DNA of 64,000 nucleotides, from NCBI GenBank assembly GCA_900317885.1, contig ONIM01000005.1, forward strand, positions 1-64,000, given 5' to 3'. This DNA is from an uncultured Bacteroidales bacterium (GTDB lineage Bacteria; Bacteroidota; Bacteroidia; Bacteroidales; Paludibacteraceae). The first letter of the stretch is position 1, and each line of letters begins with the position of its first letter. The notes below the pieces were generated by a model that saw only the letters and a program-made list of their open reading frames with translations, had not been told where the DNA came from and did no database searches. Made by a program: the position numbers and the translations under genes. Below are positions 1-64,000 of this stretch, in pieces.

Positions 1-1011
1 CAGTTTATGCGAACATAGCATATTAGACATAAAAGTCTCGCGCAACGTACCCATATCCGAGTTCGGCGATAAGGCATACATCAGATTGGTATTGTCAAAT
101 AATATCTTTTCAGGTTTTTGCAATCTCTTCATACCTGTAGATTTCTGGTACAAGCGCCGTATCAGTCCTGCTTTTTGAAGTAAGTCCAACATCTTGTATA
201 TACTATCTCTGGATGCTCCTAATTTGGTAGCCAGCTCAGAGACATTCAAGGTGAAAGGATTCAACTCGGCCAAGATACCTAATAACACTTTTGTCTTATA
301 TACCAACTCATAGGAGACTTTCTCCACAGCAGGTATTTCAACATTTATTATCCAATCCACTTCTTCTTCCAAACGCGCAGCAAAGCCATCGCCTTCTTCT
401 TTGTAGAACGGGTAATAGCCGTGCTCAAGGTATTGCTCAAAATATTTCTGCACGGGCAGTTGGTTTGTCAGATGCGCAGCAATCGTTTGATGATCGGTGA
501 GGATTTCGTTAAATGGAACAGCAGGTAGTTGTGCCACATGCTCAAACTCGAGGTATTCCCGGAAACTCATTCCCTGCATCGTATAAACCCGGCAACGGCG
601 TGACAGATCTGCCTCCGTTGAGCTTAGTTGCAGCATGGAAGAGCCGGTGATAACGATATGCAGTTTAGGAAAAGCATCATAAATCTCTTTTATCTGCCTG
701 TCCCAGCCGCTATATTTATGTACCTCATCCAGATACAAGTGAGTTACACCATGTGAAACAAGGTACTCTGCCAGATCGACCAGCGTGTGGGTGGTAAACC
801 AAGATGTATCCACCGAGGCATAAAAGGCTTTTGATGTATCCTCAAAAGTCTGTTTGATATGCTGTAAGAGCATGGTTGTTTTGCCTACTCCTTTAGGACC
901 TTTCAATAAAATCAATCGGTTATCCCAATTGATTTCCTGATAGATATACCTCGCAAAATCAAGGTTGGTCTCGTCCAATAATTGCTTGTACCGCTGATTT
1001 AATCTTTGCAT
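1..1011 (-). CDS. AAA-family ATPase with C-terminal DUF4143, 3' end outside window
   Basis: This minus-strand reading frame starts at ATG 1011 (MQRLNQRYKQLLDETNLDFA) and stays open to base 1, giving 337 residues of an incomplete gene. Walker A GPKGVGKT is at about residues 38-45, and Walker B with a trailing His (LYLDEVHKY) is near 95-103. A sensor-like ITGSSMLQL follows, then RRCRVYTMQGMSFREYLEF, typical of the AAA_14/DUF4143 family. A winged-helix-like part (LNVSELATKLGASRDSIYKM) comes near the end. These proteins are common in Bacteroidota, and their physiological role is poorly known; some are thought to act in toxin-antitoxin-like or DNA-linked settings. The gene has its own promoter at 1108-1139 and a repeat-bearing leader. 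Confidence 0.88.
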   Translation of the reverse strand, partial: MQRLNQRYKQLLDETNLDFARYIYQEINWDNRLILLKGPKGVGKTTMLLQHIKQTFEDTSKAFYASVDTSWFTTHTLVDLAEYLVSHGVTHLYLDEVHKYSGWDRQIKEIYDAFPKLHIVITGSSMLQLSSTEADLSRRCRVYTMQGMSFREYLEFEHVAQLPAVPFNEILTDHQTIAAHLTNQLPVQKYFEQYLEHGYYPFYKEEGDGFAARLEEEVDWIINVEIPAVEKVSYELVYKTKVLLGILAELNPFTLNVSELATKLGASRDSIYKMLDLLQKAGLIRRLYQKSTGMKRLQKPEKILFDNTNLMYALSPNSDMGTLRETFMSNMLCSHKL

Positions 1012-1014
1012 AAC

Positions 1015-1099
1015 TGTCGATTGTTTTAGTCAAAAGTTATATTAATTTGACGATTCTAAAAGACAAACGAACTTGCGTTTTGTCGATTACAAAAGTCAA
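1015..1099 (-). repeat. Three imperfect repeats in the 5' leader of the DUF4143 ATPase
   Basis: Three related sequences lie at 1015-1035, 1046-1067 and 1078-1099, between the predicted transcription start and the ATPase ATG. On the plus strand they share the core TTGWCGATTNNAAAAGWCAA, the first copy being the most diverged. Each is close to a palindrome (GTCGATT...AAAAGTC). Iterated operators or RNA hairpins for autoregulation are possible; this is inference. Confidence 0.5.
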
Positions 1100-1107
1100 T
1101 TCCGGTG

Positions 1108-1139
1108 CAAAGGTACTACTTTTTTTTGAATTGTGCAAG
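1108..1139 (-). promoter_or_regulatory. Bacteroidota-type promoter of the DUF4143 ATPase
   Basis: On the minus strand CTTG (1139-1136) is followed after exactly 20 bases by TACCTTTG (1115-1108), matching the -33/-7 consensus. Transcription would start near 1100, leaving a leader of about 90 bases that carries the three repeats. Confidence 0.7.
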
Positions 1140-1189
1140 TAGAATTTATGTTTTTTGCATTTTAAGGGTGTTTTTTGAGATTTTCGTTC

Positions 1190-1226
1190 ACAAAAAAAAT
1201 AAAAACGCCACCCGGGAGGATGGCGT
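1190..1226 (-). terminator. Rho-independent terminator of the fructan operon
   Basis: On the minus strand ACGCCATCC-TCCC-GGGTGGCGT (1226-1205) forms a 9-bp stem, with one T-G pair, followed by TTTTTATTTTTTTT. It lies 21 bases past the fructokinase stop and marks the end of the operon. Confidence 0.9.
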
Positions 1227-1246
1227 AATTGCGACTTTAGATTTAC

Positions 1247-2152
1247 CTATGCCTTGAGTTCCTCTGGAAGGATGGGCATAGCGCCGCGCTGGGTGCAGAC
1301 GTAGGCAGAGACGGCTACGGCTTTCTCGTGCGCCTCGCGGATGGTCTTGCCGAGGAGGAGTTGGGCTACGAACGTAGCAGTGAAGCTGTCTCCGGCTCCG
1401 ACGGTGTCAGCCACCTGCACTTTGGGCGTAGCTACATAACTCTCTTTGGAAGCCGTGAAGACATAAGAGCCGATGGCACCACAGGTGAGGATGAGCATAT
1501 CCAGCTCGTAACGCGCGATGAGTTCGCGGCAGATGCGGCGGGTCTTCTCTGCGTCCTCAGCGATGAGGCGGCCGGGAATGGTAGGTTCGCCAAGAAGCAT
1601 GGTCGCTACGACATCGAGTTCCTCGTCGTTGATCTTGAGGACATTCGCCCGCTGAAGGGATTCCGCGATCACTTCGGCGGTGTACCAAGACTGACGAAGG
1701 TTGATATCAAAGACCTTGAGTGCATCCTCCGGCATAGAGTCGAGAATCGCTTGGATGGTCTCTCGGCTGGTTTGGGAACGCTGCGCGAGCGAACCGAAGC
1801 ACGCGGCCTGCGCCTGATGCGCGACCTCTAACATGCTGTTGGTGAGGGGGATGTTATCCCAGGCTACGCCGAGACAGATCTCGTATTGCGGCACACCTTT
1901 GTCGTCGAGGGTGACCTTGACCGTGCCGGTAGGTTGTTCTACGACGGGTAAGATATGATTGAGATGCACTTTCTCGAAGGTATCTACTATCTCGTCACCG
2001 AGTTCGTCTGCGCCGATAGCGGAGATAGCACATCCGTTGAGTCCGAACTGCGAGACATGATAAGCGAAGTTTGCGGGCGCGCCACCGAGTTTGCGTCCTT
2101 CCGGGAGGCAGTCAAAGAGCGCCTCGCCGATACCGATAACGTATTTTTTCAT
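1247..2152 (-). CDS. PfkB-family fructokinase
   Basis: This 301-residue sugar kinase would phosphorylate fructose, with ATP, in the cytoplasm. The N-terminus IGIGEALFDCLPEGRKLGGA contains the substrate-binding GGAPANFAYHV segment. The C-terminal PfkB signature DTVGAGDSFTATF (about 249-261) includes the anion hole and the catalytic base, Asp255. Length and motifs match Bacteroidota fructokinases of levan PULs. Its ATG shares one base with the upstream permease stop (TAATG), so translation is probably coupled. It is the last gene of the operon, directly before the terminator. Substrate is inferred from the GH32 context; a related ribokinase-type substrate cannot be excluded from sequence alone. 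Confidence 0.9.
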   Translation of the reverse strand: MKKYVIGIGEALFDCLPEGRKLGGAPANFAYHVSQFGLNGCAISAIGADELGDEIVDTFEKVHLNHILPVVEQPTGTVKVTLDDKGVPQYEICLGVAWDNIPLTNSMLEVAHQAQAACFGSLAQRSQTSRETIQAILDSMPEDALKVFDINLRQSWYTAEVIAESLQRANVLKINDEELDVVATMLLGEPTIPGRLIAEDAEKTRRICRELIARYELDMLILTCGAIGSYVFTASKESYVATPKVQVADTVGAGDSFTATFVAQLLLGKTIREAHEKAVAVSAYVCTQRGAMPILPEELKA

Positions 2153-3312
2153 TATGCTCTGATTTTAATTGTCAAATAGGAGAGATAGAGAGCTCCGACA
2201 GCCATGACGAGGACAGCGCCGAGAGAGCCCATCATATCGGACATAACGCCCATACCAAGCGGGAAGATGGTTCCTCCGAAAAGCCCCATGATCATCAGAC
2301 CGGAGATCTCGTTTTTGTGCTCGGGGTCATGGTTGAGTGCCTGCGCGAAACAGATAGAGAAGATATTCGAGTTACCGAATCCCACGAGGGCGATACCGGT
2401 ATAGAGGGCTGCCTGCGAATGGCTCACAGCGAGAAGGATCATCGCTGCGATGATCATGCATACGGAGATAGCGAAGAAGGTTTTCTCCGGGATGAGCCGC
2501 AGTATAGCCGAGCCGGAGAGGCAACCGATGGTACGGAAGATGAAGTAGAGCGAGGTGGCAAATCCGGCAGCCGCCAAGTCCATTCCGAGCCGCTCCATGA
2601 GGATCTTCGGCGCGGTGGTGTTGGTACCGACATCGATACCCACATGACACATGATGCCCAAGAAACAGAGGAGGATAAAGGGGTTGCCAAGCAATTTGAA
2701 ACACTGCGCGAAAGACGATCCTTTCGCTACCGGTTCCTCATGGATGGACGTGAACGCCAGCGCAAGGATAGCCACGATACCGATGATGGCATAGATCGGG
2801 AAGAGCACTTTCCACCCCAAGCCCATGTGAGGGATCGCCGCCGTAGCGCCCCACATGGCGATATACGGCGCGAGGAAAGAGGCGATCGCCTTGACGAACT
2901 GACCAAATGTCAGCGTCGAGGAGAGGTTACCCGTGACGATATTCGATACCAGCGGATTGAGCGAAGTCTGCATCAGGGCGTTACCGATACCGAGGAGCGA
3001 GAAGGCGCAGAGCATCATCGCGTAACTCTCTCCGCACAACGGCAGAATCAGCGACAGAACGGTGACGAGGATAGAGAGGAGAACCGTCTTCTTTCTGCCT
3101 ATCTTATTCATCAGCATACCCGTAGGCACGGAGAAGATAAGGAACCAGAAGAATACGAGCGAAGGCATGATATTCGCTTGCGCATGCGTCAGACCGAGGT
3201 CCTGCTGCACGTAGTTGGAAGCGATGCCTACGAGATCTACGAAGCCCATGGTGAAGAAACAGAGCATCACCGACAGAAGGGCAAATTTAGAAGTTTTGGG
3301 TGTGTTAGACAT
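2152..3312 (-). CDS. MFS sugar permease, FHS/fucose-permease-like, likely fructose importer
   Basis: This 386-residue inner-membrane protein has about twelve hydrophobic segments. The loop between helices 2 and 3 carries the MFS signature GMLMNKIGRKK (about 65-75). The N-terminus MSNTPKTSKFALLSVMLCFF leads straight into helix 1. Similarity is to the FHS group (fucose/glucose/galactose:H+ symporters), and such permeases are found beside GH32 enzymes and fructokinase in fructan PULs. It therefore probably carries fructose or short fructans from periplasm to cytoplasm. It lies 27 bases after the GH32 gene, and that gap is filled by an 8-bp tandem repeat. The stop overlaps the fructokinase start. 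Confidence 0.85.
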   Translation of the reverse strand: MSNTPKTSKFALLSVMLCFFTMGFVDLVGIASNYVQQDLGLTHAQANIMPSLVFFWFLIFSVPTGMLMNKIGRKKTVLLSILVTVLSLILPLCGESYAMMLCAFSLLGIGNALMQTSLNPLVSNIVTGNLSSTLTFGQFVKAIASFLAPYIAMWGATAAIPHMGLGWKVLFPIYAIIGIVAILALAFTSIHEEPVAKGSSFAQCFKLLGNPFILLCFLGIMCHVGIDVGTNTTAPKILMERLGMDLAAAGFATSLYFIFRTIGCLSGSAILRLIPEKTFFAISVCMIIAAMILLAVSHSQAALYTGIALVGFGNSNIFSICFAQALNHDPEHKNEISGLMIMGLFGGTIFPLGMGVMSDMMGSLGAVLVMAVGALYLSYLTIKIRA

Positions 3313-3344
3313 ATTATAACGATTTAACGATTTAACAGTTTAAC
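3313..3344 (-). repeat. 8-bp tandem repeat (4 units) filling the GH32-permease spacer
   Basis: On the minus strand the units are GTTAAACT, GTTAAATC, GTTAAATC and GTTATAAT. The TAA stop of the GH32 gene (3340-3342) lies inside the array, and the permease ATG abuts its end. Unit number therefore sets the intercistronic spacing. Confidence 0.8.
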
Positions 3345-4758
3345 GAATATCATAGATTTTCGCTTCGCCGCCTTGTACGTCCAGATGGTTGTAAGGTTCG
3401 GAAGGGAAAACGAGGTTGGTCATCGACCAAGCGCCTTCGGCATCAAACGCCTCGATGGAGCAATGGTCGATGAAGAGGAGGACATGGTAGGTATCGCGTT
3501 TGACGAAGAGCGGCGCCACCGTGCGGGCTGCAAAATCATGGGAGAAAGAGCAATCACCCGAAGCGGTACGGTCCATGGAGAAAGTACGTCGGTGCACGTC
3601 CAGGTTCATGACCACTTTTTCTCCCTTGTCGTTGGAGAGAGTGATGAGTGCATCCTGTGAGCCATCAAGGGTCAGCTCCACGATACCGGCATCCGGCAGG
3701 TATCTGGTCTCCTCACCACGGAGCGCCAAAGACTCCGGAGACGGTACAGAACCCAGACGATACTCGCCTTCGTCATCCGTAAAGAGGAAGAGATCGCGGG
3801 CGATAGTATTCTGCGAGCGGAAAGCGACGGTAGGAACGACTTCTGCGTACTGCCAGTTAGACATCCATCCCATGGCTACCAAACGGCCATCAGGGGAGTT
3901 ATGGAAAGTGAAAGTGGAGTAATTATCCTTACCGTAATCGAGCCACGGAACAGCCTCTCCCCGACCCTCCCCTGAAGGGAAGGGAGTAAAAGTCTTACCG
4001 TCCCAGTCTCCGACGAAATACTGGGTTGCAGAGCCGCCAAACGGTCCACCGGGGTTGATGGAAACGAGGAGGACGTATTTGTCATTTATCTTCATTAACT
4101 CCGGACATTCCCATACGCCGCCATGAGCACCAAGGTCTTTGCCAAAGGACGAGAGGTATTCCCAATTTTTGAGGTCCGGCGAACCATAGAAACGGATCTC
4201 CTGCTGGCAAGCAAGCGTCATGAGCCAATGATCGCCATCCCAAGTCACTTTCGGATCACGGAAATCTGCGATGTCGCCCATGAGCACAGGGTTGCCTTCG
4301 TACTTGGTGAAGGTATAACCGCCGTCGGTGCTATACGCGATAGACTGATGTTGCCCGATACGCTCGGACTGAGTGAAGATAGCTACGATAGCGTTCTCCC
4401 CGAATCCGGCGGTGTTATCTTTGTCAATGACTGCCGAACCGGAGAAGATCGTTCCGATAGAATCCGGATAGAGCACAATGGGGTGTTCCTCCCAAGTGAG
4501 GAGGTCGGTTGAAGTGGCATGAGCCCAGTGCATCGGGCCCCAGGTAGTACCAAAGGGATTGTGCTGGTAGTAGAGGTGCCATACGCCGTTCGCCTCGTCG
4601 TAGAACATACCATTCGGGTCATTCATCCAGTTCGCCTCAGGCGTATGGTGATAGACAGAACGGAAAGGCTCGTCCGTGGGATGGGTTGCCGGCTTCCCGG
4701 CACAACCCGCCAACAGCACCGTCGCCGACAGCAATCCAAAAAGAATGTGTTTTGTCAT
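3340..4758 (-). CDS. GH32 beta-fructosidase (levanase/inulinase/invertase type) lipoprotein
   Basis: This 472-residue secreted glycosidase hydrolyses beta-fructosyl linkages by a retaining mechanism. A signal peptide ends in the lipobox LLAGC (Cys19). The three GH32 blocks are all present: WMNDPNG with nucleophile Asp47, FRDP with transition-state stabiliser Asp168, and WECPE with acid/base Glu217. The five-blade propeller occupies about residues 33-330, followed by a C-terminal beta-sandwich. Length is normal for the family. Around residues 258-268 (FPSGEGRGEA) the gene contains a copy of the GC-rich palindromic element. The gene lies between a tailed secreted protein and the permease. Whether it acts on levan, inulin or sucrose cannot be read from the sequence. 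Confidence 0.94.
   Translation of the reverse strand: MTKHILFGLLSATVLLAGCAGKPATHPTDEPFRSVYHHTPEANWMNDPNGMFYDEANGVWHLYYQHNPFGTTWGPMHWAHATSTDLLTWEEHPIVLYPDSIGTIFSGSAVIDKDNTAGFGENAIVAIFTQSERIGQHQSIAYSTDGGYTFTKYEGNPVLMGDIADFRDPKVTWDGDHWLMTLACQQEIRFYGSPDLKNWEYLSSFGKDLGAHGGVWECPELMKINDKYVLLVSINPGGPFGGSATQYFVGDWDGKTFTPFPSGEGRGEAVPWLDYGKDNYSTFTFHNSPDGRLVAMGWMSNWQYAEVVPTVAFRSQNTIARDLFLFTDDEGEYRLGSVPSPESLALRGEETRYLPDAGIVELTLDGSQDALITLSNDKGEKVVMNLDVHRRTFSMDRTASGDCSFSHDFAARTVAPLFVKRDTYHVLLFIDHCSIEAFDAEGAWSMTNLVFPSEPYNHLDVQGGEAKIYDIR
3953..3986 (-). repeat. Intragenic palindromic element, copy 1 (in GH32)
   Basis: In the sense of the gene it reads CTCCCTTCCCTTCAGGGG followed by AGGGTCGGGGAGAGGC, and it encodes part of FTPFPSGEGRGEAVPW. 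It matches the copies at 21449, 27334 and 55777 in layout (CTCCCTTCCCTTCAGGGAGG core, then a G-rich arm ending in AGGCTT). Confidence 0.7.
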
Positions 4759-4787
4759 AGGATGTATTTTTATTAGTTTGTTAGTCA

Positions 4788-4814
4788 GTATAGGCGGGTT
4801 TCAGCCGCCTATAC
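4788..4814. repeat. Perfect 10-bp inverted repeat between PUL genes
   Basis: GTATAGGCGG and CCGCCTATAC flank a 7-base spacer. The hairpin lies in the 67-base gap between the tailed secreted protein and the GH32 gene. No T-run follows on the minus strand, so it is more likely an RNA processing or stability hairpin than a terminator. Confidence 0.65.
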
Positions 4815-4825
4815 CGTCGCGGGGA

Positions 4826-5671
4826 TTATAATTGCGCACCCAGCGCGTTGTATTTCACACCATTTTTGAGGATGACGAGTTGTCCGTTCTCGAAGAACTT
4901 AACAGCCTTGCTCTCTACAGCAGTGTTGCTGATAGCAGTTGGGAAGTTACCCACAAGCACGATGTCGGTTACGTTGAAGGCTTCACCTGCCTCTTTGTTG
5001 AACTGAATCATCCAGTGACCGGCGTTAGCCAGACGGGTACGCAGTTCGTCGGTCAAAGCGAGTTCCATGTAGCCCTCACCTGCGGTCATTGCGCTTTGGT
5101 CAGCGATCTGACCTTCTGCATCCCAGTTCTCTTTGATATTGATCGCGAAATCCGAGCGGTTAGCCTCCGAATAGATGCGGAGGGCTGTCGCATAGGCGAG
5201 ATCCACATTGCAATAACCGTCACGATAGAGTTCGAGTGTGCTCCATTCGTCCGCCCAGAAGAAACCGGTCCAAACAGTAAAACCATCCTTGAGGGTTTTG
5301 CTCTCAAGGAGTTCTACCTGGGTACAAGTAAAGTTAGCACCGATGATTTCGAGGCCATAAGCTTTGAGGCTATCCACTGCGGTCTGGGTAAGGAACTGCT
5401 CGAAAGCGCCGTCACCACTGATCCATGCAGCCTCACGGCTACCTGCCAGATGGTCGAAATGCGCATTCATTACCTTAAACTCGATACCGTCGGAAGCACC
5501 GGTGAAATGCACCTTAATCAGGTTTCCGGGTTGAGCCGCTGCGAACTGATCGGCTGCAATCTGCACACCACCATCATCCCACGAAACGTGTTTCGAACCG
5601 GTCCAGATGTCGGTAGCGTTAACACTCATTACCAGCGCTGCGAAGAGCGCAACAAGAGAAATCTTTTTCAT
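4826..5671 (-). CDS. Secreted protein of unknown function with shared C-terminal tail, in fructan PUL
   Basis: This is a 281-residue exported protein. A signal peptide (MKKISLVALFAALVMSVNA) is followed by a Trp-rich, beta-sandwich-like body with two similar halves, around DIWTGSKHVSWDDGG (20-34) and VWTGFFWADEWSTLELYRD (about 133-151). That pattern suggests a carbohydrate-binding module, but I do not recognise the family. The last 20 residues (ENGQLVILKNGVKYNALG) belong to a tail also seen at the ends of the genes at 42555, 48804 and 52430. It lies 19 bases after the second GH32 gene in the operon. It has no lipobox Cys, so it may be released or anchored through the tail. Confidence 0.72.
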   Translation of the reverse strand: MKKISLVALFAALVMSVNATDIWTGSKHVSWDDGGVQIAADQFAAAQPGNLIKVHFTGASDGIEFKVMNAHFDHLAGSREAAWISGDGAFEQFLTQTAVDSLKAYGLEIIGANFTCTQVELLESKTLKDGFTVWTGFFWADEWSTLELYRDGYCNVDLAYATALRIYSEANRSDFAINIKENWDAEGQIADQSAMTAGEGYMELALTDELRTRLANAGHWMIQFNKEAGEAFNVTDIVLVGNFPTAISNTAVESKAVKFFENGQLVILKNGVKYNALGAQL

Positions 5672-5690
5672 AATTTTAAAATTTAATTAG

Positions 5691-7295
5691 TTAATATTGT
5701 TTGAGTTGGATATCTTTGACGGTCATCTCACCCTCGTAGCAGTTGACAGACCAACAGTTACGTTGGATACCGTAGATACGGTTGGTGTAGGTGACCGTTC
5801 CGTTAATATACATCACGAAGACGGAGTTGTCGGTATAGATGTCTATCTTGTAGGTCTTGTCCGCGGGCGTGGGGAAGGAATAGCTCTCTGCACCGGCGAT
5901 GTTATAGATACCATTCTCCTCCTCGAAATAGATCTGGTGGCTGTTGGGATGAGAAGCGTCGCGGTCCTGGCGCACCATGACGGAGTAGTATTTCTTGTAA
6001 TCCGTACCACGCGCGAAGGAGAGACCGAAGCCGTCTTTAGCATTGGTGGTAGTGACGGTCATGGAGAGATGGTTATGATAGCCCAGCGTATTAAACAGAA
6101 TAGAGCTGTAACCGATCATCTTATAGCCGCCGTCAACTGCGGTAATGGTGTCGCCTTGTCCGAAACGAACCATTTCCTTGACGGTCTGCGAGAGGTTGTA
6201 TTTATCACGGATAGCAGGTACCTCGACCAGCGAAAGTGTACCGTCGCTATTCTGCTGAACGCGATGAACCATCATAGATCCCGCCCAATCGGGTTCCCCT
6301 CCATCGTTGTTGGCTTTGGTGTTATCCTCTCCGGCACGTGTCGGACACCAGCCCCAAATATAGCGGTTGGTACCGTCGGTAGCCGTCTTGCCGGCATAGA
6401 AAGCACGGCTGTCCAGCGCTCCTTCCTTGTAGTTATCCGGCCATCCGGGGTTAGCGATGTTATGTTTCAACTCATCAATAGTGCGACCTTTGATATAATG
6501 TACACGGCGCTCATAATTTGCCATGTCGCTATAGACGGCATACCACCACTCGCCCATTTGGAAGATATCTACGCACTCCATGAAACGGTCTCCGTTATAA
6601 ACCATTTTAGAGAAGACACCGGCATGAGTCCAGTCTTGGAGGTTGGACGAGGTATATTCCGCCAGAACGCCTGCATTTCCCTGCTTGGTGCTGACAATCA
6701 TATGCCAGGTATCTCCGTCCTTCCACACACAGGGGTCACGGAAGTCGGTACGGCTGTAACCGTCATTCGTACCAGCGAGGCGGAAGATGGGGTTCTTGGT
6801 CCAAGTCTTGAAATCCGGAGAGGTAGCGTACATCACCACCTCGCGGTTATCCGTAGCTTTCGCGAGCGGGAAGTTTCCGGTATAGAAGATATAATAGAGT
6901 TTGTCCGCTTCGTTATAGACCACGCAGCCGGTACCTAAAGCTGCATCCTGCTCGTATTTGGAGCCGGTAGGCAGTACCTCTCCCATGGAGGTGTAGGTAG
7001 CCGCATCGGTGGTCGTCACGCCCCAGAAGGGGTGATATGAATCCGGCGTGTTGGGACGGTACTCCTGGAGATAGAGGATTTTGAAATCCCGCTGCAGGGG
7101 ATCGAAGAACGGCATCACGTCTCCAACAAATCCGGCATAGGGGCGATAGTAGGTGGATGAGGTGCGCTCATCGGTGGACTTGAAATAGGAGGTGGTATTC
7201 TCCCAGTCTTTCTGCTCAGGCTCGTTCGCGGGCGAACATCCGTAAAGGACTGAAGCCATCAAAGCCGCAAAGGCTATAGTATTGAAAGTTCTCAT
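5691..7295 (-). CDS. GH32-related glycosidase lipoprotein
   Basis: This 534-residue lipoprotein has lipobox VLYGC (Cys20). It carries the beta-fructosidase catalytic triad in divergent form: FVGDVMPFFDP with candidate nucleophile Asp59, FRDPCV with Asp187, and FMECVDIF with candidate acid/base Glu240. The N-terminal WMNDPNG block of ordinary GH32 is replaced by GDVMPF, as in a Bacteroidota subgroup found in fructan PULs. A C-terminal jelly-roll-like domain (about 370-534) follows. Surface location is likely because it sits directly after the SusE-position gene. It could be the endo-acting enzyme of the locus, though that is inference. The frame is intact. Confidence 0.85.
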   Translation of the reverse strand: MRTFNTIAFAALMASVLYGCSPANEPEQKDWENTTSYFKSTDERTSSTYYRPYAGFVGDVMPFFDPLQRDFKILYLQEYRPNTPDSYHPFWGVTTTDAATYTSMGEVLPTGSKYEQDAALGTGCVVYNEADKLYYIFYTGNFPLAKATDNREVVMYATSPDFKTWTKNPIFRLAGTNDGYSRTDFRDPCVWKDGDTWHMIVSTKQGNAGVLAEYTSSNLQDWTHAGVFSKMVYNGDRFMECVDIFQMGEWWYAVYSDMANYERRVHYIKGRTIDELKHNIANPGWPDNYKEGALDSRAFYAGKTATDGTNRYIWGWCPTRAGEDNTKANNDGGEPDWAGSMMVHRVQQNSDGTLSLVEVPAIRDKYNLSQTVKEMVRFGQGDTITAVDGGYKMIGYSSILFNTLGYHNHLSMTVTTTNAKDGFGLSFARGTDYKKYYSVMVRQDRDASHPNSHQIYFEEENGIYNIAGAESYSFPTPADKTYKIDIYTDNSVFVMYINGTVTYTNRIYGIQRNCWSVNCYEGEMTVKDIQLKQY

Positions 7296-7301
7296 AACTC
7301 G

Positions 7302-8579
7302 TTATTTTGAAAGATAATTAATAGCGTTTTCGGTGATTTTACCTACGTTGGAATGGAAATTCTCGAGGTAATCATCCGAAGGCGAGTACCAGTCAAAGGT
7401 ACCGGAACCTATACAAACGATTCCGCCTCTCGGAGCCTCAGCGGGGAACTCCCAGAAGGCAATCTCCTTATTACCGGCGAAGTTCAGTTCTTTCGCGCCG
7501 GTAGCAGTCCGCCAAGCGTCCAAGGTCTTGAACTCGTGACCGTTGCCTACGAGGAACTGGGTGGTGGTATTGGTAATCCGATATCCCGGATCGGTCATGG
7601 GAACGGCATTATTATCGCCGTTAAACTTAACGCCCTAGATTGGCAGGAAGGTTGCATAACGGCTCAGCAGGAAGTTTCCTCCGCGCTGGTAGTACGCACG
7701 CAGGGTATCGAGTACCTCCATTTTCATCACCGCTTCCGCCTCAAAGTCAAACTGCTCAACCGTCTGGATCGGGTTCTTCTTATCGACATCGAGATGCCAC
7801 CAGATGACTTTGCATTTTGCCAGACTGATTTTTCCGGCAGCGAGATCGGCGAAGGAGGCATATGCCGACGAATCGACATTACTCAGCATCCAAGAACCGG
7901 CAACCTGCTCCTCCATGGTCAGGCGTTGCAGGCGGTCAGCCATGCCCACGAAGATATATTTCGGTTGGGTCAGCGCACGCACGGTAACGGTATATCGGGC
8001 GGTGTCGGTCCTATATATAGCGGTAAAGACCACGGGGTTGGTGAAGTCACAGGCGGTCGCATTCGCCGGCGTGCAGACGCCCCCTTCGGTCATGGAGACG
8101 GTAGGGATAAGCGAGGTCACGTCCAGTTCACCAGGAACCTGCACAAAGATCGTCTTCATCTTCTCGTTGACCACTCCTTCGTACTGTCCGTTGATCGTCA
8201 GTCCCAGGATATGTACCTCGTCATGCTTGACGGAGATGGTATAGTCGAGGAAAACGTCTTCATTGGTGATCTTCACGCTATGCGCCGTGCGCATATTCAG
8301 TTTGTCGCCTACCTTGAGTGAGGCCTTGGCGCCGGGAGAGACCGTAATGGACGTAACGGTCATCAGCGCCTCATCGTAGATCTTAGGGATGCGTACGACA
8401 GCCGTTCGGGTAGCATGGTTGATTACAGCGGTGCAGCTGTCATTCAGCGTCAAGGTCTCCAATCGGCAGTCTGCATCGAGGTTCATCTGGTTATCCTTCT
8501 TGCTACAAGCTCCCAGGCAGAAGAGAGAGAACACAAGAAGTACGGATAAAGATGATTTAATGATATATGTTGCTTTCAT
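7302..8579 (-). pseudogene. SusE-position fructan-binding lipoprotein (DUF4960-like), interrupted by in-frame TAG
   Basis: The first part (8579-7635) encodes a lipoprotein (lipobox CLGAC, Cys25) with two Ig-like segments and ends at TAG, codon 315, just after LLSRYATFLPI. The same frame then continues for 110 codons (GVKFNGDNNAVPMTDPGY...) to TAA at 7302, and those residues clearly continue the domain. A single-base change such as TTG to TAG explains it. The order SusC-SusD-this gene-GH32 matches the Bacteroides levan locus, where this slot holds a surface levan-binding protein; the C-terminal half resembles DUF4960. The truncated product keeps its anchor but loses about a quarter of the protein. 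TAG readthrough or an assembly error are the alternatives. Confidence 0.82.
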
Positions 8580-8632
8580 ACTAATTCAATTATCAAATGA
8601 TTACATGGTACATGAGCCGATAGTAAATGATT

Positions 8633-10375
8633 TTACCATCCTCCGATGTTTTGCCTGAAATGGCCGTTGGAAGCGGCTATCTGCTCGTGGGGGATAGGCA
8701 GATACTCATTCTTGTCGGCGGTGAAGGTAGCCCCTTCGTAGATGTTGCATTTCTTAGCTTCCTCGTCATAGTATTTCTGGATGACCGGCTTGGCTTCTCC
8801 CCAGCGTACGAGATCGAAGAAGCGCTCGGACTCGAGAGCCAACTCGAGTCGTCGCTCCATCTTGACGCGTTTGAGGACTTCCTCCTGTCCGGGGACATCG
8901 GGATAAGGCCGTACCTTCATCGTCACGCCGTATTTGAGATCATAGTTATTGATAGCACCTGTGCTCTGAGAAGCGCGGGAACGGAGTTCGTTCACCTGTT
9001 TCATGGCATCGGCGAGATCCACACCGAGTTGCGCTTCCGCCTCGGCGCGCATGAGCATTACGTCCGCATATCGGAGGACGATACGGTTCATCGGGGAACC
9101 CCACCATGAGCCTTTGATGAGATAACCGCCATCCGGATCGACATTATGTTTAAACGACACATAATAGCCGTAGAGACCGTTGGAGCGGCTCCAGGTGCTG
9201 GTAGTGGACATCATGTATTTGGGGTTGAACATATAGGGTAAGCCCGGAATACCGATTGTCAGGAAAAGACGGGTATCGGCAGACTCGGAGTCCTTGTCAT
9301 AATACTTGGCGTTAAAATTATCTATATACGGCAGCCCGGCATCGTCGGTACGGAAGGCATTGACGAGGTTCTGGCTGGGCTTATAGAAGTCGCAACCGCC
9401 GTCGGTCACGCCGGGGATGTTCGGAACGATCAGGCCGTAGGACCAGTTGAGGTTTCCGTATTTAGTTCCGTCGTTCATGGAGTATTGCATCGCCCAAATA
9501 CTCTCCACGCCGTTCTCGTACTGCGGTTCGGGACGGAAGTTATTATGGAAATCCGCTTCGAGGGCATATCCGCCTTCGGAATAGATAGAGGGGTTGGTAT
9601 AGAAGATTACCTTCTGCAGATCCTCCGCGTTGATAGACGTCACTTGATGCGAAGCGGGGTTATCCTGACGGTACGCCTTGTAGAGATACACTTTCGCCAA
9701 TAAAGCAGCTGCAGCGGCTTTGGTAGGACGGCCTTTGTCCTCCTGATGGACAGGAAGCACCTTATAGGCATTCTCCAGATCATCGGCGATGAGCTGCCAG
9801 CCTTGGTCATTGGTATAGGTGGTGTTGGTCAACTCGGCATACTCGTCCGGCGTCATGTTACTCTTGACTACAAAAGGAATATTCTTGTAGAGCCGTTTGA
9901 GCAGGAAATGGCCATAGGCACGGAGGAAATACATTTCTCCAAGCCGCTGCGCCTTCAACTTATAATCCGCCTCATCCGTATTATTGAGTACGTCAATAGC
10001 GGTATTGACACGGCTCAGACAGTTATAGAGCCGTACCCACATATCGTTGATATTCCAGTTGGTAGTGAGGATACCTTTGGAGATCTCCAGCTGATGGAAG
10101 ACGTCTCCGTCGGAGGTTCCGTTACCGCCCTTGTAAGCATCGTCAGAACGGACGTCGAAATTCCACATCGAGAAGGAGGAGTTGATATCCTCCGCGGAGA
10201 TAAAGATCGCATAGGCGGACACGATTACATTATCCACATACTGCGGATCGGTAGCCTGCTCGAGACTAAGCGTAGCCTGCGGCTCGTTGTAGTCGAGGAA
10301 GGAGTTACAGGAAGGTAAGGTACAAAGGGAGCATATACAGAGTACAAGCACCGTTATTTTATTCATTGTTTTCAT
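8633..10375 (-). CDS. SusD-family outer-membrane glycan-binding lipoprotein
   Basis: SusD proteins cap the SusC porin and capture oligosaccharide on the cell surface. From ATG 10375 the product is 580 residues, with signal peptide MKTMNKITVLVLCICSLCTL and lipobox LPSC (Cys23), followed by NSFLDYNEPQ, a typical SusD mature start. TPR-like helices occupy the N-terminal half (YFLRAYGHFLLKRLYKNIPFV). The C-terminal SusD block RRLELALESERFFDLVRWGE and the ending YLPIPHEQIAASNGHFRQN are diagnostic. An in-frame ATG at 10405 would add ten residues; I prefer 10375 because the GAAAGGAAAAAG upstream is better placed and the signal peptide is more compact. It lies just after SusC. Confidence 0.92.
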   Translation of the reverse strand: MKTMNKITVLVLCICSLCTLPSCNSFLDYNEPQATLSLEQATDPQYVDNVIVSAYAIFISAEDINSSFSMWNFDVRSDDAYKGGNGTSDGDVFHQLEISKGILTTNWNINDMWVRLYNCLSRVNTAIDVLNNTDEADYKLKAQRLGEMYFLRAYGHFLLKRLYKNIPFVVKSNMTPDEYAELTNTTYTNDQGWQLIADDLENAYKVLPVHQEDKGRPTKAAAAALLAKVYLYKAYRQDNPASHQVTSINAEDLQKVIFYTNPSIYSEGGYALEADFHNNFRPEPQYENGVESIWAMQYSMNDGTKYGNLNWSYGLIVPNIPGVTDGGCDFYKPSQNLVNAFRTDDAGLPYIDNFNAKYYDKDSESADTRLFLTIGIPGLPYMFNPKYMMSTTSTWSRSNGLYGYYVSFKHNVDPDGGYLIKGSWWGSPMNRIVLRYADVMLMRAEAEAQLGVDLADAMKQVNELRSRASQSTGAINNYDLKYGVTMKVRPYPDVPGQEEVLKRVKMERRLELALESERFFDLVRWGEAKPVIQKYYDEEAKKCNIYEGATFTADKNEYLPIPHEQIAASNGHFRQNIGGW

Positions 10376-10413
10376 AATCTTTTTCCTTTCAATTTTCATT
10401 TTCACCTTTCCAA

Positions 10414-13400
10414 TTAGAATGTCACTTTGGTTCCGAAGGTTAGCGTGAGCGGAATAGGATATCCGAAGTTAGGGTTCTCGGGATCTACTCCTGTGAAGCT
10501 CTTGGAATGAATGGTGAACACGTTCTGGGCAGAGAGGAAGAATCGCCAGTTCTGCATTCTCATCTTCTCGCAAGCCGACTTAGGCAGGTTATATCCAAGC
10601 TGGATATTCCGCAGTTTGAGGAAGGAGCCGTCCTCTACCCAATATGTAGAGACACGCTTCTCATTGTTATTATCCTTGAGGGAGACCGCGGGGATGTTGC
10701 TGTCTGGGTTGGTCGGTGACCATGCGTCCAGCAGCCGGGTACCCTTGTTGAGGAATCCGATATTCAGACCCGCCCAAATGTCCGTCTCGCGCTTGAGGTC
10801 GGTGATGACATCCACGGCTCCTACGCCTTGGAAGAAGAGGGTCAGGTCAAAGCCTTTGTACTCGAAATAGAAGTTCGCGCCGAACATCACAGCCGGAACC
10901 GGAGAGTATATCCAGTCCTGGTCCGCCTCGGTGATCTTACCGTCGCCGTTGAGGTCTTTGTAGCGGATACGTCCCAATCCGGCACCCTCCTGGATAGCGT
11001 GGTTATCTATCTCCTCCTGGCTCTTGAAGATGCCGTCGGCTACGTATCCTACCTGCGAACCCATAGCGTGACCTACTACGGATTTCACGCCGTTACCGCC
11101 GAAGGTACCGCGGGCGGCTACCGTCTCAGGCAACTTGGTCACGGTGTTCTTATAATGAGAGAGGTTGGCGGTGATGTCATACTTGAAGCCGCCCTTGGTC
11201 TGGTTGCGGTAGCCTAAGGTCAACTCCACACCCATGTTATCCATCGCTCCGGCGTTGATCCATTTGGAACCACCCTCGCCCATCGTACTGATACCATCCA
11301 TGAGAACGAGGATGTCCTTGGTCTGCTTGTAGAACCAGTCGAAAGTACCGTAGAAGGTCTGGCGGAAGAAAGAGAAGTCAAGACCGACGTTGGTCTGGCT
11401 CGTAGTCTCCCATTTGATATCGTCGTTGCCTATCTGGTTGCGCTTGAAACCGGACTGGAGGGTATGGCCTCCGTTGGTACCCTCGATGTCGTACGAGGTG
11501 CCGTAACTCTGACCTCCCGACTCATTGATACCATAGTTGCTGACATAGATGTAATACCGGGCTGTGGAAGATATATCCTGGTTACCGGTCTGCCCCCACG
11601 AAGCACGAATCTTCAAATCATCCAGCCAAGAGGAGGTCGCTTTCATGAATTTCTCCTGGCTGATACGCCATCCGGCAGATACAGAGGGGAAGGTAGCGAA
11701 ACGGTTGTTCTTACCGAACCGGCTTGACCCGTCGTGACGGAGCGTGAAGGAAACCAGGTAACGGTTGTCGTAGGTATAGTTGGCTTTGCCAAAGAAGGAG
11801 ATCAGCGAATAACCGCCGCCGCTACCATAAGCCTGCGCCTGACCTACACCCGCGTCCGGCCACATATAATTGGTATTGAGCAAGAGATAGTCCTCTTTGT
11901 AGCCGGAGAAATACTCGTCTATCTCGCGGTTCAACTCTGTACCGAGAAGGAAGTCAGCGCGGTGCTTGCCGATCTCCAGGTTATAGGTGATAATGGCATT
12001 CCACATCCATTTGAGCCAATGCTCCTGCTTGGCTTCCACGGCGTTCTTGTCGTTCGCCATGGTACCTTCCGTGATCGGATAAGTGAAGATACGCTGTTTC
12101 TTCTGGGCATAGTCGATACCCGCGGTAGTGCGGATATTCAGTCCCTTAATCGGGTTGATATTGATATACGCGTTACCGAAGATACGCCAATAGGTATAGC
12201 GGTTGTCCTTGTTGCGCTCCAGACGCGCTACGGGGTTCTCACGGTCGGGATAACCGCCCACAGGTCCGGCGAACTCGCCCTCCGTAGTGTATATCGGCAG
12301 CGAAGGGTTGAACTGCAGTACGTTCTGCAAGAACCCGCCGGGAGCGGCTACTTCCGAGGTGCGGTTCATGGTGAAGTTCTCACCTATAGTGACATAATCC
12401 TTGAGGATCTTATAGTCGCTATTGATACGCGCGGAGAAGCGGTTGAAATCGGAAGTCTTGATGACGCCGTTATTCTGATAGTAGCCTAACGAGAAGAAGG
12501 AGCTACCTTTCTGACCGCCGTGAGAGACGGATACATTATAATTTTGTATTACGCCTGTGCGCGTAGTCTCGTCAAACCAGTTGGTGTTCGCCGCCGGTAC
12601 CGTACCTGCTTCGTCCAGATATTTATTCATGGACATACTGTTCAGTACAGGATTTCCTTGGGCGTCATATCCCCAGTCGTAGTGATAGCCTAAGGCGTTG
12701 GTGTTAGGGTTCTCGCGGTCGTTGACATAGCCCTGCCACATTACCCGTCCGAACTCGGTAGCGTTCAGTACATTCATCTTGTTCACGTAGGTCTGCGCCG
12801 CTACCGAAGCATCGAGGTCAACACGGATCTTACCCTCCGCACCGCGTTTGGTAGTAATAATGATCACGCCGTTAGCAGCACGGCTACCGTAGATAGAGGC
12901 GGAAGCGGCATCCTTGAGCACCTGGATGGACTCGATGTCGTTGGGGTTCAACTCGTGCATGCCGGATTTGGTAGGCACGCCGTCGATGATATACAGCGGG
13001 TCGTTGTCGTTGAGCGTACCGATACCGCGGATACGTACCGTAGCGGCACCGGAAGGGCTACCGTCGGCGGTGATGTTCATGCCCGGCACCTTGCCCTGCA
13101 GCGCTTTCATCGGGTTGTTCTCCTGCTGCTTCTCCAGATCGGCAGCCGAGATAGCGGATACGGCACCGGTCAAATCCGCCTTGCGCTGCGTCGTATAACC
13201 GGTTACTACCACTTCCTCCAGCACCTCGCTGTCCTCCGCAAGGGAGACCTTCATGTTCGCTTTCGGGAATAACTGCTGGGTCTTGTAGCCCACATACGAA
13301 ATCACCACCATGGCATCCTTGCCGACGGAAAGTGAGAAATTACCATCGAAATCGGTGTCGATGTGCCTTCCTCCAGAACTGACGCGCCGATAATCGGTTC

Positions 13401-13508
13401 ACCCGTAGCTGCATCCACCACAACACCCGTCGCAGTCACTTGCGCCTGAGCGAATGCCGTGAAGCATAGCATCCAAAGAAAGGCTAAAATTACACTTTTT
13501 GAATTCAT
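10414..13508 (-). pseudogene. SusC/RagA-family TonB-dependent transporter, frameshifted near the N-terminus
   Basis: SusC proteins import oligosaccharides across the outer membrane. The first frame (13508 down to 13302) gives a signal peptide (ending AFAQAQ) and the start of a carboxypeptidase-regulatory-like domain up to VLEEGTST. It then shifts, and the rest lies in another frame: DFDGNFSLSVGKDAMVVISYVGY, the plug (ADLTGAVSAISAADLE, IRGIGTLNDNDPLYIIDGVP) and the barrel to LTFGTKVTF. At 13354-13358 only five bases separate the codons for TS and DF. Family members usually have about five residues there, so a deletion near 10 bases is likely. The 965-codon remainder could start internally at 13311 but would lack a signal peptide, so the gene is probably non-functional unless the base calls are wrong. 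Confidence 0.87.
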
Positions 13509-13569
13509 GATATGTTAAAATTTAAATAAAAAGTCAAGCAGCGAAACCGAGCAAAACTCAATTCCGCTG

Positions 13570-13601
13570 CAAAAGTACATCTAATTATACACATGCGCAA
13601 A
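13570..13601 (-). promoter_or_regulatory. Promoter of the SusC-led fructan operon
   Basis: On the minus strand TTTG (13601-13598), within TTTGCGCATGTG, is followed after 20 bases by TACTTTTG (13577-13570). A start near 13563 would give a leader of about 55 bases before the SusC ATG. Confidence 0.78.
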
Positions 13602-13602
13602 A

Positions 13603-13669
13603 AATAATGTTGCAAAATATGCCACGAATGTTTCACTGCAACAAACGGTACATATTTTGCAACATAATT
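13603..13669. promoter_or_regulatory. 19-bp inverted repeat, likely operator of the PUL regulator
   Basis: The arms 13603-13621 (plus strand AATAATGTTGCAAAATATG) and 13651-13669 (reverse complement AATTATGTTGCAAAATATG) match at 18 of 19 positions, with the inner 13 perfect. Arm starts are 48 bp apart, and the proximal arm directly abuts the -33 box of the SusC promoter. That is the expected place for an AraC-type activator, and the divergently placed regulator gene ends 22 bp away. Confidence 0.72.
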
Positions 13670-13690
13670 AGTATTTATAAATGTTTCATT

Positions 13691-15125
13691 TTAGCGCACA
13701 CTGGGCAGGTGTCCGAAGTATTCCTTATAGCATTTGGTGAAATAGCCCGGGCTAGAGAAACATAATCCCAAAGCTACTTGCTGGATAGTCATATCGGTCG
13801 TGCGGAGCAATTCGTCTGCGCGGATTAACCGTCGCTCACGGATATAATCCAACGGTCCTTTCCCGGCTACCGCTTTCACGCGACGAAAGAGTTGCGTGCG
13901 GCTTAGTTGCAGTTTGCCGCCCAAGAACTCTACGGTCAGATTCGGATCTGTCAGATAATCATCCACCACTTGACGCAGCCTCTCAGCAAAGGCCTCATCT
14001 TTCTTACTGAGCTGGATAGCCTCCTGCATATTCTCCAACTGTGGGATAATATCATGCTTGATCTCCGTCTGCATACTACGCTGCTTGATGAAGACATAAC
14101 CTAAGGTGATGATGAACAGAGTGAAGAAAAATACCACAGACAGAATAAGCATGAATCTATCGAACTGTAATTGTTTCCATTTGCTTTCGGATTGGGTTTG
14201 GACGATATGCAGGGTCTCCAGATCACGCGTGATAGCTTCGTCCTGCCTGAGCATCGGATATGCAATGGAAGCATCTATCATAGTAGTCTCCAACACCGTG
14301 TCCCGCACAAAAGGCTCGCCGTGCAGGATCTGCGCCGCCGTTGCAATCACCATGTCACCGCGGGAGGAATAGGTAGCCGAACAGGTGATCTTGCCCTCTA
14401 CTATGGCCCTCAGTCCGAGTTGGATACCGTCCACTCCCATGATGGGGACACCCCCAGCTGCTTCGGCGGCACCGATCGCCATGAGGTCGTTATGCGCCAC
14501 AATCACATCGGGCAAGGGGTGATTCTCCAGATAAGCAGAGACAACCTCATAGGCATTCTCCTGGTACCATCTTCCCATCACGCTCTGCACCTCTACTTTA
14601 GCCTCTAACCCTTCGCCTTTCGCCTCTTCGATACCCTCCATCATACCTTTATGGCGAAGCGTAGCAGGAGTTGATCCCGGCAATCCGGCTACCTCCAGGA
14701 CGACGAACGGTTTCCCTTTCGCCTTTGATCCTTTGTCACTCGCTTTTCCTATCACCCAATGCGCCATCAGTCGGCCGACTTTGTAGTTGTCGCCGCCGAT
14801 AAAAGCGGTCCATTCGTCACCGGGGACACGGCGGTCGGCTACAATCACAGGAATACCTGCCCGATAAGCCCTCGTCACAGCGGGTTGTACCTGCTTCGCC
14901 TCATTGGGACTGACAATCAGCATGCAACTCGTTGCTGCCATATGCAATACGGCGCGAAAGCGTCATATCCGGATGCAGCAGCAACTCACGCTCCATCTCA
15001 TAGTTCATCTTCTGCCGCCATGCATCATCCAGACACTGACTCACGCCAATGCGATACTGCGGCGTACGCGAGTTACAACCCGTCATTAACAGGCATAACG
15101 TCATGACATAAAGGAGCTTTCTCAT
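13691..15125 (-). pseudogene. Membrane-spanning PBP-AraC transcriptional regulator of the PUL, frameshifted
   Basis: The first frame starts at ATG 15125 with a lipoprotein-like signal (MRKLLYVMTLCLLMTGC) and a LacI/PBP-type sugar-sensor start (YRIGVSQCLDDAWRQKMNYE). It runs to ...RRIAYGSNE and ends at TGA 14901. A second frame, open from 14947, continues the sensor (LIVSPNEAKQVQPAVTRAYR...), then a TM helix (FMLILSVVFFFTLFIITLGY), a short linker and a C-terminal AraC helix-turn-helix ending FTKCYKEYFGHLPSVR. The family normally has more residues between the two parts, so a small deletion plus frameshift is likely. No kinase or receiver domain is present, unlike hybrid two-component PUL sensors. 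Its likely target is the 13603-13669 repeat. As it stands the sensor is cut in two. Confidence 0.82.
14597..14631. repeat. 7-bp degenerate tandem array inside the regulator
   Basis: Plus-strand units are TTTAGCC, TCTAACC, CTTCGCC, TTTCGCC and TCTTCGA. They encode EEAKGEGLEAKVE in the sensor domain. Confidence 0.55.
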
Positions 15126-15167
15126 TGTTTCACGTAGTTTTATTTTCAAAAAAATGATTTCAGCGTG

Positions 15168-15215
15168 CAAAATTACAATTTTTTTTGCATATATCAAAAT
15201 ATTTTCGTAATTTTG
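15168..15215. promoter_or_regulatory. Overlapping divergent promoters: dxs (plus) and PUL regulator (minus)
   Basis: Plus strand: TTTG (15184-15187), 20 bases, TAATTTTG (15208-15215), serving dxs. Minus strand: TTTG (15198-15195), 19 bases, TAATTTTG (15175-15168), serving the regulator. The two -33 boxes sit back to back within CATATATC, so polymerases probably cannot occupy both at once. Confidence 0.78.
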
Positions 15216-15258
15216 CCGCCGATTTAGTTTGCGCAAGTATGCGCGTGCAGGAGAAAAA

Positions 15259-17235
15259 ATGGAATATCAGTATATCAACAAGATTGATTCGCCGGCGGAT
15301 CTGAAGAAGCTGAAGGTAGAGGAACTGCCGGCGGTATGTGCGGAGTTGCGGGATTTTATCATCGAAGCGCTGAGTAAGAACCCCGGGCATCTGGCTTCAT
15401 CCTTAGGCGCTATCGAGCTGACGGTAGCGCTGCATTATGTCTTTGACACCCCGGAGGACAAGCTGGTCTGGGACGTGGGACACCAAGCGTACGCGCATAA
15501 GATCCTCACGGGTCGCAGGGACCGCTTTCATACGAACCGGCAATTCAAAGGTCTCTCGCCGTTCACCAACCCTGCGGAGAGCGAGTATGACGCCTTCATC
15601 GCCGGACACGCTTCTAACTCTATCTCTGCCGCTCTCGGCATAGATATAGCAGACCGGCTTCGCCTGACAGAACACAGACCGGCTTCGCCTGACAGAACAC
15701 AGACCGATTCAGCAGAAAGTCAAAAGACCCACGTAGTAGCAATCATCGGGGACGGGGCGATGACAGGCGGTCTGGCTTTCGAGGGACTGAACAACACCTC
15801 GATGGACAAGAACAACCTGCTGATCGTCCTCAACGACAACCACATGGCGATCGACCCGCTGAAGGGCGGATTCACGCAGTACCTCGTCGATCTGACAACC
15901 AGCGAGACCTATAACAAATGGCGGTGGCGGCTGTATCAGGTAGCGGAGAGACTGCACCTGGTAGATGAACGCAAGCGGCGGGCGATGTTACGTCGCAACA
16001 ACTCTCTCAAAGCAGTTCTTTCCAAACAACCCAGTAATATCTTCACGGGTCTTAACATCCGTTATTTCGGTCCCACCGACGGCCACGACGTAGAGGGCTT
16101 GGTGCGTATTCTTCGCGAGATCAAGAACCACCGCGGACCGAAAGTGCTGCATATCATCACCAAGAAAGGCAAGGGCTACGCACCGGCGGAGAACGACCAG
16201 ACGGTATGGCATGCGCCGGGAGAATTTGATGTTGCCTCCGGCGAGCGGTTACAGGTTACGGGTGACGGGTTACGGGTTCCGCCGCTCTGGCAGGAGGTGT
16301 TCGGCGAGACGTTGTTGGAGATAGCGAAGAAGAACGAGAAGGTCGTCGGTATCACGCCTGCGATGCCCAGCGGGTGCTCGATGAGCATTATGCAGAAAGA
16401 GTTGCCGGACCGCGTGTTCGACGTCGGCATCGCCGAGGGGCATGCCGTGACGTTCAGCGCAGGGCTCGCGAAAGCAGGGATGGTGCCGTATTGCAATATC
16501 TACTCCACCTTCCTCCAGCGGGCGTACGACAATATCGTCCATGACGTAGCGTTGCAGAACCTGCACGTGGTGCTCTGTATCGACCGCGCAGGTATCGTCG
16601 GCAACGACGGCGCAACGCATCACGGGCTGCTGGACTTGGCGTACCTGCGACCCATACCGAACATGCAGATTTGCGCTCCGCGAACCGCCGAAGACTTGCG
16701 GGAGATGTTAACCCTCGCAGAGAAGATGGAAGGACCTGTGGCGATACGGTATCCGAGAGGAAGAACCGCGGTATTGAGTGATGCTAATGGTGACGCTTCG
16801 CTTAATGATGGAATGGTGAAGTATGGCAAGGGCATCAAACTCCGGGACGGAGAGGACGTAGCGGTACTGACCATCGGTGCGATAGGAAACCCCATGAGCG
16901 AAGCGATAGAGGAAGTCGAAAGTCAAAAGTCGAAAGTCGAAAGACGGTTCGCTCACTACGACATGCGGTGGTTGAAACCGATGGACGAGGAGATACTACA
17001 CGAAGTAGGACGGAAATACAAAACCATCGTCACTGCCGAGGATGGCATCATCGCCGGCGGTTTGGGCAGCGCCGTCTTGGAATGGATGAGCGACCACGGC
17101 TACAACCCGCGCGTCATCCGGCTGGGCGTGAATGACCAGTTTGTAGAGCACGGCTCTACCAAAGAACTATACCACTTATTGAAATTAGACAAGGAGGGAT
17201 TATGCGAATCATTATTGCAGGTGCCGGTGAAGTAG
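15259..17235 (+). CDS. dxs: 1-deoxy-D-xylulose-5-phosphate synthase
   Basis: DXS condenses pyruvate and glyceraldehyde 3-phosphate, with thiamine diphosphate, in the first step of the MEP isoprenoid pathway. I place the start at ATG 15259 (MEYQYINKIDSPADLKKLKV), 10 bases after a GGAG; an upstream in-frame TTG at 15229 would add a poor N-terminus. Visible blocks are HLASSLGAIELTVALHYVFD, the ThDP motif IGDGAMTGG...LNDN, FTGLNIRYFGPTDGHD and DVGIAEGHAVTFSAGLAKAG. Length (658) is slightly above usual because of inserted simple repeats: a 25-bp duplication before the ThDP motif and two 7-bp arrays. All keep the frame open. It overlaps trkA by 34 bases. Confidence 0.96.
   Translation: MEYQYINKIDSPADLKKLKVEELPAVCAELRDFIIEALSKNPGHLASSLGAIELTVALHYVFDTPEDKLVWDVGHQAYAHKILTGRRDRFHTNRQFKGLSPFTNPAESEYDAFIAGHASNSISAALGIDIADRLRLTEHRPASPDRTQTDSAESQKTHVVAIIGDGAMTGGLAFEGLNNTSMDKNNLLIVLNDNHMAIDPLKGGFTQYLVDLTTSETYNKWRWRLYQVAERLHLVDERKRRAMLRRNNSLKAVLSKQPSNIFTGLNIRYFGPTDGHDVEGLVRILREIKNHRGPKVLHIITKKGKGYAPAENDQTVWHAPGEFDVASGERLQVTGDGLRVPPLWQEVFGETLLEIAKKNEKVVGITPAMPSGCSMSIMQKELPDRVFDVGIAEGHAVTFSAGLAKAGMVPYCNIYSTFLQRAYDNIVHDVALQNLHVVLCIDRAGIVGNDGATHHGLLDLAYLRPIPNMQICAPRTAEDLREMLTLAEKMEGPVAIRYPRGRTAVLSDANGDASLNDGMVKYGKGIKLRDGEDVAVLTIGAIGNPMSEAIEEVESQKSKVERRFAHYDMRWLKPMDEEILHEVGRKYKTIVTAEDGIIAGGLGSAVLEWMSDHGYNPRVIRLGVNDQFVEHGSTKELYHLLKLDKEGLCESLLQVPVK
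15651..15706 (+). repeat. 25-bp tandem duplication inside dxs
   Basis: A 25-base unit beginning AGACCGGCTTCGCC is repeated exactly at 15651-15675 and 15676-15700, and a third copy starts at 15701 (AGACCG). It encodes the linker DRLRLTEHRPASPDRTQTD just before the ThDP-binding segment. The duplication is not a multiple of three. Confidence 0.88.
16247..16281 (+). repeat. 7-bp tandem array (5 units) inside dxs
   Basis: Units are GGTTACA, GGTTACG, GGTGACG, GGTTACG and GGTTCCG. They encode LQVTGDGLRVP in the linker between the ThDP and pyrimidine-binding domains, a part that varies among DXS proteins. Confidence 0.85.
16913..16947 (+). repeat. 7-bp tandem array (5 units) inside dxs, shared with the WbqC-like gene
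   Basis: Units are AAGTCGA, AAGTCAA, AAGTCGA, AAGTCGA and AAGACGG, encoding ESQKSKVERR. A block of about 30 bases is identical to part of the gene at 29143, in the same reading frame. Confidence 0.85.
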
Positions 17236-18536
17236 GCACGCACTTGGCGAAACTACTGAGCCGCGAGGAAATGGAGATCAGTCTTCTGGACGAGAGTCCG
17301 GAGCGCTTGGGCGACCTGAGTGCCAACTACGACATGCTCACGCGTGTCGGCAACCCTACCTCCATCCATGACCAACGAGAGATAGGTGTTAAGGACTGCG
17401 ACCTGTTCATCTCCGTCACGCCTCATGAGACGGAGAACATGACCGCCTGCCTGATTGCCAACTCCTTAGGCGCCAAACGTACACTTGCACGCATCGATAA
17501 CTACGAATACCTGCTGCCGGAGAACCGTAAGTTCTTTGAGAACATGGGTCTGAACCACCTCATCTATCCGGAGGTGTTGGCAGCGAACGAGATCGAGGAG
17601 AGCCTGCGGACGAACTGGATGCGGTACCACCTGCATCTCTGTCAGGGCGCTCTGGAGCTATGTATCGTCAAGGTACGCGAGACAGCGAAGATCTTAGGTC
17701 AGAGTTTTGCTTCGGGAGTCTATAACCACGGCAAGTACCGCATCGTAGCCATCAAACGCGACCAGCAGACCATCATCCCCCGCGGACAAGACACCGTAGA
17801 GGTGAACGACCTGGTCTATTGCGTCTGTCCCAAAGAGAACATGGAGTACATGCGGGAGGAGTTAGGCAAGTCCAAACGCGAGATCAAGAACGTCATCTTC
17901 TTCGGCGGCGACCGCATCGCCCGCAAAGCAGCGACAGAGTTGGTAGATGAGATCAATATTAAGATTATCGAGAAAGACCGGGACTTATGTAACATCCTGA
18001 GCGAGAAAGTGCCGAACGCGCTGATCATTAACGCCGACGGCTCCGATATGGATGTGCTCAAGGAAGAAGGCATCCAGGATGCCGACGCTTTTGTAGCCGT
18101 GACGGACAGTAGCGAAGCGAACATCTTCGCCTGTCTGGCAGCCAAGCGTTTCGGCGTACGCAAGACCATCGCCGAGGTGGAGAACCTCGACTACATACCC
18201 ATGGCGGAAGGTCTGGATATAGGCACGGTGCTGAACAAGAAGACCATCGCCGCGAGTTATATCTACCAGATGCTGCTGGACGCGTCCGTACGAGGCGTAC
18301 ATAACCTCACGAGCGCCGACGCGGAGATCGTAGAGTTCTACGCCAAAGAAGGCAGCACCATCACTCGTCATAAGGTCAAAGATGTGCGGCTGCCGGACGA
18401 AGCGAACATCGGCGGTATCGTGCGCGCCGGGGAAGGTATCCTCGTGAACGGAGATACCCAAATCATCGCCAACGACCTCGTCGTCGTCTTCTGCAAGAGC
18501 CACGTGATACGTACATTAGAGCGATACTTCAAATGA
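17202..18536 (+). CDS. trkA: Trk potassium uptake regulatory subunit TrkA
   Basis: TrkA is the cytoplasmic NAD(H)-binding gating ring of the Trk K+ channel. This 444-residue protein has two RCK modules: the first starts MRIIIAGAGEVGTHLAKLLS with the Rossmann GAGEVG at 7-12, and the second starts NVIFFGGDRIARKAATELVD near 229. Each is followed by a TrkA_C-type domain (CIVKVRETAKILGQSF; AEIVEFYAKEGSTITRHKV). Length matches the usual double-RCK form. It overlaps the end of dxs by 34 bases and trkH by 4 (ATGA), so dxs, trkA and trkH are probably co-transcribed. Confidence 0.95.
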   Translation: MRIIIAGAGEVGTHLAKLLSREEMEISLLDESPERLGDLSANYDMLTRVGNPTSIHDQREIGVKDCDLFISVTPHETENMTACLIANSLGAKRTLARIDNYEYLLPENRKFFENMGLNHLIYPEVLAANEIEESLRTNWMRYHLHLCQGALELCIVKVRETAKILGQSFASGVYNHGKYRIVAIKRDQQTIIPRGQDTVEVNDLVYCVCPKENMEYMREELGKSKREIKNVIFFGGDRIARKAATELVDEINIKIIEKDRDLCNILSEKVPNALIINADGSDMDVLKEEGIQDADAFVAVTDSSEANIFACLAAKRFGVRKTIAEVENLDYIPMAEGLDIGTVLNKKTIAASYIYQMLLDASVRGVHNLTSADAEIVEFYAKEGSTITRHKVKDVRLPDEANIGGIVRAGEGILVNGDTQIIANDLVVVFCKSHVIRTLERYFK

Positions 18537-20032
18537 CAAGGATGTTTAACTGGCGGCTGGTCTTTAAGACCATGGGTGTACTGACCACCCTCGAGGCATT
18601 ATTCATGTTAGTGCCCACTTTCGCTGCGTTCTGGTACGACGAACCGGACTTAGGCGCATGGGTGGTGTCGAGCGCCATCACATGGCTCAGCAGCTGGTGG
18701 ATGCTTCTTGCCGGCCGTAACGCAGAGCGGCGCGTCGGTGAACGAGAAGGATACGTCATCGTGGCGACCGTCTGGGTGGTCTATTCGCTCTTCGGCATGC
18801 TTCCTTTCTGGCTCAGCGGCGCGCTGCCGGAGCTGACGAACGCATGGTTTGAGACCATGGCGGGCTTCACCACCACCGGCGCTACCGTCATCCGCGACGT
18901 GACCGCCATGACCCACTCGATATTACTATGGAGGTCGTTGATGCAATGGCTCGGAGGTATGGGAATCATCGTCCTCTCCGTCGCCATCCTGCCGATGTTC
19001 GGACTCGGCGGCATGCAGCTCTATAGCGCTGAGGTGACCGGCGTAAGCTACGAGAAACTCAGTCCGCGAATCGCCGACACCGCCAAACACATGTGGCTGA
19101 CATACATCGTCCTGACCATCACCCAGATAGCCTTGCTGAACCTCGAGGGCATGACCCTTTTCGACTCCATCTGTCACTCTCTGAGCACCATCTCTACGGG
19201 CGGATTCTCCACCCGCAACGACAGTATGATCAGCGACAATGCCGCGATCCAATGGACCACCGCCATCTTCATGTTCCTCTCGGGTATCAATTTCACCCAG
19301 CTGATCTACCTCTTCCGCGGCAAGCCACAGCGGCTCTTCAAGGACGAGGAGACGCAGTGGTACGCGATTGCGGTCCTGATAGCTACCCTCTTCCTCTCTC
19401 TGGGATTGTTCATTCATTACGGCATCGAGCACGACATAAGCAAGATCGTGGAGATGGAGAATTTCTTCGCTACGGTAGAGCGCGCGCTGCGAAAAGGTTT
19501 CTTCATGGTCTGCTCGGCGATGACCAGTACAGGCTTTGCGGCGAGCGACTATATGACCTGGCCGGAACTGCTGTGGGTGTTTGTCTTCTTCCTAATGTTT
19601 ACCGGCGGCGCAAGCGGCTCTACTGCCGGTGGAATGAAATGGGTACGTCTGGCCATCTTTGCGAAATCGGCAGTAGCAGAGATCAAGCGTCGTATCCACC
19701 CAAACGCCGTCATCCCCGTGCGTTTTAACGGTCACACCGTGCGCGAGCAGACGACCAGTAATATCATGGCGTTCATGTTCTTCTATATCGCCATCATCGT
19801 GGTGGCGGTGTTGATCTTCTGCGCTTCCGGCGTGGACTTCGACGAAGCGATCGGAACGGCTGTCTCAGCGATCGGCAATGTAGGTGTCTCCATCGGACAG
19901 TTCGGTCCCTCGGGTACGTACGCAGACTACCCCACCGTAGCCAAATGGACGGCAACCTTAGTCATGCTCATCGGACGTCTGGAGATCTTCACGGTTTTGT
20001 TGTTGTTTAGTAGAGCGTTGTGGAAGAAATAA
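18533..20032 (+). CDS. trkH: Trk potassium channel subunit TrkH
   Basis: TrkH is the inner-membrane K+-translocating subunit. The 499-residue protein has four pore-loop repeats whose selectivity-filter cores can be seen: FTTTGAT (about 112-118), ISTGGFS (about 223-229), TSTGFAA (about 328-334) and IGNVGVS (about 448-454). The signature WLGGMGIIVLSVAILP follows the first pore loop. The ATGA overlap with trkA supports a two-gene trk operon. TAA at 20030-20032 is immediately followed by the GTG of the next gene. Confidence 0.95.
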   Translation: MTRMFNWRLVFKTMGVLTTLEALFMLVPTFAAFWYDEPDLGAWVVSSAITWLSSWWMLLAGRNAERRVGEREGYVIVATVWVVYSLFGMLPFWLSGALPELTNAWFETMAGFTTTGATVIRDVTAMTHSILLWRSLMQWLGGMGIIVLSVAILPMFGLGGMQLYSAEVTGVSYEKLSPRIADTAKHMWLTYIVLTITQIALLNLEGMTLFDSICHSLSTISTGGFSTRNDSMISDNAAIQWTTAIFMFLSGINFTQLIYLFRGKPQRLFKDEETQWYAIAVLIATLFLSLGLFIHYGIEHDISKIVEMENFFATVERALRKGFFMVCSAMTSTGFAASDYMTWPELLWVFVFFLMFTGGASGSTAGGMKWVRLAIFAKSAVAEIKRRIHPNAVIPVRFNGHTVREQTTSNIMAFMFFYIAIIVVAVLIFCASGVDFDEAIGTAVSAIGNVGVSIGQFGPSGTYADYPTVAKWTATLVMLIGRLEIFTVLLLFSRALWKK

Positions 20033-21340
20033 GTGAAGCCGTATAAAGTTCTGATATTTATAGCTTGCGTGATGGCATGCCTGGCGGCACTTTGCATGGT
20101 GCTGCCCGGGCGGATTGCGTTCGGCGAAAAGCAAGTACGCTGGCCGACTCTCGCGGAGGTGATAAGCCCCTCCCAGCCTCCCCATGAAGGGGAGGAGATA
20201 GAGCAACTAGATACTCTAGATGCTCTAGAGAGACTAGATACGCTAGATACGCCAGCCCCTCCGGAGAATAGCGATGAGAGGCTACCCATCCCCAAAGTGT
20301 CGGTGGATTCGACGACGGACAGCAGGGTCTTCCTGCAGGCCTTTTATGCATCGTTGGCGGACGCAGGGACGAAGAAGATCCGCGTCGTTCATTACGGAGA
20401 CAGTCAGATCGAGGAAGACCGCATGACCCAGCAGATCCGCGAAGCCTTACAAGCCGCCTACGGAGGTTCAGGAGTCGGGTTACTGCCGTTAGCGCAGACC
20501 ATTCCGTCCCTCACCGTACGGCAGGAGCTTTACCTCTCCGGTCGCTTCGTCAGCCCGATGAACGGTCCGAGGCGATACATGGTTCATGGTCCCAAACGCG
20601 ACCAGCGCACCGACGGACTTTACGGTCCGATGGGGCAGATGGCGTACCTAAGCGACAGCCTCGTCAAAGGTAGCGAGCGTATCACGGCTGTCTGCCAGCC
20701 CCTTCAACCCAATATGCACTACGATCGTTTCCGGCTTTTCGCAGACACCTCCGTCCACTATACCACCTCCCGCGACACGATGTTCCTCTCCGGCCGCGGC
20801 GGCGTTTACGGCCTCTCACAAGAGAGCCGGACCGGCATCATCGTCGATAACATCCCCTTGCGCGGATGTCTGGGCATCGTCTTTACAAAAATGGACAGCG
20901 CCCAGCTGAGCACGTTCTACAGCGAAGAGAACGTGCGGCTGATCATCATGCAGTTTGGCGGCAACGCTATCCCCTCTAATAAGAACCCCGGAACGATACA
21001 AGCGATCGTCACAGGCCTGCGTCAGCAGGTGCAGTACCTGCGTCGTTGCGCACCCGAGGCCTCGATTCTCTTCATCGGACCGAGCGACATGCTGACCCAG
21101 ACGGACGGCGAATGGATGACGTATCCGATGGTTCCGTACATGGACAAACTGCTGCGGAAGATGGCGTTGGAGGAGCATATCGCTTATTTCAGCCTCTACC
21201 GATGGATGGGCGGCAGCGGATCAATGATGAAATGGCAAGAAGTGGGTCTGGCTGGTTCGGACGGCGTACACTTTACCCGCGCCGGGGCTCGCAAGGCCGG
21301 AAAAGCAGTAGCAGAATGGATGATGGAAGTAAATGAGTGA
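20033..21340 (+). CDS. SGNH/GDSL-type esterase, partner of MBOAT acyltransferase
   Basis: This 435-residue protein has an N-terminal membrane anchor (VLIFIACVMACLAALCMVLPG) and an extracytoplasmic SGNH hydrolase domain. Block I is HYGDSQIEEDR with Ser124, block III is MQFGGNAIP, and block V is SDGVHFTRAG with Asp410 and His413. It directly precedes an MBOAT acyltransferase; such pairs move acetyl groups onto cell-wall or exopolysaccharides (compare alginate and peptidoglycan O-acetylation). The start is GTG at 20033, directly after the trkH stop. Between anchor and domain there is a palindromic-element copy (20164-20197) and a 9-bp array encoding LDTLDALERLDTLDT. Confidence 0.82.
   Translation: MKPYKVLIFIACVMACLAALCMVLPGRIAFGEKQVRWPTLAEVISPSQPPHEGEEIEQLDTLDALERLDTLDTPAPPENSDERLPIPKVSVDSTTDSRVFLQAFYASLADAGTKKIRVVHYGDSQIEEDRMTQQIREALQAAYGGSGVGLLPLAQTIPSLTVRQELYLSGRFVSPMNGPRRYMVHGPKRDQRTDGLYGPMGQMAYLSDSLVKGSERITAVCQPLQPNMHYDRFRLFADTSVHYTTSRDTMFLSGRGGVYGLSQESRTGIIVDNIPLRGCLGIVFTKMDSAQLSTFYSEENVRLIIMQFGGNAIPSNKNPGTIQAIVTGLRQQVQYLRRCAPEASILFIGPSDMLTQTDGEWMTYPMVPYMDKLLRKMALEEHIAYFSLYRWMGGSGSMMKWQEVGLAGSDGVHFTRAGARKAGKAVAEWMMEVNE
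20164..20197 (+). repeat. Intragenic palindromic element, copy 2 (reverse orientation, SGNH gene)
   Basis: The element reads AAGCCCCTCCCAGCCTCCCC then ATGAAGGGGAGGAG, encoding SPSQPPHEGEE in the linker after the membrane anchor. It is the reverse orientation of the 27334 and 55777 copies. Confidence 0.7.
20207..20251 (+). repeat. 9-bp tandem array (5 units), in frame
   Basis: Units are CTAGATACT, CTAGATGCT, CTAGAGAGA, CTAGATACG and CTAGATACG. The 9-bp period is frame-neutral and gives a Leu-Asp-Thr-like tripeptide repeat in the linker of the SGNH protein. Confidence 0.9.
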
Positions 21341-23135
21341 TTTCTGGTATCACATATTAGGATTTAACGCAGAGAGCCCGCTGCTCTTCACCCAGTTTTA
21401 TTTCTGGGCGTTCTTCGCGTTGGTCTATGCGCTTTTTGCGTTGCTTATCTCCCTTCCCTCTAGGGAAGGGTCTGGGTTAGGCTTACCCAACCGCAGGCTC
21501 CATTTGCGCAACGTTTATCTGATGTTCGTCAGCTGGTTCTTTTACTACAAGACCAGCGGAATCTTCCTGCTCATCTTAGCCTTCGTCACACTCTCCGACT
21601 GGCTCATCGCCAAGCGGATCCATAAAAATCTGTCAGCAAAGCGGTCTGTCAGCAAAGCTGCGCTTTGGCTCACCCTCTCCGTCGTCATCGACCTCTCCAT
21701 CCTCTTTTATTTCAAGTACGCGTACTTCTTCACGAACGTCATCAACTCTTGGTTTGGCGCGGATCTCCGGGTCTTTGACATCTTCGCCTATATCGGCAAC
21801 GGCTTCTCCGAGGCCGGGCGGTTTGATGTGGATACCATCATCCTGCCGGTGGGTATATCGTTCTATACCTTCCAGGTCATCTCCTACACCTGCGACGTCT
21901 TCCGGCGGAAGATCGAACCGGTGAAGAACATTCTGGATTTTGGTTTCTACGTCTCCTTCTTCCCGCAGCTCGTAGCCGGACCTATTGTGCGTGCCGAAGA
22001 GTTCATCCCGCAGTTATACAAACCTTTCCGCCTCTCGCGCAGAGCCTTCGGCATCGCGGTCTTCTGGATCCTCAACGGTCTGGCGAAGAAGATCATCATG
22101 TCCGATTACCTGGCGGTGAACCTCATCGACCGCGTCTTTGACAACCCGCTTCTCTTCTCCGGCTTCGAGAACCTCTTTGCGCTCTTTGCGTACTCGCTGC
22201 AGGTCTATGCAGATTTCTCGGGCTATACGGATATCGCTATCGGCGTAGCGATGCTCATGGGCTTCTACCTGCCGATGAACTTCAACAGCCCCTATAAGTC
22301 CAAAACGCCGCAAGAGTTCTGGAGGCGGTGGCACATGTCCCTCGGACGGTGGCTCAAGAGCTATCTCTATATCCCATTAGGCGGTAACCGAACGATTCTC
22401 GGCTTCAAGGCGCCCAAACTATGGGCGTCGAACTTCAATTCGTTCATCACCCAAGTCCTCGGCGGTCTCTGGCATGGCGCAAGTTGGAACTTCGTCCTCT
22501 GGGGAGCCATCAACGGCGTGGGCATGATCGTGGAGAAGATCTGGCGGGAATGGAACTGGCATGTACGTTTTGCGGCGATTTCTGCGTTGACGTTCGGGCT
22601 GGTGCTACTCGATTATTTCTATAACCTCCCTGTCTGGCGTCTCTTCGCTGTATGGGCGGCTATCATCTGGTTTGGAACCGCCATCCGGTATATCTACTGG
22701 TTGATTACAGCAGATAAAATCATAAATCATAAACTTGAAATCCTAAATAATAAAATCGCGAACGCGTGGGCGATCTTGCAGACTTTTGCTTTCATCACCT
22801 TCACGCGTCTCTTCTTCCGTTCGTCCAGTAACCTTGACCCCGCGACGGCAAATGAAGTAGCTTGGGCGACGGCAAAAAATATGGTGAACCAAATCGGCGG
22901 CGCGTGGTCCAATGCCATCATCCCGGATTTCCTCTGGGAGTACAGATGGGTCGTCGCGATGTTCGTTGCCGGCATGCTGATTCATTGGATCCCGACGAAC
23001 TTCAAACGCCGTTACCGCCTGTGGTTTAGCGCGATGCCTTTGTGGCTGATGGTCATCGTCGTCTGCCTCGCCATCGTCGTCATCTACCAGTTCGTCTCCG
23101 CCGAGATGCAACCCTTTATATATTTTCAGTTCTAA
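21333..23135 (+). CDS. MBOAT-family membrane O-acyltransferase (AlgI/DltB/PatA-like)
   Basis: This 600-residue polytopic membrane protein passes acyl (probably acetyl) groups across the inner membrane for polysaccharide O-acylation. MBOAT core motifs are present: FYTFQVISYTCDVFR, VAGPIVRAEEFIPQ, KSKTPQEFWRRWHMSLGRWL and LGGLWHGASWNFVLWG with the catalytic His381. It overlaps the SGNH partner by 8 bases. A palindromic-element copy (21449-21484) lies in the first loop, and an AT-rich 7-bp array (22717-22758) encodes KIINHKLEILNNKIAN in a later loop. The acceptor glycan is unknown. Confidence 0.9.
   Translation: MSDFWYHILGFNAESPLLFTQFYFWAFFALVYALFALLISLPSREGSGLGLPNRRLHLRNVYLMFVSWFFYYKTSGIFLLILAFVTLSDWLIAKRIHKNLSAKRSVSKAALWLTLSVVIDLSILFYFKYAYFFTNVINSWFGADLRVFDIFAYIGNGFSEAGRFDVDTIILPVGISFYTFQVISYTCDVFRRKIEPVKNILDFGFYVSFFPQLVAGPIVRAEEFIPQLYKPFRLSRRAFGIAVFWILNGLAKKIIMSDYLAVNLIDRVFDNPLLFSGFENLFALFAYSLQVYADFSGYTDIAIGVAMLMGFYLPMNFNSPYKSKTPQEFWRRWHMSLGRWLKSYLYIPLGGNRTILGFKAPKLWASNFNSFITQVLGGLWHGASWNFVLWGAINGVGMIVEKIWREWNWHVRFAAISALTFGLVLLDYFYNLPVWRLFAVWAAIIWFGTAIRYIYWLITADKIINHKLEILNNKIANAWAILQTFAFITFTRLFFRSSSNLDPATANEVAWATAKNMVNQIGGAWSNAIIPDFLWEYRWVVAMFVAGMLIHWIPTNFKRRYRLWFSAMPLWLMVIVVCLAIVVIYQFVSAEMQPFIYFQF
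21449..21484 (+). repeat. Intragenic palindromic element, copy 3 (MBOAT gene)
   Basis: A 36-base copy starting CTCCCTTCCCTCTAGGG and ending in TTAGGCTT, encoding SLPSREGSGLGLP in the first loop of the MBOAT protein. At 12 codons it leaves the frame intact. Confidence 0.75.
22717..22758 (+). repeat. 7-bp AT-rich tandem array (6 units) inside the MBOAT gene
   Basis: Units are AAATCAT, AAATCAT, AAACTTG, AAATCCT, AAATAAT and AAAATCG. Unit types and order resemble the intercistronic array at 35543-35584. Confidence 0.82.
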
Positions 23136-23136
23136 T

Positions 23137-23718
23137 ATGATTATAGGTATCACCGGAGGCATAGGAAGCGGCAAGTCCACTATTGCACGAGCGCTCGCAG
23201 CCCGCGGGTTTGCCGTCTATGACTGTGACCGCGAAGCCAAACGTATCATTGCGGAGAACAAAGACGTGCAGCAACAGATCATCGCCCTCCTCGGTCCAGA
23301 AGCGTTTGTCAACGGGGTTTATAACACCGCCTATGTCGCCCAACGCGTCTTTGCCGAGCCGGAGCTACTGGAGCGGTTGAATCAGATCGTTCACCCCGCC
23401 GTCAAAGAAGATATCTTGGAGAAGCAACCGGACTTTGTAGAATCGGCTATTCTGTATGAGGCAGGGTTAGATGCTATTTGCGACAAGATTTTTGTCATCG
23501 AAGCCCCGGAAGACATCCGCATCGCGCGTACCATCGCCCGCGACTACCACGGCGACGCCTCGCCCGAGAATATAGATAAGGTACGCGCCCGTATACGCGC
23601 GCAACTATCATCATCCCCCCTCCATGGGGGGACCGAGAGGGGCTTCATTCTTATTAATGACGGACAGAAAAGTATCGATGAATTGGCAGATGAGATACAG
23701 AATTGGCTGAAAAAGTGA
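23137..23718 (+). CDS. coaE: Dephospho-CoA kinase
   Basis: CoaE phosphorylates dephospho-CoA, the last step of coenzyme A synthesis. The 193-residue protein begins MIIGITGGIGSGKSTIARAL with P-loop GGIGSGKST at residues 7-15. It has the expected RGFAVYDCDREAKRII and NQIVHPAV segments and the LID-like ARTIARDYHGDASPENIDKVRARI. Near the C-terminus a palindromic-element copy encodes SSPLHGGTERGF, a loop absent from ordinary family members. It follows the MBOAT gene by one base, so it is probably in the same transcript. No separate terminator is evident after it. Confidence 0.94.
   Translation: MIIGITGGIGSGKSTIARALAARGFAVYDCDREAKRIIAENKDVQQQIIALLGPEAFVNGVYNTAYVAQRVFAEPELLERLNQIVHPAVKEDILEKQPDFVESAILYEAGLDAICDKIFVIEAPEDIRIARTIARDYHGDASPENIDKVRARIRAQLSSSPLHGGTERGFILINDGQKSIDELADEIQNWLKK
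23615..23645 (+). repeat. Intragenic palindromic element, copy 4 (coaE), diverged
   Basis: The palindrome CCCCCCTCCATGGGGGG is followed by ACCGAGAGGGGCTTC. It keeps the plan of a GC palindrome plus G-rich arm ending in GGCTT, with base changes. It lies within coaE near the 3' end. Confidence 0.6.
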
Positions 23719-23724
23719 AATAAA

Positions 23725-23756
23725 TTTGCATATATCAAAAATTATTCGTAATTTTG
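23725..23756 (+). promoter_or_regulatory. Promoter upstream of structured RNA copy 1 and lipoprotein
   Basis: TTTG (23725-23728) in TTTGCATATATC is followed after 20 bases by TAATTTTG (23749-23756). The start would be near 23763, giving a leader of about 295 bases before the lipoprotein ATG at 24059, with the structured RNA inside it. Confidence 0.78.
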
Positions 23757-23820
23757 CAGCGCAAAATCAAACCGCTGGCACCGACAGCGTAAAAAAGCGG
23801 TGACATAGTAAGACTAAAAA

Positions 23821-23979
23821 AGCGTTTGCTTTATTTGAGGATTCATTCGATCTACCACATTGAAAATCACATTCCAAGGATAATGCGAAACGTTCACGTT
23901 TACACGTGGGCTTTCAGCGTATTTGGATGTGATGGGTGTGGTAGCCCGAATGAACCAATAGCAGTTAGCTCACTTTTTT
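23821..23979 (+). ncRNA. Structured rod-like RNA, copy 1 (family not identified; 6S-like shape)
   Basis: This gene-free stretch folds into one long interrupted hairpin. Helices: TTCATTCG (23842-23849) with CGAATGAA (23947-23954); CTACCACA (23852-23859) with TGTGGTAG (23937-23944); ATCACAT (23866-23872) with ATGTGAT (23927-23933); and an apical CACG/CGTG (23895-23898 with 23905-23908). A T-run ends it at 23974-23979. A second copy at 63375-63539 has the same plan with compensatory base changes in the helices and conserved unpaired segments (TTTGCTTTATT, ATAATGCGAA, GAACCAAT). Size and rod shape recall 6S RNA, but I cannot assign a family. It lies in the leader of a lipoprotein gene and could be either a leader element or a terminated small RNA. 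Confidence 0.75.
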
Positions 23980-24058
23980 AGTATAGATAATTCAATAAAC
24001 AATAACGGAGAGAGCCGAAAATCCTATAAAGAGTAGGCACAAAAACTAACAAAAAAAA

Positions 24059-24931
24059 ATGAAGAAGTTATTTATTATTCCTTGCCTTTTGGTACTGTTG
24101 CTTGCTTCATGCAAGAACAATCAAAAAGCATGTTATGAGATCACTTTGACTGCTAACGGACAATCGGAGATCATGTACGTCTATGCGGATGAAAACGGGG
24201 CTGATGCACAAGCTACGGAGCTGAAGAATCGTTATGCTGCGATGGGTTATGACAAAAACAAACTGTCTGTGCAAGTGAAGAAATTGGACAAATCCGAATC
24301 AGACTGTCAAGCAGCAGAAGAAGTTGTTCCTGAACCGGAAATTAAAAGAACCGTTAAACCGACGGCTTCATTCGAGATGAAGGTAGAGGGCATCAATCCG
24401 GACGGCTATTCTGATACGTACGGTGGCGCTAAGGGATTAGGAGGTTTTTCTGTCACTTGCCGTTATGTTGCGCAAGGAGGACACTCATCTTCGCCATTAA
24501 TGAGTATCATGCATATGAACAATGGACTTTCTTATCAATACAACGATGTTGCATTTGGTGAATATGTAAAAGATAACAGTTACGTCGGAGGCAGAATCAT
24601 TTGCTTTAATCCATACTACGATAAAAACGTAGAATATTTGACACCTGATGAGCAAAACTTCATAGGTCAAACGATGGATAATTATTTTACCGGAACACCT
24701 GATGGTCCTTTCAAAATCAAAAAGAGTTGTACGTGGACCTTCCGTCTCGGTCGTGACTCTACCTACACCTACGTTGATGAAGTAGTGGACACCTATAGCA
24801 ACTATGCGCAATTGAAAGCAGCTCTCCTGTCTTGCGACGCAGATAATCCGATTTTCCAATCGCTTTATTACTACGATGCCAAGAAGGATGAGTTTATTCT
24901 TAAAGACAGAAAGTCATGGGATCTTAAGTAA
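24059..24931 (+). CDS. Lipoprotein of unknown function
   Basis: This is a 290-residue lipoprotein with signal MKKLFIIPCLLVLLLASC (Cys18). A small N-terminal alpha/beta part (YEITLTANGQSEIMYVYADENGADA, about 24-48) resembles a compact ferredoxin-like fold. A proline-rich linker (VVPEPEIKRTVKPTASFEM) follows. The larger C-terminal domain is rich in Tyr and Asp (YLTPDEQNFIGQTMDNYFTG; WTFRLGRDSTYTYVDEVVD). I do not recognise the family. The gene follows the structured RNA, starting about 80 bases after its T-run, and ends before a terminator at 24967. Envelope location is likely; function unknown. Confidence 0.75.
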   Translation: MKKLFIIPCLLVLLLASCKNNQKACYEITLTANGQSEIMYVYADENGADAQATELKNRYAAMGYDKNKLSVQVKKLDKSESDCQAAEEVVPEPEIKRTVKPTASFEMKVEGINPDGYSDTYGGAKGLGGFSVTCRYVAQGGHSSSPLMSIMHMNNGLSYQYNDVAFGEYVKDNSYVGGRIICFNPYYDKNVEYLTPDEQNFIGQTMDNYFTGTPDGPFKIKKSCTWTFRLGRDSTYTYVDEVVDTYSNYAQLKAALLSCDADNPIFQSLYYYDAKKDEFILKDRKSWDLK

Positions 24932-24932
24932 A

Positions 24933-25014
24933 TAATGTAGAAAAATTGACGGATTTTGTACAAAAGGAGTGCTTCGGCACTCTTTTTGCTTTAATAGTTT
25001 GCGTATGTCAAAAA
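24933..25014 (+). repeat. Duplicated terminator-promoter cassette, copy 1
   Basis: This 82-base stretch, starting TAATGTAGAAAAATTGACGG, is identical to 26726-26807 except for one base (T or G after the terminator T-run). It contains a GAGTGC-TTCG-GCACTC terminator and the -33 half of a promoter. Confidence 0.9.
24967..24987 (+). terminator. Rho-independent terminator
   Basis: GAGTGC-TTCG-GCACTC followed by TTTTT: a six-pair stem with a stable UUCG tetraloop, ending the lipoprotein transcript. Confidence 0.93.
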
Positions 25015-25029
25015 TTTTGTGTATCTTTG
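24998..25029 (+). promoter_or_regulatory. Promoter of the 121-residue basic protein gene
   Basis: TTTG (24998-25001) in TTTGCGTATGTC, 20 bases, then TATCTTTG (25022-25029). The ATG at 25056 lies about 20 bases after the expected start. Confidence 0.75.
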
Positions 25030-25055
25030 TCGTCAGATTTGGATAAGAAAAAAAG

Positions 25056-25421
25056 ATGAAAGCAAAATGGACAGGGTTGGTGAATGAGTTGCGGGGACAT
25101 GTGGACCGCAATCATTACGCAAGACGGATACCGGGAAACTGGCAGTATGCCGCTGTGTGCGAGAAGCCGGAATTGAGCGAAAAGACCAAGAAAAAGAAGG
25201 CCGCCCTGCCTCATGTGAAGAAGTTTAAGGAGATGATGGCGGAATGCAAGGCAATCTTGCATGATCCGGAGAAAAGGGCAGAATGGCAAGCGAAATATGA
25301 TGAGGCAAAACGTGAGGCTATTCGGCAGAACAAACCCGTGCAAGGGCGGCTATGCGACTACGTGAAGCATGAGTTGATAGAAGCGCAGAAAAAAGCAGCG
25401 AGCGAGAGTAGTGAGGGGTAG
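25056..25421 (+). CDS. Small basic protein of unknown function
   Basis: This 121-residue protein has no signal peptide and is strongly charged, with many Lys/Glu (KPELSEKTKKKKAALPHVKK; ILHDPEKRAEWQAKYDEAKR). Predicted structure is mostly helical. The middle segment, HVKKFKEMMAECKAILHDPE, has the look of a nucleic-acid- or protein-binding helix pair, but I recognise no family. It has its own promoter and is followed by four 11-bp repeats and a terminator, so it is probably a single-gene transcript. Proteins of this look occur near integrated elements; I see no integrase here. Confidence 0.65.
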   Translation: MKAKWTGLVNELRGHVDRNHYARRIPGNWQYAAVCEKPELSEKTKKKKAALPHVKKFKEMMAECKAILHDPEKRAEWQAKYDEAKREAIRQNKPVQGRLCDYVKHELIEAQKKAASESSEG

Positions 25422-25444
25422 TACAGAGGTCTAACGTCGTACGA

Positions 25445-25488
25445 AGCATACGATGAGCATACGTTCAGCATACGATCAGCATTCGATT
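25445..25488 (+). repeat. 11-bp tandem array (4 units) before a terminator
   Basis: Units are AGCATACGATG, AGCATACGTTC, AGCATACGATC and AGCATTCGATT, ending exactly where the terminator stem begins. Confidence 0.9.
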
Positions 25489-25519
25489 GGACACTTAGGG
25501 GGTGTCCTATTTTTTTTGC
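25489..25519 (+). terminator. Rho-independent terminator
   Basis: GGACAC (25489-25494) pairs with GTGTCC (25502-25507), followed by TATTTTTTTT. Confidence 0.85.
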
Positions 25520-25536
25520 AAAAAATCACAGAAAAA

Positions 25537-25568
25537 TTTGCGTATGTGCAATTTTTGTAGTACCTTTG
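25537..25568 (+). promoter_or_regulatory. Promoter of the lipocalin-like lipoprotein
   Basis: TTTG (25537-25540) in TTTGCGTATGTG, 20 bases, then TACCTTTG (25561-25568). The predicted start falls at or just before the first unit of the 10-bp repeat leader. Confidence 0.8.
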
Positions 25569-25570
25569 CA

Positions 25571-25785
25571 GCCGAAATAAGACGGAATAGGCAATAATAG
25601 GCCGAAATAGGCCGGGATAAGCCAAAATAGGCAAAATAAGCAGGGGTAAGCAATAATAGGCAATAATAGGCCGAGATAAGCAATAATAGGCCGAAATAGG
25701 CCGGGATAAGCCCAAATAGGCAAAATAGGCCGGGATAAGCAATAATAGGCAAAATAAGCAGGAATAAGCAGGAATAAGCAAATAA
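25571..25785 (+). repeat. 10-bp degenerate tandem array (about 22 units) forming a whole 5' leader
   Basis: Units of 9-10 bases follow the consensus GC-M-RRR-ATA-R, for example GCAATAATAG, GCCGAAATAG, GCCGGGATAA and GCAGGAATAA. They fill the space between the promoter and ATG 25800. Because every unit carries TAA or TAG and the period is not a multiple of three, the plus strand is closed in all frames, so this is untranslated leader. A-rich blocks repeat at about one helical turn. Confidence 0.93.
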
Positions 25786-25799
25786 ATCAAAAAAACAAT

Positions 25800-26315
25800 A
25801 TGAAAAAGTACTTTTTTGTAGCACTCATGTGCATGGTAAGCGCGGTATTTCTTAGTGCTTGCAACAAGAATGAGCCGGAAGATGGCGGGAACAAAGTGAA
25901 TTACGACCAGATGATTGGTTCGTGGAAGCTGACTTCCTACTCCGTTCTTTGGAAGAACCTCGATGACAACATCACCGAGAAAGAGCTGAACTACACCGAC
26001 GGTTATCTCGTTATTGAGAAGCGTAAAACCGACGATGGCGATGCGTATTTCTACAAAGAGAACTTCGCAGACGAGAGCCGCGAGGAGTACGAAGGCATGT
26101 TGGAAATCGACTCCAAGAACAACCAAGTTTATTTCCGCGCAGAGGATGGTTTTCAGCGTAGAGACAATGCGGAGATTTATGATTTCAAGGTTTCGTTCCC
26201 TGAGAACGGCAAGATGGAGTGGGACTACCATACAACAGCGACCCACAGCCGTAACAGCGTTTCCCATCAATGCAAACGCGATGTGAAAGCAGTATTTGTA
26301 AAACAACTACAATAA
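25800..26315 (+). CDS. Lipocalin-like-domain lipoprotein
   Basis: This is a 171-residue lipoprotein with signal MKKYFFVALMCMVSAVFLSAC (Cys21). After an acidic linker it has the typical lipocalin-like start IGSWKLTSYSVLW (about 40-52), alternating beta-strands (YLVIEKRKTDDGDAYFYKEN; NNQVYFRAEDGFQRRDNAE) and a closing strand with basic residues. Small lipocalin-like lipoproteins are abundant in Bacteroidota and mostly uncharacterised; ligand unknown. It is expressed from its own promoter through the unusual 10-bp-repeat leader. The next lipoprotein gene follows after 13 bases, with no promoter of its own. Confidence 0.82.
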   Translation: MKKYFFVALMCMVSAVFLSACNKNEPEDGGNKVNYDQMIGSWKLTSYSVLWKNLDDNITEKELNYTDGYLVIEKRKTDDGDAYFYKENFADESREEYEGMLEIDSKNNQVYFRAEDGFQRRDNAEIYDFKVSFPENGKMEWDYHTTATHSRNSVSHQCKRDVKAVFVKQLQ

Positions 26316-26328
26316 TTTATTTACAGCA

Positions 26329-26718
26329 ATGAAAAAGATTTTTTCTTTGGCAGTAATATTCTGCCTCGCCCTCGTGGGCGCAATGTTCGTTTCTTGTAAT
26401 GACGGACAGAAAAGCAGTTATCAGTATTTAGTACAGTTGGCTGCAGTAGAGCAGGATCAGCAGCTTAGCATGCAGTTTGAGTTGAATGGTCTGCCTATTA
26501 TCAACGAGGAGATGGAGAAAGCTTCTGACCAAAAAGGTTCTATCATCTTCAAAGACACTCGCTCCGGCGCCGACAAGCGTGCGAAAGACGCTTTCGCTAA
26601 AGGTGTAGAGCGTGTACGCAAAGAGACCAACAACTCGTACGAAGGATTGATCGTTGTTCTCAACGTTGCCGATCCGGACACGAACAAGCCTATCGAGGTT
26701 GACAAAGTGACACTTTAA
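26329..26718 (+). CDS. Small lipoprotein of unknown function
   Basis: This 129-residue lipoprotein has signal MKKIFSLAVIFCLALVGAMFVSC (Cys23). The mature part has a two-strand/helix plan: YQYLVQLAAVEQDQQLSMQF, then a Lys/Asp/Arg-rich helical centre (RSGADKRAKDAFAKGVERVR), then a hydrophobic strand (YEGLIVVLNVAD). I do not recognise the family. It lies 13 bases after the lipocalin-like gene, so the two are probably co-transcribed and exported together. The duplicated terminator (26760-26780) closes the unit. Confidence 0.75.
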   Translation: MKKIFSLAVIFCLALVGAMFVSCNDGQKSSYQYLVQLAAVEQDQQLSMQFELNGLPIINEEMEKASDQKGSIIFKDTRSGADKRAKDAFAKGVERVRKETNNSYEGLIVVLNVADPDTNKPIEVDKVTL

Positions 26719-26725
26719 GCCGTCT

Positions 26726-26807
26726 TAATGTAGAAAAATTGACGGATTTTGTACAAAAGGAGTGCTTCGGCACTCTTTTTGCGTTAATAGTTTGCGTATG
26801 TCAAAAA
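26726..26807 (+). repeat. Duplicated terminator-promoter cassette, copy 2
   Basis: Second copy of the 82-base cassette at 24933-25014, with one base difference. It lies between the small lipoprotein and dapB. Confidence 0.9.
26760..26780 (+). terminator. Rho-independent terminator
   Basis: GAGTGC-TTCG-GCACTC plus TTTTT, identical to the terminator at 24967. Confidence 0.93.
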
Positions 26808-26822
26808 AAAGCAGTAAATTTG
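26791..26822 (+). promoter_or_regulatory. Promoter of dapB
   Basis: TTTG (26791-26794) in TTTGCGTATGTC, 20 bases, then TAAATTTG (26815-26822). A leader of about 50 bases precedes dapB. Confidence 0.72.
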
Positions 26823-26877
26823 TAGCCGATTTTGTGCGCACGCAGTAAACGCGCACATACACGTATAATAAGAAAGG

Positions 26878-27534
26878 ATGAGAATAGCAATTATCGGATA
26901 CGGAAAGATGGGTCACATGATCGAAGAAGTGGCCCTGAGCAGAGGTCACGAGATTGTGGCTACTATTGACGCCGGCGATGCCTTCGACCTGAAAGGCGCC
27001 GACGTGGCGATTGAGTTTACTACTCCGGCAACGGCAGAGGAGAACATCCGCAAGGCCTGGGCACAAGGTGTGCCTGTAGTCTCCGGTTCGACCGGGTGGG
27101 ACGCCGCAGCACTGATGGACGAAGACCGACGGATGCATGACAAACAAATGCTCGTCTGGAGCAGCAATTACTCCGTAGGCGTCAATATATTCTTTGAGTT
27201 GAACAAGTTCCTGGCTGAGAAGATGGCATCCCAACCGCAGTACACCCCTTCCATCACCGAGACCCACCATATTCACAAACTCGACAAACCAAGCGGAACT
27301 GCCAAAACTTTGGCGGAACAAATAGAGAACGAACTCCCTTCCCTTCAGGGAGGGGCTGGGGGTAGGCTTCCTATCGAATCCATACGCGAAGGCGAAGTGC
27401 CGGGGACGCATGAGGTGAAATGGGACAGCGAGGAGGATACGATCATTATTACACACATCGCCAAAGGCCGCAGGGGTTTTGCCCTCGGAGCTGTACTCGC
27501 TGCGGAAGATATTTATAAAGAAAAAAACATATAA
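26878..27534 (+). CDS. dapB: 4-hydroxy-tetrahydrodipicolinate reductase
   Basis: DapB reduces hydroxy-tetrahydrodipicolinate with NAD(P)H in lysine and diaminopimelate synthesis. The 218-residue protein begins MRIAIIGYGKMGHMIEEVA with Rossmann GYGKMG. It has the acid-rich VATIDAGDAFD, SGSTGW, and the signature THHIHKLDKPSGTAKTLAEQ containing the catalytic His/Lys and the substrate-binding PSGTA. It is shorter than the E. coli enzyme, as is usual in Bacteroidota. Immediately after the signature a palindromic-element copy (27334-27369) encodes LPSLQGGAGGRL as an extra surface loop. It has its own promoter. Confidence 0.95.
   Translation: MRIAIIGYGKMGHMIEEVALSRGHEIVATIDAGDAFDLKGADVAIEFTTPATAEENIRKAWAQGVPVVSGSTGWDAAALMDEDRRMHDKQMLVWSSNYSVGVNIFFELNKFLAEKMASQPQYTPSITETHHIHKLDKPSGTAKTLAEQIENELPSLQGGAGGRLPIESIREGEVPGTHEVKWDSEEDTIIITHIAKGRRGFALGAVLAAEDIYKEKNI
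27334..27369 (+). repeat. Intragenic palindromic element, copy 5 (dapB)
   Basis: A 36-base copy: CTCCCTTCCCTTCAGGGAGG then GGCTGGGGGTAGGCTT, encoding LPSLQGGAGGRL. It is nearly identical to copy 8 at 55777, which is read in the same frame. Confidence 0.88.
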
Positions 27535-27538
27535 AACC

Positions 27539-27661
27539 CTGATTATTGATTTTAGTACTACGTACCTAAGAATCTTTATTTCGAAAACTTATCCCCGAAT
27601 AAATTCGATATAACTTTTCAAAACAAATCTTCTAATTCAACGAATAAAAATCAATAATCAG
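27539..27661. repeat. Perfect 15-bp inverted repeat bounding the dapB-lepB spacer
   Basis: CTGATTATTGATTTT (27539-27553) and AAAATCAATAATCAG (27647-27661) enclose 93 AT-rich bases containing GTACTACGTAC and further partial pairing (TTTATTTCG with CGAATAAA). There is no clear target duplication. It could be a miniature inverted-repeat element, or a dapB-end/lepB-leader RNA structure. Confidence 0.6.
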
Positions 27662-27697
27662 ACATAAACACAAAAAACAATTTTTTATTGGTCCAAA

Positions 27698-29146
27698 ATG
27701 GTCAAAAATGATCCGAAAAAGATGAAAAGTTTTCAAGATAGAATTAACGAAGTGTCGCGCGGAGGATGGATTCGCGCAGGGGTTTGGAGCGCGCTCTATA
27801 TCGCGTTCGTCATCTGGGTCGCATGGGGCGACTGGAAGAGTCTGGGTTGGCTGGTGTTGCTGCCGCTGATCGTAGATGCCTTCACAACGAAGTATATCAA
27901 CTACTCTTGGTGGCGGAAGTATAAGCCTACCCCCGACCCCTCCCTGAAAGGAGGGGAGAAGGGAGCAACGCCAAACCCCAAAGGGAATGCTTTTCTTTAT
28001 ACTTTGTTTAGTTGGATAGACGCGATTGTTTTTGCCCTCGTAGCGGTGTATTTCATCAACTTGTATATCTTCCAAAACTACCAGATTCCCTCTTCGTCTC
28101 TGGAGAAGAGTCTGCGTGTCGGAGACTTCCTGTACGTGAGCAAGATGGCGTACGGCGCGCGTGTGCCGCAGACGCCGCTCTCGATGCCGCTCGTGCAACA
28201 CACGATGCCGGAATGGTTGGGCGGAGGAAAGAGTTATCTGGATAATCCGCATTGGGACTACAAACGCCTAGCAGGTTGGACGAGTCCGAAGAAAGGCGAC
28301 ATCGTCGTTTTCAATTTTCCTGCCGGCGACACGGTGTGTCTGAAGATGCAGAATCCCGACTACTATACCCTCAAGCACTACTACGGCGAGGCGTTGTTAA
28401 GATCCCGCGAGGATGTCTTTGGCGAGATCGTCACGAGGCCTGTCGATAGGCGTGAGAACTACGTCAAACGCTGCGTGGGTGAACCGGGAGACTCGTTGAA
28501 AATCGTGGAGAACACGATTTTTACAAAGGGACTAAGTGCGCCAAGTGGGCAGTACTCAAGTACCACGGCGTGGCAGCGTGAGCCGGAGAGAGAGGGATTG
28601 CAGCTAAACTACCTCGTGCAGACCGACGGGCATGTGTTCGGGGCCAAATACCTGGAGAAGATCGGTATCAGCATAGCTGACCGCATCCAGATAGACGCCA
28701 CCACCTGGCATTTCCCGCTGACAAAGGCGATGAAGGAGGAGTTGACCCAGAACCCGCATGTGGTAGCCGTCGTAGTAGAACCATCGGAGCGCGGCGGAGA
28801 GGTCTATCCGCTGGGACATAACACCTGGACGCGCGACAACTACGGACCGATTTATATCCCGAAGAAAGGCGATAAACTGATGATTACCGAGGAGAACTAC
28901 TGGATCTATAAGCGGATTGCGGACGCGTACGAGTTCAAGTCCATGAAGATCGGCGAGGAGTACGAGTTTGAGATGGATTACTACTGGATGCAGGGCGACA
29001 ACCGCCATAACTCCGCCGACAGCCGTTATTGGGGCTTCGTACCGGAGGATCACATCGTCGGACGGCCGGTATTCATCTGGCTCTCCATCGACAAAGACAA
29101 ACATTCCATCCGCTGGAACAGGATTGGCAGAGGAGCAAAACGATGA
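27698..29146 (+). CDS. lepB: Signal peptidase I
   Basis: LepB cleaves signal peptides of exported proteins at the outer face of the inner membrane. The 482-residue length is typical of the large Bacteroidota form. Membrane segments are at about 30-62 and 103-125. The catalytic Ser block is NYQIPSSSLEKSLRVGDFL (Ser134, with Leu where Met is usual). The general-base block is NYVKRCVGEPGDSL (Lys257). The GDN block WMQGDNRHNSADSRYWGFVP lies near the C-terminus. A palindromic-element copy (27923-27964) encodes KPTPDPSLKGGEKG between the first membrane segments and the catalytic domain. The stop overlaps the next start (ATGA). Confidence 0.95.
   Translation: MVKNDPKKMKSFQDRINEVSRGGWIRAGVWSALYIAFVIWVAWGDWKSLGWLVLLPLIVDAFTTKYINYSWWRKYKPTPDPSLKGGEKGATPNPKGNAFLYTLFSWIDAIVFALVAVYFINLYIFQNYQIPSSSLEKSLRVGDFLYVSKMAYGARVPQTPLSMPLVQHTMPEWLGGGKSYLDNPHWDYKRLAGWTSPKKGDIVVFNFPAGDTVCLKMQNPDYYTLKHYYGEALLRSREDVFGEIVTRPVDRRENYVKRCVGEPGDSLKIVENTIFTKGLSAPSGQYSSTTAWQREPEREGLQLNYLVQTDGHVFGAKYLEKIGISIADRIQIDATTWHFPLTKAMKEELTQNPHVVAVVVEPSERGGEVYPLGHNTWTRDNYGPIYIPKKGDKLMITEENYWIYKRIADAYEFKSMKIGEEYEFEMDYYWMQGDNRHNSADSRYWGFVPEDHIVGRPVFIWLSIDKDKHSIRWNRIGRGAKR
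27923..27964 (+). repeat. Intragenic palindromic element, copy 6 (lepB, reverse orientation)
   Basis: The copy begins AAGCCTACCCCCGACCCC and continues TCCCTGAAAGGAGGGGAG, encoding KPTPDPSLKGGE. The ilvE copy has the same orientation and frame. Confidence 0.85.
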
Positions 29147-29667
29147 TTTTACCTACCGCATATTTGCCGCCGAAGTCGTACATGGACGCGCTGATGAGCG
29201 AACCCGCGACGATTGAGCAGATGGAGAGCTTTGAGAAACAGACGTTTCGCAACCGAGCGCTAATCCGCGACGCAAAAGGAGAGTTGGTACGACTAACCGT
29301 TCCGGTGGGCAAAGTAGAACACAAGCAGCTGACGCGGGATATTCAGATCAGCTACCAGACCCGGTGGCAACACCAACACTGGATCACCCTCGTCTCCGCG
29401 TACCAACACACGCCGTACTTTACGTATTTAGCCGATTACCTCAGGCCGTTCTACGAGAAAGAGTACAAGTGGCTGATCGATCTGAACGACGAGATGAACG
29501 CGACGCTGGTCGCCCTTCTAAAGAAAGAGAGACCGTTATTAGACGAAAGTCAAAAGTCGAAAGTCGAAAGACGCACCGCCGATTGGAGCGGACAAATTTG
29601 GACAGATAAACATCCGTGGCAAACGGAATTAAGTATATTAGATACGTTGTTTGATGAAAGAGATTGA
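29143..29667 (+). CDS. WbqC-like family protein
   Basis: The 174-residue protein starts at ATG 29143 (MILPTAYLPPKSYMDALMSE), overlapping the lepB stop as ATGA; the frame is open further upstream but only as antiparallel reading over lepB. It matches the WbqC-like family: an N-terminal LPTAYLPP block, FRNRALIRDAKGELVRLTVPV, and a central WQHQHWITLVSAYQHTPYF with the typical Tyr/Phe-rich end. WbqC-like proteins are often in polysaccharide or aminosugar gene sets, and their biochemistry is not settled. Around residues 132-145 it carries ESQKSKVERR, encoded by a 7-bp array identical to one in dxs. It overlaps ilvE by 14 bases. Confidence 0.88.
   Translation: MILPTAYLPPKSYMDALMSEPATIEQMESFEKQTFRNRALIRDAKGELVRLTVPVGKVEHKQLTRDIQISYQTRWQHQHWITLVSAYQHTPYFTYLADYLRPFYEKEYKWLIDLNDEMNATLVALLKKERPLLDESQKSKVERRTADWSGQIWTDKHPWQTELSILDTLFDERD
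29540..29574 (+). repeat. 7-bp tandem array inside the WbqC-like gene
   Basis: Units are TAGACGA, AAGTCAA, AAGTCGA, AAGTCGA and AAGACGC. The last 28 bases are nearly the same as in dxs (16920-16946) and are read in the same frame. Confidence 0.85.
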
Positions 29668-30700
29668 TTGGAGTAAATTGGGATTTCATTACACGGAGCC
29701 GGACTATATAGTTCGCGCCGCGTATCACGATGGCGCGTGGGAAGAACCCTACGCCACGAAGGACAAGTTCCTGCACTTGCATGTGTCGGCTACTTGTTTG
29801 CAGTATGGGCAAGAGGCCTTTGAGGGGCTGAAAGCTTTCCGGGGAGTAGATGGGAAGATCCGTATCTTCCGCTGGCGGGATAATGCCAAACGAATGGCGC
29901 GAAGCGCAGAGGGCTTGTACATGCAGCCCGTTCCGGAGGAGTTGTTCGGCAAAGCCATCCGGCTGGCGTTGGAGAAGAACCTGGATTTTCTGCCGCCTTA
30001 CGGAACTGGCGCAACGCTTTATTTCCGACCGCTGCTGATCGGTACGACGCCGAGGCTGGGTGTAGGACCGGGCAGAGACTTTGAGTTCATCGTCATCCCT
30101 TCGCCGATAGGTCCGTACTATCCGGGCAAGTTCCATTGCACAACCTTTATCGTGAACCGGCATGTGGATCGTGCGGCGCCTTACGGAACAGGTACATTCA
30201 AGGTCGGCGGTAACTACGCCTCGTCCTTCCGGGCTACCGAACCGGCTCATGCACAAGGCATGGACTGCCTCTTCCTCGATGCCAAACACCATCGGTATAT
30301 CGACGAGTGCTCGGCAGCGAACTTTATCGGTATAAAGAGGCCTACCCCCACCCCCTCCCTAAAGGGAAGGGAGCCTCAGATTGAATTTTTGACACCGCGG
30401 TCGTCCGCTATTCTGCCGAGTATCACGAATGACAGTCTAATGACCCTGGCAAAGGACTTAGGGATGAAAGTGACGAGACGGCATATCCGGCTGGAGGAAC
30501 TGGCGGACATGAGCGAAGCCGCAGCCTGCGGAACGGCGTGCGTCATTAGCCCAATCGACAAAGTGATCGATCCGGAGAAGAACAAGATCTACCACCTGAG
30601 CGACGAACCCGGACCGGTACTCACGAAATTGTACCACGCACTACGGGACATCCAATTCGGCCGAGCCGAAGATAAGCACGGATGGTGCACAATAATTTAA
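29654..30700 (+). CDS. ilvE: Branched-chain amino acid aminotransferase
   Basis: IlvE exchanges the amino group between branched-chain amino acids and 2-oxoglutarate, using PLP. The 348-residue product (from ATG 29654, MKEIDWSKLGFHYTEPDYIV; the preceding TTG is less likely) has the class IV fold markers GQEAFEGLKAFRG, LYFRPLLIGT, and the PLP-lysine region GTGTFKVGGNYASSF. It also has FLDAKHHRYIDECSAANFIGI and EAAACGTACVISPI near the end. Between the last two, a palindromic-element copy (30338-30373) encodes RPTPTPSLKGREP, adding a loop between conserved strands. Overlap with the WbqC-like gene suggests one operon from lepB to here. Confidence 0.95.
   Translation: MKEIDWSKLGFHYTEPDYIVRAAYHDGAWEEPYATKDKFLHLHVSATCLQYGQEAFEGLKAFRGVDGKIRIFRWRDNAKRMARSAEGLYMQPVPEELFGKAIRLALEKNLDFLPPYGTGATLYFRPLLIGTTPRLGVGPGRDFEFIVIPSPIGPYYPGKFHCTTFIVNRHVDRAAPYGTGTFKVGGNYASSFRATEPAHAQGMDCLFLDAKHHRYIDECSAANFIGIKRPTPTPSLKGREPQIEFLTPRSSAILPSITNDSLMTLAKDLGMKVTRRHIRLEELADMSEAAACGTACVISPIDKVIDPEKNKIYHLSDEPGPVLTKLYHALRDIQFGRAEDKHGWCTII
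30338..30373 (+). repeat. Intragenic palindromic element, copy 7 (ilvE, reverse orientation)
   Basis: The copy starts AGGCCTACCCCCACCCCC and continues TCCCTAAAGGGAAGGGAG, encoding RPTPTPSLKGRE, in the same frame as the lepB copy. Confidence 0.85.
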
Positions 30701-30713
30701 AACCAAATAATTT

Positions 30714-32252
30714 ATGTTTAAGAATCAACCCAAAGGATTGTTCGCGTTGGCTTTAGCCAACACAGGCGAGCGTTTCGGCTACTACACGATGTTAGCCGTC
30801 TTTGCGCTTTTCTTGCGCGCTAATTTTGGTCTGTCAGCTTCGGCTGCGGGCGCTATTTATGCCACGTTCCTGGCGTTCGTGTATTTCCTGCCGCTGATCG
30901 GTGGTATCATCGCCGATAAAATCGGTTACGGCAAGTGCGTGACGATAGGAATCATTATTATGTTCTTGGGCTACGTGCTTCTGGCGATCCCGATGGGAGG
31001 CGTAGAGTACGGCAGTACGGCTGTAGCCATGGCAGGTATGATCGGTGCATTAGTACTCATTAGTTTCGGAACCGGCCTCTTCAAAGGTAACCTGCAGGTG
31101 ATGGTCGGCAACCTCTACGACGACCCGGCTTATGCAGATCGCCGCGACGCTGCTTTCTCGCTGTTCTACATGGCAATCAACATCGGCGCTATGTTCGCTC
31201 CGACAGCCGCTGTGAAGATCATGGCTTGGGCGCAGGAGAGTTTGGGCGTGAGCGTGAACGACAGCTATCACTTCGCTTTCGCAGTAGCCTGCGCTTCGCT
31301 GGTACTCAGTATTGCTATCTATTACGCTTGCCGTCCGTGGTTCGAGCACGTGGAGAACACGGCCAAACAGGCAGCTGCGAGTGGTCAGAAAGTAGAGACC
31401 CTCTCGCCGGAACAAACGAAAAAACGTATCGTGGCGCTGTGCCTCGTCTTCGCCGTAGTACTCTTCTTCTGGATGGCTTTCCACCAGAACGGTCTGACGC
31501 TGACGTATTTTGCCAACGAGTTCGTAACGCCGGTAGTATCGGGCGTACAGACGATGGCTTTTGATATCTGGAACTTAGTGCTGGTAGCGATTCTTGTGTA
31601 CGCGCTGTTCGGCATCTTCGGCGATGGCGAGAAGAAAGCGAAGATGATCTGGTCGTGTGTCGGTGTAGCCGTGCTGGGTACATTAGCGTATAAGTACTTC
31701 CACCACCCCGCTGAGTTGGGTATCTCCGCACCGATCTTCCAGCAGTTCAACCCCTTCTACGTAGTTGCCCTGACGCCGGTGAGCATGGCTATCTTCGGTG
31801 CGCTGGCGGCGAAAGGAAAAGAACCCTCTGCGCCGCGTAAGATCGCGTACGGAATGTTGGTAGCCGCAGCGGCTTATGCGGTAATGGCATTCTGCTCAAT
31901 CGGCCTGCTGACTCCGGCAGAGCAAGAGTTGGCACGCGTCACCGGCGATGGTACGTTTGTAAACGCAAATGTGCTCATCCTCACCTATCTCGTATTGACT
32001 TTCGGCGAGCTGCTGCTCAGCCCGATGGGTATCTCGTTTGTCAGCAAAGTGGCACCTCCGCAATACAAAGGAATGATGATGGGTGGCTGGTTTGTAGCTA
32101 CTGCGCTGGGTAACTTCCTCGTTTCCGTAGGCGGTTACCTCTGGGGCAACCTGCCGTTGTGGCTCGTTTGGAGCGTGTTCATCGGAGTATGCCTCATCGC
32201 TGCTATCTTCATGTTCGCAATGATGGGTAAATTAGAAGACGCAACGAAGTAA
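30714..32252 (+). CDS. POT-family proton-dependent oligopeptide transporter
   Basis: This 512-residue inner-membrane symporter imports di- and tripeptides with protons. The POT signature is at the first helix, NTGERFGYYTMLAVFALFLR (E19-R20-F21...Y24), followed by GGIIADKIGYGKCVTIG and the second signature FGTGLFKGNLQVMVGNLYDD. About fourteen hydrophobic segments can be counted. A closing block, FGELLLSPMGISFVSKVAPP, is also typical. It lies 13 bases after ilvE. The 27-base gap to the next gene is entirely a 7-bp tandem repeat. Confidence 0.93.
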   Translation: MFKNQPKGLFALALANTGERFGYYTMLAVFALFLRANFGLSASAAGAIYATFLAFVYFLPLIGGIIADKIGYGKCVTIGIIIMFLGYVLLAIPMGGVEYGSTAVAMAGMIGALVLISFGTGLFKGNLQVMVGNLYDDPAYADRRDAAFSLFYMAINIGAMFAPTAAVKIMAWAQESLGVSVNDSYHFAFAVACASLVLSIAIYYACRPWFEHVENTAKQAAASGQKVETLSPEQTKKRIVALCLVFAVVLFFWMAFHQNGLTLTYFANEFVTPVVSGVQTMAFDIWNLVLVAILVYALFGIFGDGEKKAKMIWSCVGVAVLGTLAYKYFHHPAELGISAPIFQQFNPFYVVALTPVSMAIFGALAAKGKEPSAPRKIAYGMLVAAAAYAVMAFCSIGLLTPAEQELARVTGDGTFVNANVLILTYLVLTFGELLLSPMGISFVSKVAPPQYKGMMMGGWFVATALGNFLVSVGGYLWGNLPLWLVWSVFIGVCLIAAIFMFAMMGKLEDATK

Positions 32253-32282
32253 TGTTGAATGTTGAATGTTGAATGTTGAATG
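32251..32282 (+). repeat. 7-bp tandem array (4.5 units) between POT gene and next start
   Basis: The unit AATGTTG is repeated at 32251, 32258, 32265 and 32272, and the final AATG supplies the ATG of the next gene. It begins inside the TAA stop of the transporter. Each unit carries an ATG, but the upstream ones meet stops after four to six codons. Confidence 0.93.
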
Positions 32283-32831
32283 ACTGAGTTAATCAAATAT
32301 TTTGAGTCCCTCGAAGCGCGGATAGCGGAATACGAAAAACGCATCGCCGCGCTGGAGGAGGCTCAGCAGACCAACGAAGCGGTCATCGCTTCGATGGAGG
32401 CAGAGATCGAGGAACTGAAGAGCCGCCCTCTGCCGGAACCTCAGGTGGTAGAAAAAGTCGTGGAGAAGATCGTGGAGAAACCCGTCGAAATACCGGTATC
32501 TCGAGATATCGAAATATCGAAGGAGCCGGAGCCCGCTCCCGCTATAGCAGAGCCAGCGTCTGTAGTAGAGGAGCAAGTTTCTCCCAAAGCTGCGGTTTAT
32601 GGCAAACCGGTGGACGACATCCGTCAGGCAATCTCGTTGGGCGATCGGTTCTTGTACCAACGGGAGTTATTCGGTCAGAATGCCGAGCTGATGCAACGCA
32701 CCCTCACGGAGATCAATGAGCTGAAGTCCTTCGATGAGGCGATGACTTATATCGGATCCCGCTTCCAATGGGACACCGAGAGTAATAGTTACCAACAGTT
32801 TATCGTTTCCCTTCACCGCCGTTTCGGATAA
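32280..32831 (+). CDS. Coiled-coil protein of unknown function, conserved C-terminal domain
   Basis: This 183-residue cytoplasmic protein has an N-terminal coiled coil (about 5-50, MTELIKYFESLEARIAEYEK onward). A proline/valine/glutamate-rich spacer (VVEKVVEKIVEKPVEIPV) follows. The compact C-terminal domain (about 112-183) has DDIRQAISLGDRFLYQRELF and FDEAMTYIGSRFQWDTES. The C-terminal domain is widespread in Bacteroidota and not characterised. Its ATG is formed by the end of a 7-bp array. It is followed without gap by rsmI. Function is unknown; a scaffold or cytoskeletal role would be speculation. Confidence 0.8.
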   Translation: MTELIKYFESLEARIAEYEKRIAALEEAQQTNEAVIASMEAEIEELKSRPLPEPQVVEKVVEKIVEKPVEIPVSRDIEISKEPEPAPAIAEPASVVEEQVSPKAAVYGKPVDDIRQAISLGDRFLYQRELFGQNAELMQRTLTEINELKSFDEAMTYIGSRFQWDTESNSYQQFIVSLHRRFG

Positions 32832-33524
32832 ATGCTGTATATCGTTCCCACACCGGTCGGCAATCTGCAGGACATGACGTTCCGCGCGATTGAGACGCTG
32901 AAATCAGTTGATCTGATTTTGGCGGAAGACACACGTACCAGCGGCGTGTTGCTGCAGCATTTTGATATCCACACGCCCTTGAAGAGCCATCATAAGTTCA
33001 ACGAACATGAGACCTCAGCGGATATCGTGGAGCGGCTGAAGGCAGGTGCCAATATCGCGCTCATCTCTGATGCCGGTACGCCGGCTATCAGCGACCCGGG
33101 GTTCTTCTTGACCCGCGCTGCCGCAGAAGCCGGTATCGAGATTCAGACGCTCCCGGGTGCGACGGCTTTTGTGCCGGCGTTAGTGGATAGCGGTCTGCCG
33201 AACAATCATTTCTACTTTGAAGGCTTCCTTCCGCAGAAGAAAGGCCGGCAGACACGTTTGCAGTACCTGGCGCAACTCGATGAGACCTTCATCATCTATG
33301 AGTCGCCTTTCCGGCTCGTGAAGACCTTGGAGCAGCTATCCCAAGTATGCGGCGAAGAGCGCAAAGCGTCCGTCACCCGCGAGATCAGTAAGATTCACGA
33401 AGAGACCGTCCGCGGGACGCTCGCTGAACTGATAGCGCATTTCAAAGCGAAAGCCCCTAAGGGTGAGATTGTCCTCTGCGTGGGAGGCATAGAAACAAAG
33501 AAAAAGGAGGAACAAGATGAGTGA
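32832..33524 (+). CDS. rsmI: 16S rRNA (cytidine-1402-2'-O)-methyltransferase
   Basis: RsmI methylates the ribose of C1402 in 16S rRNA, using S-adenosylmethionine. The 230-residue protein begins MLYIVPTPVGNLQDMTFRAI and has ILAEDTRTS, the SAM/TP-methylase block LISDAGTPAISDPG, and LPGATAFVPALVDSGLPNN. A conserved GFLPQKKGRQTRL precedes FIIYESPFRL. Length matches Bacteroidota members, which lack the small C-terminal extension of the E. coli enzyme. Start follows directly on the previous stop, and it overlaps the flippase gene by 8 bases. Confidence 0.95.
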   Translation: MLYIVPTPVGNLQDMTFRAIETLKSVDLILAEDTRTSGVLLQHFDIHTPLKSHHKFNEHETSADIVERLKAGANIALISDAGTPAISDPGFFLTRAAAEAGIEIQTLPGATAFVPALVDSGLPNNHFYFEGFLPQKKGRQTRLQYLAQLDETFIIYESPFRLVKTLEQLSQVCGEERKASVTREISKIHEETVRGTLAELIAHFKAKAPKGEIVLCVGGIETKKKEEQDE

Positions 33525-34977
33525 GATGAAATCCCTGGCGAAGGACACCGCTATCTATGGTTTGAGTTCGATAATAGGTAAGTTTCTGAACTACCTGCTC
33601 GTACCGCTCTACACGTACGCTTTAGCGCGTACGGCGGACTATGGTATTGTGACGAATATCTACGCCTGGACGGCCTTGCTGCTGGTGATCCTCACATACG
33701 GCATGGAGACAGGGTTCTTCCGTTTCGCCAATCGTGAAGATTACGACCCGAAGAGTGTCTATAAAACAGCCTACATCACATTGCTTATCAGTAGTGCGAT
33801 GTTTACGATGCTTGTCTTCATTTTCCACCAACCGATAGCGAATATTCTCGGCTATCCCGATCATTCGGAGTTTGTGGAGATGATGTTTGCTACAGTGGCT
33901 GTCGATGCGTTTGCGTGCATCCCCTTTGCGTACTTGCGGTACCGGAAACGACCGATCGTTTTTGCGGCACTCAAGTTGCTGTTTGTGCTACTGAACATCG
34001 GTTTTAACATCCTTTTCTTAGTAGTCTTGGGCAAGAACGATGTGTTCTATGTCTTCCTCAGTAACATCTTAGCGACGACGATCCAGACGCTCTGCCTCTT
34101 GCCGTTCACGATGCCGAAAGGCGGACAGTTCAGCGCACCTGTACTCAAAGAGATGCTGCGTTATTCGCTGCCGTTGCTGGTACTCGGCGTAGCAGGAATC
34201 ATGAACCAGACATTAGACCGCATCCTCTTCCCGTATCTCTATACCGGCGAGGACGCACAGGCACAACTCGGTATCTACGGAGCGTGCTTCAAGGTAGCGA
34301 TGGTGATGATGATGTTCACCCAGGCCTTCCGCTATGCGTACGAGCCGTTTGTATTCGCAAAACACAAAGACCGACAATCTGTGGAAGCCTACGCCGATGC
34401 GATGAAGTACTACATCATCTTCTCGTACCTCATCCTCTTGGGCGTGATCTTCTATCTGGATATCTTCCGGTACATCGTCTCGAGCGCTTATTGGGAGGGC
34501 TTGAAGATTGTGCCGGTAGTCCTCTGGACGTACGTCTTCCAGGGCATCTACTTCAACCTTTCGTTCTGGTACAAACTGACGGACGAGACCAAATGGGGCG
34601 CGTATTTCTCGCTCATCGGCTTATGTATCACGCTGGTTCTTCAGATCGTCGGCGTGCCGCGCATCGGTTATTGGGCGTCTTGCGGCAGTAGCCTCGTTTG
34701 CTACTTCGTGATCATGCTCCTCTCCTATTTCATCGGTCAGAAGAAAGCCCCGATTCCCTACGACCTCAAGAGTATCGGCGGTTACACAGCGCTGACGCTC
34801 GGGCTGCTGGGGGGTTACTATGCCTTCCGGCTGTATTATGTACAAAACATGTGGGCGCTGATGGGTATCGGCACGGTACTGATCGGCATCTACCTATTTA
34901 TATTAACCCGTAAAGATTTTCCTATTCAAAATGTTCTCAGGAATCGTAGAAACAATGGCTCAAGTCGTCAAGATTGA
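33517..34977 (+). CDS. Polysaccharide flippase (Wzx/MATE-like, MOP superfamily)
   Basis: This 486-residue membrane protein with 12-14 hydrophobic segments begins MSEMKSLAKDTAIYGLSSII, a start typical of oligosaccharide flippases, which move lipid-linked sugar units across the inner membrane. Conserved helical cores include FLNYLLVPLYTYALA and LLVLGVAGIMNQTLDRILFP. It overlaps rsmI by 8 bases and ribE by 47 bases in another frame, an unusually deep overlap. Substrate is unknown; no glycosyltransferase cluster is nearby, so a housekeeping lipid-linked substrate is possible. A second protein of the same superfamily lies at 37506. Confidence 0.88.
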   Translation: MSEMKSLAKDTAIYGLSSIIGKFLNYLLVPLYTYALARTADYGIVTNIYAWTALLLVILTYGMETGFFRFANREDYDPKSVYKTAYITLLISSAMFTMLVFIFHQPIANILGYPDHSEFVEMMFATVAVDAFACIPFAYLRYRKRPIVFAALKLLFVLLNIGFNILFLVVLGKNDVFYVFLSNILATTIQTLCLLPFTMPKGGQFSAPVLKEMLRYSLPLLVLGVAGIMNQTLDRILFPYLYTGEDAQAQLGIYGACFKVAMVMMMFTQAFRYAYEPFVFAKHKDRQSVEAYADAMKYYIIFSYLILLGVIFYLDIFRYIVSSAYWEGLKIVPVVLWTYVFQGIYFNLSFWYKLTDETKWGAYFSLIGLCITLVLQIVGVPRIGYWASCGSSLVCYFVIMLLSYFIGQKKAPIPYDLKSIGGYTALTLGLLGGYYAFRLYYVQNMWALMGIGTVLIGIYLFILTRKDFPIQNVLRNRRNNGSSRQD

Positions 34978-35551
34978 GACTGAGCAAACCAATAAACACT
35001 TTACCCTCCGCAACCCCTTTGGCGAGCCGCTGTCAATCGACCAGTCGATTGCGCACAACGGCGTGTGCCTGACGGTGGTGAAGATTGAGGGCGACCTCTA
35101 TACCGTCACAGCGATGCAGGAGTCCCTGCGTCTGACCAACCTCGACTTGCTGAAAGTCGGCGATTGGGTCAACGTAGAGCGCTCGATGCTCATGGGCGGT
35201 CGTCTGGACGGACACATCGTACAAGGCCATGTGGATCAGAAAGCGGTCTGCATCGACGCCCACGAGACCGATGGTAGTTGGTACTACCGCTTTGAGTACG
35301 AGACCTCCAGAGAGATGATCGAGCGCGGGTATTTCTGCGTGGACAAAGGTTCAGTAACCATCAACGGCGTCAGCCTGACGGTTTGCGAACCCGACATCCA
35401 AGGCGACAAAGGCTATGTATCCGTGTGCATCATCCCCTATACCGAGGAGAATACCAACTTCAAGTATATCCAAGCCGGCACGGTGGTGAACCTCGAGTTT
35501 GACATCCTCGGCAAGTACATGGCGCGCTATGCAGCTATCTTAAAATCATAA
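34931..35551 (+). CDS. ribE: Riboflavin synthase alpha chain
   Basis: Riboflavin synthase converts two molecules of 6,7-dimethyl-8-ribityllumazine to riboflavin. The 206-residue protein has the two lumazine-binding repeats: MFSGIVETMAQVVKIE...GVCLTVV...GGRLDGHIVQGHVD, and the second from about residue 100 with VDKGSVTINGVSLTV and LEFDILGKYMARY. The N-terminal MFSGIVE is diagnostic. No FMN riboswitch is visible upstream; the start lies inside the flippase gene. It is followed by a 7-bp AT-rich array that runs into the start of the FKBP gene. Confidence 0.96.
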   Translation: MFSGIVETMAQVVKIETEQTNKHFTLRNPFGEPLSIDQSIAHNGVCLTVVKIEGDLYTVTAMQESLRLTNLDLLKVGDWVNVERSMLMGGRLDGHIVQGHVDQKAVCIDAHETDGSWYYRFEYETSREMIERGYFCVDKGSVTINGVSLTVCEPDIQGDKGYVSVCIIPYTEENTNFKYIQAGTVVNLEFDILGKYMARYAAILKS

Positions 35552-35584
35552 ATTCAAAATTTGAAATCATAAATTAAAAATCAT
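35543..35584 (+). repeat. 7-bp AT-rich tandem array (6 units) between ribE and FKBP genes
   Basis: Units are AAATCAT, AAATTCA, AAATTTG, AAATCAT, AAATTAA and AAATCAT. The array begins at the ribE stop, and its last unit supplies the AT of the FKBP ATG (35583). It resembles the in-gene array at 22717-22758. Confidence 0.88.
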
Positions 35585-36167
35585 GGACAAAATTAGTTAT
35601 GCATTAGGCCTCTCAATGGGTCAAAACCTCATGGGCAGCGGCGTAGAGAAACTGAACTATCAGGACCTCGCAGCCGGCATCGAAGATGTACTGACCCATC
35701 AGCAACCCAAGATCAGCTATCAGGAGGCACAACAGGTATTGAACACCTTCTTCCAGGAGTTGGAGCAGAAGATCGCCGGCGCAGCGAAAGAGGCAGGAGA
35801 GAAATTCCTCGCCGAGAACGCCAAACGCGAAGGCGTCAAAGTAACGGAATCCGGTCTGCAGTACGAGATCCTCGAGCCGTCGCTCGGTCAAAAACCGAAA
35901 GCAACCGACACCGTGCGCGTACACTACGAAGGTACACTGATCGATGGTACCGTTTTCGACAGTTCCTACAAACGCGGCGAGTCTATCACTTTCCCGCTGA
36001 ACGGCGTCATCAAAGGCTGGACCGAAGGACTTCAACTGATGTCGATCGGATCAAAGTACAAATTCTTCATCCCCTATCAACTGGCTTACGGCGAGCGCGG
36101 AGCAGGAGCATCGATTCCCCCGTACGCAGCCCTCATCTTTACCGTTGAACTTTTAGGAATTGAGTAA
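35583..36167 (+). CDS. FKBP-type peptidyl-prolyl isomerase (Mip/FkpA-like)
   Basis: This 194-residue protein has no signal peptide. An N-terminal helical dimerisation domain (MDKISYALGLSMGQNLMGSG to about residue 85) is followed by the FKBP domain: [48 protein letters not shown] and YGERGAGASIPPYAALIFTV. The aromatic and Asp residues of the active site are present. FKBPs of this type speed proline isomerisation and have chaperone activity. The domain is very similar to that of the following lipoprotein, suggesting a local duplication. Confidence 0.93.
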   Translation: MDKISYALGLSMGQNLMGSGVEKLNYQDLAAGIEDVLTHQQPKISYQEAQQVLNTFFQELEQKIAGAAKEAGEKFLAENAKREGVKVTESGLQYEILEPSLGQKPKATDTVRVHYEGTLIDGTVFDSSYKRGESITFPLNGVIKGWTEGLQLMSIGSKYKFFIPYQLAYGERGAGASIPPYAALIFTVELLGIE

Positions 36168-36194
36168 TAACAAAAAAAATGAAGGTTCGTGCAA

Positions 36195-36225
36195 GTCGAG
36201 TGTAAGCTCGCTTACGCAACTCGAC
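36195..36225. repeat. Hairpin between the two FKBP genes
   Basis: GTCGAGT-GTAAG-CTCG-CTTAC-GCA-ACTCGAC forms a 7+5 bp stem with a 3-base bulge. No T-run follows on either strand, so it resembles a REP-like or RNA-stability hairpin rather than a terminator. Confidence 0.7.
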
Positions 36226-36261
36226 GCAGCCGAAGCTCCAGAATTTTAATTTATTAAAATT

Positions 36262-37506
36262 ATGAAAAAGATTAGTATCTTTTTGCTTGCCGTAATGGCT
36301 ATGATTTCCTGCGGCAACAGTTACAAGGCACAAGATGCCGTATTAGAGAACGAAGCGGACTCCGTGAACTATGCGCTGGGTCTGCTCAATGGTCTGCAGA
36401 TTAAGAACCGTTTCCTGGCTAACGACAGCAGCGATGCCGCCGTTGCAGAGTTTATCGACGCCCTCGAGGCTGCTTATCAGGGTAAAGAAGAGTCCCTGAG
36501 CGATATTGAGCAAACGGGGCGTCAGTTCGGTATCTCCGTTAAGAACTTTGAGCAGAAGGGTCTGGCGGAGAATAAAGACTGGACGCTCAACGAGCGAATC
36601 TTCCTCCAGGGTCTTGTAAACGCCCTCTACGAGGACACTACCGTCATGCAGGAAGCCGAGGCGGAGAGCTTCCTTATGTCCTGCTATCAGAGCAACCGTC
36701 AGATGGAAGCAGGTAAGGTCGTTTACTCCAAATGTCCGAGCAAAGCGAAGACCATCGAGTTGGCTTCCGCTATCGACTCGCTCAACTATGCCTTCGGTCT
36801 TATGAACGGACAGCAGATTCGCACGTACGTCCTCGCTGAGGATACTACCGGCAAAGCAGAGGAGACCTTCATTGAGAATGTCAACAAAGGTATGAAGGAG
36901 AACATGCGCAACCCGCAAGTAGTAGCTATGGCGAAGAATATCGGTAAGGCTATCCGCGAGCAAGAACCCGTTGGTCTGCTGGGTATCGATGGTCTGGAGA
37001 CCAACTTCGAGCTTCTCAAACAGGGTTTCATCAACGGTCTGTATAATTACACCTCTCAGTTTGACAGCCAGGCTGCTAACATTTATGTAGAGGGAGTCAT
37101 CAACCGCCTCAAATACGGCGAGGCCAAAGCAGCAGGTGAGAAGTTCCTGCAGGAGAACGCGCTCCGCGAAGAGGTTAAAGTAACCGAATCCGGCCTTCAG
37201 TACGAAGTACTCGTGCAGGGTAAAGGTCCGAAACCGACCGCAGAGCAGACCGTCAAAGTACACTACGAGGGCACCCTCATTGATGGCACAGTCTTCGACA
37301 GCTCCTACCAACGCGGAGAGCCGATTGAGTTCCCGCTGAACGGCGTCATCAAAGGTTGGACCGAAGGCCTGCAACTCATGCCGAAGGGTTCGAAATACAA
37401 ACTCTACATCCCGTATGAATTAGGTTACGGCGAGCGCGGAGCTGGTCAGTCCATCCCTCCGTTTGCAGCGTTGATCTTCACAGTCGAACTGCTGGATATT
37501 AAGTAA
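36262..37506 (+). CDS. FKBP-type peptidyl-prolyl isomerase lipoprotein with two helical N-terminal modules
   Basis: This 414-residue lipoprotein has lipobox AMISC (Cys17). It contains two tandem copies of the FKBP_N-like helical module: about 30-150 ([20 protein letters not shown]) and about 165-290 ([20 protein letters not shown]). One FKBP domain (about 295-414) follows, with [20 protein letters not shown] and [20 protein letters not shown]. The FKBP domain is almost identical to that of the preceding protein. A doubled dimerisation arm is unusual; it may build a larger periplasmic chaperone cradle. The TAA shares its last base with the next ATG. Confidence 0.92.
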
Positions 37507-38999
37507 TGGGAGTTATCGCCAAGCAATCGGTTCGTGGTACAATAGTGACCTATTTAGGCATCGCCGTCGGCGTTGTCACCACGTTCTTTGTGCTAACCCG
37601 TTTCCTCACTACCGAGGAAATCGGGTTGGCACGAGTGCTTGTCGATGCTGCTACGCTTTTCATCGGTCTGGCGCAGTTAGGCACAAACGCCAGTATCATT
37701 CGTTTCTACCCGTACTTTCGGGAAAAAGACAGCAACGAGGATCACGGTTTCTTCTTCTGGGCGTTGGTCGTTCCGATGATCGGGTTTATCCTCTTTGCTA
37801 TCCTCTATTGGGCATGCAGCGTTCCCTTGGGCGCTTGGTTTGGCGACAAATCGCCGCTATTTGTGGAGTATTATTATTTTGTGCTTCCCCTGGCGTTCTT
37901 TATGCTCTACCAGACGATTTACGAGAGTACCTGCAATGTGCTCATGCATATCGTCGTGCCCCGTGCCGTGCGGGAGTTGGTTGTGCGGATTGGTCTGCTG
38001 GCGCTCTATCTGCTGTATGCCTTCCGATTCCTTTCGCTCGATGGGTTTGTGATCGGTCTTTGCGCTAACTACGCGCTGGCGGCGCTCATTAACATGGCGT
38101 ATTTCTTCTCCCTTAAGCCGATTCGTCTCAAGCCCGATTGGACCTACCTGAAGAGCAATCCTGCGCTCGTTCGCCGCTATCTGGTGTACACGGGCTTCCT
38201 CTTGCTCTCTGCCGCCACTACAGTCTTAGCCCCTACTCTCTCATCGTTCTTCGTAACGGCTAAGATGGGTCTGGACACCACCGGCATCTTCGCGATTGCT
38301 ACGTACATGGCAGTCATGGTCAGTGTGCCGAATCGCTCTGTCTCTGCCATCGCCTCACCACAATTAGCGCGGGCCATCAAAGAGGATAACCGCGAAGAGT
38401 GCTCGCATCTCACACGCCAGGTGACGCGGAACATGCTTCTCATCGGCGGATTTATTCTGCTGACCATCTGGATCAATATTGACTTGATTTTTCATATTCT
38501 ACCTAACGGTGCTACCTTCGCGCAAGCCAAAAACGTAGTACTTATCTTGGGTGTCAGCCAATTGATTTTGGGGACATTCGCTATCTGTTTTACCGCCTTG
38601 AACTACTCGCGGTATTATGCGTTGAGTCTGATTTTCTCGCTGGTCCTGACGATCAGCGCACTGCTGCTCAATAACTATCTGGTTCCGCTACTGGGCATGG
38701 AAGGCGCGGCTCTGAGCAACCTGCTCTCGTACAGCCTTTATTATATTCTGATTATCGCCACGGTAGTGCCCTTAGGCGGGTTCCATGTAGTGGATCGCAA
38801 GTGGTGGCATATCGCCTTGCTGTTAGCCGGGCTCTTTGCTCTCAATGCGCTATGGAGCATGTATGCGCCACTGCCGAATATATGGTTCGACAGCCTCCTC
38901 CGCAGCCTCGTACTCATCGGCGGAGGACTCTATGTCGCTTATAAAGCCCAACTCTCTCCGGAGATCAATGACCAACTGAAGAAATGCGTTATTTCATAA
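37506..38999 (+). CDS. Polysaccharide flippase-like membrane protein (MOP superfamily)
   Basis: This 497-residue polytopic membrane protein begins [20 protein letters not shown], a typical start of lipid-linked oligosaccharide flippases. Conserved features include GLARVLVDAATLFIGLAQLG, a central GTNASIIRFYPYFR and repeated helix hairpins. It is a distant paralogue of the protein at 33517. It overlaps the FKBP stop by one base and truA by 16 bases, so it is part of the same transcript. Substrate is unknown. Confidence 0.87.
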   Translation: MGVIAKQSVRGTIVTYLGIAVGVVTTFFVLTRFLTTEEIGLARVLVDAATLFIGLAQLGTNASIIRFYPYFREKDSNEDHGFFFWALVVPMIGFILFAILYWACSVPLGAWFGDKSPLFVEYYYFVLPLAFFMLYQTIYESTCNVLMHIVVPRAVRELVVRIGLLALYLLYAFRFLSLDGFVIGLCANYALAALINMAYFFSLKPIRLKPDWTYLKSNPALVRRYLVYTGFLLLSAATTVLAPTLSSFFVTAKMGLDTTGIFAIATYMAVMVSVPNRSVSAIASPQLARAIKEDNREECSHLTRQVTRNMLLIGGFILLTIWINIDLIFHILPNGATFAQAKNVVLILGVSQLILGTFAICFTALNYSRYYALSLIFSLVLTISALLLNNYLVPLLGMEGAALSNLLSYSLYYILIIATVVPLGGFHVVDRKWWHIALLLAGLFALNALWSMYAPLPNIWFDSLLRSLVLIGGGLYVAYKAQLSPEINDQLKKCVIS

Positions 39000-39730
39000 C
39001 CTTCTCATATGACGGTACGTCGTTCCACGGCTCGCAGAGCCAGCCCAACGGCAACACGGTGCAAGCCGAGATGGAGGCAGCTTTTGCTACCATCCTGCGG
39101 CGCCTTGTGCCTTTGACTTTCGCCGGACGCACGGACGCAGGGGTTCATGCCGAGAAGATGGTAGCGCATTTTGATGTCGAGAGCGCAGTGCCTGCAAATT
39201 TTGGCGCACGGCTCAATAATCTCCTGCCGCCTTCCATCGCCATCAGCGATCTTCGCCTCGTGCGCGACGATGCTCATGCGCGATTCGACGCTACGGCACG
39301 CACATACCGCTATCGCATTACCACCCGCAAAGACCCGTTCCTCCATATTAACCACACGCGTGTGGCTCCGGGGCTGGATTTCGAGGCGATGAACAAAGCC
39401 GCAGCACTGCTGCTCGGCAAACAGGATTTTGCTTCTTTCTGCCGCGTCCACACGGACGTAAAGACCACCATCTGCGATGTGCGCGAAGCGAAATGGATAC
39501 AGGAGTCTGAAACGGAGTATTCCTTCCTCATCACCGCCGACCGGTTTCTGCGTAACATGGTTCGCGCAGTAGTCGGAACCCTCTTTGAGGTCGGACGAAG
39601 ACATATCCCCCCCGAAGCGATGGCGGAGGTTATTGACGCACATCATCGTTCTTCGGCAGGCCATTCGGCGCCCGCGGAAGGACTATCATTAATAGAAATC
39701 ATTTATCCGCAAAATATTTACCAACCATGA
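38984..39730 (+). CDS. truA: tRNA pseudouridine(38-40) synthase
   Basis: TruA makes pseudouridine at positions 38-40 in the anticodon stem of tRNAs. The 248-residue protein begins MRYFITFSYDGTSFHGSQSQ; the catalytic block is LTFAGRTDAGVHA with Asp51. Other family segments are FDATARTYRYRI, DFASFCRVHTDVKTTICDV and FLRNMVRAVVGTLFEVGRR. Length is normal. It overlaps the flippase gene by 16 bases and the GH28 gene by 4 (ATGA), which couples a tRNA-modification gene to a pectin enzyme. Confidence 0.96.
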   Translation: MRYFITFSYDGTSFHGSQSQPNGNTVQAEMEAAFATILRRLVPLTFAGRTDAGVHAEKMVAHFDVESAVPANFGARLNNLLPPSIAISDLRLVRDDAHARFDATARTYRYRITTRKDPFLHINHTRVAPGLDFEAMNKAAALLLGKQDFASFCRVHTDVKTTICDVREAKWIQESETEYSFLITADRFLRNMVRAVVGTLFEVGRRHIPPEAMAEVIDAHHRSSAGHSAPAEGLSLIEIIYPQNIYQP

Positions 39731-41274
39731 GAAAAATCACTCTCTTGCTGCTTGCCGCAGCTGTTTTAGGCGCTTGTACATCAGCGTCAAAGTATCAAAC
39801 GACCCGGCAGAAGGACATCGATGCGTTGACCAAATCGGCTTCCTTTGAAATGCCCAAAGTAGTTGTACCTTCGTTCCCGAAGAGCACGTTTAACATCCTC
39901 GACTACGGAGCTGACAACACCGGCATCGCTTTGGCTACCGAAGCGATTCAAAAAGCCATCGACGAGTGTACAGCTGCCGGCGGAGGAACAGTCATCATCC
40001 CGGAAGGTATCTACACTACCGGACCGATCACCCTCAAGTCCAACGTCCGTCTCTTCACCGAGAAGAACTCCTTCATCGTCTTCAGCCACGACCTCGATCT
40101 TTATGAGATCTACGATGAGTGGTTCGAAGGCATCCCGACCAAGCGATGCACCTCCCCGCTTAACGCACGCGACGCAGAGAACATCGCCATCACCGGCTAC
40201 GGCACTTTCAACGGTAACGGCGATTGGTGGCGTCCGCTCAAGAAATCCAAGATGGCTCCGGGTCAATGGAAGAAACACCTCAAGGAGAAAGGCGGCGTAG
40301 TAACCGAGAATGATATCTGGTATCCGGATAGCGCATCGATCCTGGCGCAGACCTATTGCGTGGACCAGAACGTACCCGTCATCACCGACGACAGCCTCTG
40401 GCAGGTAGTAAAATCGTTCCTCCGCCCGGTAATGCTTCATTTCGTAGGATGCAAGAATATCCTCCTCGAGGGCGTAACTTTCGAGAACAGCCCGGCATGG
40501 AACCTCCACCCCATGTGCTGCGAGAACCTCATCCTGCGTGACCTCAATGTCCGCAACCCCTGGTACAGTCAGAACGGCGACGGCGTGGATGTGGAGTCCT
40601 GCAAGAATGTGGTGATTGCGCGCTGCTCCTTCGACGTGGGTGACGACGCTATCTGCATGAAGTCCGGGAAGGACAAACCCGGTCGCGACCGCGGCATCCC
40701 GACGGAGAACGTGGTAGTCGATGACTGCGTCGTTTATCATGGTCACGGCGGTTTCGTCTGCGGCTCGGAGATGTCCGGCGGCATCAAGAATGTTGAGGTA
40801 CGCAACAACCTCTATATCGGTACCGATGTCGGACTGCGTTTCAAGTCCACCCGCGGCCGCGGTGGTGTGGTAGAGAACATCTATATCAACGGCGTCAACA
40901 TGGTGAATATCCCGAACGAAGGACTCCTCTTCGACCTCTTCTACGGCGGTAAAGGCGCCGGTGAAGAAACCGAAGAAGAACTCGCAGCCCGCATGAATGC
41001 AGAAGCTACGGCTGTAAGCGAAGAGACACCGGCGTTCAAGAATATCGTCATCGAGAATGTCAAGGGTGCGAATATCAAACGCGCCATCTATTTCAATGGT
41101 CTGCCCGAGCAGAAGATTGAGAATGTCACCCTGCGTAACATCACAATGTCCGCTACCGAAGGTGCCCTCTTCCGCCAGACCAACGGCCTTGTCATCGACA
41201 ATGTCAATATCCAGGCTCAGAAAGGCGAAGCCTTCACCCTCGCGCCGTCCGTAGAGAATGTCAAGATTAACTGA
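39727..41274 (+). CDS. GH28 polygalacturonase-type lipoprotein
   Basis: GH28 enzymes hydrolyse galacturonan or rhamnogalacturonan by inversion on a right-handed beta-helix. The 515-residue protein has lipobox LGAC (Cys17), the pectate-lyase-like start FNILDYGADNTGIALATEAI, and the catalytic set: NGDGVDVES (Asp285/Asp288), VGDDAICMKSG (Asp307, Asp308), GHGGF (His340) and LRFKSTRGRGG. An Asp/Glu-rich insertion (GEETEEELAARMNAEATAVS) is near 420. It overlaps truA by 4 bases, and the DUF4861-like gene begins 17 bases before its end. It could act on pectin together with that protein and the acetylesterase at 57353. Confidence 0.93.
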   Translation: MRKITLLLLAAAVLGACTSASKYQTTRQKDIDALTKSASFEMPKVVVPSFPKSTFNILDYGADNTGIALATEAIQKAIDECTAAGGGTVIIPEGIYTTGPITLKSNVRLFTEKNSFIVFSHDLDLYEIYDEWFEGIPTKRCTSPLNARDAENIAITGYGTFNGNGDWWRPLKKSKMAPGQWKKHLKEKGGVVTENDIWYPDSASILAQTYCVDQNVPVITDDSLWQVVKSFLRPVMLHFVGCKNILLEGVTFENSPAWNLHPMCCENLILRDLNVRNPWYSQNGDGVDVESCKNVVIARCSFDVGDDAICMKSGKDKPGRDRGIPTENVVVDDCVVYHGHGGFVCGSEMSGGIKNVEVRNNLYIGTDVGLRFKSTRGRGGVVENIYINGVNMVNIPNEGLLFDLFYGGKGAGEETEEELAARMNAEATAVSEETPAFKNIVIENVKGANIKRAIYFNGLPEQKIENVTLRNITMSATEGALFRQTNGLVIDNVNIQAQKGEAFTLAPSVENVKIN

Positions 41275-42304
41275 GAATAGTCAAGTTAGCGGTCTTTTGA
41301 CTTTGAGCGTAGCGGTCTTACTACTCGCGGGTTGCGCCCCGCGGGTAGCCACCTCGTTTTGGAAAATCGGTACTCCGGAGGATAGTATTCTTCCGGGGTA
41401 CACGGTCATCCATGCCGAAGGCAAGACGCGCCACTGCTACCCGATTGAGGCATGGAGCGACGGTCCGAAAGTAGATACGTATCATCAGCTTCACCATCAT
41501 GGTGTAGCCGTTGAGAGTGAACTCATGGCGTATCGTATTTATTTCGATAAGAAACAGACTATCGACCCTTATTGCAAACGAAAGCCGCAGCTCGAACTGG
41601 CGCAGAGCTATTGGTATCCGAATGATAGTCTGTTAGCCGAAGGCTACGGCGATGATATCCTCCGCGTGAGCGGAACGGTAGGCGTCGGGTCTGTCAAATA
41701 CTGGAACGGCAAATTATACCATATTGAAGATGTCGGTGAGCGGCAACAATGGATTGTCAAGAAACGCCGCAACAAAGCGACTATCGCTGTTTGCGATGTG
41801 GACTGGACGGTGCCCGATGGAAATCAGGACGATCCGGAGAAACGGAAAGTAGTTGACCTGAATGTAGAATATACGATGCGTGCCGGCCATAGGGATATGC
41901 GATGCGACGTCAAAGCGTCCGAGCCGGTAGAAGGCCTCTGCACCGGCGTACAGACTATTCCCGCGAAAGGAGGCAAAGATACGATCTCTATTATTCTTCC
42001 GAATGGCGTTTTACTCGCTTCGTGGGGAACCGATTGGCCTGTAAATGACTCTGCCAAATATGCTAAAGAGACCGTCGGCCTCGGCGTCTTTATTCCCAAA
42101 GAATATGCCGGTAAATTAGTCCATAACAAACAAAACAACCTCTGCTTTCTCAAATCACAAATCACAAATCACAAATCACAAATGTGCGCGACAGCGCATT
42201 TCTACCTCACCTGCTGCGGAGCGACCAAAGAAAACCACCCCGTGGCATCTTCTGCCGAGGAGTGGTTTGCGTATCTTCGCCGTTGGGCGAAATCCTTAAA
42301 GTAA
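41258..42304 (+). CDS. DUF4861-like lipoprotein, probably pectin-related
   Basis: This 348-residue lipoprotein starts at ATG 41258, inside the end of the GH28 gene. The signal segment LLTLSVAVLLLAGC gives Cys26. The body has DUF4861-like features: WSDGPKVDTYHQLHHHGVAV, ELMAYRIYFDKKQTIDPYCK, YGDDILRVSGTVGVGSVKYW, and a beta-rich C-terminal half. DUF4861 proteins sit in pectin and ulvan loci, often beside GH105 or GH28; some may be lyase-like, but I do not assign activity. A 7-bp AAATCAC array (42152-42182) encodes KSQITNHKSQ about 35 codons before the stop. A gain or loss of one unit would change the C-terminus. A terminator follows. Confidence 0.72.
   Translation: MSRLTENSQVSGLLTLSVAVLLLAGCAPRVATSFWKIGTPEDSILPGYTVIHAEGKTRHCYPIEAWSDGPKVDTYHQLHHHGVAVESELMAYRIYFDKKQTIDPYCKRKPQLELAQSYWYPNDSLLAEGYGDDILRVSGTVGVGSVKYWNGKLYHIEDVGERQQWIVKKRRNKATIAVCDVDWTVPDGNQDDPEKRKVVDLNVEYTMRAGHRDMRCDVKASEPVEGLCTGVQTIPAKGGKDTISIILPNGVLLASWGTDWPVNDSAKYAKETVGLGVFIPKEYAGKLVHNKQNNLCFLKSQITNHKSQMCATAHFYLTCCGATKENHPVASSAEEWFAYLRRWAKSLK
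42152..42182 (+). repeat. 7-bp tandem array (4.4 units) inside the DUF4861-like gene
   Basis: The unit AAATCAC is repeated perfectly at 42152, 42159, 42166 and 42173, followed by AAA. It is the most uniform array in the window and lies within coding sequence. Confidence 0.95.
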
Positions 42305-42341
42305 AAAAAACGGACGTCACTGTAGAGTTTTACCCTCGTTT

Positions 42342-42366
42342 CGGACCCTCTGGGGTCCGTTTTTTT
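42342..42366 (+). terminator. Rho-independent terminator after the DUF4861-like gene
   Basis: CGGACCC-TCTG-GGGTCCG followed by seven T. The hairpin is symmetric, but on the minus strand no T-run follows. Confidence 0.9.
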
Positions 42367-42374
42367 GTAATACG

Positions 42375-42512
42375 TTAGAACACTGGCGAACGACGTTCAG
42401 GAGCGCTAAAACCTCCGTCATGATAACTATCCGCTATCATGACGGCTATATTAGCTTGGAGTTGGATTATCTCCAATGCCGGAACTACGTATTTTTTCTT
42501 AGCCATTTTCAT
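42375..42512 (-). CDS. 45-residue peptide of unknown function (leader-peptide-like)
   Basis: On the minus strand, 10 bases after a perfect promoter -7 box, ATG 42512 opens a 45-codon frame: MKMAKKKYVVPALEIIQLQ, then ANIAVMIADSYHDGG, then FSAPERRSPVF and TAA. A second ATG at 42506 would give MAKKKYVV. The amphipathic start (Lys-rich, then YVVPALEIIQLQ) and the Gly-Gly followed by a short basic/proline end recall the many small Bacteroidales peptides of the MKKKYxxPxxEI type, some suspected to be precursors of modified peptides. No partner enzyme is adjacent, but a PqqD-like protein and a peptidase are encoded 8 kb upstream on the same strand. Expression is likely; function is unknown. Confidence 0.62.
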   Translation of the reverse strand: MKMAKKKYVVPALEIIQLQANIAVMIADSYHDGGFSAPERRSPVF

Positions 42513-42521
42513 TTGCGAGTG

Positions 42522-42553
42522 CAAAGGTACTACATTTTTTTGACATACGCAAA
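42522..42553 (-). promoter_or_regulatory. Promoter of the 45-residue peptide gene
   Basis: On the minus strand TTTG (42553-42550) in TTTGCGTATGTC, 20 bases, then TACCTTTG (42529-42522). It begins immediately after the stop of the 1973-residue surface protein gene. Confidence 0.82.
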
Positions 42554-42554
42554 T

Positions 42555-45500
42555 TTATTTTACAAATTTGCCGGTTATATCATACATTTCCCCTTCCGGA
42601 GTAACGACATAGAGGGTATTATTGATCATTACCTTACGTGCGGACTTACTGTCAACAGCAGCGTTCTCGACGCCGGTAGCGATTTGCGGAGCACGTGCCT
42701 CGATACGTAATCCATAGCCGGTGGTCTTTCCTTTCGCGAGGTCGATTGTGTAAGCACCTAATGTCAAATCCCAAATAACCTGGTCATTGTACGTCAAGTA
42801 GAGATTTGCGTCTTGCGGAGCTTCCTCTACGGCGATGGTATAGGTACGTGCTTGCGGCGCATACAAACCGAGTGCGCATTGTGCTATATTATCAACCAGC
42901 GGCATCTCATTGCTGCAGAGTCCCATTCCCGCACGGGTGGTCCACATACGAGCTACTGTAGATTCGTTCATGGAGCCCATCTTGAGTACGTCGCGACCGA
43001 TTACATATTCATCGGTTGCCTCTTCCGAGGCGGAAACCCAGATATAATCCGCAGGATTGATGGCATCCTCAGCCGTCAAAGCCAAGCGGAACTTCTCTAC
43101 ATTGCTTATAGCACGTTCCGGTGCACGGAAGTTGGTGTTCTCATCATCTGCGCTGAGCAAGGTAACGGTCTCAACTCCGCCAAACTGCATAAAGAAGGAC
43201 AGACCGACAGCGATTGAATAGCCTTTCGCCTCACGCGGTTGATAGCATCTATGCGCATGGTCATAGAGCTGGATTAACGTTCCGGGGGCCACATCCAATT
43301 CCGTATGATGCAATGTACCATTACCGAAGCCATTCCAACCATTATCTTTGGTCGCTCCGAGTCCGGAGTATTCAGTTGTGAACGAGCGGTCGCCAGTTAC
43401 GGCTTCGCCGGCTTTCTTCTTGAAGACAACGGTATTCCAAGGCTTCGTTTCGTCCAAGGTGATTGTATATGCTCTACCCGGCAACATTGTTCCGGTAAAC
43501 TTATTCCAGTGCTTGCCTTTCTGGGCATGTTTTGCCTCGTCGTAAGCCATGACAGCGTAATTGACATTGAATTGCATTACTGCGCTCGGATCGTCTGCAA
43601 TACTGATACCGCCAATGACATCTACCGGGAACGGAACAACGAAGTCATACCAACCCAAGGTATTACGTCCCGAAGGATCCAAAGTCAATTGGAAATAAGC
43701 GTCGCCATTAACCACAAGCTGTGATTCATTTGTTATTTGTCCCGAGCAGGACGCAGAGGTTGTTTGCTCGTTCGTAATACCCAGTTGGGCATCTAAGATA
43801 ACATCATTTAATATCAGACTTGCGCCATCATTGAGGATAACATTACCGCCATTTTCCACATGGAGATTGCCATAAGATTCCAAACTCTTCGGAGTGCCGT
43901 TACCGATAACCAGTGTAGCGCCACTCTTGACAGTTACCGTAACGTCTTTCTCGATAGCGATACTATGCACGTTTGCAGCGGAGGAGATGGTCATATTTTT
44001 AGCTACGGTAATATCTACATTCTCATCCGGGACAAGATTCGTTGTCCAGTTGGTGTTAGTATTCCAGTTTCCTTCCTTATTAAAGATGTACTCTTCGTTT
44101 GCATTAACGGTTGCTGAAAGTTGAACGGTAATACTAAGATTTGCAATATTATCATAGACCTCTATGGCGCCTTGCCATTCGCCGAGTTGAGTCGGAGTAA
44201 AGGTAACCTGCAGATTATAATGTCCGAAACCGCCACACTGCAAATCAATAATACCATTATCCTTAATAGTAACATCTGTGGTACTATTTATTGTATGCGC
44301 CGTCAAATCGCCTTTCACATCCGAGTAATCAAATCCGACGATTACCGGCGTTGCTTGTCCCAAGGTAACCTCACCCAGATTGATCTCGTTCTGCGTTGCA
44401 CGGAGGTATTGCTTACGTGTCACCTGGATATCTTTGATCTTATGGTGTCCGGTAGCTCCCGATTCACGGATGATACGCAATGCATCAGCCCGTTCGTCCA
44501 ACTGCAAGTCAGAATTCGTCTTCCATTCATTCTTGACGGTTTCCACACGTGAGTTTTCTACGGGTAACCATTGCGAGTTGACACGCTGCTCAAACTTGAC
44601 AAATCCGCCGAAGGATTTTATAAGCCCTAACTTGTACTCCTCTCCGTAGTATCGGAATGACAACTTATCCGGTTTCCCTTGTGTCGGGTCGAGATCTATG
44701 TCGTCAGAAATCATTTCCTCTGTTGTCAAATGAGTATAATCTGAGAAATCAACGTCAACCTCATACATATCTATGACATCCTCTTTATTGAGTACAAAGG
44801 GAGTTGCACAACCGGCTGAAGGTTGGCGAACGTTTATCAATACTATTACTGGTGCAGCTGCCTCATAATCTGCGTTTCCGCTCACAGAAGCCGTTACTTT
44901 CACTTCACCATAATTCAAAATTGTCATCTGGTTGCCACTAACGCTAACGATACCATTATTCAGCGGACAAGAATAAGAGATGTATTGAGAACGCTCTTCG
45001 CTGTATGTCAACTCACCTGTCGAAAGATTACGCAGATATACTTTCGCATCCAAATCAATCACGTTACCCGGTTCCATAAAGCGCGGGAAACTTTGGTTCC
45101 AAACGATTTCCTGTACTACTTTTTCCGTTGCTTGGATAACGCGTGTGTCACTTACTGATTTCCATTTTTCATTCTCCGGAACGATAGCTGTAAGTATTGC
45201 AGAGCCGAGTCCTACTACCTGGAATGCATAACCGTTATCCAGAATTCGAACTACGCTCTCATCATTTGATTCATACTTAATCAAAGCGGTACTTGTTGTC
45301 GTGGCAGCAGGTTTGATCGCATTGACGGTCAATCCGACAGGTAATGTCAGCGGGTTATTTGTATAGCCTTCCTGCCATGTTAAGGTAGGCGTACGTTTGG
45401 TCGTTTCGCCACTAACGGACAGGGCGCACGTCTGATAAGATGTACGTACAGTAATCACTGCATTATGCGTACCTAAATCCGTACTATGGTAGGTAACCGT

Positions 45501-48476
45501 TATCTCCTCTTTAGCCGAAGTTAAGTTATCGTGCTTATCAGAAACATCAATGTTTGAACGGCTAACGGTAAAATGCTCCGGATTGCTGGACTCGATAAGA
45601 ATTTCGTCCGCGCACGTACTATAATCTATATAGAATTTTGCCTCTGCGGATGAAGTCTCATCGATTGTACACATCATCGTCGGCAACTTCGAGATCTTCT
45701 TTTTCTCTGCATCCTGAATATTCAGGTATGCCTTGCGCGAGATCTGTACGTCCTTATACCACTTACTAAGCGTAGCACCTGTTGCTGCTCCAAAACGGAC
45801 GTGAGTAATTCGCTCTGTACCCTGCATAGTAGGGAACGTTGCTACAAACGGTTCTGACTTGTATTCGTCATCCAAAGAGGGGGAACTGAGTGTTTTCCAG
45901 TTTATACCATTATCTTTGGAATATTGAACCGTAAAATAGTTGACACCTCCCCATTGCCTTTTCGCTTTAAACCAGATTTTATCTACCGGAGCATTGATGG
46001 CTATCGGCGTTTCAAAGTGACCTTCTGCGTCCCAGACAGAGGTCGAGAACTTATGTTCAGTAGCATCTTGATATACGTAGCATGTCGGGGGAGCCGGCAC
46101 ACCTACCATTACCATTACGTCTGCCTCTGCAGAACCGTATTCATAATTCTCCTCTTGATACAGATGCCAGATAGCATAACCTTTGGTCGTATTCGTCGTG
46201 ATGGATGCACCTGATGCATCTCCTGTCAAAGTAGCTACGTCTTCACCGTAGATCTGCTCAATAGAAATCGGGTAATTTGCGTAGTCGCCATGGGTGGAGG
46301 AGAACGAGATATTTGCCGTCCCGTTCTCGCTCATGGCTTTTTGCCATGTGTTGCTCCATGAATTGGCAATCTGGTTCTCACGCTTCTCTACCGAGATATT
46401 GCACATCAGCGTAGCACCGGTGTATTTATAAGTCTCTTTCTGGAAGAAAGTGATTTTCGTCGTACCTGCATTGTGTCCGGTGATTTCATTGGTAGCAGGA
46501 TCATAGGTGATCAACTCCGTACCATTATTCAGTGCCGCATTCTCAAAATTCGGTTCGTCTATCGTGTAGTAGAAATCATCCGTCAGATTATTGCTCGGGT
46601 ATGAAGCAGATGTATTGGTGAAGCCATAGTTCGCAGTCTTCGTTTCGTTCACCTTGATAATATAATCTTCGCCGTTGGATGTAGTAACATATTTTCTGAC
46701 CGCCAGAGTAATCGTTTTCTCACCCGAAGCCTCGAAACGATCCGTAGCATCCTGCCAAATCTTGATAGTGACTATTTTCTGCTCTCCGAACATCTGGTAA
46801 TCGCTTTCACTATTCGGAATAACTATCTTGTTGTTTTCTACATCATAATATGCGATAGTCGGAAAATCACTACTGGTGTGAATTGTTCCATCGCTGTTTA
46901 CCACCGTTGCCACGGGATTAATGACATCATCCACGTATCGGGTATAGTTTGTCGCGGCAACCATCGTATTGGCACGTTTGGTGACAGTTACGGTAAACTC
47001 ATCCGTCACTTCGTTATAATAATCCGTCTTTGCCTTCGTCGCGCGAATAGTATAAGTATCGCAAACCGTCGCGGAGAAGACATTCCCTGCGCCGATGGTT
47101 GCATTTGCTTTATTGCCGCTTATTACTTCATAAGTTACCACTCCTGCACGATTAGCGGAAATAGGATCAGTAGTTTGCGATGCGATCAGATTATCCAAAT
47201 CAATCTTCGAATCTGCTTTGCCGGCATCAATGCCATCTACAGCCACTTTGACGGTTCCGTCATTCATTGTAAGTGCCTGATTCTTACGAATGATTGTCAG
47301 TGTCTGAGCAAAATCCTTATCGTTATACTTGGTGTTTGCTGTTGGCTTGAACGTCATCGTATAGGAATGTGCACCGGCAGTTTCTTGAACCTGCTGTGTC
47401 GGATTCTTCCAGACAAACGTACCAGGCACAGTAGTACTCGTTGATATAGCATCCTTCGCTACACCACCGGATATAGCACTTGTACTTAATGTACTCAGAT
47501 ATTCAATTGCCTGAACCGTCGGATTGGTAGAAATAGTCACATCGCGCTTAATACCCGTACCATCTACGGTAACTGTTGCTGTACTTGCGCCATCAGTTAT
47601 CGTAATTGTAGCAGAATAATACTTTGCCTCAGTTGGTGTAAAATAAATATTAAATTTGTAATCATCTGCGTTTAAAGAATTAGAAACACGAGATGTAGCG
47701 GTATATGCAAATGCATTTTTCCCAACATTATACACTTTATTTCCGGTATTCGATGCCGTCCCGACATGAAATATTGTTGGATTCGAACTAGTAATAGTGA
47801 TTTGCTTGTTTAAGTCTGTATTTCCGGTCAAGAACGAACGGAATTCTATCGTTTGTGGATTAGATTCAGTTCCCCAAGTGACGTTTCCAAAATGCTTTGA
47901 ATCGGTTGTTACGCCATTGTCACCGCCTTTTAAGCGAATATGTTTCGCCATCGGAATTTTTGCATCTTTTACATACACTGTCTTAGCGGTATGATGTTTA
48001 TTATCCGCCTTGTATGCCACTTTTACACTAGTCAGTTCACTACTTAAGTCACTAGTAGATACGGTTTGGTAATTGTATGTATAGCTATAATTATATACTG
48101 TAACAAAAACTATTTTAGAAGAACCCGTATATGTTGATGTTATGTTTTGTGCAACACTTACATTATTTCCTCCCAAAGATAAAGTGTAATTATGCACGCC
48201 GTAGCTTTGAGGATCTTGTTTTTTTGTGTTTGTAGCCGAACCATCTCCTGGCAACTTTGATGCTATTGAGAATGTTCCTGTAGAGGGAGGATATATACTA
48301 TAGTTCTTTATATCGGGAGAATTATATATAGTAGCAATATAGGCATCATACGTTTCTGCATCATACAGCGAATACCATGTACCATTATTGTACGTTTGTC
48401 CCCACGCGACATTATTCCAGGCACCGAAGGTGAGGAAGGAAAGGAGAATTATAAAAAATTGTGTAAATTTTTTCAT
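42555..48476 (-). CDS. Giant secreted multi-domain surface protein (1973 aa) with shared C-terminal tail
   Basis: A signal peptide (MKKFTQFFIILLSFLTFGAW, cleavage near NNVAWGQ) starts a chain of beta-sandwich modules. Around 190-320 there is a choice-of-anchor/ASH-like part (VTWGTESNPQTIEFRSFLTG). From about 310 to 880, Ig-like/MBG-type repeats with alternating ITLAVRK, VTVTKRANTM and ISVEKRENQ joints follow. About 900-1000 is a lectin-like segment, and more Ig-like units lie to about 1480. Near 1510-1555 comes a short beta-helix-like stretch (SGATLVIGNGTPKSLESYGN). After 1600 is a C-terminal module (FVVPFPVDVIGGISIADDPS). The last residues (LYVVTPEGEMYDITGKFVK) fit a tail seen in three other proteins here. 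Likely exported to the cell surface as adhesin or glycan binder. A 29-bp upstream element is shared with the 612-residue gene. Confidence 0.85.
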   Translation of the reverse strand: MKKFTQFFIILLSFLTFGAWNNVAWGQTYNNGTWYSLYDAETYDAYIATIYNSPDIKNYSIYPPSTGTFSIASKLPGDGSATNTKKQDPQSYGVHNYTLSLGGNNVSVAQNITSTYTGSSKIVFVTVYNYSYTYNYQTVSTSDLSSELTSVKVAYKADNKHHTAKTVYVKDAKIPMAKHIRLKGGDNGVTTDSKHFGNVTWGTESNPQTIEFRSFLTGNTDLNKQITITSSNPTIFHVGTASNTGNKVYNVGKNAFAYTATSRVSNSLNADDYKFNIYFTPTEAKYYSATITITDGASTATVTVDGTGIKRDVTISTNPTVQAIEYLSTLSTSAISGGVAKDAISTSTTVPGTFVWKNPTQQVQETAGAHSYTMTFKPTANTKYNDKDFAQTLTIIRKNQALTMNDGTVKVAVDGIDAGKADSKIDLDNLIASQTTDPISANRAGVVTYEVISGNKANATIGAGNVFSATVCDTYTIRATKAKTDYYNEVTDEFTVTVTKRANTMVAATNYTRYVDDVINPVATVVNSDGTIHTSSDFPTIAYYDVENNKIVIPNSESDYQMFGEQKIVTIKIWQDATDRFEASGEKTITLAVRKYVTTSNGEDYIIKVNETKTANYGFTNTSASYPSNNLTDDFYYTIDEPNFENAALNNGTELITYDPATNEITGHNAGTTKITFFQKETYKYTGATLMCNISVEKRENQIANSWSNTWQKAMSENGTANISFSSTHGDYANYPISIEQIYGEDVATLTGDASGASITTNTTKGYAIWHLYQEENYEYGSAEADVMVMVGVPAPPTCYVYQDATEHKFSTSVWDAEGHFETPIAINAPVDKIWFKAKRQWGGVNYFTVQYSKDNGINWKTLSSPSLDDEYKSEPFVATFPTMQGTERITHVRFGAATGATLSKWYKDVQISRKAYLNIQDAEKKKISKLPTMMCTIDETSSAEAKFYIDYSTCADEILIESSNPEHFTVSRSNIDVSDKHDNLTSAKEEITVTYHSTDLGTHNAVITVRTSYQTCALSVSGETTKRTPTLTWQEGYTNNPLTLPVGLTVNAIKPAATTTSTALIKYESNDESVVRILDNGYAFQVVGLGSAILTAIVPENEKWKSVSDTRVIQATEKVVQEIVWNQSFPRFMEPGNVIDLDAKVYLRNLSTGELTYSEERSQYISYSCPLNNGIVSVSGNQMTILNYGEVKVTASVSGNADYEAAAPVIVLINVRQPSAGCATPFVLNKEDVIDMYEVDVDFSDYTHLTTEEMISDDIDLDPTQGKPDKLSFRYYGEEYKLGLIKSFGGFVKFEQRVNSQWLPVENSRVETVKNEWKTNSDLQLDERADALRIIRESGATGHHKIKDIQVTRKQYLRATQNEINLGEVTLGQATPVIVGFDYSDVKGDLTAHTINSTTDVTIKDNGIIDLQCGGFGHYNLQVTFTPTQLGEWQGAIEVYDNIANLSITVQLSATVNANEEYIFNKEGNWNTNTNWTTNLVPDENVDITVAKNMTISSAANVHSIAIEKDVTVTVKSGATLVIGNGTPKSLESYGNLHVENGGNVILNDGASLILNDVILDAQLGITNEQTTSASCSGQITNESQLVVNGDAYFQLTLDPSGRNTLGWYDFVVPFPVDVIGGISIADDPSAVMQFNVNYAVMAYDEAKHAQKGKHWNKFTGTMLPGRAYTITLDETKPWNTVVFKKKAGEAVTGDRSFTTEYSGLGATKDNGWNGFGNGTLHHTELDVAPGTLIQLYDHAHRCYQPREAKGYSIAVGLSFFMQFGGVETVTLLSADDENTNFRAPERAISNVEKFRLALTAEDAINPADYIWVSASEEATDEYVIGRDVLKMGSMNESTVARMWTTRAGMGLCSNEMPLVDNIAQCALGLYAPQARTYTIAVEEAPQDANLYLTYNDQVIWDLTLGAYTIDLAKGKTTGYGLRIEARAPQIATGVENAAVDSKSARKVMINNTLYVVTPEGEMYDITGKFVK

Positions 48477-48510
48477 ATTTTTGTACCTTTTATTACTATT
48501 GTTTGTTAAT

Positions 48511-48578
48511 TTTGCTAACTCAATTTAGCAAATGTACTTATTTTAAGTTTTTCTGCGTTGTTTCAAAACAAACAACGC
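48511..48578 (-). promoter_or_regulatory. Two hairpins in the 5' leader of the giant surface-protein gene
   Basis: Plus-strand GCGTTGTTT (48555-48563) pairs with AAACAACGC (48570-48578), and TTTGCTAA (48511-48518) pairs with TTAGCAAA (48525-48532). Both lie between the predicted start (near 48585) and the ATG at 48476. Confidence 0.6.
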
Positions 48579-48590
48579 GAAAATCGGGTG

Positions 48591-48622
48591 CAAAATTAAT
48601 ATTTTAATTTCAAATACGCAAA
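48591..48622 (-). promoter_or_regulatory. Promoter of the giant surface-protein gene
   Basis: On the minus strand TTTG (48622-48619), 20 bases, then TAATTTTG (48598-48591). The 29-bp shared element ends exactly 15 bases upstream of the -33 box. Confidence 0.82.
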
Positions 48623-48637
48623 TTTTATACCCCCTTG

Positions 48638-48666
48638 CGCGCGCGAATAATAATAAGGTGTAGCCG
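48638..48666 (-). promoter_or_regulatory. Shared 29-bp upstream element, copy B
   Basis: On the minus strand CGGCTACACCTTATTATTA, then T, then TCGCGCGCG. It matches 50744-50772 at 28 of 29 positions, with identical 15-base spacing to the -33 box. It is a candidate activator site for coordinated expression of the two surface proteins. Confidence 0.78.
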
Positions 48667-48699
48667 TTTCTTAATAAAAGGAATAAATTTCTTCCGCAA

Positions 48700-48734
48700 A
48701 ATAGAAAAAAAGAGAAGGCCGTAAAAGCCTTCTC
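48700..48734 (-). terminator. Rho-independent terminator of the 612-residue surface-protein gene
   Basis: On the minus strand GAGAAGGC-TTTTACG-GCCTTCTC (48734-48712) followed by TTTTTTTC. It lies about 70 bases past the gene's stop. Confidence 0.92.
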
Positions 48735-48763
48735 AAAATGTTGTAAATAGGAATTTCTCGGGA

Positions 48764-48785
48764 GATGGTCCCGTGATGGTCCCGT
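48764..48785. repeat. 11-bp direct repeat (2 units) after the 612-residue gene
   Basis: GATGGTCCCGT is repeated exactly twice, without spacer, in the 3' untranslated part between the stop and the terminator. Confidence 0.85.
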
Positions 48786-48803
48786 TACAGATAGAACATT
48801 TCC

Positions 48804-50642
48804 TTATTTCAGTACAGAGCCTGTAGTGGTGTAGATCTTGTCTCCACGGCGGATATACATCACACCATCCCGGACGAACTTCTCAGCCTTCAGAGCAGCG
48901 TTGATTTGCTCGAAACCTTGTTCCTCTTCGGGTTTCGGTTCAACAGTTACAAACAGGACGGTCAGCGCCTCGCATCCGGCCAGCGTTTGCGAATACTGAA
49001 GGAACTCCAGACCTGCGGTATCTGTCTCTTGCAGCTCATAGGAACCGGTAACAACCTTTTCTCCGAGCAGCCACTCGCCTTCCGGCAGAGCGATTACATT
49101 TCCGACGGTGTCAGTCATTTGTAACTCGCTGTATTCCTTCGGATTAACGGTGATGGAAACGTTAATAACCGTGTCGCGGATCTCGCCTTCTGCATTGATA
49201 ACAAACGGCTCTTGTGCCTCTTTGTACCAAACGCCGCGGAACTCCACAGAATCGCCTTCGCAGAACTCCAGCGATTGCTGGATCTCAAGAGCCTCCTGCT
49301 TCGTTACGGTAAGGGTCAGCGTTACGGTAGAATCGCAGCCAACAGCGTTGATAGTATCGAAGATTACCGTGTGAACACCAACGGTAGAATCCTTCAGCTC
49401 AATACCGTTCCAGATCTCCTCAGCGCCATAAGCGATGGTCATCTCCTCTGCGCCGAAAGAAGCGTGGTTGATAACAACAGAGACATGTACGATCGAGTCG
49501 CCGCCCATGAAGTTCAGACCTACATTGACGTCCTCTTGGGTTGTCTCGGTATAAGTCGTATCGTTGAACTCTACCGGTTCGTCGCAAGTCGTCTGAGCGA
49601 AGTCACCATAAGTAGTAGGAGCAACAACGGTAATTGTGCGCACTACATCTGCAGCAGCATTGAATTTGTAGTTACCAGCCTGTTTAGCCGTAATTTGAGT
49701 AGTACCGGCATAGAGGGTTACAAATGCGCCATTCTCGAATTTCAGGACTTCGGGATTAGCAATCTCGTATTCCACATCCAATGCACTTGATGCAACAGCG
49801 GCGGGAATCGCTTCTCCGAAGTTATAACTCTCTGCCGGCTCCCATGCAATGGATTGATCATATTTCTCCACCGCTCCGCTAATAGTTACTTGCGCCGATT
49901 TGCCGCGACCTTCTATAACAATCGTGCTGTTATACGAACCTGCTTCGCCGGTTTGCAGAGTTACAGCTACCGTTGAGGTCTGATCATATGCGCCGATCTC
50001 ACCGATAGTATCCGGATTAACGGTAAAATGTGTGTCACCGGAAGTAACAGACGCTACCAAGTTGGTCCAAGAAATAGCAAAAGTCATCGTGGTATCTGCA
50101 TCCACTTTAACCGTACCGAAATCCAACTCAGCAGGAACCGGAGTACCCATTTCGATTCTCTCCGTCACTTTGATGTTCTTGAAGTTTCCGGCAAAGTTAC
50201 CGCTAAAGCAGAAACGCAGATAGCGAGTGTTCGGCTGCAGATCTTTCGTGACCTTGGTCCAAGATGACGAAGAAGAAGTATTCGTCCAGATAGCAGCGGA
50301 CCAGTTAGAGCCATCCGCACTTTCTTTCACATACCAATCCGCTTGAGTGGAAGTAACGTTATTACATGCCCACTCAAAAGTCAATTGACTCGGTACGCCA
50401 TTTGCCAGTTTGACATCAAAATACTTGTCGTCCCAATTCCAACTTGGACCACCTATACCAATACCGTTACTTGAACCGCCACAACGTACATGACCATTAT
50501 CCCACTCGATAGTTCCTTCTTTCTTAACAACAGTAGAATTGTTGTTGAAATCATTTTGTGTCAGAGTAACGCCGTAGCCCAATTCAGCGAACGTGCTTAC
50601 AGCAAAGAGCGACACGCATACAAGAGTAAAAAGTTTTTTCAT
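48804..50642 (-). CDS. Secreted multi-domain surface protein (612 aa) with shared C-terminal tail
   Basis: The signal peptide is MKKLFTLVCVSLFAVSTFAE. The mature start (LGYGVTLTQNDFNNNSTVVK) leads to a discoidin-like or choice-of-anchor domain (about 20-160, WYVKESADGSNWSAAIWTNT). An ASH-type module (about 165-260, VSGDTHFTVNPDTIGEIGAY; TIVIEGRGKSAQVTISG) and an Ig-like segment (to about 355) come next. A cysteine-bearing region with repeated TTCDEPVEFNDTTYTETTQE, VGCDSTVTLTLTV and LEFCEGDSVEFRGVWY blocks follows. The tail EKFVRDGVMYIRRGDKIYTT matches the other tailed proteins. It is probably exported and co-regulated with the giant protein, because both promoters carry the same 29-bp element. 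It may bind glycan; unproven. Confidence 0.83.
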   Translation of the reverse strand: MKKLFTLVCVSLFAVSTFAELGYGVTLTQNDFNNNSTVVKKEGTIEWDNGHVRCGGSSNGIGIGGPSWNWDDKYFDVKLANGVPSQLTFEWACNNVTSTQADWYVKESADGSNWSAAIWTNTSSSSSWTKVTKDLQPNTRYLRFCFSGNFAGNFKNIKVTERIEMGTPVPAELDFGTVKVDADTTMTFAISWTNLVASVTSGDTHFTVNPDTIGEIGAYDQTSTVAVTLQTGEAGSYNSTIVIEGRGKSAQVTISGAVEKYDQSIAWEPAESYNFGEAIPAAVASSALDVEYEIANPEVLKFENGAFVTLYAGTTQITAKQAGNYKFNAAADVVRTITVVAPTTYGDFAQTTCDEPVEFNDTTYTETTQEDVNVGLNFMGGDSIVHVSVVINHASFGAEEMTIAYGAEEIWNGIELKDSTVGVHTVIFDTINAVGCDSTVTLTLTVTKQEALEIQQSLEFCEGDSVEFRGVWYKEAQEPFVINAEGEIRDTVINVSITVNPKEYSELQMTDTVGNVIALPEGEWLLGEKVVTGSYELQETDTAGLEFLQYSQTLAGCEALTVLFVTVEPKPEEEQGFEQINAALKAEKFVRDGVMYIRRGDKIYTTTGSVLK

Positions 50643-50696
50643 ACCTTAAATTGTTTGTTTTTATTGATTTTCTTAATTTTTATGCCAAAAACGGTG

Positions 50697-50728
50697 CAAA
50701 ATTACTATATTTCTTTGAAATAACCAAA
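50697..50728 (-). promoter_or_regulatory. Promoter of the 612-residue surface-protein gene
   Basis: On the minus strand TTTG (50728-50725) in TTTGGTTATTTC, 20 bases, then TAATTTTG (50704-50697). Confidence 0.8.
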
Positions 50729-50743
50729 AAAATCGCACACTTT

Positions 50744-50772
50744 CGCGCGCGATTAATAATAAGGTGTAGCCG
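50744..50772 (-). promoter_or_regulatory. Shared 29-bp upstream element, copy A
   Basis: On the minus strand CGGCTACACCTTATTATTA, then A, then TCGCGCGCG, ending 15 bases upstream of the -33 box. It lies 17 bases after the stop of the PqqD-like gene, so the last operon gene and this element are closely linked. Confidence 0.78.
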
Positions 50773-50789
50773 AATCTTAAAATAAGTAT

Positions 50790-51074
50790 TCAGTTTTCTA
50801 TGACTCCGGCCTCTTTCCAGGAGTCGATGGTAGCTTGTACATCCGTCAAGGCTTGTTCGGGAGCGACTTCGTATTCCGCGCAGAGCGCTTTGCAAAGTGC
50901 GGCAGCGTCAAAAGCGCCATGCGAACGAGTCAGCTCTTCCGCTTTCTCCCAAAGGAATCCCGCCGTCTCATTGAGCGTGATCATCTTGTTAAAATTGATA
51001 AGCGCCATGGACTCGCCTACCAAGATATACTCGTTACCTAATTTACGGAGTTTAAATCCTTCAATTGTTTTCAT
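50790..51074 (-). CDS. PqqD-family protein (peptide-recognition-type small domain)
   Basis: This 94-residue protein fits the PqqD family: an N-terminal beta-hairpin (FKLRKLGNEYILVGESMALI), the characteristic FNKMITLNETAGFLWEKAEE, and helical LCKALCAEYEVAPEQALTDV followed by IDSWKEAGVIEN. PqqD domains act as peptide chaperones that present the leader of a ribosomally made peptide to a modifying enzyme. Here the upstream gene is an S26-type peptidase (overlap 14 bases), and a small secreted protein starts the operon. No radical SAM enzyme is near. In Bacteroidota such PqqD/S24-S26 pairs recur, and their substrate is not known to me. A role in maturing a small exported peptide is inference. Confidence 0.85.
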   Translation of the reverse strand: MKTIEGFKLRKLGNEYILVGESMALINFNKMITLNETAGFLWEKAEELTRSHGAFDAAALCKALCAEYEVAPEQALTDVQATIDSWKEAGVIEN

Positions 51075-51531
51075 AAAGCCAAATCAATATTGTGTGTCTA
51101 TAAATTTTTAACAACCATTTGCGTATCGGTCTCAAAGCGTACCACAAGCGTCCTTTGGTAAGGGGTTTGCGGCGTCCTGAAGGCGATTCCACACGGATCA
51201 CCTGCCCGATAATTCCGCCACGCGAGCATCGCTCTTCGCCTCGGATATTTCCGTCTCCCTGGAGGACATATACCGGTTCGTCGGACTCATTATTCTCTAC
51301 GCGAATGAGTCGATGAAGGACGTACGTAGGTAGTCCGGCGGCGTTTCGTACTTGCGCGAGGATGACATCTCCCCGGCGTGGCGGTCGGCTCAAAGGCGCC
51401 AAGATCACGCTGTCCTTATCGCCCTCTATGAAGGGCCGCATACTGACGCCGGAAGGCGTGAAGCGCACTTCCTTCTCATCCGCCACCAGCCGTGCCAGCT
51501 CGGGAATCAATATGTTATTATCTACTCTCAT
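51061..51531 (-). CDS. S26/S24-type peptidase (Sec11/SipW-like signal peptidase)
   Basis: This 156-residue protein starts at ATG 51531, where it overlaps the upstream stop as ATGA. An in-frame ATG at 51558 would lie deep in the upstream gene and is less likely. The catalytic Ser is in FTPSGVSMRPFIEGDKD (Ser30). The general-base position is VLHRLIRV (His73), as in Sec11/SipW-type rather than Lys-type enzymes. The GDGN block (92-95) is present. There is no N-terminal membrane helix; a hydrophobic C-terminal helix (WLLKIYRHTILIWLY) may anchor it. It lies between a secreted protein and a PqqD-like protein, so it probably cleaves a dedicated substrate. Confidence 0.83.
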   Translation of the reverse strand: MRVDNNILIPELARLVADEKEVRFTPSGVSMRPFIEGDKDSVILAPLSRPPRRGDVILAQVRNAAGLPTYVLHRLIRVENNESDEPVYVLQGDGNIRGEERCSRGGIIGQVIRVESPSGRRKPLTKGRLWYALRPIRKWLLKIYRHTILIWLYENN

Positions 51532-52070
51532 TCCGGCACGTAGCGGAAGCAGTTGCAAGTCTCCCGGGTATATTTCATTTCTGTAATAGATATTTTTGTA
51601 CTTCCTTCGTTACGAATCTTCAGATAGTGACTTCCTATAGGTATTTCCGCATTAATAACACTCGACTCATAAAGGGCAGAGAGCGGAGAACCGTAATCGG
51701 AGCCGTCCGAAGAAGCGTATATCTTTAAGTTCGTATAGACCGTACTTTCCGAATAATACGAAATCCTTACACTTGCAATCGGCTCTAAGGGCGAAAATAC
51801 AATCACGTAATCGGTATTGGATAATAGATTTATACTGATTACTGATTTGTGCACATGGTCCGTATAAAACTTCGCAGTAGCCGTTCCTCCGCAGGTATAA
51901 GTGATGTCATCGGTTGTGGTAGTAGCAGAAGTATTGCCGGTTCCGAAATTGATGGTACGCGGCTTGGCGTTCATTTGGTTAAAATCATGCGTAATTACAT
52001 CGCCCAGCACTGCTGAGAAAGGGATAGATGCCACCAACAGCGCTCCAAAGTACCTAAAAATACGTTTCAT
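51528..52070 (-). CDS. Secreted protein of unknown function, first gene of the PqqD/peptidase operon
   Basis: This 180-residue protein starts at ATG 52070 (MKRIFRYFGALLVASIPFSA). An upstream in-frame TTG at 52100 lies within the promoter -7 box and cannot be used. A signal peptide is followed by a beta-rich domain: ITHDFNQMNAKPRTINFGTG, a central YTCGGTATAKFYTDHVHKSV, and ASVRISYYSESTVYTNLKIY, with similarity of style to the discoidin-like N-terminal part of the large surface proteins. It ends ETCNCFRYVPE with a CxC pair. Function is unknown. Tight overlap with the peptidase suggests it is the peptidase's substrate or partner. Confidence 0.75.
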   Translation of the reverse strand: MKRIFRYFGALLVASIPFSAVLGDVITHDFNQMNAKPRTINFGTGNTSATTTTDDITYTCGGTATAKFYTDHVHKSVISINLLSNTDYVIVFSPLEPIASVRISYYSESTVYTNLKIYASSDGSDYGSPLSALYESSVINAEIPIGSHYLKIRNEGSTKISITEMKYTRETCNCFRYVPE

Positions 52071-52097
52071 CGTCGTTTCCGTAAAAAAAATCGGGTG

Positions 52098-52129
52098 CAA
52101 AGGTACAACAAAAAATCGATATATGCAAA
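52098..52129 (-). promoter_or_regulatory. Promoter of the secreted protein/peptidase/PqqD operon
   Basis: On the minus strand TTTG (52129-52126) in TTTGCATATATC, 20 bases, then TACCTTTG (52105-52098). Confidence 0.82.
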
Positions 52130-52193
52130 CGCAAAGCAGGAAAAATTTGTTCTACGGCAATTTTTACACATTTTCTCAAATGGGATCCGCGGA

Positions 52194-52248
52194 AAAGTCT
52201 TACAAAAGTCTTACTTAAGTCTTACTAAAGTCTTACTGTAGTCTTCGT
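52194..52248. repeat. 11-bp tandem array (5 units) in an intergenic region
   Basis: Units are AAAGTCTTACA, AAAGTCTTACT, TAAGTCTTACT, AAAGTCTTACT and GTAGTCTTCGT. They lie between the divergent promoters at 52098 and 52318. Confidence 0.93.
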
Positions 52249-52317
52249 GGAATTTTGGTTGATTTAGGTGTAAAAATTGACGGAATTTGTATAAAAAGCA
52301 AAAAAACACAAAATATA

Positions 52318-52349
52318 TTTGCGTATGTGCGTAAAATGTAGTACTTTTG
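52318..52349 (+). promoter_or_regulatory. Promoter of the 500-residue secreted protein
   Basis: TTTG (52318-52321) in TTTGCGTATGTG, 20 bases, then TACTTTTG (52342-52349). Upstream, AAAAATTGACGGAATTTGTA (52273-52292) resembles the AAAAATTGACGGATTTTGTA of the duplicated cassette at 24933 and 26726. Confidence 0.8.
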
Positions 52350-52429
52350 CACCCGATTTTGTAAGATATAGTTGTCAAAACACTATAAAAACCCAAAATT
52401 TTCGTTTAACTTAAAACACAAAAACACAA

Positions 52430-53932
52430 ATGAAAAAACTTTTCACATTAGCCGCAACTTTGTTTGCAGCAATTTGCATGAACGCAAGTGATATCACTAT
52501 TGCGTTAACAAGCATGACCGCTGGCGAAAATTCGTACGCTTATGATGGCGACGAAATCAAAGCAAAAAACAACAACGTGTACATTGAGTTGCCAGGTGCA
52601 AATGTACAAGGCAGCATTACGATTAAAGGTAGTTCCAATAAAAGTGATCGTTTTTTCTACATCTACGGAGAAGGAGGTACCGTTAAAGACGAGAGCCGTG
52701 CTATTGAAATGAAAAGCGATGGCGAAACTATTGCTTTTACGGCAAGCGACATTGTGGTTGTCAGCGAAGTTCCTTACTTGCTTTTCTCTACAACAGATGA
52801 CTTCAAGTTCAAAAAATTCAACTACACTTATGAAGAAGGAAAGGCCATCATTTCGCAAGTAGAGACCCTTACCGGCGTGGCAGTCAATGGTGAGGCTTTG
52901 TCAGGCACTCAGATGGCTACTCTCTATGGCGCGCTGAGTCTGGATCTCACCAATGAGTATGCAGAAGCTCCGACCGTTACTTTCACCGTACAGAAGGACA
53001 CCTATTATGTTGGTGAGACAGAGCCGAGCACAAAGAGCGAGAATATCGATGTAGTAGCTGCACTGAACCCCGATGGCAAATGGCAGGCTCAACAAACTGT
53101 AGGCGAGCAAACCTACACCATTACCGCTGTTAAGCCAGCAACGGCTACCGTTACTTATAAGGACGGCGAGACCGTACTGGGCGAGGAGATTGTAAAGGTT
53201 GGCGAGAGCGCAACCAAGCATGGCGAGTATGAGGTTAAGCCGCTGGCTGAGTTCCAAGGCTGGTACACCGATGCAGAGCTGACTTCCGAGGCTGACCTGA
53301 GCGCAACTGTCAGTGCAGACATGGTTCTTTATGCTAAGTTCGTGAAGGCTTATGCTTCTTCGCTGAACATCGAGCAATACGTATTGGATAACGGCATGCA
53401 CAATGCAGACAATGATCACATCGGCGAGGCTTTCGCTGCCGTTTTGAGCGGTGCTCACTATGCATATGAGGACATCAATGCTCTTGATTCTCTGAACGAC
53501 GATCCGTCCAAGACCAACCGCAACTATGCATTCCTTGGTCTGAAGATCAAGAAACAAGGCGGCTATATCGCTTGCAACTTGCAGGCCGGTCAGACCATCC
53601 GCGTTAAATTTGGTAATGTAGCAGCTGACGTTAAGGCTTATGCTAATGACCAGGAAATGACGCTGACCCCGGTTGACAAGGCGCTGGATGTATTGGAGTT
53701 CACTGCTACAGAAGAGACATTCGTTAAACTGGAGACCACTACCAATGGAACCGTAGTTATCAAGCAGATTATGATTGACGAGCAGATCGCTGAAGTAGTT
53801 CTTCCGGATCCTCTGCCCACCGGTATCAACAACGCTGAGGAGGCTGTGAAGACTGTTAAGGTAATCCGCAACGGTCAGCTCTTCATCGAGAAGAACGGCG
53901 TTCTCTATAACGCACAGGGTGCACGCTTGTAG
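52430..53932 (+). CDS. Secreted protein with Listeria-Bacteroides-type repeat and shared C-terminal tail
   Basis: This 500-residue exported protein has signal peptide MKKLFTLAATLFAAICMNA. The first domain (about 20-145, ITIALTSMTAGENSYAYDGD; ITIKGSSNKSDRFFYIYGEG) is beta-rich. A segment near 150-240 follows, then a repeat like the Listeria-Bacteroides family (TVTYKDGETVLGEEIVKVGE; LAEFQGWYTDAELTSEADLS; about 238-300). A further beta-domain carries YALDNG/GGYIACNLQAGQTIRVK-like strands. The tail KTVKVIRNGQLFIEKNGVLY is the clearest example of the shared C-terminal motif. It is probably surface-exposed. The gene ends in TAG, which shows TAG is used as a stop here. Confidence 0.83.
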   Translation: MKKLFTLAATLFAAICMNASDITIALTSMTAGENSYAYDGDEIKAKNNNVYIELPGANVQGSITIKGSSNKSDRFFYIYGEGGTVKDESRAIEMKSDGETIAFTASDIVVVSEVPYLLFSTTDDFKFKKFNYTYEEGKAIISQVETLTGVAVNGEALSGTQMATLYGALSLDLTNEYAEAPTVTFTVQKDTYYVGETEPSTKSENIDVVAALNPDGKWQAQQTVGEQTYTITAVKPATATVTYKDGETVLGEEIVKVGESATKHGEYEVKPLAEFQGWYTDAELTSEADLSATVSADMVLYAKFVKAYASSLNIEQYVLDNGMHNADNDHIGEAFAAVLSGAHYAYEDINALDSLNDDPSKTNRNYAFLGLKIKKQGGYIACNLQAGQTIRVKFGNVAADVKAYANDQEMTLTPVDKALDVLEFTATEETFVKLETTTNGTVVIKQIMIDEQIAEVVLPDPLPTGINNAEEAVKTVKVIRNGQLFIEKNGVLYNAQGARL

Positions 53933-53994
53933 TGCTTTTCCCCATAGCAAACAGCCAAGGCTTGGTTTACTCTGGGGGCCCCGATAAGCAAAGG

Positions 53995-54023
53995 CTCCGC
54001 AGCAATGCGGAGTCTTTCTTTTT
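53995..54023 (+). terminator. Rho-independent terminator
   Basis: CTCCGCA-GCAA-TGCGGAG followed by TCTTTCTTTTT. The rest of the 309-base gap holds the rpsF promoter and leader. Confidence 0.9.
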
Positions 54024-54074
54024 GTGCCTTTGAGATAGCAAAAATACTTTTTTTATAAAAAAAGCATTGAAAAA

Positions 54075-54106
54075 TTTGGTCAATTCAAAAAAAAGTTGTA
54101 ATTTTG
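54075..54106 (+). promoter_or_regulatory. Promoter of the rpsF-rpsR-rplI operon
   Basis: TTTG (54075-54078) in TTTGGTCAATTC, 20 bases, then TAATTTTG (54099-54106). The extended TTTGCRTAT form seen at most other promoters here is absent. Confidence 0.82.
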
Positions 54107-54111
54107 CACGC

Positions 54112-54200
54112 TTTTTGTCGCGGGTCCTCTCTTCGTAATGCGATAAAACTCCGTTTTAACGGTAATTACTCAGAGGAACTCCGCTCTCCCCAAGAGGCAA
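54112..54200 (+). promoter_or_regulatory. Candidate S6:S18 autoregulatory leader RNA of rpsF
   Basis: In the 135-base leader, CCTCT (54126-54130) pairs with AGAGG, GTAAT with ATTAC, and CCGTT with AACGG, giving a three-part hairpin with unpaired CCG-bearing bases. Leaders of rpsF operons in many bacteria bind the S6:S18 complex through a CCG-containing stem-loop; assignment here is by position and general shape only. Confidence 0.5.
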
Positions 54201-54241
54201 TATTAATATTATTAACTAATTAAAAATTAACATTTACTACA

Positions 54242-54583
54242 ATGGTAAATCATTATGAAGCTGCCTTCGTATTGACACCCGTTTTGTCTGAGCCGCAGAC
54301 AAAGGAGGCAGTAGAAAAATTCGAGAATCTTCTCACGCAGAATGGCGGTACCATCCTGAACCGTGAGGAGTGGGGCTTGCGCCAACTCGCTTACCCTATC
54401 CAAGGTAAAAATTCGGGCTTCTATTTCATCCTTCAGTTTGATGCAGAGCCCGCAGTAATCGCTACCCTCGAGACCGAGTTCCGTCGTGACGAGCGTGTAA
54501 TCCGCTTCCTGACAACGCGTCTTGACAAGTACGCATTTGAGTACGCTGAGAAGCGTCGTAACAACTTTAAAAAGGAGGCTTAA
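54242..54583 (+). CDS. rpsF: 30S ribosomal protein S6
   Basis: S6 binds the central domain of 16S rRNA together with S18. The 113-residue protein shows the S6 plan: [20 protein letters not shown], then [40 protein letters not shown] and [20 protein letters not shown]. It is first in the conserved Bacteroidota order rpsF-rpsR-rplI, with its own promoter and a structured leader. The start ATG 54242 is preceded by an AT-rich, Shine-Dalgarno-poor region, normal in this phylum. Confidence 0.97.
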
Positions 54584-54585
54584 TC

Positions 54586-54852
54586 ATGGCACAGAATGAC
54601 GAAATCCGCTATCTGACTCCGCAAGGTTCGGATCAGAAGAAGAAAAAGTACTGCCGTTTCAAGAAATCCGGTATCAAGTACATCGATTACAAAGATCCTG
54701 AGTTCCTCAAGAAGTTCCTGAACGAGCAAGGAAAGATTCTTCCTCGCCGCATCACCGGTACTTCGCTCAAGTATCAGCGTAAAGTTGCACAGGCCGTTAA
54801 GAAAGCACGCCACCTGGCTCTGCTGCCTTACGTAACGGATATGATGAAGTAA
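54586..54852 (+). CDS. rpsR: 30S ribosomal protein S18
   Basis: This 88-residue S18 contains the family core [40 protein letters not shown] and the rRNA-contacting [21 protein letters not shown] short N-terminal extension ([20 protein letters not shown]) is as found in Bacteroidota. It lies two bases after rpsF, and S6 and S18 assemble as a pair. Confidence 0.97.
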
Positions 54853-54879
54853 TTAACCCACTAAAAGAAAGGAAAGAAA

Positions 54880-55323
54880 ATGGAAGTAATTCTGATTCAA
54901 GACCTGGCTAATCTGGGTTTCAAGAACGACATCGTAAAAGTACGTGACGGCTACGGACGTAACTACCTTCTGCCGCAGAAGATTGCTATCATCGCTAATG
55001 AGAGCAACAAGAAACAGCTGGCAGAGAACCTCAAACAACAGGCTCACAAAGCTGCGAAAATCCTGGCTGACGCTCAGGCACTCGAGGCTAAACTGGCTGA
55101 GACCGTAATCGAGGTTAAAGTAAAAGCAAATGAGGACGGTAAGATCTTCGGTACCGTAACCACCCAGAACATCTCTGACGCTCTCAAAGCACAGGAGATC
55201 CTGATCGACAAGAAGGTGATCACCATCGCTGAGCCGATCAAGGAAGTAGGTGAGTACAGCGCATTAGCACGCCTCCACCGCGAGGTAAAAGCAGAGATCA
55301 AGCTGAACGTAGTAGCTGAGTAA
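54880..55323 (+). CDS. rplI: 50S ribosomal protein L9
   Basis: This 147-residue L9 has the N-terminal domain MEVILIQDLANLGFKNDIVK with VRDGYGRNYLLPQKIAIIAN, a long connecting helix (ESNKKQLAENLKQQAHKAAK) and the C-terminal domain with EDGKIFGTVTTQNISDALKA. Length and layout match the family. It is third in the rpsF operon, 27 bases after rpsR, with a good GAAAGGAAAG upstream. Confidence 0.97.
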   Translation: MEVILIQDLANLGFKNDIVKVRDGYGRNYLLPQKIAIIANESNKKQLAENLKQQAHKAAKILADAQALEAKLAETVIEVKVKANEDGKIFGTVTTQNISDALKAQEILIDKKVITIAEPIKEVGEYSALARLHREVKAEIKLNVVAE

Positions 55324-55353
55324 TGTTAAACATTTAAAGAAAGGAAAAAAGCA

Positions 55354-55608
55354 ATGAAAGCTGGAATTCATCCTGATAACTACCGCGTAGTAGTTTTCAA
55401 AGATATGTCTGACGGTACTCAGTTCTTCAGCCGCTCAACTGCAGCAACGAAGGACACGATCGAAATCGACGGCGTTCAGTATCCGCTGATCAAGCTGGAG
55501 ATCTCGAACACGAGTCACCCGTTCTACACCGGTAAGTCCAAACTCGTGGACACCGCAGGTCGTGTGGACAAATTTATGTCTCGCTACGGCAATCGCAACC
55601 GCAAGTAA
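55354..55608 (+). CDS. rpmE: 50S ribosomal protein L31, type B (zinc-free)
   Basis: This 84-residue L31 begins [20 protein letters not shown] and includes [20 protein letters not shown] and [20 protein letters not shown]. It lacks the Cys residues of the zinc-binding type, so it is the C-minus (type B) form. It follows rplI by 30 bases and probably belongs to the same transcript, which ends at a strong hairpin. Confidence 0.97.
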
Positions 55609-55624
55609 TCCTTGCGAGATTTTT

Positions 55625-55660
55625 CAAGGGGCGAGCATGTGCTTGCCCCTTGATATTTTA
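55625..55660 (+). terminator. Hairpin terminator after rpmE
   Basis: CAAGGGGC...GCCCCTTG forms a long near-perfect stem (55625-55652) followed by ATATTTTATT. The T-run is interrupted, but the stem is strong. Confidence 0.75.
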
Positions 55661-55674
55661 TTACTAATAGCACT

Positions 55675-56460
55675 ATGAACAACACACAACTCTGGCGCGC
55701 TTTAGGCCGCAATTTCATCATCTCCATCCTCCTTTTCGGAGCACTACTCGGAATTTTATTCCTGATCGAATCTTTTCTCCCCGCCTTTCAGGGAGGGGCT
55801 GGGGGTAGGCTTCTTCGTTGGCATGATCCCGCGTGGGTAGTCGGCATTCCTGCCTCTATCATCGGCGTAGCATATATCTTAACTGTCCGTGACCCGCAGA
55901 ACTACACCGGATTCTTCGCCGGCGTGGTTATGTCGATCCTGTTAGGCATCCAGTTTCTGCTGCAAAGCCAATACGACAGCGCGTTTCTCTTCTTCTTTGT
56001 CTTCATCCCGTTCCAACTGATGTCCATCTATAAATGGAGCAGGTCGAAAGACGACGGAGGCGCCAGTTTTGAGCCGAAATTCCTTGACACCCCGCGACTG
56101 TTTTTATCCGTCGCGCTGCTGATCTTCATTACCGCGGGAGATTTTATTATCAATCTGTACGCCATTCATGGCGCGCTCGCTTTGGACGGATGGAAAGAAG
56201 CTGTCATCCTTTTGCTGAACGGATTGCTGATCTCCTCCTCATTCCTCGCCAACTACTGGTTGATCTATCGCAAGACGGACTCGTGGATCTATTGGTTCAT
56301 ATACAGCATCGCCGGCATCGGATTGTTCATCTTCCTGGGCAATGCGTTCTCGATCGTGCTGTTCACCTTCTTCCTGGTGATCAACTCCATGGCAGGTATC
56401 GCCTGGCTCAAAGCAACCAAACCGGAGAATATGGGATGGCTAAACTTATTTAAACAATGA
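55675..56460 (+). CDS. PnuC-family nicotinamide riboside/vitamin transporter-like membrane protein
   Basis: This 261-residue protein has about seven hydrophobic segments. The PnuC-like pattern includes FVFIPFQLMSIYKWSR (about 115-130), WLIYRKTDSWIYWFIYSIAG (about 199-218), and FTFFLVINSMAGIAWLKATK at the end. PnuC transporters carry nicotinamide riboside or related vitamins by facilitated diffusion. Its N-terminal region is longer than usual and contains a palindromic-element copy (55777-55812) encoding LPAFQGGAGGRL between the first two segments. It overlaps the RluA-type gene by 4 bases. Confidence 0.72.
   Translation: MNNTQLWRALGRNFIISILLFGALLGILFLIESFLPAFQGGAGGRLLRWHDPAWVVGIPASIIGVAYILTVRDPQNYTGFFAGVVMSILLGIQFLLQSQYDSAFLFFFVFIPFQLMSIYKWSRSKDDGGASFEPKFLDTPRLFLSVALLIFITAGDFIINLYAIHGALALDGWKEAVILLLNGLLISSSFLANYWLIYRKTDSWIYWFIYSIAGIGLFIFLGNAFSIVLFTFFLVINSMAGIAWLKATKPENMGWLNLFKQ
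55777..55812 (+). repeat. Intragenic palindromic element, copy 8 (PnuC-like gene)
   Basis: A 36-base copy: CTCCCCGCCTTTCAGGGAGG then GGCTGGGGGTAGGCTT, encoding LPAFQGGAGGRL. The last 22 bases equal those in the dapB copy. Confidence 0.88.
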
Positions 56461-57356
56461 TAAAACGAAAACAAGACACCGTATTAAAAGTCGCGGAACC
56501 CGCGCAACTCATGGACTTTCTCATCGCCAAGATGGGAGGCATGGCGAAATCGTCGGTCAAACAACTCTTAGGCCAGAGGCGTGTCAAAGTGGGTAATGCC
56601 ATCCAAACGCGGCATGATTTTCAGCTCAAGCCGGGCGACATCGTGACCGTCTCTTCCGGCCGCGGCAACAGCCAGCTCACGCATCCCAAACTGCGCATCG
56701 TCTATGAGGACGACGACCTGATTGTAGTGAACAAGCAACCGGGTCTGCTGACCGTAGCGGCTACGCCGGGCAGCAGCGAAACGACGGCGTTCTCCATCTT
56801 GCGCGCGTACGTAAAAAAACAGAACGCGCGCGCGGGTATATATGTCGTGCATCGCCTTGACCGCGAGACTTCCGGTCTGCTGGTCTTCGCCCGCTCGGAG
56901 GAGCTCCAGCATTACATGCGCGAGTACTGGCGGGATTTGGTGACAGACCGGACGTATATCGCGCTCGCAGAGGGTGTCTTGGAGCCCCGCGAAGGAAAAA
57001 TAACCACCTGGCTGACCGAAGACAAACGCAATGCGGTGGTTTATTCCTCCCCCGTGGACGACGGCGGCGATATCGCTGTCACGAATTACAAGACTCTTCG
57101 CGTATCCGAGAACGGAGAATACTCGCTTGTAGAGCTTCACCTTGAGACCGGACGAACGAACCAGATCCGTGTGCATCTGGCATCCAAAGGATGCCCGGTA
57201 GTGGGCGACCGCAAGTACGGCCACGGCAACGAATCCAGCCCTATTGACCGCCTCTGTCTGCACGCTAAAGTGCTGGAGTTCATCCATCCTGTGACGGAGA
57301 AAAAGGTGCGTTTTGAGAGCCCCGTTCCAAAAGAATTTAATAGAGTATTATTATGA
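56457..57356 (+). CDS. RluA-family ribosomal RNA pseudouridine synthase
   Basis: This 299-residue protein has an N-terminal S4 RNA-binding domain (LMDFLIAKMGGMAKSSVKQL to about residue 70). The catalytic domain follows, with VVNKQPGLLTVAATPGSSET and the signature VVHRLDRETSGLLVFARS, catalytic Asp135. It also has LETGRTNQIRVHLASKGCPV and GDRKYGHG. RluA-type enzymes make pseudouridine in 23S rRNA or tRNA; which positions are modified cannot be told. It overlaps the PnuC-like gene and the acetylesterase gene by 4 bases each. Confidence 0.93.
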   Translation: MIKRKQDTVLKVAEPAQLMDFLIAKMGGMAKSSVKQLLGQRRVKVGNAIQTRHDFQLKPGDIVTVSSGRGNSQLTHPKLRIVYEDDDLIVVNKQPGLLTVAATPGSSETTAFSILRAYVKKQNARAGIYVVHRLDRETSGLLVFARSEELQHYMREYWRDLVTDRTYIALAEGVLEPREGKITTWLTEDKRNAVVYSSPVDDGGDIAVTNYKTLRVSENGEYSLVELHLETGRTNQIRVHLASKGCPVVGDRKYGHGNESSPIDRLCLHAKVLEFIHPVTEKKVRFESPVPKEFNRVLL

Positions 57357-58678
57357 GAAAAATCATTTCATTTGTACTTTGTACTTTGTCCCTTTGTACC
57401 TTATCTGCCGCTCCGCGGCGAGTTCACACTATCGGAGACAGTACGATGAGCGATTACAAACCCGCCGCCACGCCCAAACGCGGCTGGGGAATGTATCTGC
57501 AAGCTTTCTTCAACCCCGACTCCATCGAGGTCAACAACCGCGGCAAGTCCGGTGCTTCGACCCGCACGTTCTACGAGACAGATAACCTCTGGCCGTCCGT
57601 CAAGAGACAGATGCTGCCCGGCGATTACCTCATCATCCAGTTTGCCCATAACGACGAGAAATGCAAGGGCGAAGATGTCTATGTCCAGAACGCCAAACTG
57701 CGTGCGGAAGGCAAAGACACACTGACCGACATGCGCGGTACAGAGCCGAACACGACCTATAAGGATTACCTCTTCCGCTTCATCAACGAAGCACGGGAAA
57801 TGGGCGTCACGCCGATCCTCATGAGCCCTATCTGCCGCGCGTATTTCAAGGACGGCAAGATCACTGCCGAAGGTCGCCATGACCTGAGCAAAGACGGTAT
57901 TGACAAGAACTACGTCCGTTGTATGCGGGAAGTGGCGGAAGACATGCACGTGCCGTTTCTGGACATGACGCAGAAGAGCTGCGAGATGTACGAAGCCACC
58001 GGACAGGAGAGGTGCATGAAGGAGTATTTCAACTGCGGCGACAAGACCCATACAGGCCAGGCAGGAGGCTTCCTGAATGCCCATCTGGCATACCTGTTGA
58101 TCAAGAACTGCCCGCAGCTGAGCGAGTTGCATCACCTGGTAGCATTGCCGCCGCTCGAAGTCAGCGTCTCGTACATCCGCGCGATCGAAGAGAAAGGGCG
58201 TCTGGAAGCCTTCAAAGCCGATGGTACGCCGTTTGCGACGACCCTGAAGAATGCCAAGACGAAAAATATGAAACTCGCTAAAGCCGGTTACGCTCCTTCG
58301 GACGGACTCTGGCCTGCAGGGGAGATTGACGAAGTGGCAAACCGCTACATCGAATATACCATCACTGCTGAGAAGAAAAAAGGTATCGTCATTGAGTCCA
58401 TCATCCTGCCGGTTAAGGCGAAAGGAGGACCGGGCATGAATATCCATATCAACTATGGTTTCGGCGACGAATTCCGCAATGTAACAACCATTTACGAGAA
58501 TACCGCTCTGCCGAAAAACAAGCCCGTTCTGGTCTCTTTGAACTACCCCATTCTCATTCCTGCCGGAGAGACTTTGCACCTCCGCATCCTGCCTTGGTAC
58601 GACTCTAACGGCAGACCGCAAGGCAAGAAATACCTCTCCCTCGGCGAGCTCAAAATCAACGGCAAGAAGTTGAAATAA
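57353..58678 (+). CDS. Rhamnogalacturonan acetylesterase (SGNH, CE12-like)
   Basis: This 441-residue secreted esterase removes acetyl groups from rhamnogalacturonan. The signal peptide (MRKIISFVLCTLSLCTLSAA) is partly encoded by a 7-bp TTTGTAC array. The SGNH domain starts VHTIGDSTMSDYKPAATPKR with Ser30; it has NRGKSGASTRTFYE, IIQFAHNDEK and the terminal block NCGDKTHTGQAGG with Asp and His. After about residue 265 an extra beta-sandwich domain follows (YIEYTITAEKKKGIVIESII; LPWYDSNGRPQGKKYLSLGE). It fits pectin use with the GH28 and DUF4861-like genes 16 kb away. Confidence 0.88.
   Translation: MRKIISFVLCTLSLCTLSAAPRRVHTIGDSTMSDYKPAATPKRGWGMYLQAFFNPDSIEVNNRGKSGASTRTFYETDNLWPSVKRQMLPGDYLIIQFAHNDEKCKGEDVYVQNAKLRAEGKDTLTDMRGTEPNTTYKDYLFRFINEAREMGVTPILMSPICRAYFKDGKITAEGRHDLSKDGIDKNYVRCMREVAEDMHVPFLDMTQKSCEMYEATGQERCMKEYFNCGDKTHTGQAGGFLNAHLAYLLIKNCPQLSELHHLVALPPLEVSVSYIRAIEEKGRLEAFKADGTPFATTLKNAKTKNMKLAKAGYAPSDGLWPAGEIDEVANRYIEYTITAEKKKGIVIESIILPVKAKGGPGMNIHINYGFGDEFRNVTTIYENTALPKNKPVLVSLNYPILIPAGETLHLRILPWYDSNGRPQGKKYLSLGELKINGKKLK
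57371..57399 (+). repeat. 7-bp tandem array encoding part of a signal peptide
   Basis: Units are TTTGTAC, TTTGTAC, TTTGTCC, one extra C, then TTTGTAC, encoding FVLCTLSLCTL in the hydrophobic core of the acetylesterase signal peptide. A one-unit change would put the gene out of frame at codon 7-15. Confidence 0.85.
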
Positions 58679-58696
58679 AATTATTTTCCGAAAATA

Positions 58697-58728
58697 CTTG
58701 CATATATGCAAAATTTTTACTACCTTTG
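58697..58728 (+). promoter_or_regulatory. Promoter of the membrane protein gene at 58757
   Basis: CTTG (58697-58700) in CTTGCATATATG, 20 bases, then TACCTTTG (58721-58728). Confidence 0.8.
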
Positions 58729-58756
58729 CAGCGAAAAAGCAAAGGTAGTTTTTATT

Positions 58757-59287
58757 ATGAGTACAGCTTTAGTTATCATACTCGCCGTAGCAGTGGTCAT
58801 CTTTGGTTTTTGGATCATCCAATATTCCAATTTCCGCAACGAGGAAAAGAAACGTCAGTGGGAGTTGAAACGCGAGAGCCAGAAGACCATCTCTCCTATT
58901 CGTCTCAGGGCGTACGAGCGCCTCACGCTCTTGCTGGAGCGCACAAAACCGGAGCACATGATCATGGAGCTTCGCCAGAACCAGCCGGACGCATTCACCA
59001 CCTGGACCATCGGGCAGGTTCAGCAATACTTGCTGCAGACCATCCGCGCGGAGTTTGACCACAACCAAAGCCAGCAGGTCTATGTCTCCGACGAAGTGTG
59101 GGATATGATCATCAACGCCCGTGACCAGATGGCAGCGTTCGTCATCGCTATTGCCGGCCAGTTACCGCCAAATGCTACAGTACAGGTATATATCCAAGCG
59201 CTGATGACCGCCTATTCCTCCAACGGTACGACGCCGACCGACAAGGCCTTGGAGTACCTTAAAAACGAAGCAAAAGAGTTGATGTAA
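58757..59287 (+). CDS. Single-pass membrane protein of unknown function
   Basis: This is a 176-residue product from ATG 58757 (MSTALVIILAVAVVIFGFWI). An upstream in-frame ATG at 58706 precedes the predicted transcription start and is rejected. One N-terminal membrane helix (about 4-22) is followed by a basic linker (SNFRNEEKKRQWELKRESQK) and a helical cytoplasmic domain with ISPIRLRAYERLTLLLERTK, RQNQPDAFTTWTIGQVQQYL and HNQSQQVYVSDEVWDMIINA. The family is conserved in Bacteroidota and uncharacterised. It is expressed with the following outer-membrane-type gene (9 bases apart). Confidence 0.8.
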   Translation: MSTALVIILAVAVVIFGFWIIQYSNFRNEEKKRQWELKRESQKTISPIRLRAYERLTLLLERTKPEHMIMELRQNQPDAFTTWTIGQVQQYLLQTIRAEFDHNQSQQVYVSDEVWDMIINARDQMAAFVIAIAGQLPPNATVQVYIQALMTAYSSNGTTPTDKALEYLKNEAKELM

Positions 59288-59295
59288 ACCCGCCG

Positions 59296-59964
59296 ATGAG
59301 CAAGAGATTATGGGTCATAGGATGGTTGATGGCGATGAGTATTTCACTCTTCGCTGCTACCGACACTACGAAAGTGAAGAAAGAGCCCATCTATAACGCG
59401 ACGCAGATCAAACTCGACATCGCTTCGCCGGTAGTCATCGCAGGCATACATCAATGGCAGATGCAGCACTACGAGATAGCGGCGAACGTACAGTTGGCGC
59501 GACGCTTCTTCCCCACCCTCGAACTCGGCTACGCTGGAGGCAAGGCGCACAACGACTCCATCAACTATTCCGGAAAAGGCGGTTTCTTCCGCGTGGGATG
59601 CGATATCAACCCGCTCAAAAAGAAGAAAGACTCGCCGCACGCACTCTTGGTCGGACTCCGTCTCGGAACAGCTGTGCAAGGATGGGAACATACTTCGCAC
59701 GCGACGAGCGGCACGAAGGCGGACTGCTGGGGAGAAATAGTTGTGGGATGCCAAGTAGAAATCGCCAAACTCCCTCCCTATAAGAAAGACCGGAAGGAGA
59801 GGTCCGCCTTCTACATGGGATGGATGGGACGGTTCAAAGTCCTCTTCACACGAGACAAAGAAGGCCTGACCGCCGATCAGATGATGCCGATTTACATCCC
59901 CGGATTCGGCAATAGAGACAATATCGGATGGGGATTGAACTACTATTTGGGATGGAGATTCTGA
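59296..59964 (+). CDS. DUF6048-like envelope protein
   Basis: This 222-residue exported protein has signal VIGWLMAMSISLFAATDTTK. The beta-rich mature part has NATQIKLDIASPVVIAGIHQ, IAANVQLARRFFPTLELGYA, GKGGFFRVGCDINPLKKKKD and a C-terminal strand ending WGLNYYLGWRF, with a terminal Phe typical of small outer-membrane barrels. The layout matches the DUF6048 family of Bacteroidota. Function is unknown. It follows the membrane protein by 9 bases. Confidence 0.82.
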   Translation: MSKRLWVIGWLMAMSISLFAATDTTKVKKEPIYNATQIKLDIASPVVIAGIHQWQMQHYEIAANVQLARRFFPTLELGYAGGKAHNDSINYSGKGGFFRVGCDINPLKKKKDSPHALLVGLRLGTAVQGWEHTSHATSGTKADCWGEIVVGCQVEIAKLPPYKKDRKERSAFYMGWMGRFKVLFTRDKEGLTADQMMPIYIPGFGNRDNIGWGLNYYLGWRF

Positions 59965-59973
59965 TTCACGAAA

Positions 59974-60031
59974 CACGGCCGAATTACGGTCTAATCCCGA
60001 CGGTCAAACGACGGTCAACCGACAGTCAAGG
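59974..60031 (+). repeat. 11-bp degenerate array upstream of tkt
   Basis: Units are ACGGCCGAATT, ACGGTCTAATC, then after 3 bases ACGGTCAAACG, ACGGTCAACCG and ACAGTCAAGGC. The last three are contiguous. Confidence 0.8.
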
Positions 60032-60074
60032 CTAATGTAAGTACAATGTTAGGCACAAAAAAAATACCTCTATA

Positions 60075-62084
60075 ATGAACCAAACACAATTAATGAATCG
60101 CGCAGCGGATAACATTCGTATCCTGGCTGCCGCAGCAGTAGAAAAAGCAAAGAGTGGTCACCCGGGCGGAGCTATGGGTGGCGCAGACTTCATCAACGTC
60201 CTCTTTAGCGAGTTCTTGGAATACGATCCGGAGAATCCGGGTTGGGAAGCGCGTGACCGCTTCTTCTTGGATCCGGGTCACATGGCGCCGATGCTTTACG
60301 GACAGCTCTGTCTGGCTGGTAAGTTTACTCTTGAAGATCTTAAGAATCTCCGTCAATGGGGTTCGGTGACCCCTGGACACCCCGAGCGTGAGATTGAGCG
60401 AATGATTGAGAATACCTCTGGTCCGCTTGGTCAGGGACACACGTTTGCTGTCGGAGCAGCCATCGCGGCGAAATGGTTCAACCAGCGCTACGGCGAGATT
60501 CATAACCCGACCATCTATGCATTCATCTCCGACGGCGGCGTCCAAGAAGAGATCTCGCAAGGCGCAGGTCGTCTGGCAGGACACCTCGGACTCGACAACC
60601 TCGTCATGTTCTACGACTCCAATGCTATCCAGCTCTCTACGGGTTGCAGCGAAGTGACATCCGAAGATGTGGCAGCCAAATACAAGGCGTGGGGATGGTA
60701 CGTGCAGGAGATTCCGGGTAACGATCCCGACGCTATCCGCGAAGCCCTCATCAAAGCCAAAGCCCATAAAGGCGAACCGTCGCTCATCATCGGTCATACA
60801 ACCATGGGCAAGGGCTGCGTGACGGCAGAAGGTGCTAACTGGGAAGGCAAATGTTCAACCCACGGTGCGCCGCTCTCCAAAGCCGGAGCATCCTTCGAGA
60901 AGACCATCGAGCATCTTGGCGGTAATCCCGAAGACCCGTTCCAGATCTTCCCCGAAGTGAAGAAACTGTACGACGACCGCGCGGCGGAACTGCGTGAACT
61001 GTGCAACAAGAAATACGAGGCTTACTACGAGTGGAAACAAGCAAACCCGCTCGCTGCCAACGAATACGAGACTTTCATGTCCGGCGAAACGCCCTGCATC
61101 GACTGGAGTCTGATTGAGCAAAAACCCGGAGCGGCAACCCGCAACGCCTCAGCGACCGTCCTCAGCCATCTGGCAGAGAACGTGGGTAATATGATTGTTT
61201 CTTCTGCGGATTTGAGTAATAGCGATAAGACCGACGGTTTCCTCAAGAAGACCCACGCCTTCAAGAAAGGCGATTTCAGCGGTCAGTTCCTGCAAGCCGG
61301 TGTGAGTGAGCTCACGATGGCGTGCGTCATGATCGGTATGGCGCTTCACGGCGGTATTATCCCTGCCTGCGGCACGTTCTTCGTCTTCTCCGACTACATG
61401 AAACCCGCGGTACGTATGGCGGCCCTCATGGAACTTCCTGTTAAGTTCATCTGGAGCCACGACGCGTTCCGTGTCGGCGAAGATGGTCCAACGCACGAGC
61501 CGGTTGAGCAAGAGGCGCAGATCCGTCTCATGGAGAAACTCCATAACCACAGCGGCAAACCGTCGATGCTGGTACTTCGTCCGGCTGATGCCGAGGAAAC
61601 GACCCTTGCTTGGCGGCTGGCAATGGAGAACAACGATACTCCAACCGCGCTTATCCTCAGCCGTCAGGACATTGCGCCTGTTCCCAATGTGAACCTCGAA
61701 GGCTTCCGCAAAGGCGCGTATATTGTCTCGAAAGACGAGAATCCGCAAGTGGTTCTTCTCGCTTCCGGATCTGAGGTTTCGACCTTGCTCGCCGGGGCAG
61801 AACTCCTCCGCGCAGAAGGCATTCGCCTGCAGATTGTCAGCGTTCCGAGCGAAGGTCTCTTCCGTGAGCAACCCAAAGAATACCAAGAGTCCGTCCTTCC
61901 GAAAGGCGTTAAGCGTTTCGGTATGACCGCAGGTCTGCCTTGCACGCTCGAAGGTCTTGTTGGCGAGAACGGCGCTATCTGGGGTCTCAACTCCTTCGGT
62001 TTCTCCGCTCCGTACAAAGTCCTCGACGAGAAACTCGGCTTCACCGCCCAGAACGTCTACGAGCAAGTCAAGAAGTTGCTGTAA
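60075..62084 (+). CDS. tkt: Transketolase
   Basis: Transketolase moves two-carbon units between sugar phosphates in the pentose phosphate pathway, with thiamine diphosphate. The 669-residue protein shows AAAVEKAKSGHPGGAMGGAD, DPGHMAPMLYGQLCLAG, and the ThDP block AFISDGGVQEEISQGAGRLA with YDSNAIQ. It has HTTMGKGC, a central FCVFSDY-like FFVFSDYMKPAVRMAALMEL, and the C-terminal domain ALILSRQDIAPVPNVNLEGF. Length is normal. The ISDGG motif replaces the more common GDGCLMEG, as in some Bacteroidota enzymes. An 11-bp repeat array lies upstream, and I see no promoter of the usual type. A terminator follows. Confidence 0.96.
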   Translation: MNQTQLMNRAADNIRILAAAAVEKAKSGHPGGAMGGADFINVLFSEFLEYDPENPGWEARDRFFLDPGHMAPMLYGQLCLAGKFTLEDLKNLRQWGSVTPGHPEREIERMIENTSGPLGQGHTFAVGAAIAAKWFNQRYGEIHNPTIYAFISDGGVQEEISQGAGRLAGHLGLDNLVMFYDSNAIQLSTGCSEVTSEDVAAKYKAWGWYVQEIPGNDPDAIREALIKAKAHKGEPSLIIGHTTMGKGCVTAEGANWEGKCSTHGAPLSKAGASFEKTIEHLGGNPEDPFQIFPEVKKLYDDRAAELRELCNKKYEAYYEWKQANPLAANEYETFMSGETPCIDWSLIEQKPGAATRNASATVLSHLAENVGNMIVSSADLSNSDKTDGFLKKTHAFKKGDFSGQFLQAGVSELTMACVMIGMALHGGIIPACGTFFVFSDYMKPAVRMAALMELPVKFIWSHDAFRVGEDGPTHEPVEQEAQIRLMEKLHNHSGKPSMLVLRPADAEETTLAWRLAMENNDTPTALILSRQDIAPVPNVNLEGFRKGAYIVSKDENPQVVLLASGSEVSTLLAGAELLRAEGIRLQIVSVPSEGLFREQPKEYQESVLPKGVKRFGMTAGLPCTLEGLVGENGAIWGLNSFGFSAPYKVLDEKLGFTAQNVYEQVKKLL

Positions 62085-62110
62085 AGGTAAAAATGAAGCA
62101 AACATATTGA

Positions 62111-62127
62111 GGTTACAAATTGTAACC
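62111..62127. repeat. 17-bp palindrome after tkt
   Basis: GGTTACAA-A-TTGTAACC is a perfect odd palindrome 26 bases past the tkt stop and before the terminator; it could be a protein-binding site or a minor hairpin. Confidence 0.6.
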
Positions 62128-62150
62128 AGTTAGAGAAAGAAGAAAGAAAA

Positions 62151-62178
62151 AATCTGCATCAAAAGTGCAGATTTTTTT
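62151..62178 (+). terminator. Rho-independent terminator of tkt
   Basis: AATCTGCA-TCAAAAG-TGCAGATT followed by a T-run to 62178. Confidence 0.92.
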
Positions 62179-62206
62179 GTGCAAACTCGATTTTTGCGAC
62201 AATACC

Positions 62207-62238
62207 CTTGCATATGTCAAAAAAAAGCAGTACCTTTG
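62207..62238 (+). promoter_or_regulatory. Promoter of the kinase-like gene
   Basis: CTTG (62207-62210) in CTTGCATATGTC, 20 bases, then TACCTTTG (62231-62238). The ATG at 62259 lies about 15 bases after the expected start. Confidence 0.82.
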
Positions 62239-62258
62239 CAGCCAAAAGTTGCAAAGAC

Positions 62259-63272
62259 ATGAACGAACAATATCCGACAGCGTATTGCGTTGCCTCCAAC
62301 TATCTTGAGGATAGAGGTTGGAGCGAGTTAATCGATCCGCGTTGGGCGCCGCAGATATTAGAGGAATTTCGGCATTCAGGTCTCGGGTGGACAGACGAAG
62401 AAATAATAGAGGTCGTTAACGAAGTACTCTTTGGCAAAGCCGAATGGGATTCAACAGATCGGATAGAGATGAGAGAAGACATGTGGCCGACTCGCCAAGA
62501 ACAAATCAACACTTCTATTACATACAACGGTTTCTCGGCTCATACACTACAACTGATAGATAACTATATAAACGATATACTCAATGGAAGAACAAATCTT
62601 GATCGATTTAATCAACAAGAGCATGCAGGCCTCTGCCTTGCAGATTCGCCGCTCATTGGGGCGTACGCCGTATGTGGCTACGCGCGAGCAAGCTTTGAAC
62701 CAGGTCGCTTTTCTTCTAAAAGCCAAACAAGCAGCCCAAGTAATTGGGAAATAGATGCCAAACAAGAGGAATGCGTTGAGCAATGGGCACGTGCTAAGGG
62801 AATTTGGTTCTCGGATCCCGAAAAAGTGTTCAATGCTATCTATGGCCCAATGATTGCCAAAGGAGCCGAAGCAAAAGTGTACTATAAGTCCGGTGACACC
62901 TCTGTTGTCAAAGAGCGTACATCCATCTATGCGACATTAGGTAAGGCGTTAGAAGCGATAGTGCTCCACAATGCTTTGTTTCCGGAAACGCAGATGACCA
63001 CTATTGGCTTTACGCGAGACTCGGATGGCTTGTTCCGCATTATTCTCACGCAACCGTATATCGGTTGTCTAAGACTTGCCACAAAAGCGGAGATTGACGA
63101 GATGGTTGCGTCCAAAGGCTTTCATGCCAATGGAGACGGCAATGGCGTGAACTATATTAGCGACAGATTGCACCTTGAAGATATGCACCCTGCAAATGTG
63201 TTCATTGATTCGCAATCCGGCAAGCCTATTTGTATTGATTGCATTGTAAAGTTTATAAAGAAAGAAGAATAA
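62259..63272 (+). CDS. Putative protein kinase of the polyvalent (mobile-element) type with N-terminal helical part
   Basis: This 337-residue product starts at ATG 62259 (MNEQYPTAYCVASNYLEDRG); an in-frame ATG at 62208 precedes the promoter -7 box and is rejected. The C-terminal half resembles Ser/Thr/Tyr kinases found in polyvalent proteins of phages and conjugative elements: QWARAKGIWFSDPEKVFNAI, KGAEAKVYYKSGDTSVVKER (nucleotide-binding Lys), ALEAIVLHNALFPETQMTTI and LHLEDMHPANVFIDSQSGKP (catalytic HP-N like block). The middle (about 108-167, rich in Ser, Gly, Ala) looks non-native: another frame there encodes a convincing 56-residue protein. An indel or overlapping genes are possible. Confidence 0.72.
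   Translation: MNEQYPTAYCVASNYLEDRGWSELIDPRWAPQILEEFRHSGLGWTDEEIIEVVNEVLFGKAEWDSTDRIEMREDMWPTRQEQINTSITYNGFSAHTLQLIDNYINDILNGRTNLDRFNQQEHAGLCLADSPLIGAYAVCGYARASFEPGRFSSKSQTSSPSNWEIDAKQEECVEQWARAKGIWFSDPEKVFNAIYGPMIAKGAEAKVYYKSGDTSVVKERTSIYATLGKALEAIVLHNALFPETQMTTIGFTRDSDGLFRIILTQPYIGCLRLATKAEIDEMVASKGFHANGDGNGVNYISDRLHLEDMHPANVFIDSQSGKPICIDCIVKFIKKEE
62584..62754 (+). CDS. 56-residue helical protein overlapping the kinase-like gene in another frame
   Basis: ATG 62584 to TAG 62754 encodes MEEQILIDLINKSMQASALQ, then IRRSLGRTPYVATREQALNQ, then VAFLLKAKQAAQVIGK. Composition and hydrophobic spacing are those of a folded helical protein, more so than the surrounding frame in the same stretch. Directly after it comes ATGCCAAACAAGAGGAA; inserting one G (ATGGCC) would start the kinase in its own frame as MAKQEECVEQW. 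So this may be a separate small gene placed just before the kinase, with a one-base loss. If instead the long frame is real, 171 bases are dual-coding. Confidence 0.5.
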   Translation: MEEQILIDLINKSMQASALQIRRSLGRTPYVATREQALNQVAFLLKAKQAAQVIGK

Positions 63273-63374
63273 ATAATCGTCCCTCTCCGAGACGTAAAAG
63301 ATGGAGAAAGACAAATATAGAAACAAACGAACCGCCTATGGCATAAAACAACAGACAAACAACATACATAAATA

Positions 63375-63539
63375 AGCATTTGCTTTATTAAGGATTCTTT
63401 CAAACTTGGACACTTTGAAAAAATAACACATCCGAAATAATGCGAATGTTCGCACCGTGAGTGTGAACTTTCTGCATGTATTGGAGTGTTATGGGAGTCC
63501 AAGCCCGAAAGAACCAATTAGCGAAAGTTCGCACTTTTT
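63375..63539 (+). ncRNA. Structured rod-like RNA, copy 2
   Basis: Second copy of the RNA at 23821. Helices: TTCTTTC (63395-63401) with GAAAGAA (63507-63513); CTTGGAC (63405-63411) with GTCCAAG (63497-63503); TAACAC (63424-63429) with GTGTTA (63486-63491); apical GTTC-G-CAC (63448-63455) with GTG-T-GAAC (63461-63468). The end GCGAAAGTTCGC followed by ACTTTTT looks like a small terminator. Helix sequences differ from copy 1 but pairing is kept. It lies in a 316-base gene-free stretch between the kinase-like gene and a lipoprotein gene; the 100 bases before it show no clear promoter. Confidence 0.75.
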
Positions 63540-63588
63540 GTATGCCAATCCCCGAAGGCGTAAGAGGGGTATTAAATCAAAATTTACA

Positions 63589-64000
63589 ATGAAAAAGATT
63601 TTTAAGTATGCTATGATCGCTTTTGTCGGTATAGCACTAATGTCATGTGACAAAGACAAAAACAATGCTGATGACCCACAAACAAATTCTAAGGAGTACT
63701 TACAGCTTAATGATTTGACTCCTCTTCATTTAATTCCACTATCGCAAGCAGAAGCGAAACTAAAAGATATGGGATTCACGGACGAAGACGAAAAGTATGT
63801 CTATACTTCATCAGACAAAAAAGAAAGAATAGTCGGCGGGCTTAATTCAGATGGGCTTGTTGAAGGTCTGACATATATAGCAAGTAAGGGAATTGTTCCT
63901 TCTGACGCTAAAAAGTGGTTAAGTCATATATCAGAGAAGGTTACTCTTCCAAAATATAAAAGATCCATTCCTTTTGCTGGCGCTTATTATTATAATAGTG
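63589..64000 (+). CDS. Lipoprotein of unknown function, 3' end outside window
   Basis: The frame starts at ATG 63589 with signal MKKIFKYAMIAFVGIALMSC (Cys20), then DKDKNNADDPQTNSKEYLQL, HLIPLSQAEAKLKDMGFTDE and SHISEKVTLPKYKRSIPFAG; it is open to the window end (137 codons). I do not recognise the family. As with the lipoprotein at 24059, it starts shortly after a structured RNA copy (50 bases after its T-run), so the RNA may be a shared leader or a companion small RNA. Local base composition is AT-richer than in most of the window. Confidence 0.75.
   Translation, partial: MKKIFKYAMIAFVGIALMSCDKDKNNADDPQTNSKEYLQLNDLTPLHLIPLSQAEAKLKDMGFTDEDEKYVYTSSDKKERIVGGLNSDGLVEGLTYIASKGIVPSDAKKWLSHISEKVTLPKYKRSIPFAGAYYYNS

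Follow-up and report, generated by a model that had tools for sequence, protein, structure and literature searches.

The genome of this uncultured Bacteroidales bacterium probably carries a family of intrastrand triplex motifs of class II (the purine-motif type), dispersed copies of which spread as DNA and survive in frame in tolerant loops of the encoded proteins. This reading draws on features observable in the sequences themselves, namely the anatomy of the copies, the covariation of arm and tail, copy number, location within genes, use of all six frames and turnover between species. In the proposed mechanism, one DNA strand would fold as a hairpin of a pyrimidine arm, a loop and a purine arm, and the G-rich tail would turn back past a 3-nt loop to lie as an antiparallel third strand, forming C.G*G, T.A*A and T.A*T triads. 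Copies would spread as DNA, probably by a non-autonomous route, and amplification limited to fold-competent copies would maintain the match between arm and tail across the subfamilies. Landing appears to be nearly blind to genes; copies that happen to fit the frame of a tolerant surface loop or linker would survive and be translated, as the unit is 36 nt long (12 codons) and its consensus has a stop codon in only two of six frames. A more far-reaching interpretation, which we offer only tentatively, is that of a selfish DNA fold, propagated for its single-strand triplex ability without a linked transposase, for which coding sequence is the habitat in this genus. Such a fold might, through repeated independent landings, come to occupy the same loops of essential enzymes, be translated in any frame or orientation, act as a steady source of new protein loops and, at some sites, be more conserved as DNA than the surrounding gene.

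Anatomy of the copies in the window

The window, by which we mean the whole 64-kb stretch of DNA analyzed, contains all eight copies listed in the original prediction at the positions given there. As claimed, they lie inside open reading frames, here with Pfam matches to GH32, GDSL/SGNH, MBOAT, CoaE, DapB, Peptidase_S26, Aminotran_4 and NMN_transporter, and each adds a 12-codon loop to its host protein. Six form one close family: 3951..3986 on the minus strand in the GH32 gene (3340-4758, minus), read as TPFPSGEGRGEAV; 21449..21484 on the plus strand in the MBOAT gene (21333-23135, plus), read as ISLPSREGSGLGL; 27334..27369 on the plus strand in dapB (26878-27534, plus), read as LPSLQGGAGGRL; 27923..27958 on the minus strand in lepB (27698-29146, plus), read as KPTPDPSLKGGE; 30338..30373 on the minus strand in ilvE (29651-30700, plus), read as RPTPTPSLKGRE; and 55777..55812 on the plus strand in the PnuC/NMN-transporter gene (55675-56460, plus), read as LPAFQGGAGGRL. 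The other two, at 20162..20196 (35 nt as cut) on the minus strand in the SGNH/GDSL gene (20033-21340, plus), read as ISPSQPPHEGEE, and at 23613..23648 on the plus strand in coaE (23137-23718, plus), read as SSPLHGGTERGFI, represent a second sequence type with the same layout. The SGNH/GDSL frame around the 20162 copy is taken as coding because the residues just upstream are conserved in relatives; the gene caller places the start of this gene at 20297, later than the copy. The dapB and 55777 copies share one frame and the lepB and ilvE copies another, as had been noticed from the window alone.

The unit comprises an 8-nt pyrimidine arm, a 4-nt loop, an 8-nt purine arm, a 3-nt loop and a G-rich tail in mirror order to the purine arm, with the consensus CCCTTCCC-TTCA-GGGAGGGG-NNG-GGGGTAGG. 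In the dapB copy, the pyrimidine arm CCCTTCCC (27336..27343, plus) pairs over the TTCA loop with the purine arm GGGAGGGG (27348..27355, plus), and beyond the 3-nt loop (27356-27358) the putative third-strand tail GGGGTAGG (27359..27366, plus) mirrors the purine arm, an assignment based on mirror covariation. Within the mismatches that our finder allows, each of the eight window copies shows the class II layout (Y arm, loop of 3-6, R arm, loop of 3, R' tail). Applied to the window, this layout-only finder returned nine matches, namely the eight copies and one overlapping match on the opposite strand, and none in any of five shuffles of the window. The initial description of a palindromic core with a G-rich arm was right about the copies but overlooked the third-strand mirror relation of that arm; since it repeats the purine strand of the stem in mirror order, we group the element with intrastrand triplex motifs and not with plain palindromes.

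Covariation of the purine arm and the tail

The hairpin is well maintained: 32 copies give 256 cells, of which 97.7% are paired. The third strand was evaluated on 58 distinct ungapped copies from the own genome, drawn from 63 of the 77 aligned copies that were exactly 40 nt long. The tail has A or T at 77 of 88 positions opposite an arm A, as against 62 of 371 opposite an arm G. Triad-matching cells (G*G, A*A or T*A, antiparallel) make up 82.8%; they number 384, compared with an average of 326.1 after shuffling (sd 4.7, z 12.3), a significance that is overstated since the copies are related to each other. When the partner was slid by -2, -1, +1 or +2 positions, the covariation was absent (z -0.4, -1.5, -3.2 and -1.3). 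In other named genomes mirror covariation is also seen (z 5.8 for 14 distinct copies, from the 16 of 120 ungapped copies that lack the scan pattern itself). Co-changes of the A-T and A-A type occur at mirror columns 21/31 and 23/29, and at column 33 a constant A faces G19, which leaves 56 of the 58 copies mismatched there. Cruder approaches were less discriminating: with the stem register unfixed and a 3-nt offset, there was no clear signal in own copies (0.40 vs 0.39) or named loci (0.41 vs 0.37), and an arm-tail signal emerged only in loci of the genus (0.67 vs 0.36). Fixing the register through the length of the second loop with the layout finder alone likewise gave a weak result in the own sources, with 76 matches at a loop of 3, yet 66 at a loop of 1, and 50 at a loop of 4 with the tail in direct order.

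Genome-wide copy number, placement and frames

Searching the whole 2.1-Mb assembly with a covariance model built from 32 of the copies recovered 74 copies at E<=1.1e-3 and 93 at E<=1, these counts deriving from the 150 of 528 first-look candidates that were scored. The original prediction had allowed that the element might prove rare elsewhere; it proves common genome-wide, and with <=3 mismatches allowed a 24-mer pattern finds 36 matches against 0 for its reversed form. The gene and spacer count that had been proposed as a check places 59 of the 74 copies in genes, compared with 87.2% of random 36-mers from the same sources (P 0.047 for depletion). In the relative G025, the layout-only finder detects 24 motifs in 1.52 Mb versus 1 in the shuffle, 21 of them in predicted genes in a genome that is 91.5% coding. 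The element thus has no preference for genes, contrary to what had been suggested from the window, and equally fails to avoid them, its placement being close to random.

All six frames are used by the intragenic copies (anti0 18, same0 15, same2 9, same1 8, anti1 7 and anti2 2), with 32 in the same and 27 in the opposite orientation relative to the gene, and six different peptides are encoded. The 36-nt core is sharply bounded, falls into subfamilies and is found both in spacers and in unrelated genes. Among its diverse settings, some copies lie just past gene ends, some form head-to-head pairs and one is split by a segment that partly recurs nearby. Nine occupy one type of linker that precedes a shared C-terminal domain, and filled and empty paralogues of this linker exist side by side.

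Across the analysis, at most 41 genomes of the genus were searched. We also tallied exact-pattern copies in 80 listed records grouped by record title. Among the records listed, those titled Paludibacteraceae and Bacteroidales/other have 47 copies in genes, 11 outside and 1 partial (2 at locus edges were left out), those titled Prevotella/Prevotellaceae have 7 in and 14 out (Fisher P 2.4e-4 between these two groups, the partial copy counted as out), and those titled Bacteroidaceae 3 in and 3 out. Titles may mislead, as the Prevotella-titled L173, L219, L232 and L241 share 16-54% of their length with sequence of the genus. An always-intragenic location as a general rule was rejected on the counts among these records.

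Turnover among relatives

Of the 59 intragenic copies, 40 could be compared with orthologues in G025, of which 1.52 of ~1.8 Mb was covered; for 16 the orthologue was weak or missing, and three were not spanned. The loop is absent in 34 and shared in 6; sharing was called from a few set peptide patterns, and two of the shared cases are decayed copies that both match a single G025 gene. When DapB, IlvE, MurI and CysS are aligned with their best PDB relatives, gaps fall at the loop position, so the prospect that homologues of unrelated genera carry the same loops is not borne out in these four solved structures. More generally, the host loops are hypervariable: many relatives have short loops, and others have different triplex motifs or 7-8 nt tandem repeats at the same positions. 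Alignment of the host proteins with their relatives, proposed earlier as a way to define exact insertion borders, established the missing loop; no clean empty site from which borders or a target duplication could be read was found against G025, where loop length differences scatter over 34 sites from -28 to +16 codons, with a median of +5 and a difference of +12 at one site. Nor did the syntenic sets, in which the closest pairs are 84-85% identical, yield an empty-site strain, and terminal inverted repeats are absent from the 36-nt consensus.

Some copies are strongly conserved. Of seven copies that are shared or lie at the same site, three are near-identical while their flanks are 71-77% identical. 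The coaE copy is 36/36 identical in the relative G018, the dapB copy is 36/36 identical in G025 and the ilvE copy, also common to G025, matches at 33/36. Same-site copies in ApbE (29/36), MBOAT (28/36) and lepB (29/36) are no better conserved than their flanks. Among relatives 88-90% identical, none that covers the site (L192, L254) has any of the three own copies of one 9.6-kb stretch, and the own copy in another stretch is common to L209. Of the 19 motifs that could be placed in other species (one of 20 could not), 7 lie <=20 nt from an own copy (P 8e-5), several of them being of other subtypes, and 4 of 16 do so after removal of three likely shared by descent (P 0.014).

Alternative explanations

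Several other readings account for parts of these data. The conserved DNA structure could be a G-quadruplex (or an i-motif on the opposite strand), as four G runs lie on the G strand and the published E. coli motif may face the same competitor (PMC4666352), but we consider this quite unlikely: a quadruplex requires neither a pyrimidine arm, which is nevertheless paired in nearly all cells, nor the co-changes at mirror columns, and NMR on the E. coli motif favored the triplex (PMC4666352). The hairpin would also form in RNA, and with some copies just past gene ends the element might be kept as a terminator, mRNA stabilizer or RNase site. This appears very improbable given that intragenic copies occur in both orientations and that none of the window copies gives an Rfam match above the family cutoff. 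Further, RNA would not be expected to adopt a purine-motif third strand. Selection of the encoded peptide as a useful linker might be read from the nine copies ahead of the common C-terminal domain, but is scarcely credible when six frames yield six different peptides, filled and empty paralogues of that very linker coexist and unrelated repeats fill the same loops in relatives.

The mode of origin can likewise be construed otherwise. Loops might be filled by replication slippage and template switching in the absence of any mobile element, the G-rich hairpin being a frequent product spread between loops by short-homology conversion; the tandem repeats in the same loops of relatives, the irregular length differences and the interrupted own copy would all fit. 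A sharply bounded unit with subfamilies in spacers and unrelated genes, along with full 36/36 identity at two orthologous sites, makes this unlikely. We give little credence to the view that a REP-associated Y1 transposase (RAYT) mobilizes the family as a REP-type element and leaves the intragenic copies as a by-product, even though this is a 36-nt imperfect palindrome with many copies, head-to-head pairs and GTAG in the tails of most, and REPs within ORFs are known in several species (PMC3733652). The same source describes REPs as mostly intergenic, and in our element no GTAG/CGTC tag stands at the foot of the stem at either end, the GTAG lying in the tail on the 3' side, off the stem, and being unconserved (G 0.65 at column 31 and T 0.85 at column 32, over 52 copies with bits >=39, a 40-nt match and full flanks). 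The search for a Y1 transposase suggested with the original prediction found no convincing one, the own genome having a single partial PF01797 match of 26 bits with one internal stop; as the assembly is 88.8% complete, a Y1 gene might lie in the missing part. G006, G025 and G035, with 18, 11 and 24 pattern matches, have no PF01797 match at E<=0.001, and we rejected the RAYT link as copy number does not track PF01797 matches.

Relation to known elements

A close counterpart of our putative triplex family is the TM_ECO or PIT element (Holder et al. 2015, PMC4666352), a 37-nt intrastrand triplex motif from proteobacteria that folds in vitro, showed no stable triplex in living E. coli and is always intergenic in E. 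coli MG1655; that paper also cites earlier work of the Maher group on intrastrand triplex motifs. Both have a pyrimidine arm, a loop, a purine arm, a 3-nt loop and a purine tail, and TM_ECO too is short, dispersed and strongly variable in copy number among close relatives, with no transposon tie found (PMC4666352). The Bacteroidales element differs in belonging to another sequence family, its consensus as read against the published pattern CCCTCNCCC N3-6 GGGNGAGGG N3 GGGNGAGGG failing to match, and in its residence within predicted genes (59/74 own copies, in frame, and 21/24 in G025). A genus with the motif mostly in genes offers dozens of natural insertions as a direct test of its spread, of whether the fold is kept, and of which loops of core enzymes (MurF, MurI, CysS, ArgS, PrmC, RibD, DapB, IlvE and others) accept ~12 extra residues.

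The likeness to Rickettsia palindromic elements (RPEs) drawn in the original prediction survives in part. As in the RPEs outlined in PMC3733652, a short repeat lies in frame in many unrelated protein genes and is missing from most compared relatives, so that a lineage of gut Bacteroidales would join those in which palindromes insert in frame; the gene preference and Y1 link did not hold up. The lineage is different, RPE-4 and RPE-6 are CGTC-tagged REPs, and in the sections of that source drawn on no triplex tail is described. The GTAG/CGTC REPs covered there resemble our element as 20-40 bp palindromes of high copy number with opposite-orientation pairs and some copies in ORFs, but differ in the position and conservation of the tag, in the RAYT, of which we found none, and in the mostly intragenic location seen here. 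The enterobacterial RU small mobile sequences (PMC2759123) are also non-autonomous repeats with open frames in annotated genes, but are 103-168 bp long and MITE-like, and their abstract states no triplex layout. Finally, a triplex-forming purine sequence within bacterial genes is reported from Acinetobacter (PMC5472653), where, in the portion of that paper considered, it apparently concerns purine repeats in genes and not one dispersed element family.

Anatomy and predicted fold of the element

All eight copies that the original prediction had placed within coding sequence in the window were recovered there, and each lies in an open frame of a protein with a Pfam family. Across the source assembly (2.12 Mb, 89 contigs, 88.8% complete), a 24-mer pattern with up to three mismatches gave 36 matches and its backward control none, while a covariance model built from 32 copies gave 93 matches at E<=1, 74 of them at E<=1.1e-3, counts that may be low because scoring covered only 150 of the 528 first-look candidates. 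Some motifs stand as head-to-head pairs with tails outward and 40-54 nt between starts (L061:2865-2944, L064:4551-4642 and L076:1569-1660 in the stretches examined; also L175, L205, L237 and L246); the Bacteroidaceae-titled L205 (two pairs), L237 and L246 have a spacing of 54, and L175 one of 48.

With the G-rich arm last, the 36-nt consensus reads CTCCC(T/C)TCC(C/T)TTCA GGGAGGGG NN GGGGGTAGGCTT, and conservation drops sharply on either side of it. Columns 5-12 pair with columns 17-24 as a hairpin in 97.7% of 256 cells (32 copies), and past a 3-nt loop lies the tail, columns 28-35, which mirrors columns 24-17. This is the layout expected of a class II, purine-motif intrastrand triplex. A finder given this architecture alone recovered 8/8 window copies, including the two of a second sequence type (20162 and 23613), and found none in five shuffled windows. 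The same finder does not fix loop length and mirror order well: on the own sources it returned 76 matches at a 3-nt loop, 66 at 1 nt and 50 in direct order at 4 nt.

Arm and tail change together in different subfamilies: A21 with T31 or A31 (15 and 6 copies), A23 with A29 (7 copies), G20 with G32 (8 copies) and A24 with A28 or T28 (4 copies). Among 58 distinct ungapped copies, the tail has A/T in 77/88 cells facing an arm A and in 62/371 facing an arm G, the latter being mostly the nearly constant A33. The same copies hold 384 triads against 326.1 (sd 4.7) over 2000 shuffles (z 12.3), and for 14 distinct copies taken from other named genomes z is 5.8, figures that are inflated as the copies are related. 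The weight of the covariation lies in several columns co-changing in different subfamilies and in the silence of the controls with partners slid by -2, -1, +1 and +2 (z -0.4, -1.5, -3.2 and -1.3). An initial arm-tail test with the stem register unfixed gave a clear signal in the genus loci only, and none in the own copies or the named loci.

A motif of like architecture and different sequence has been outlined by Holder and colleagues, 5'-CCCTCNCCC N3-6 GGGNGAGGG N3 GGGNGAGGG-3', with 3610 occurrences in 262 proteobacterial genomes; it forms a triplex in vitro, occurs in E. coli MG1655 exclusively between genes, and no tie to transposons was found there (PMC4666352). Related subjects include intragenic REPs and rickettsial elements (PMC3733652), RU elements within genes (PMC2759123) and triplex-forming purine repeats in Acinetobacter genes (PMC5472653). 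In titles and abstract openings, with partial coverage and few subscription journals, we found no paper on a dispersed triplex motif in frame in genes, and none on such elements in Bacteroidales. We think it probable that the element constitutes a dispersed, non-autonomous triplex-motif family, in which the predicted fold would be what is kept. As for a REP-associated (Y1/RAYT) transposase, the search that had been suggested yielded in the own genome a lone weak, partial Y1_Tnp (PF01797) match (G000:C34:67854-68042; 26 bits) with a TAG inside, and no match at E<=0.001 in the copy-rich genomes G006, G025 and G035; the link was accordingly rejected.

Genomic distribution and relation to genes

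A shorter pattern matched in 26/61 genomes, namely 25/37 of the genus, with copy numbers from 0 to 41, and 1/24 from other families. A wider draw from the order added one match, in 1/148 other genomes. The single genome from a sister genus of the same family had no pattern match, and 400 kb of it contained 0 motifs by the layout-only finder, an outcome with a chance of 0.002 at the density of G025. Thus, within what was searched, the expansion is a property of this genus; some records with Prevotella and other titles also contain copies. The exact pattern occurs in at least 117 stretches; among the 80 matches listed, titles name Bacteroidales, Paludibacteraceae, Bacteroidaceae, Prevotellaceae or Prevotella, with one Fibrobacter, and many name ruminants. 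Two own stretches around other copies are ~90% identical to records that carry the titles Bacteroidales bacterium UBA2712 (L192) and UBA4333 (L209).

The preference for coding sequence originally claimed did not hold up. By our own codon-usage gene caller, which is not a standard one, 59 of 74 own copies are entirely within genes, 2 are partly so and 13 lie outside; since 87.2% of random 36-mers drawn from those sources are entirely within genes, this amounts to slight depletion (P 0.047), not enrichment. In G025, which was not chosen around copies, 21/24 motifs are in genes against 91.5% coding. The element is therefore close to blind to genes, and in this it differs from the E. coli motif and most REPs. 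Because a gene call requires an open frame, flanks were also scored alone: for 36 copies the sequence on either side is coding-like, and strand and phase are kept across the element in 32 of these and not in 4. Read by orientation relative to the host gene and by frame, in-gene copies occupy all six possibilities (anti0 18, same0 15, same2 9, same1 8, anti1 7, anti2 2); the consensus has a TAG in same1 and a TGA in anti2, and most same1 copies belong to a subtype without the TAG. Among the matches listed, Prevotella-titled records hold 7 exact-pattern copies in genes and 14 outside, and since these lie mostly in spacers, tolerance of the element in genes looks lineage-specific.

Host proteins, turnover and refilling of sites

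Hosts with family matches include MurF, KpsF, ArgS, PrmC, RibD (two copies), a DusB-like protein, RdgB, a 2-oxoacid:acceptor oxidoreductase with two adjacent copies, a pyridine nucleotide-disulphide oxidoreductase with two copies, ApbE, a DsbD-type protein, MurI and CysS. In the best PDB alignments of DapB (1vm6), IlvE (4dqn), MurI (1b73) and CysS (6ujd), the solved relative is gapped over, or overlapping, the element peptide. Syntenic loci were taken from 29 relatives for each of two regions, out of 40 searched, and the comparison covered six window hosts (SGNH, MBOAT, CoaE, DapB, LepB and IlvE); in all six the element sites are hypervariable loops, many of them short in relatives (DapB EQI-GTDVA-IES, IlvE GIK-GN-EYL, LepB YKDTKPA-LYT).

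For 40 in-gene copies an orthologue in G025 spans the site; G025 lacks 34 of these copies and shares 6. The loop length differences scatter widely, and a plain 36-nt insertion is putative. Of three copies in the own stretch L067, none was found in the 88-90% identical relatives where the site is covered: at 9835, the site of the in-gene copy, L192 has a loop that is shorter and unrelated, and L254 comes to its end; at 2802 L254 carries a different repeat, in a part that L192 lacks; and the copy at 7768 is absent in both. A copy in a second own stretch, L098, is common to L209. At L067:5161-5247 a 45-nt segment splits an own motif that is intact in L192 and L254, and a 21-mer from this segment is found again 3 kb away at L067:2145; this looks like one repeat landed in another, in frame. 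Seven copies are shared or occupy the same site. Three of them are almost identical (dapB 36/36 against flanks of 77.3%, coaE 36/36 against 73.5%, DsbD-type 34/36 against 70.8%), the ilvE copy falls in between (33/36), and the other three are about as conserved as their flanks. The near-identity may reflect constraint at the DNA level, parallel insertion or conversion by other copies.

In other species the same loops are filled by other triplex motifs, at dapB of L126 in the opposite orientation, or by tandem repeats with units of 7-8 nt, GTCGAAA, TGTACGA and GGGTTAC among them. Within the relatives' syntenic loci, 7/19 placed motifs are no more than 20 nt from an own copy (P 8e-5), and 4/16 do so once three motifs likely shared by descent are removed (P 0.014). 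Nine own-genome copies, in both orientations, sit in one kind of linker before a shared C-terminal domain (NGQIFILRGEKVYTLTGQEVK-like; L105:2648, L081:2738, L083:450, L072:2703, L073:2747, L088:2819, L082:1500 and 2664, L065:2823), and other paralogues go without. Such refilled spots may be hot through DNA preference or through protein tolerance; the clearest base preferences beside the core are for A/T in the three preceding positions and for C/T in the second one that follows. In this genus, protein loops seem to be filled with several kinds of repeat DNA.

Other repeats and features of the window

Short 7-8 nt tandem (GTCGAAA, TCGAAATA, TGTACGA, GGGTTAC and others) or AT-rich repeats also occur inside predicted genes, in the window at 16914-16960, 22715-22754 and 29541-29573, and in loops of L110, L111, L112, L113, L115, L120 and L121, where relatives often use loops that here hold triplex motifs. 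Positions 25566-25781 hold a long array made up of degenerate AATAGGCCGA / GATAAGCAAT type units. A match to the DUF805b RNA (RF02914; 41.6 bits, Rfam cutoff 35.6) lies at 24005-24039, between coaE and the next predicted gene. Finally, a repeated block of ~36 nt, of the TTTGCGTATGTC...GTAGTACCTTTGCAGCC type, which looks like a putative long promoter, recurs at 15185, 23726, 24999, 25538, 26792, 52319 and 62208 on the (+) strand and at 1102, 42516, 50691 and 52092 on the (-) strand.
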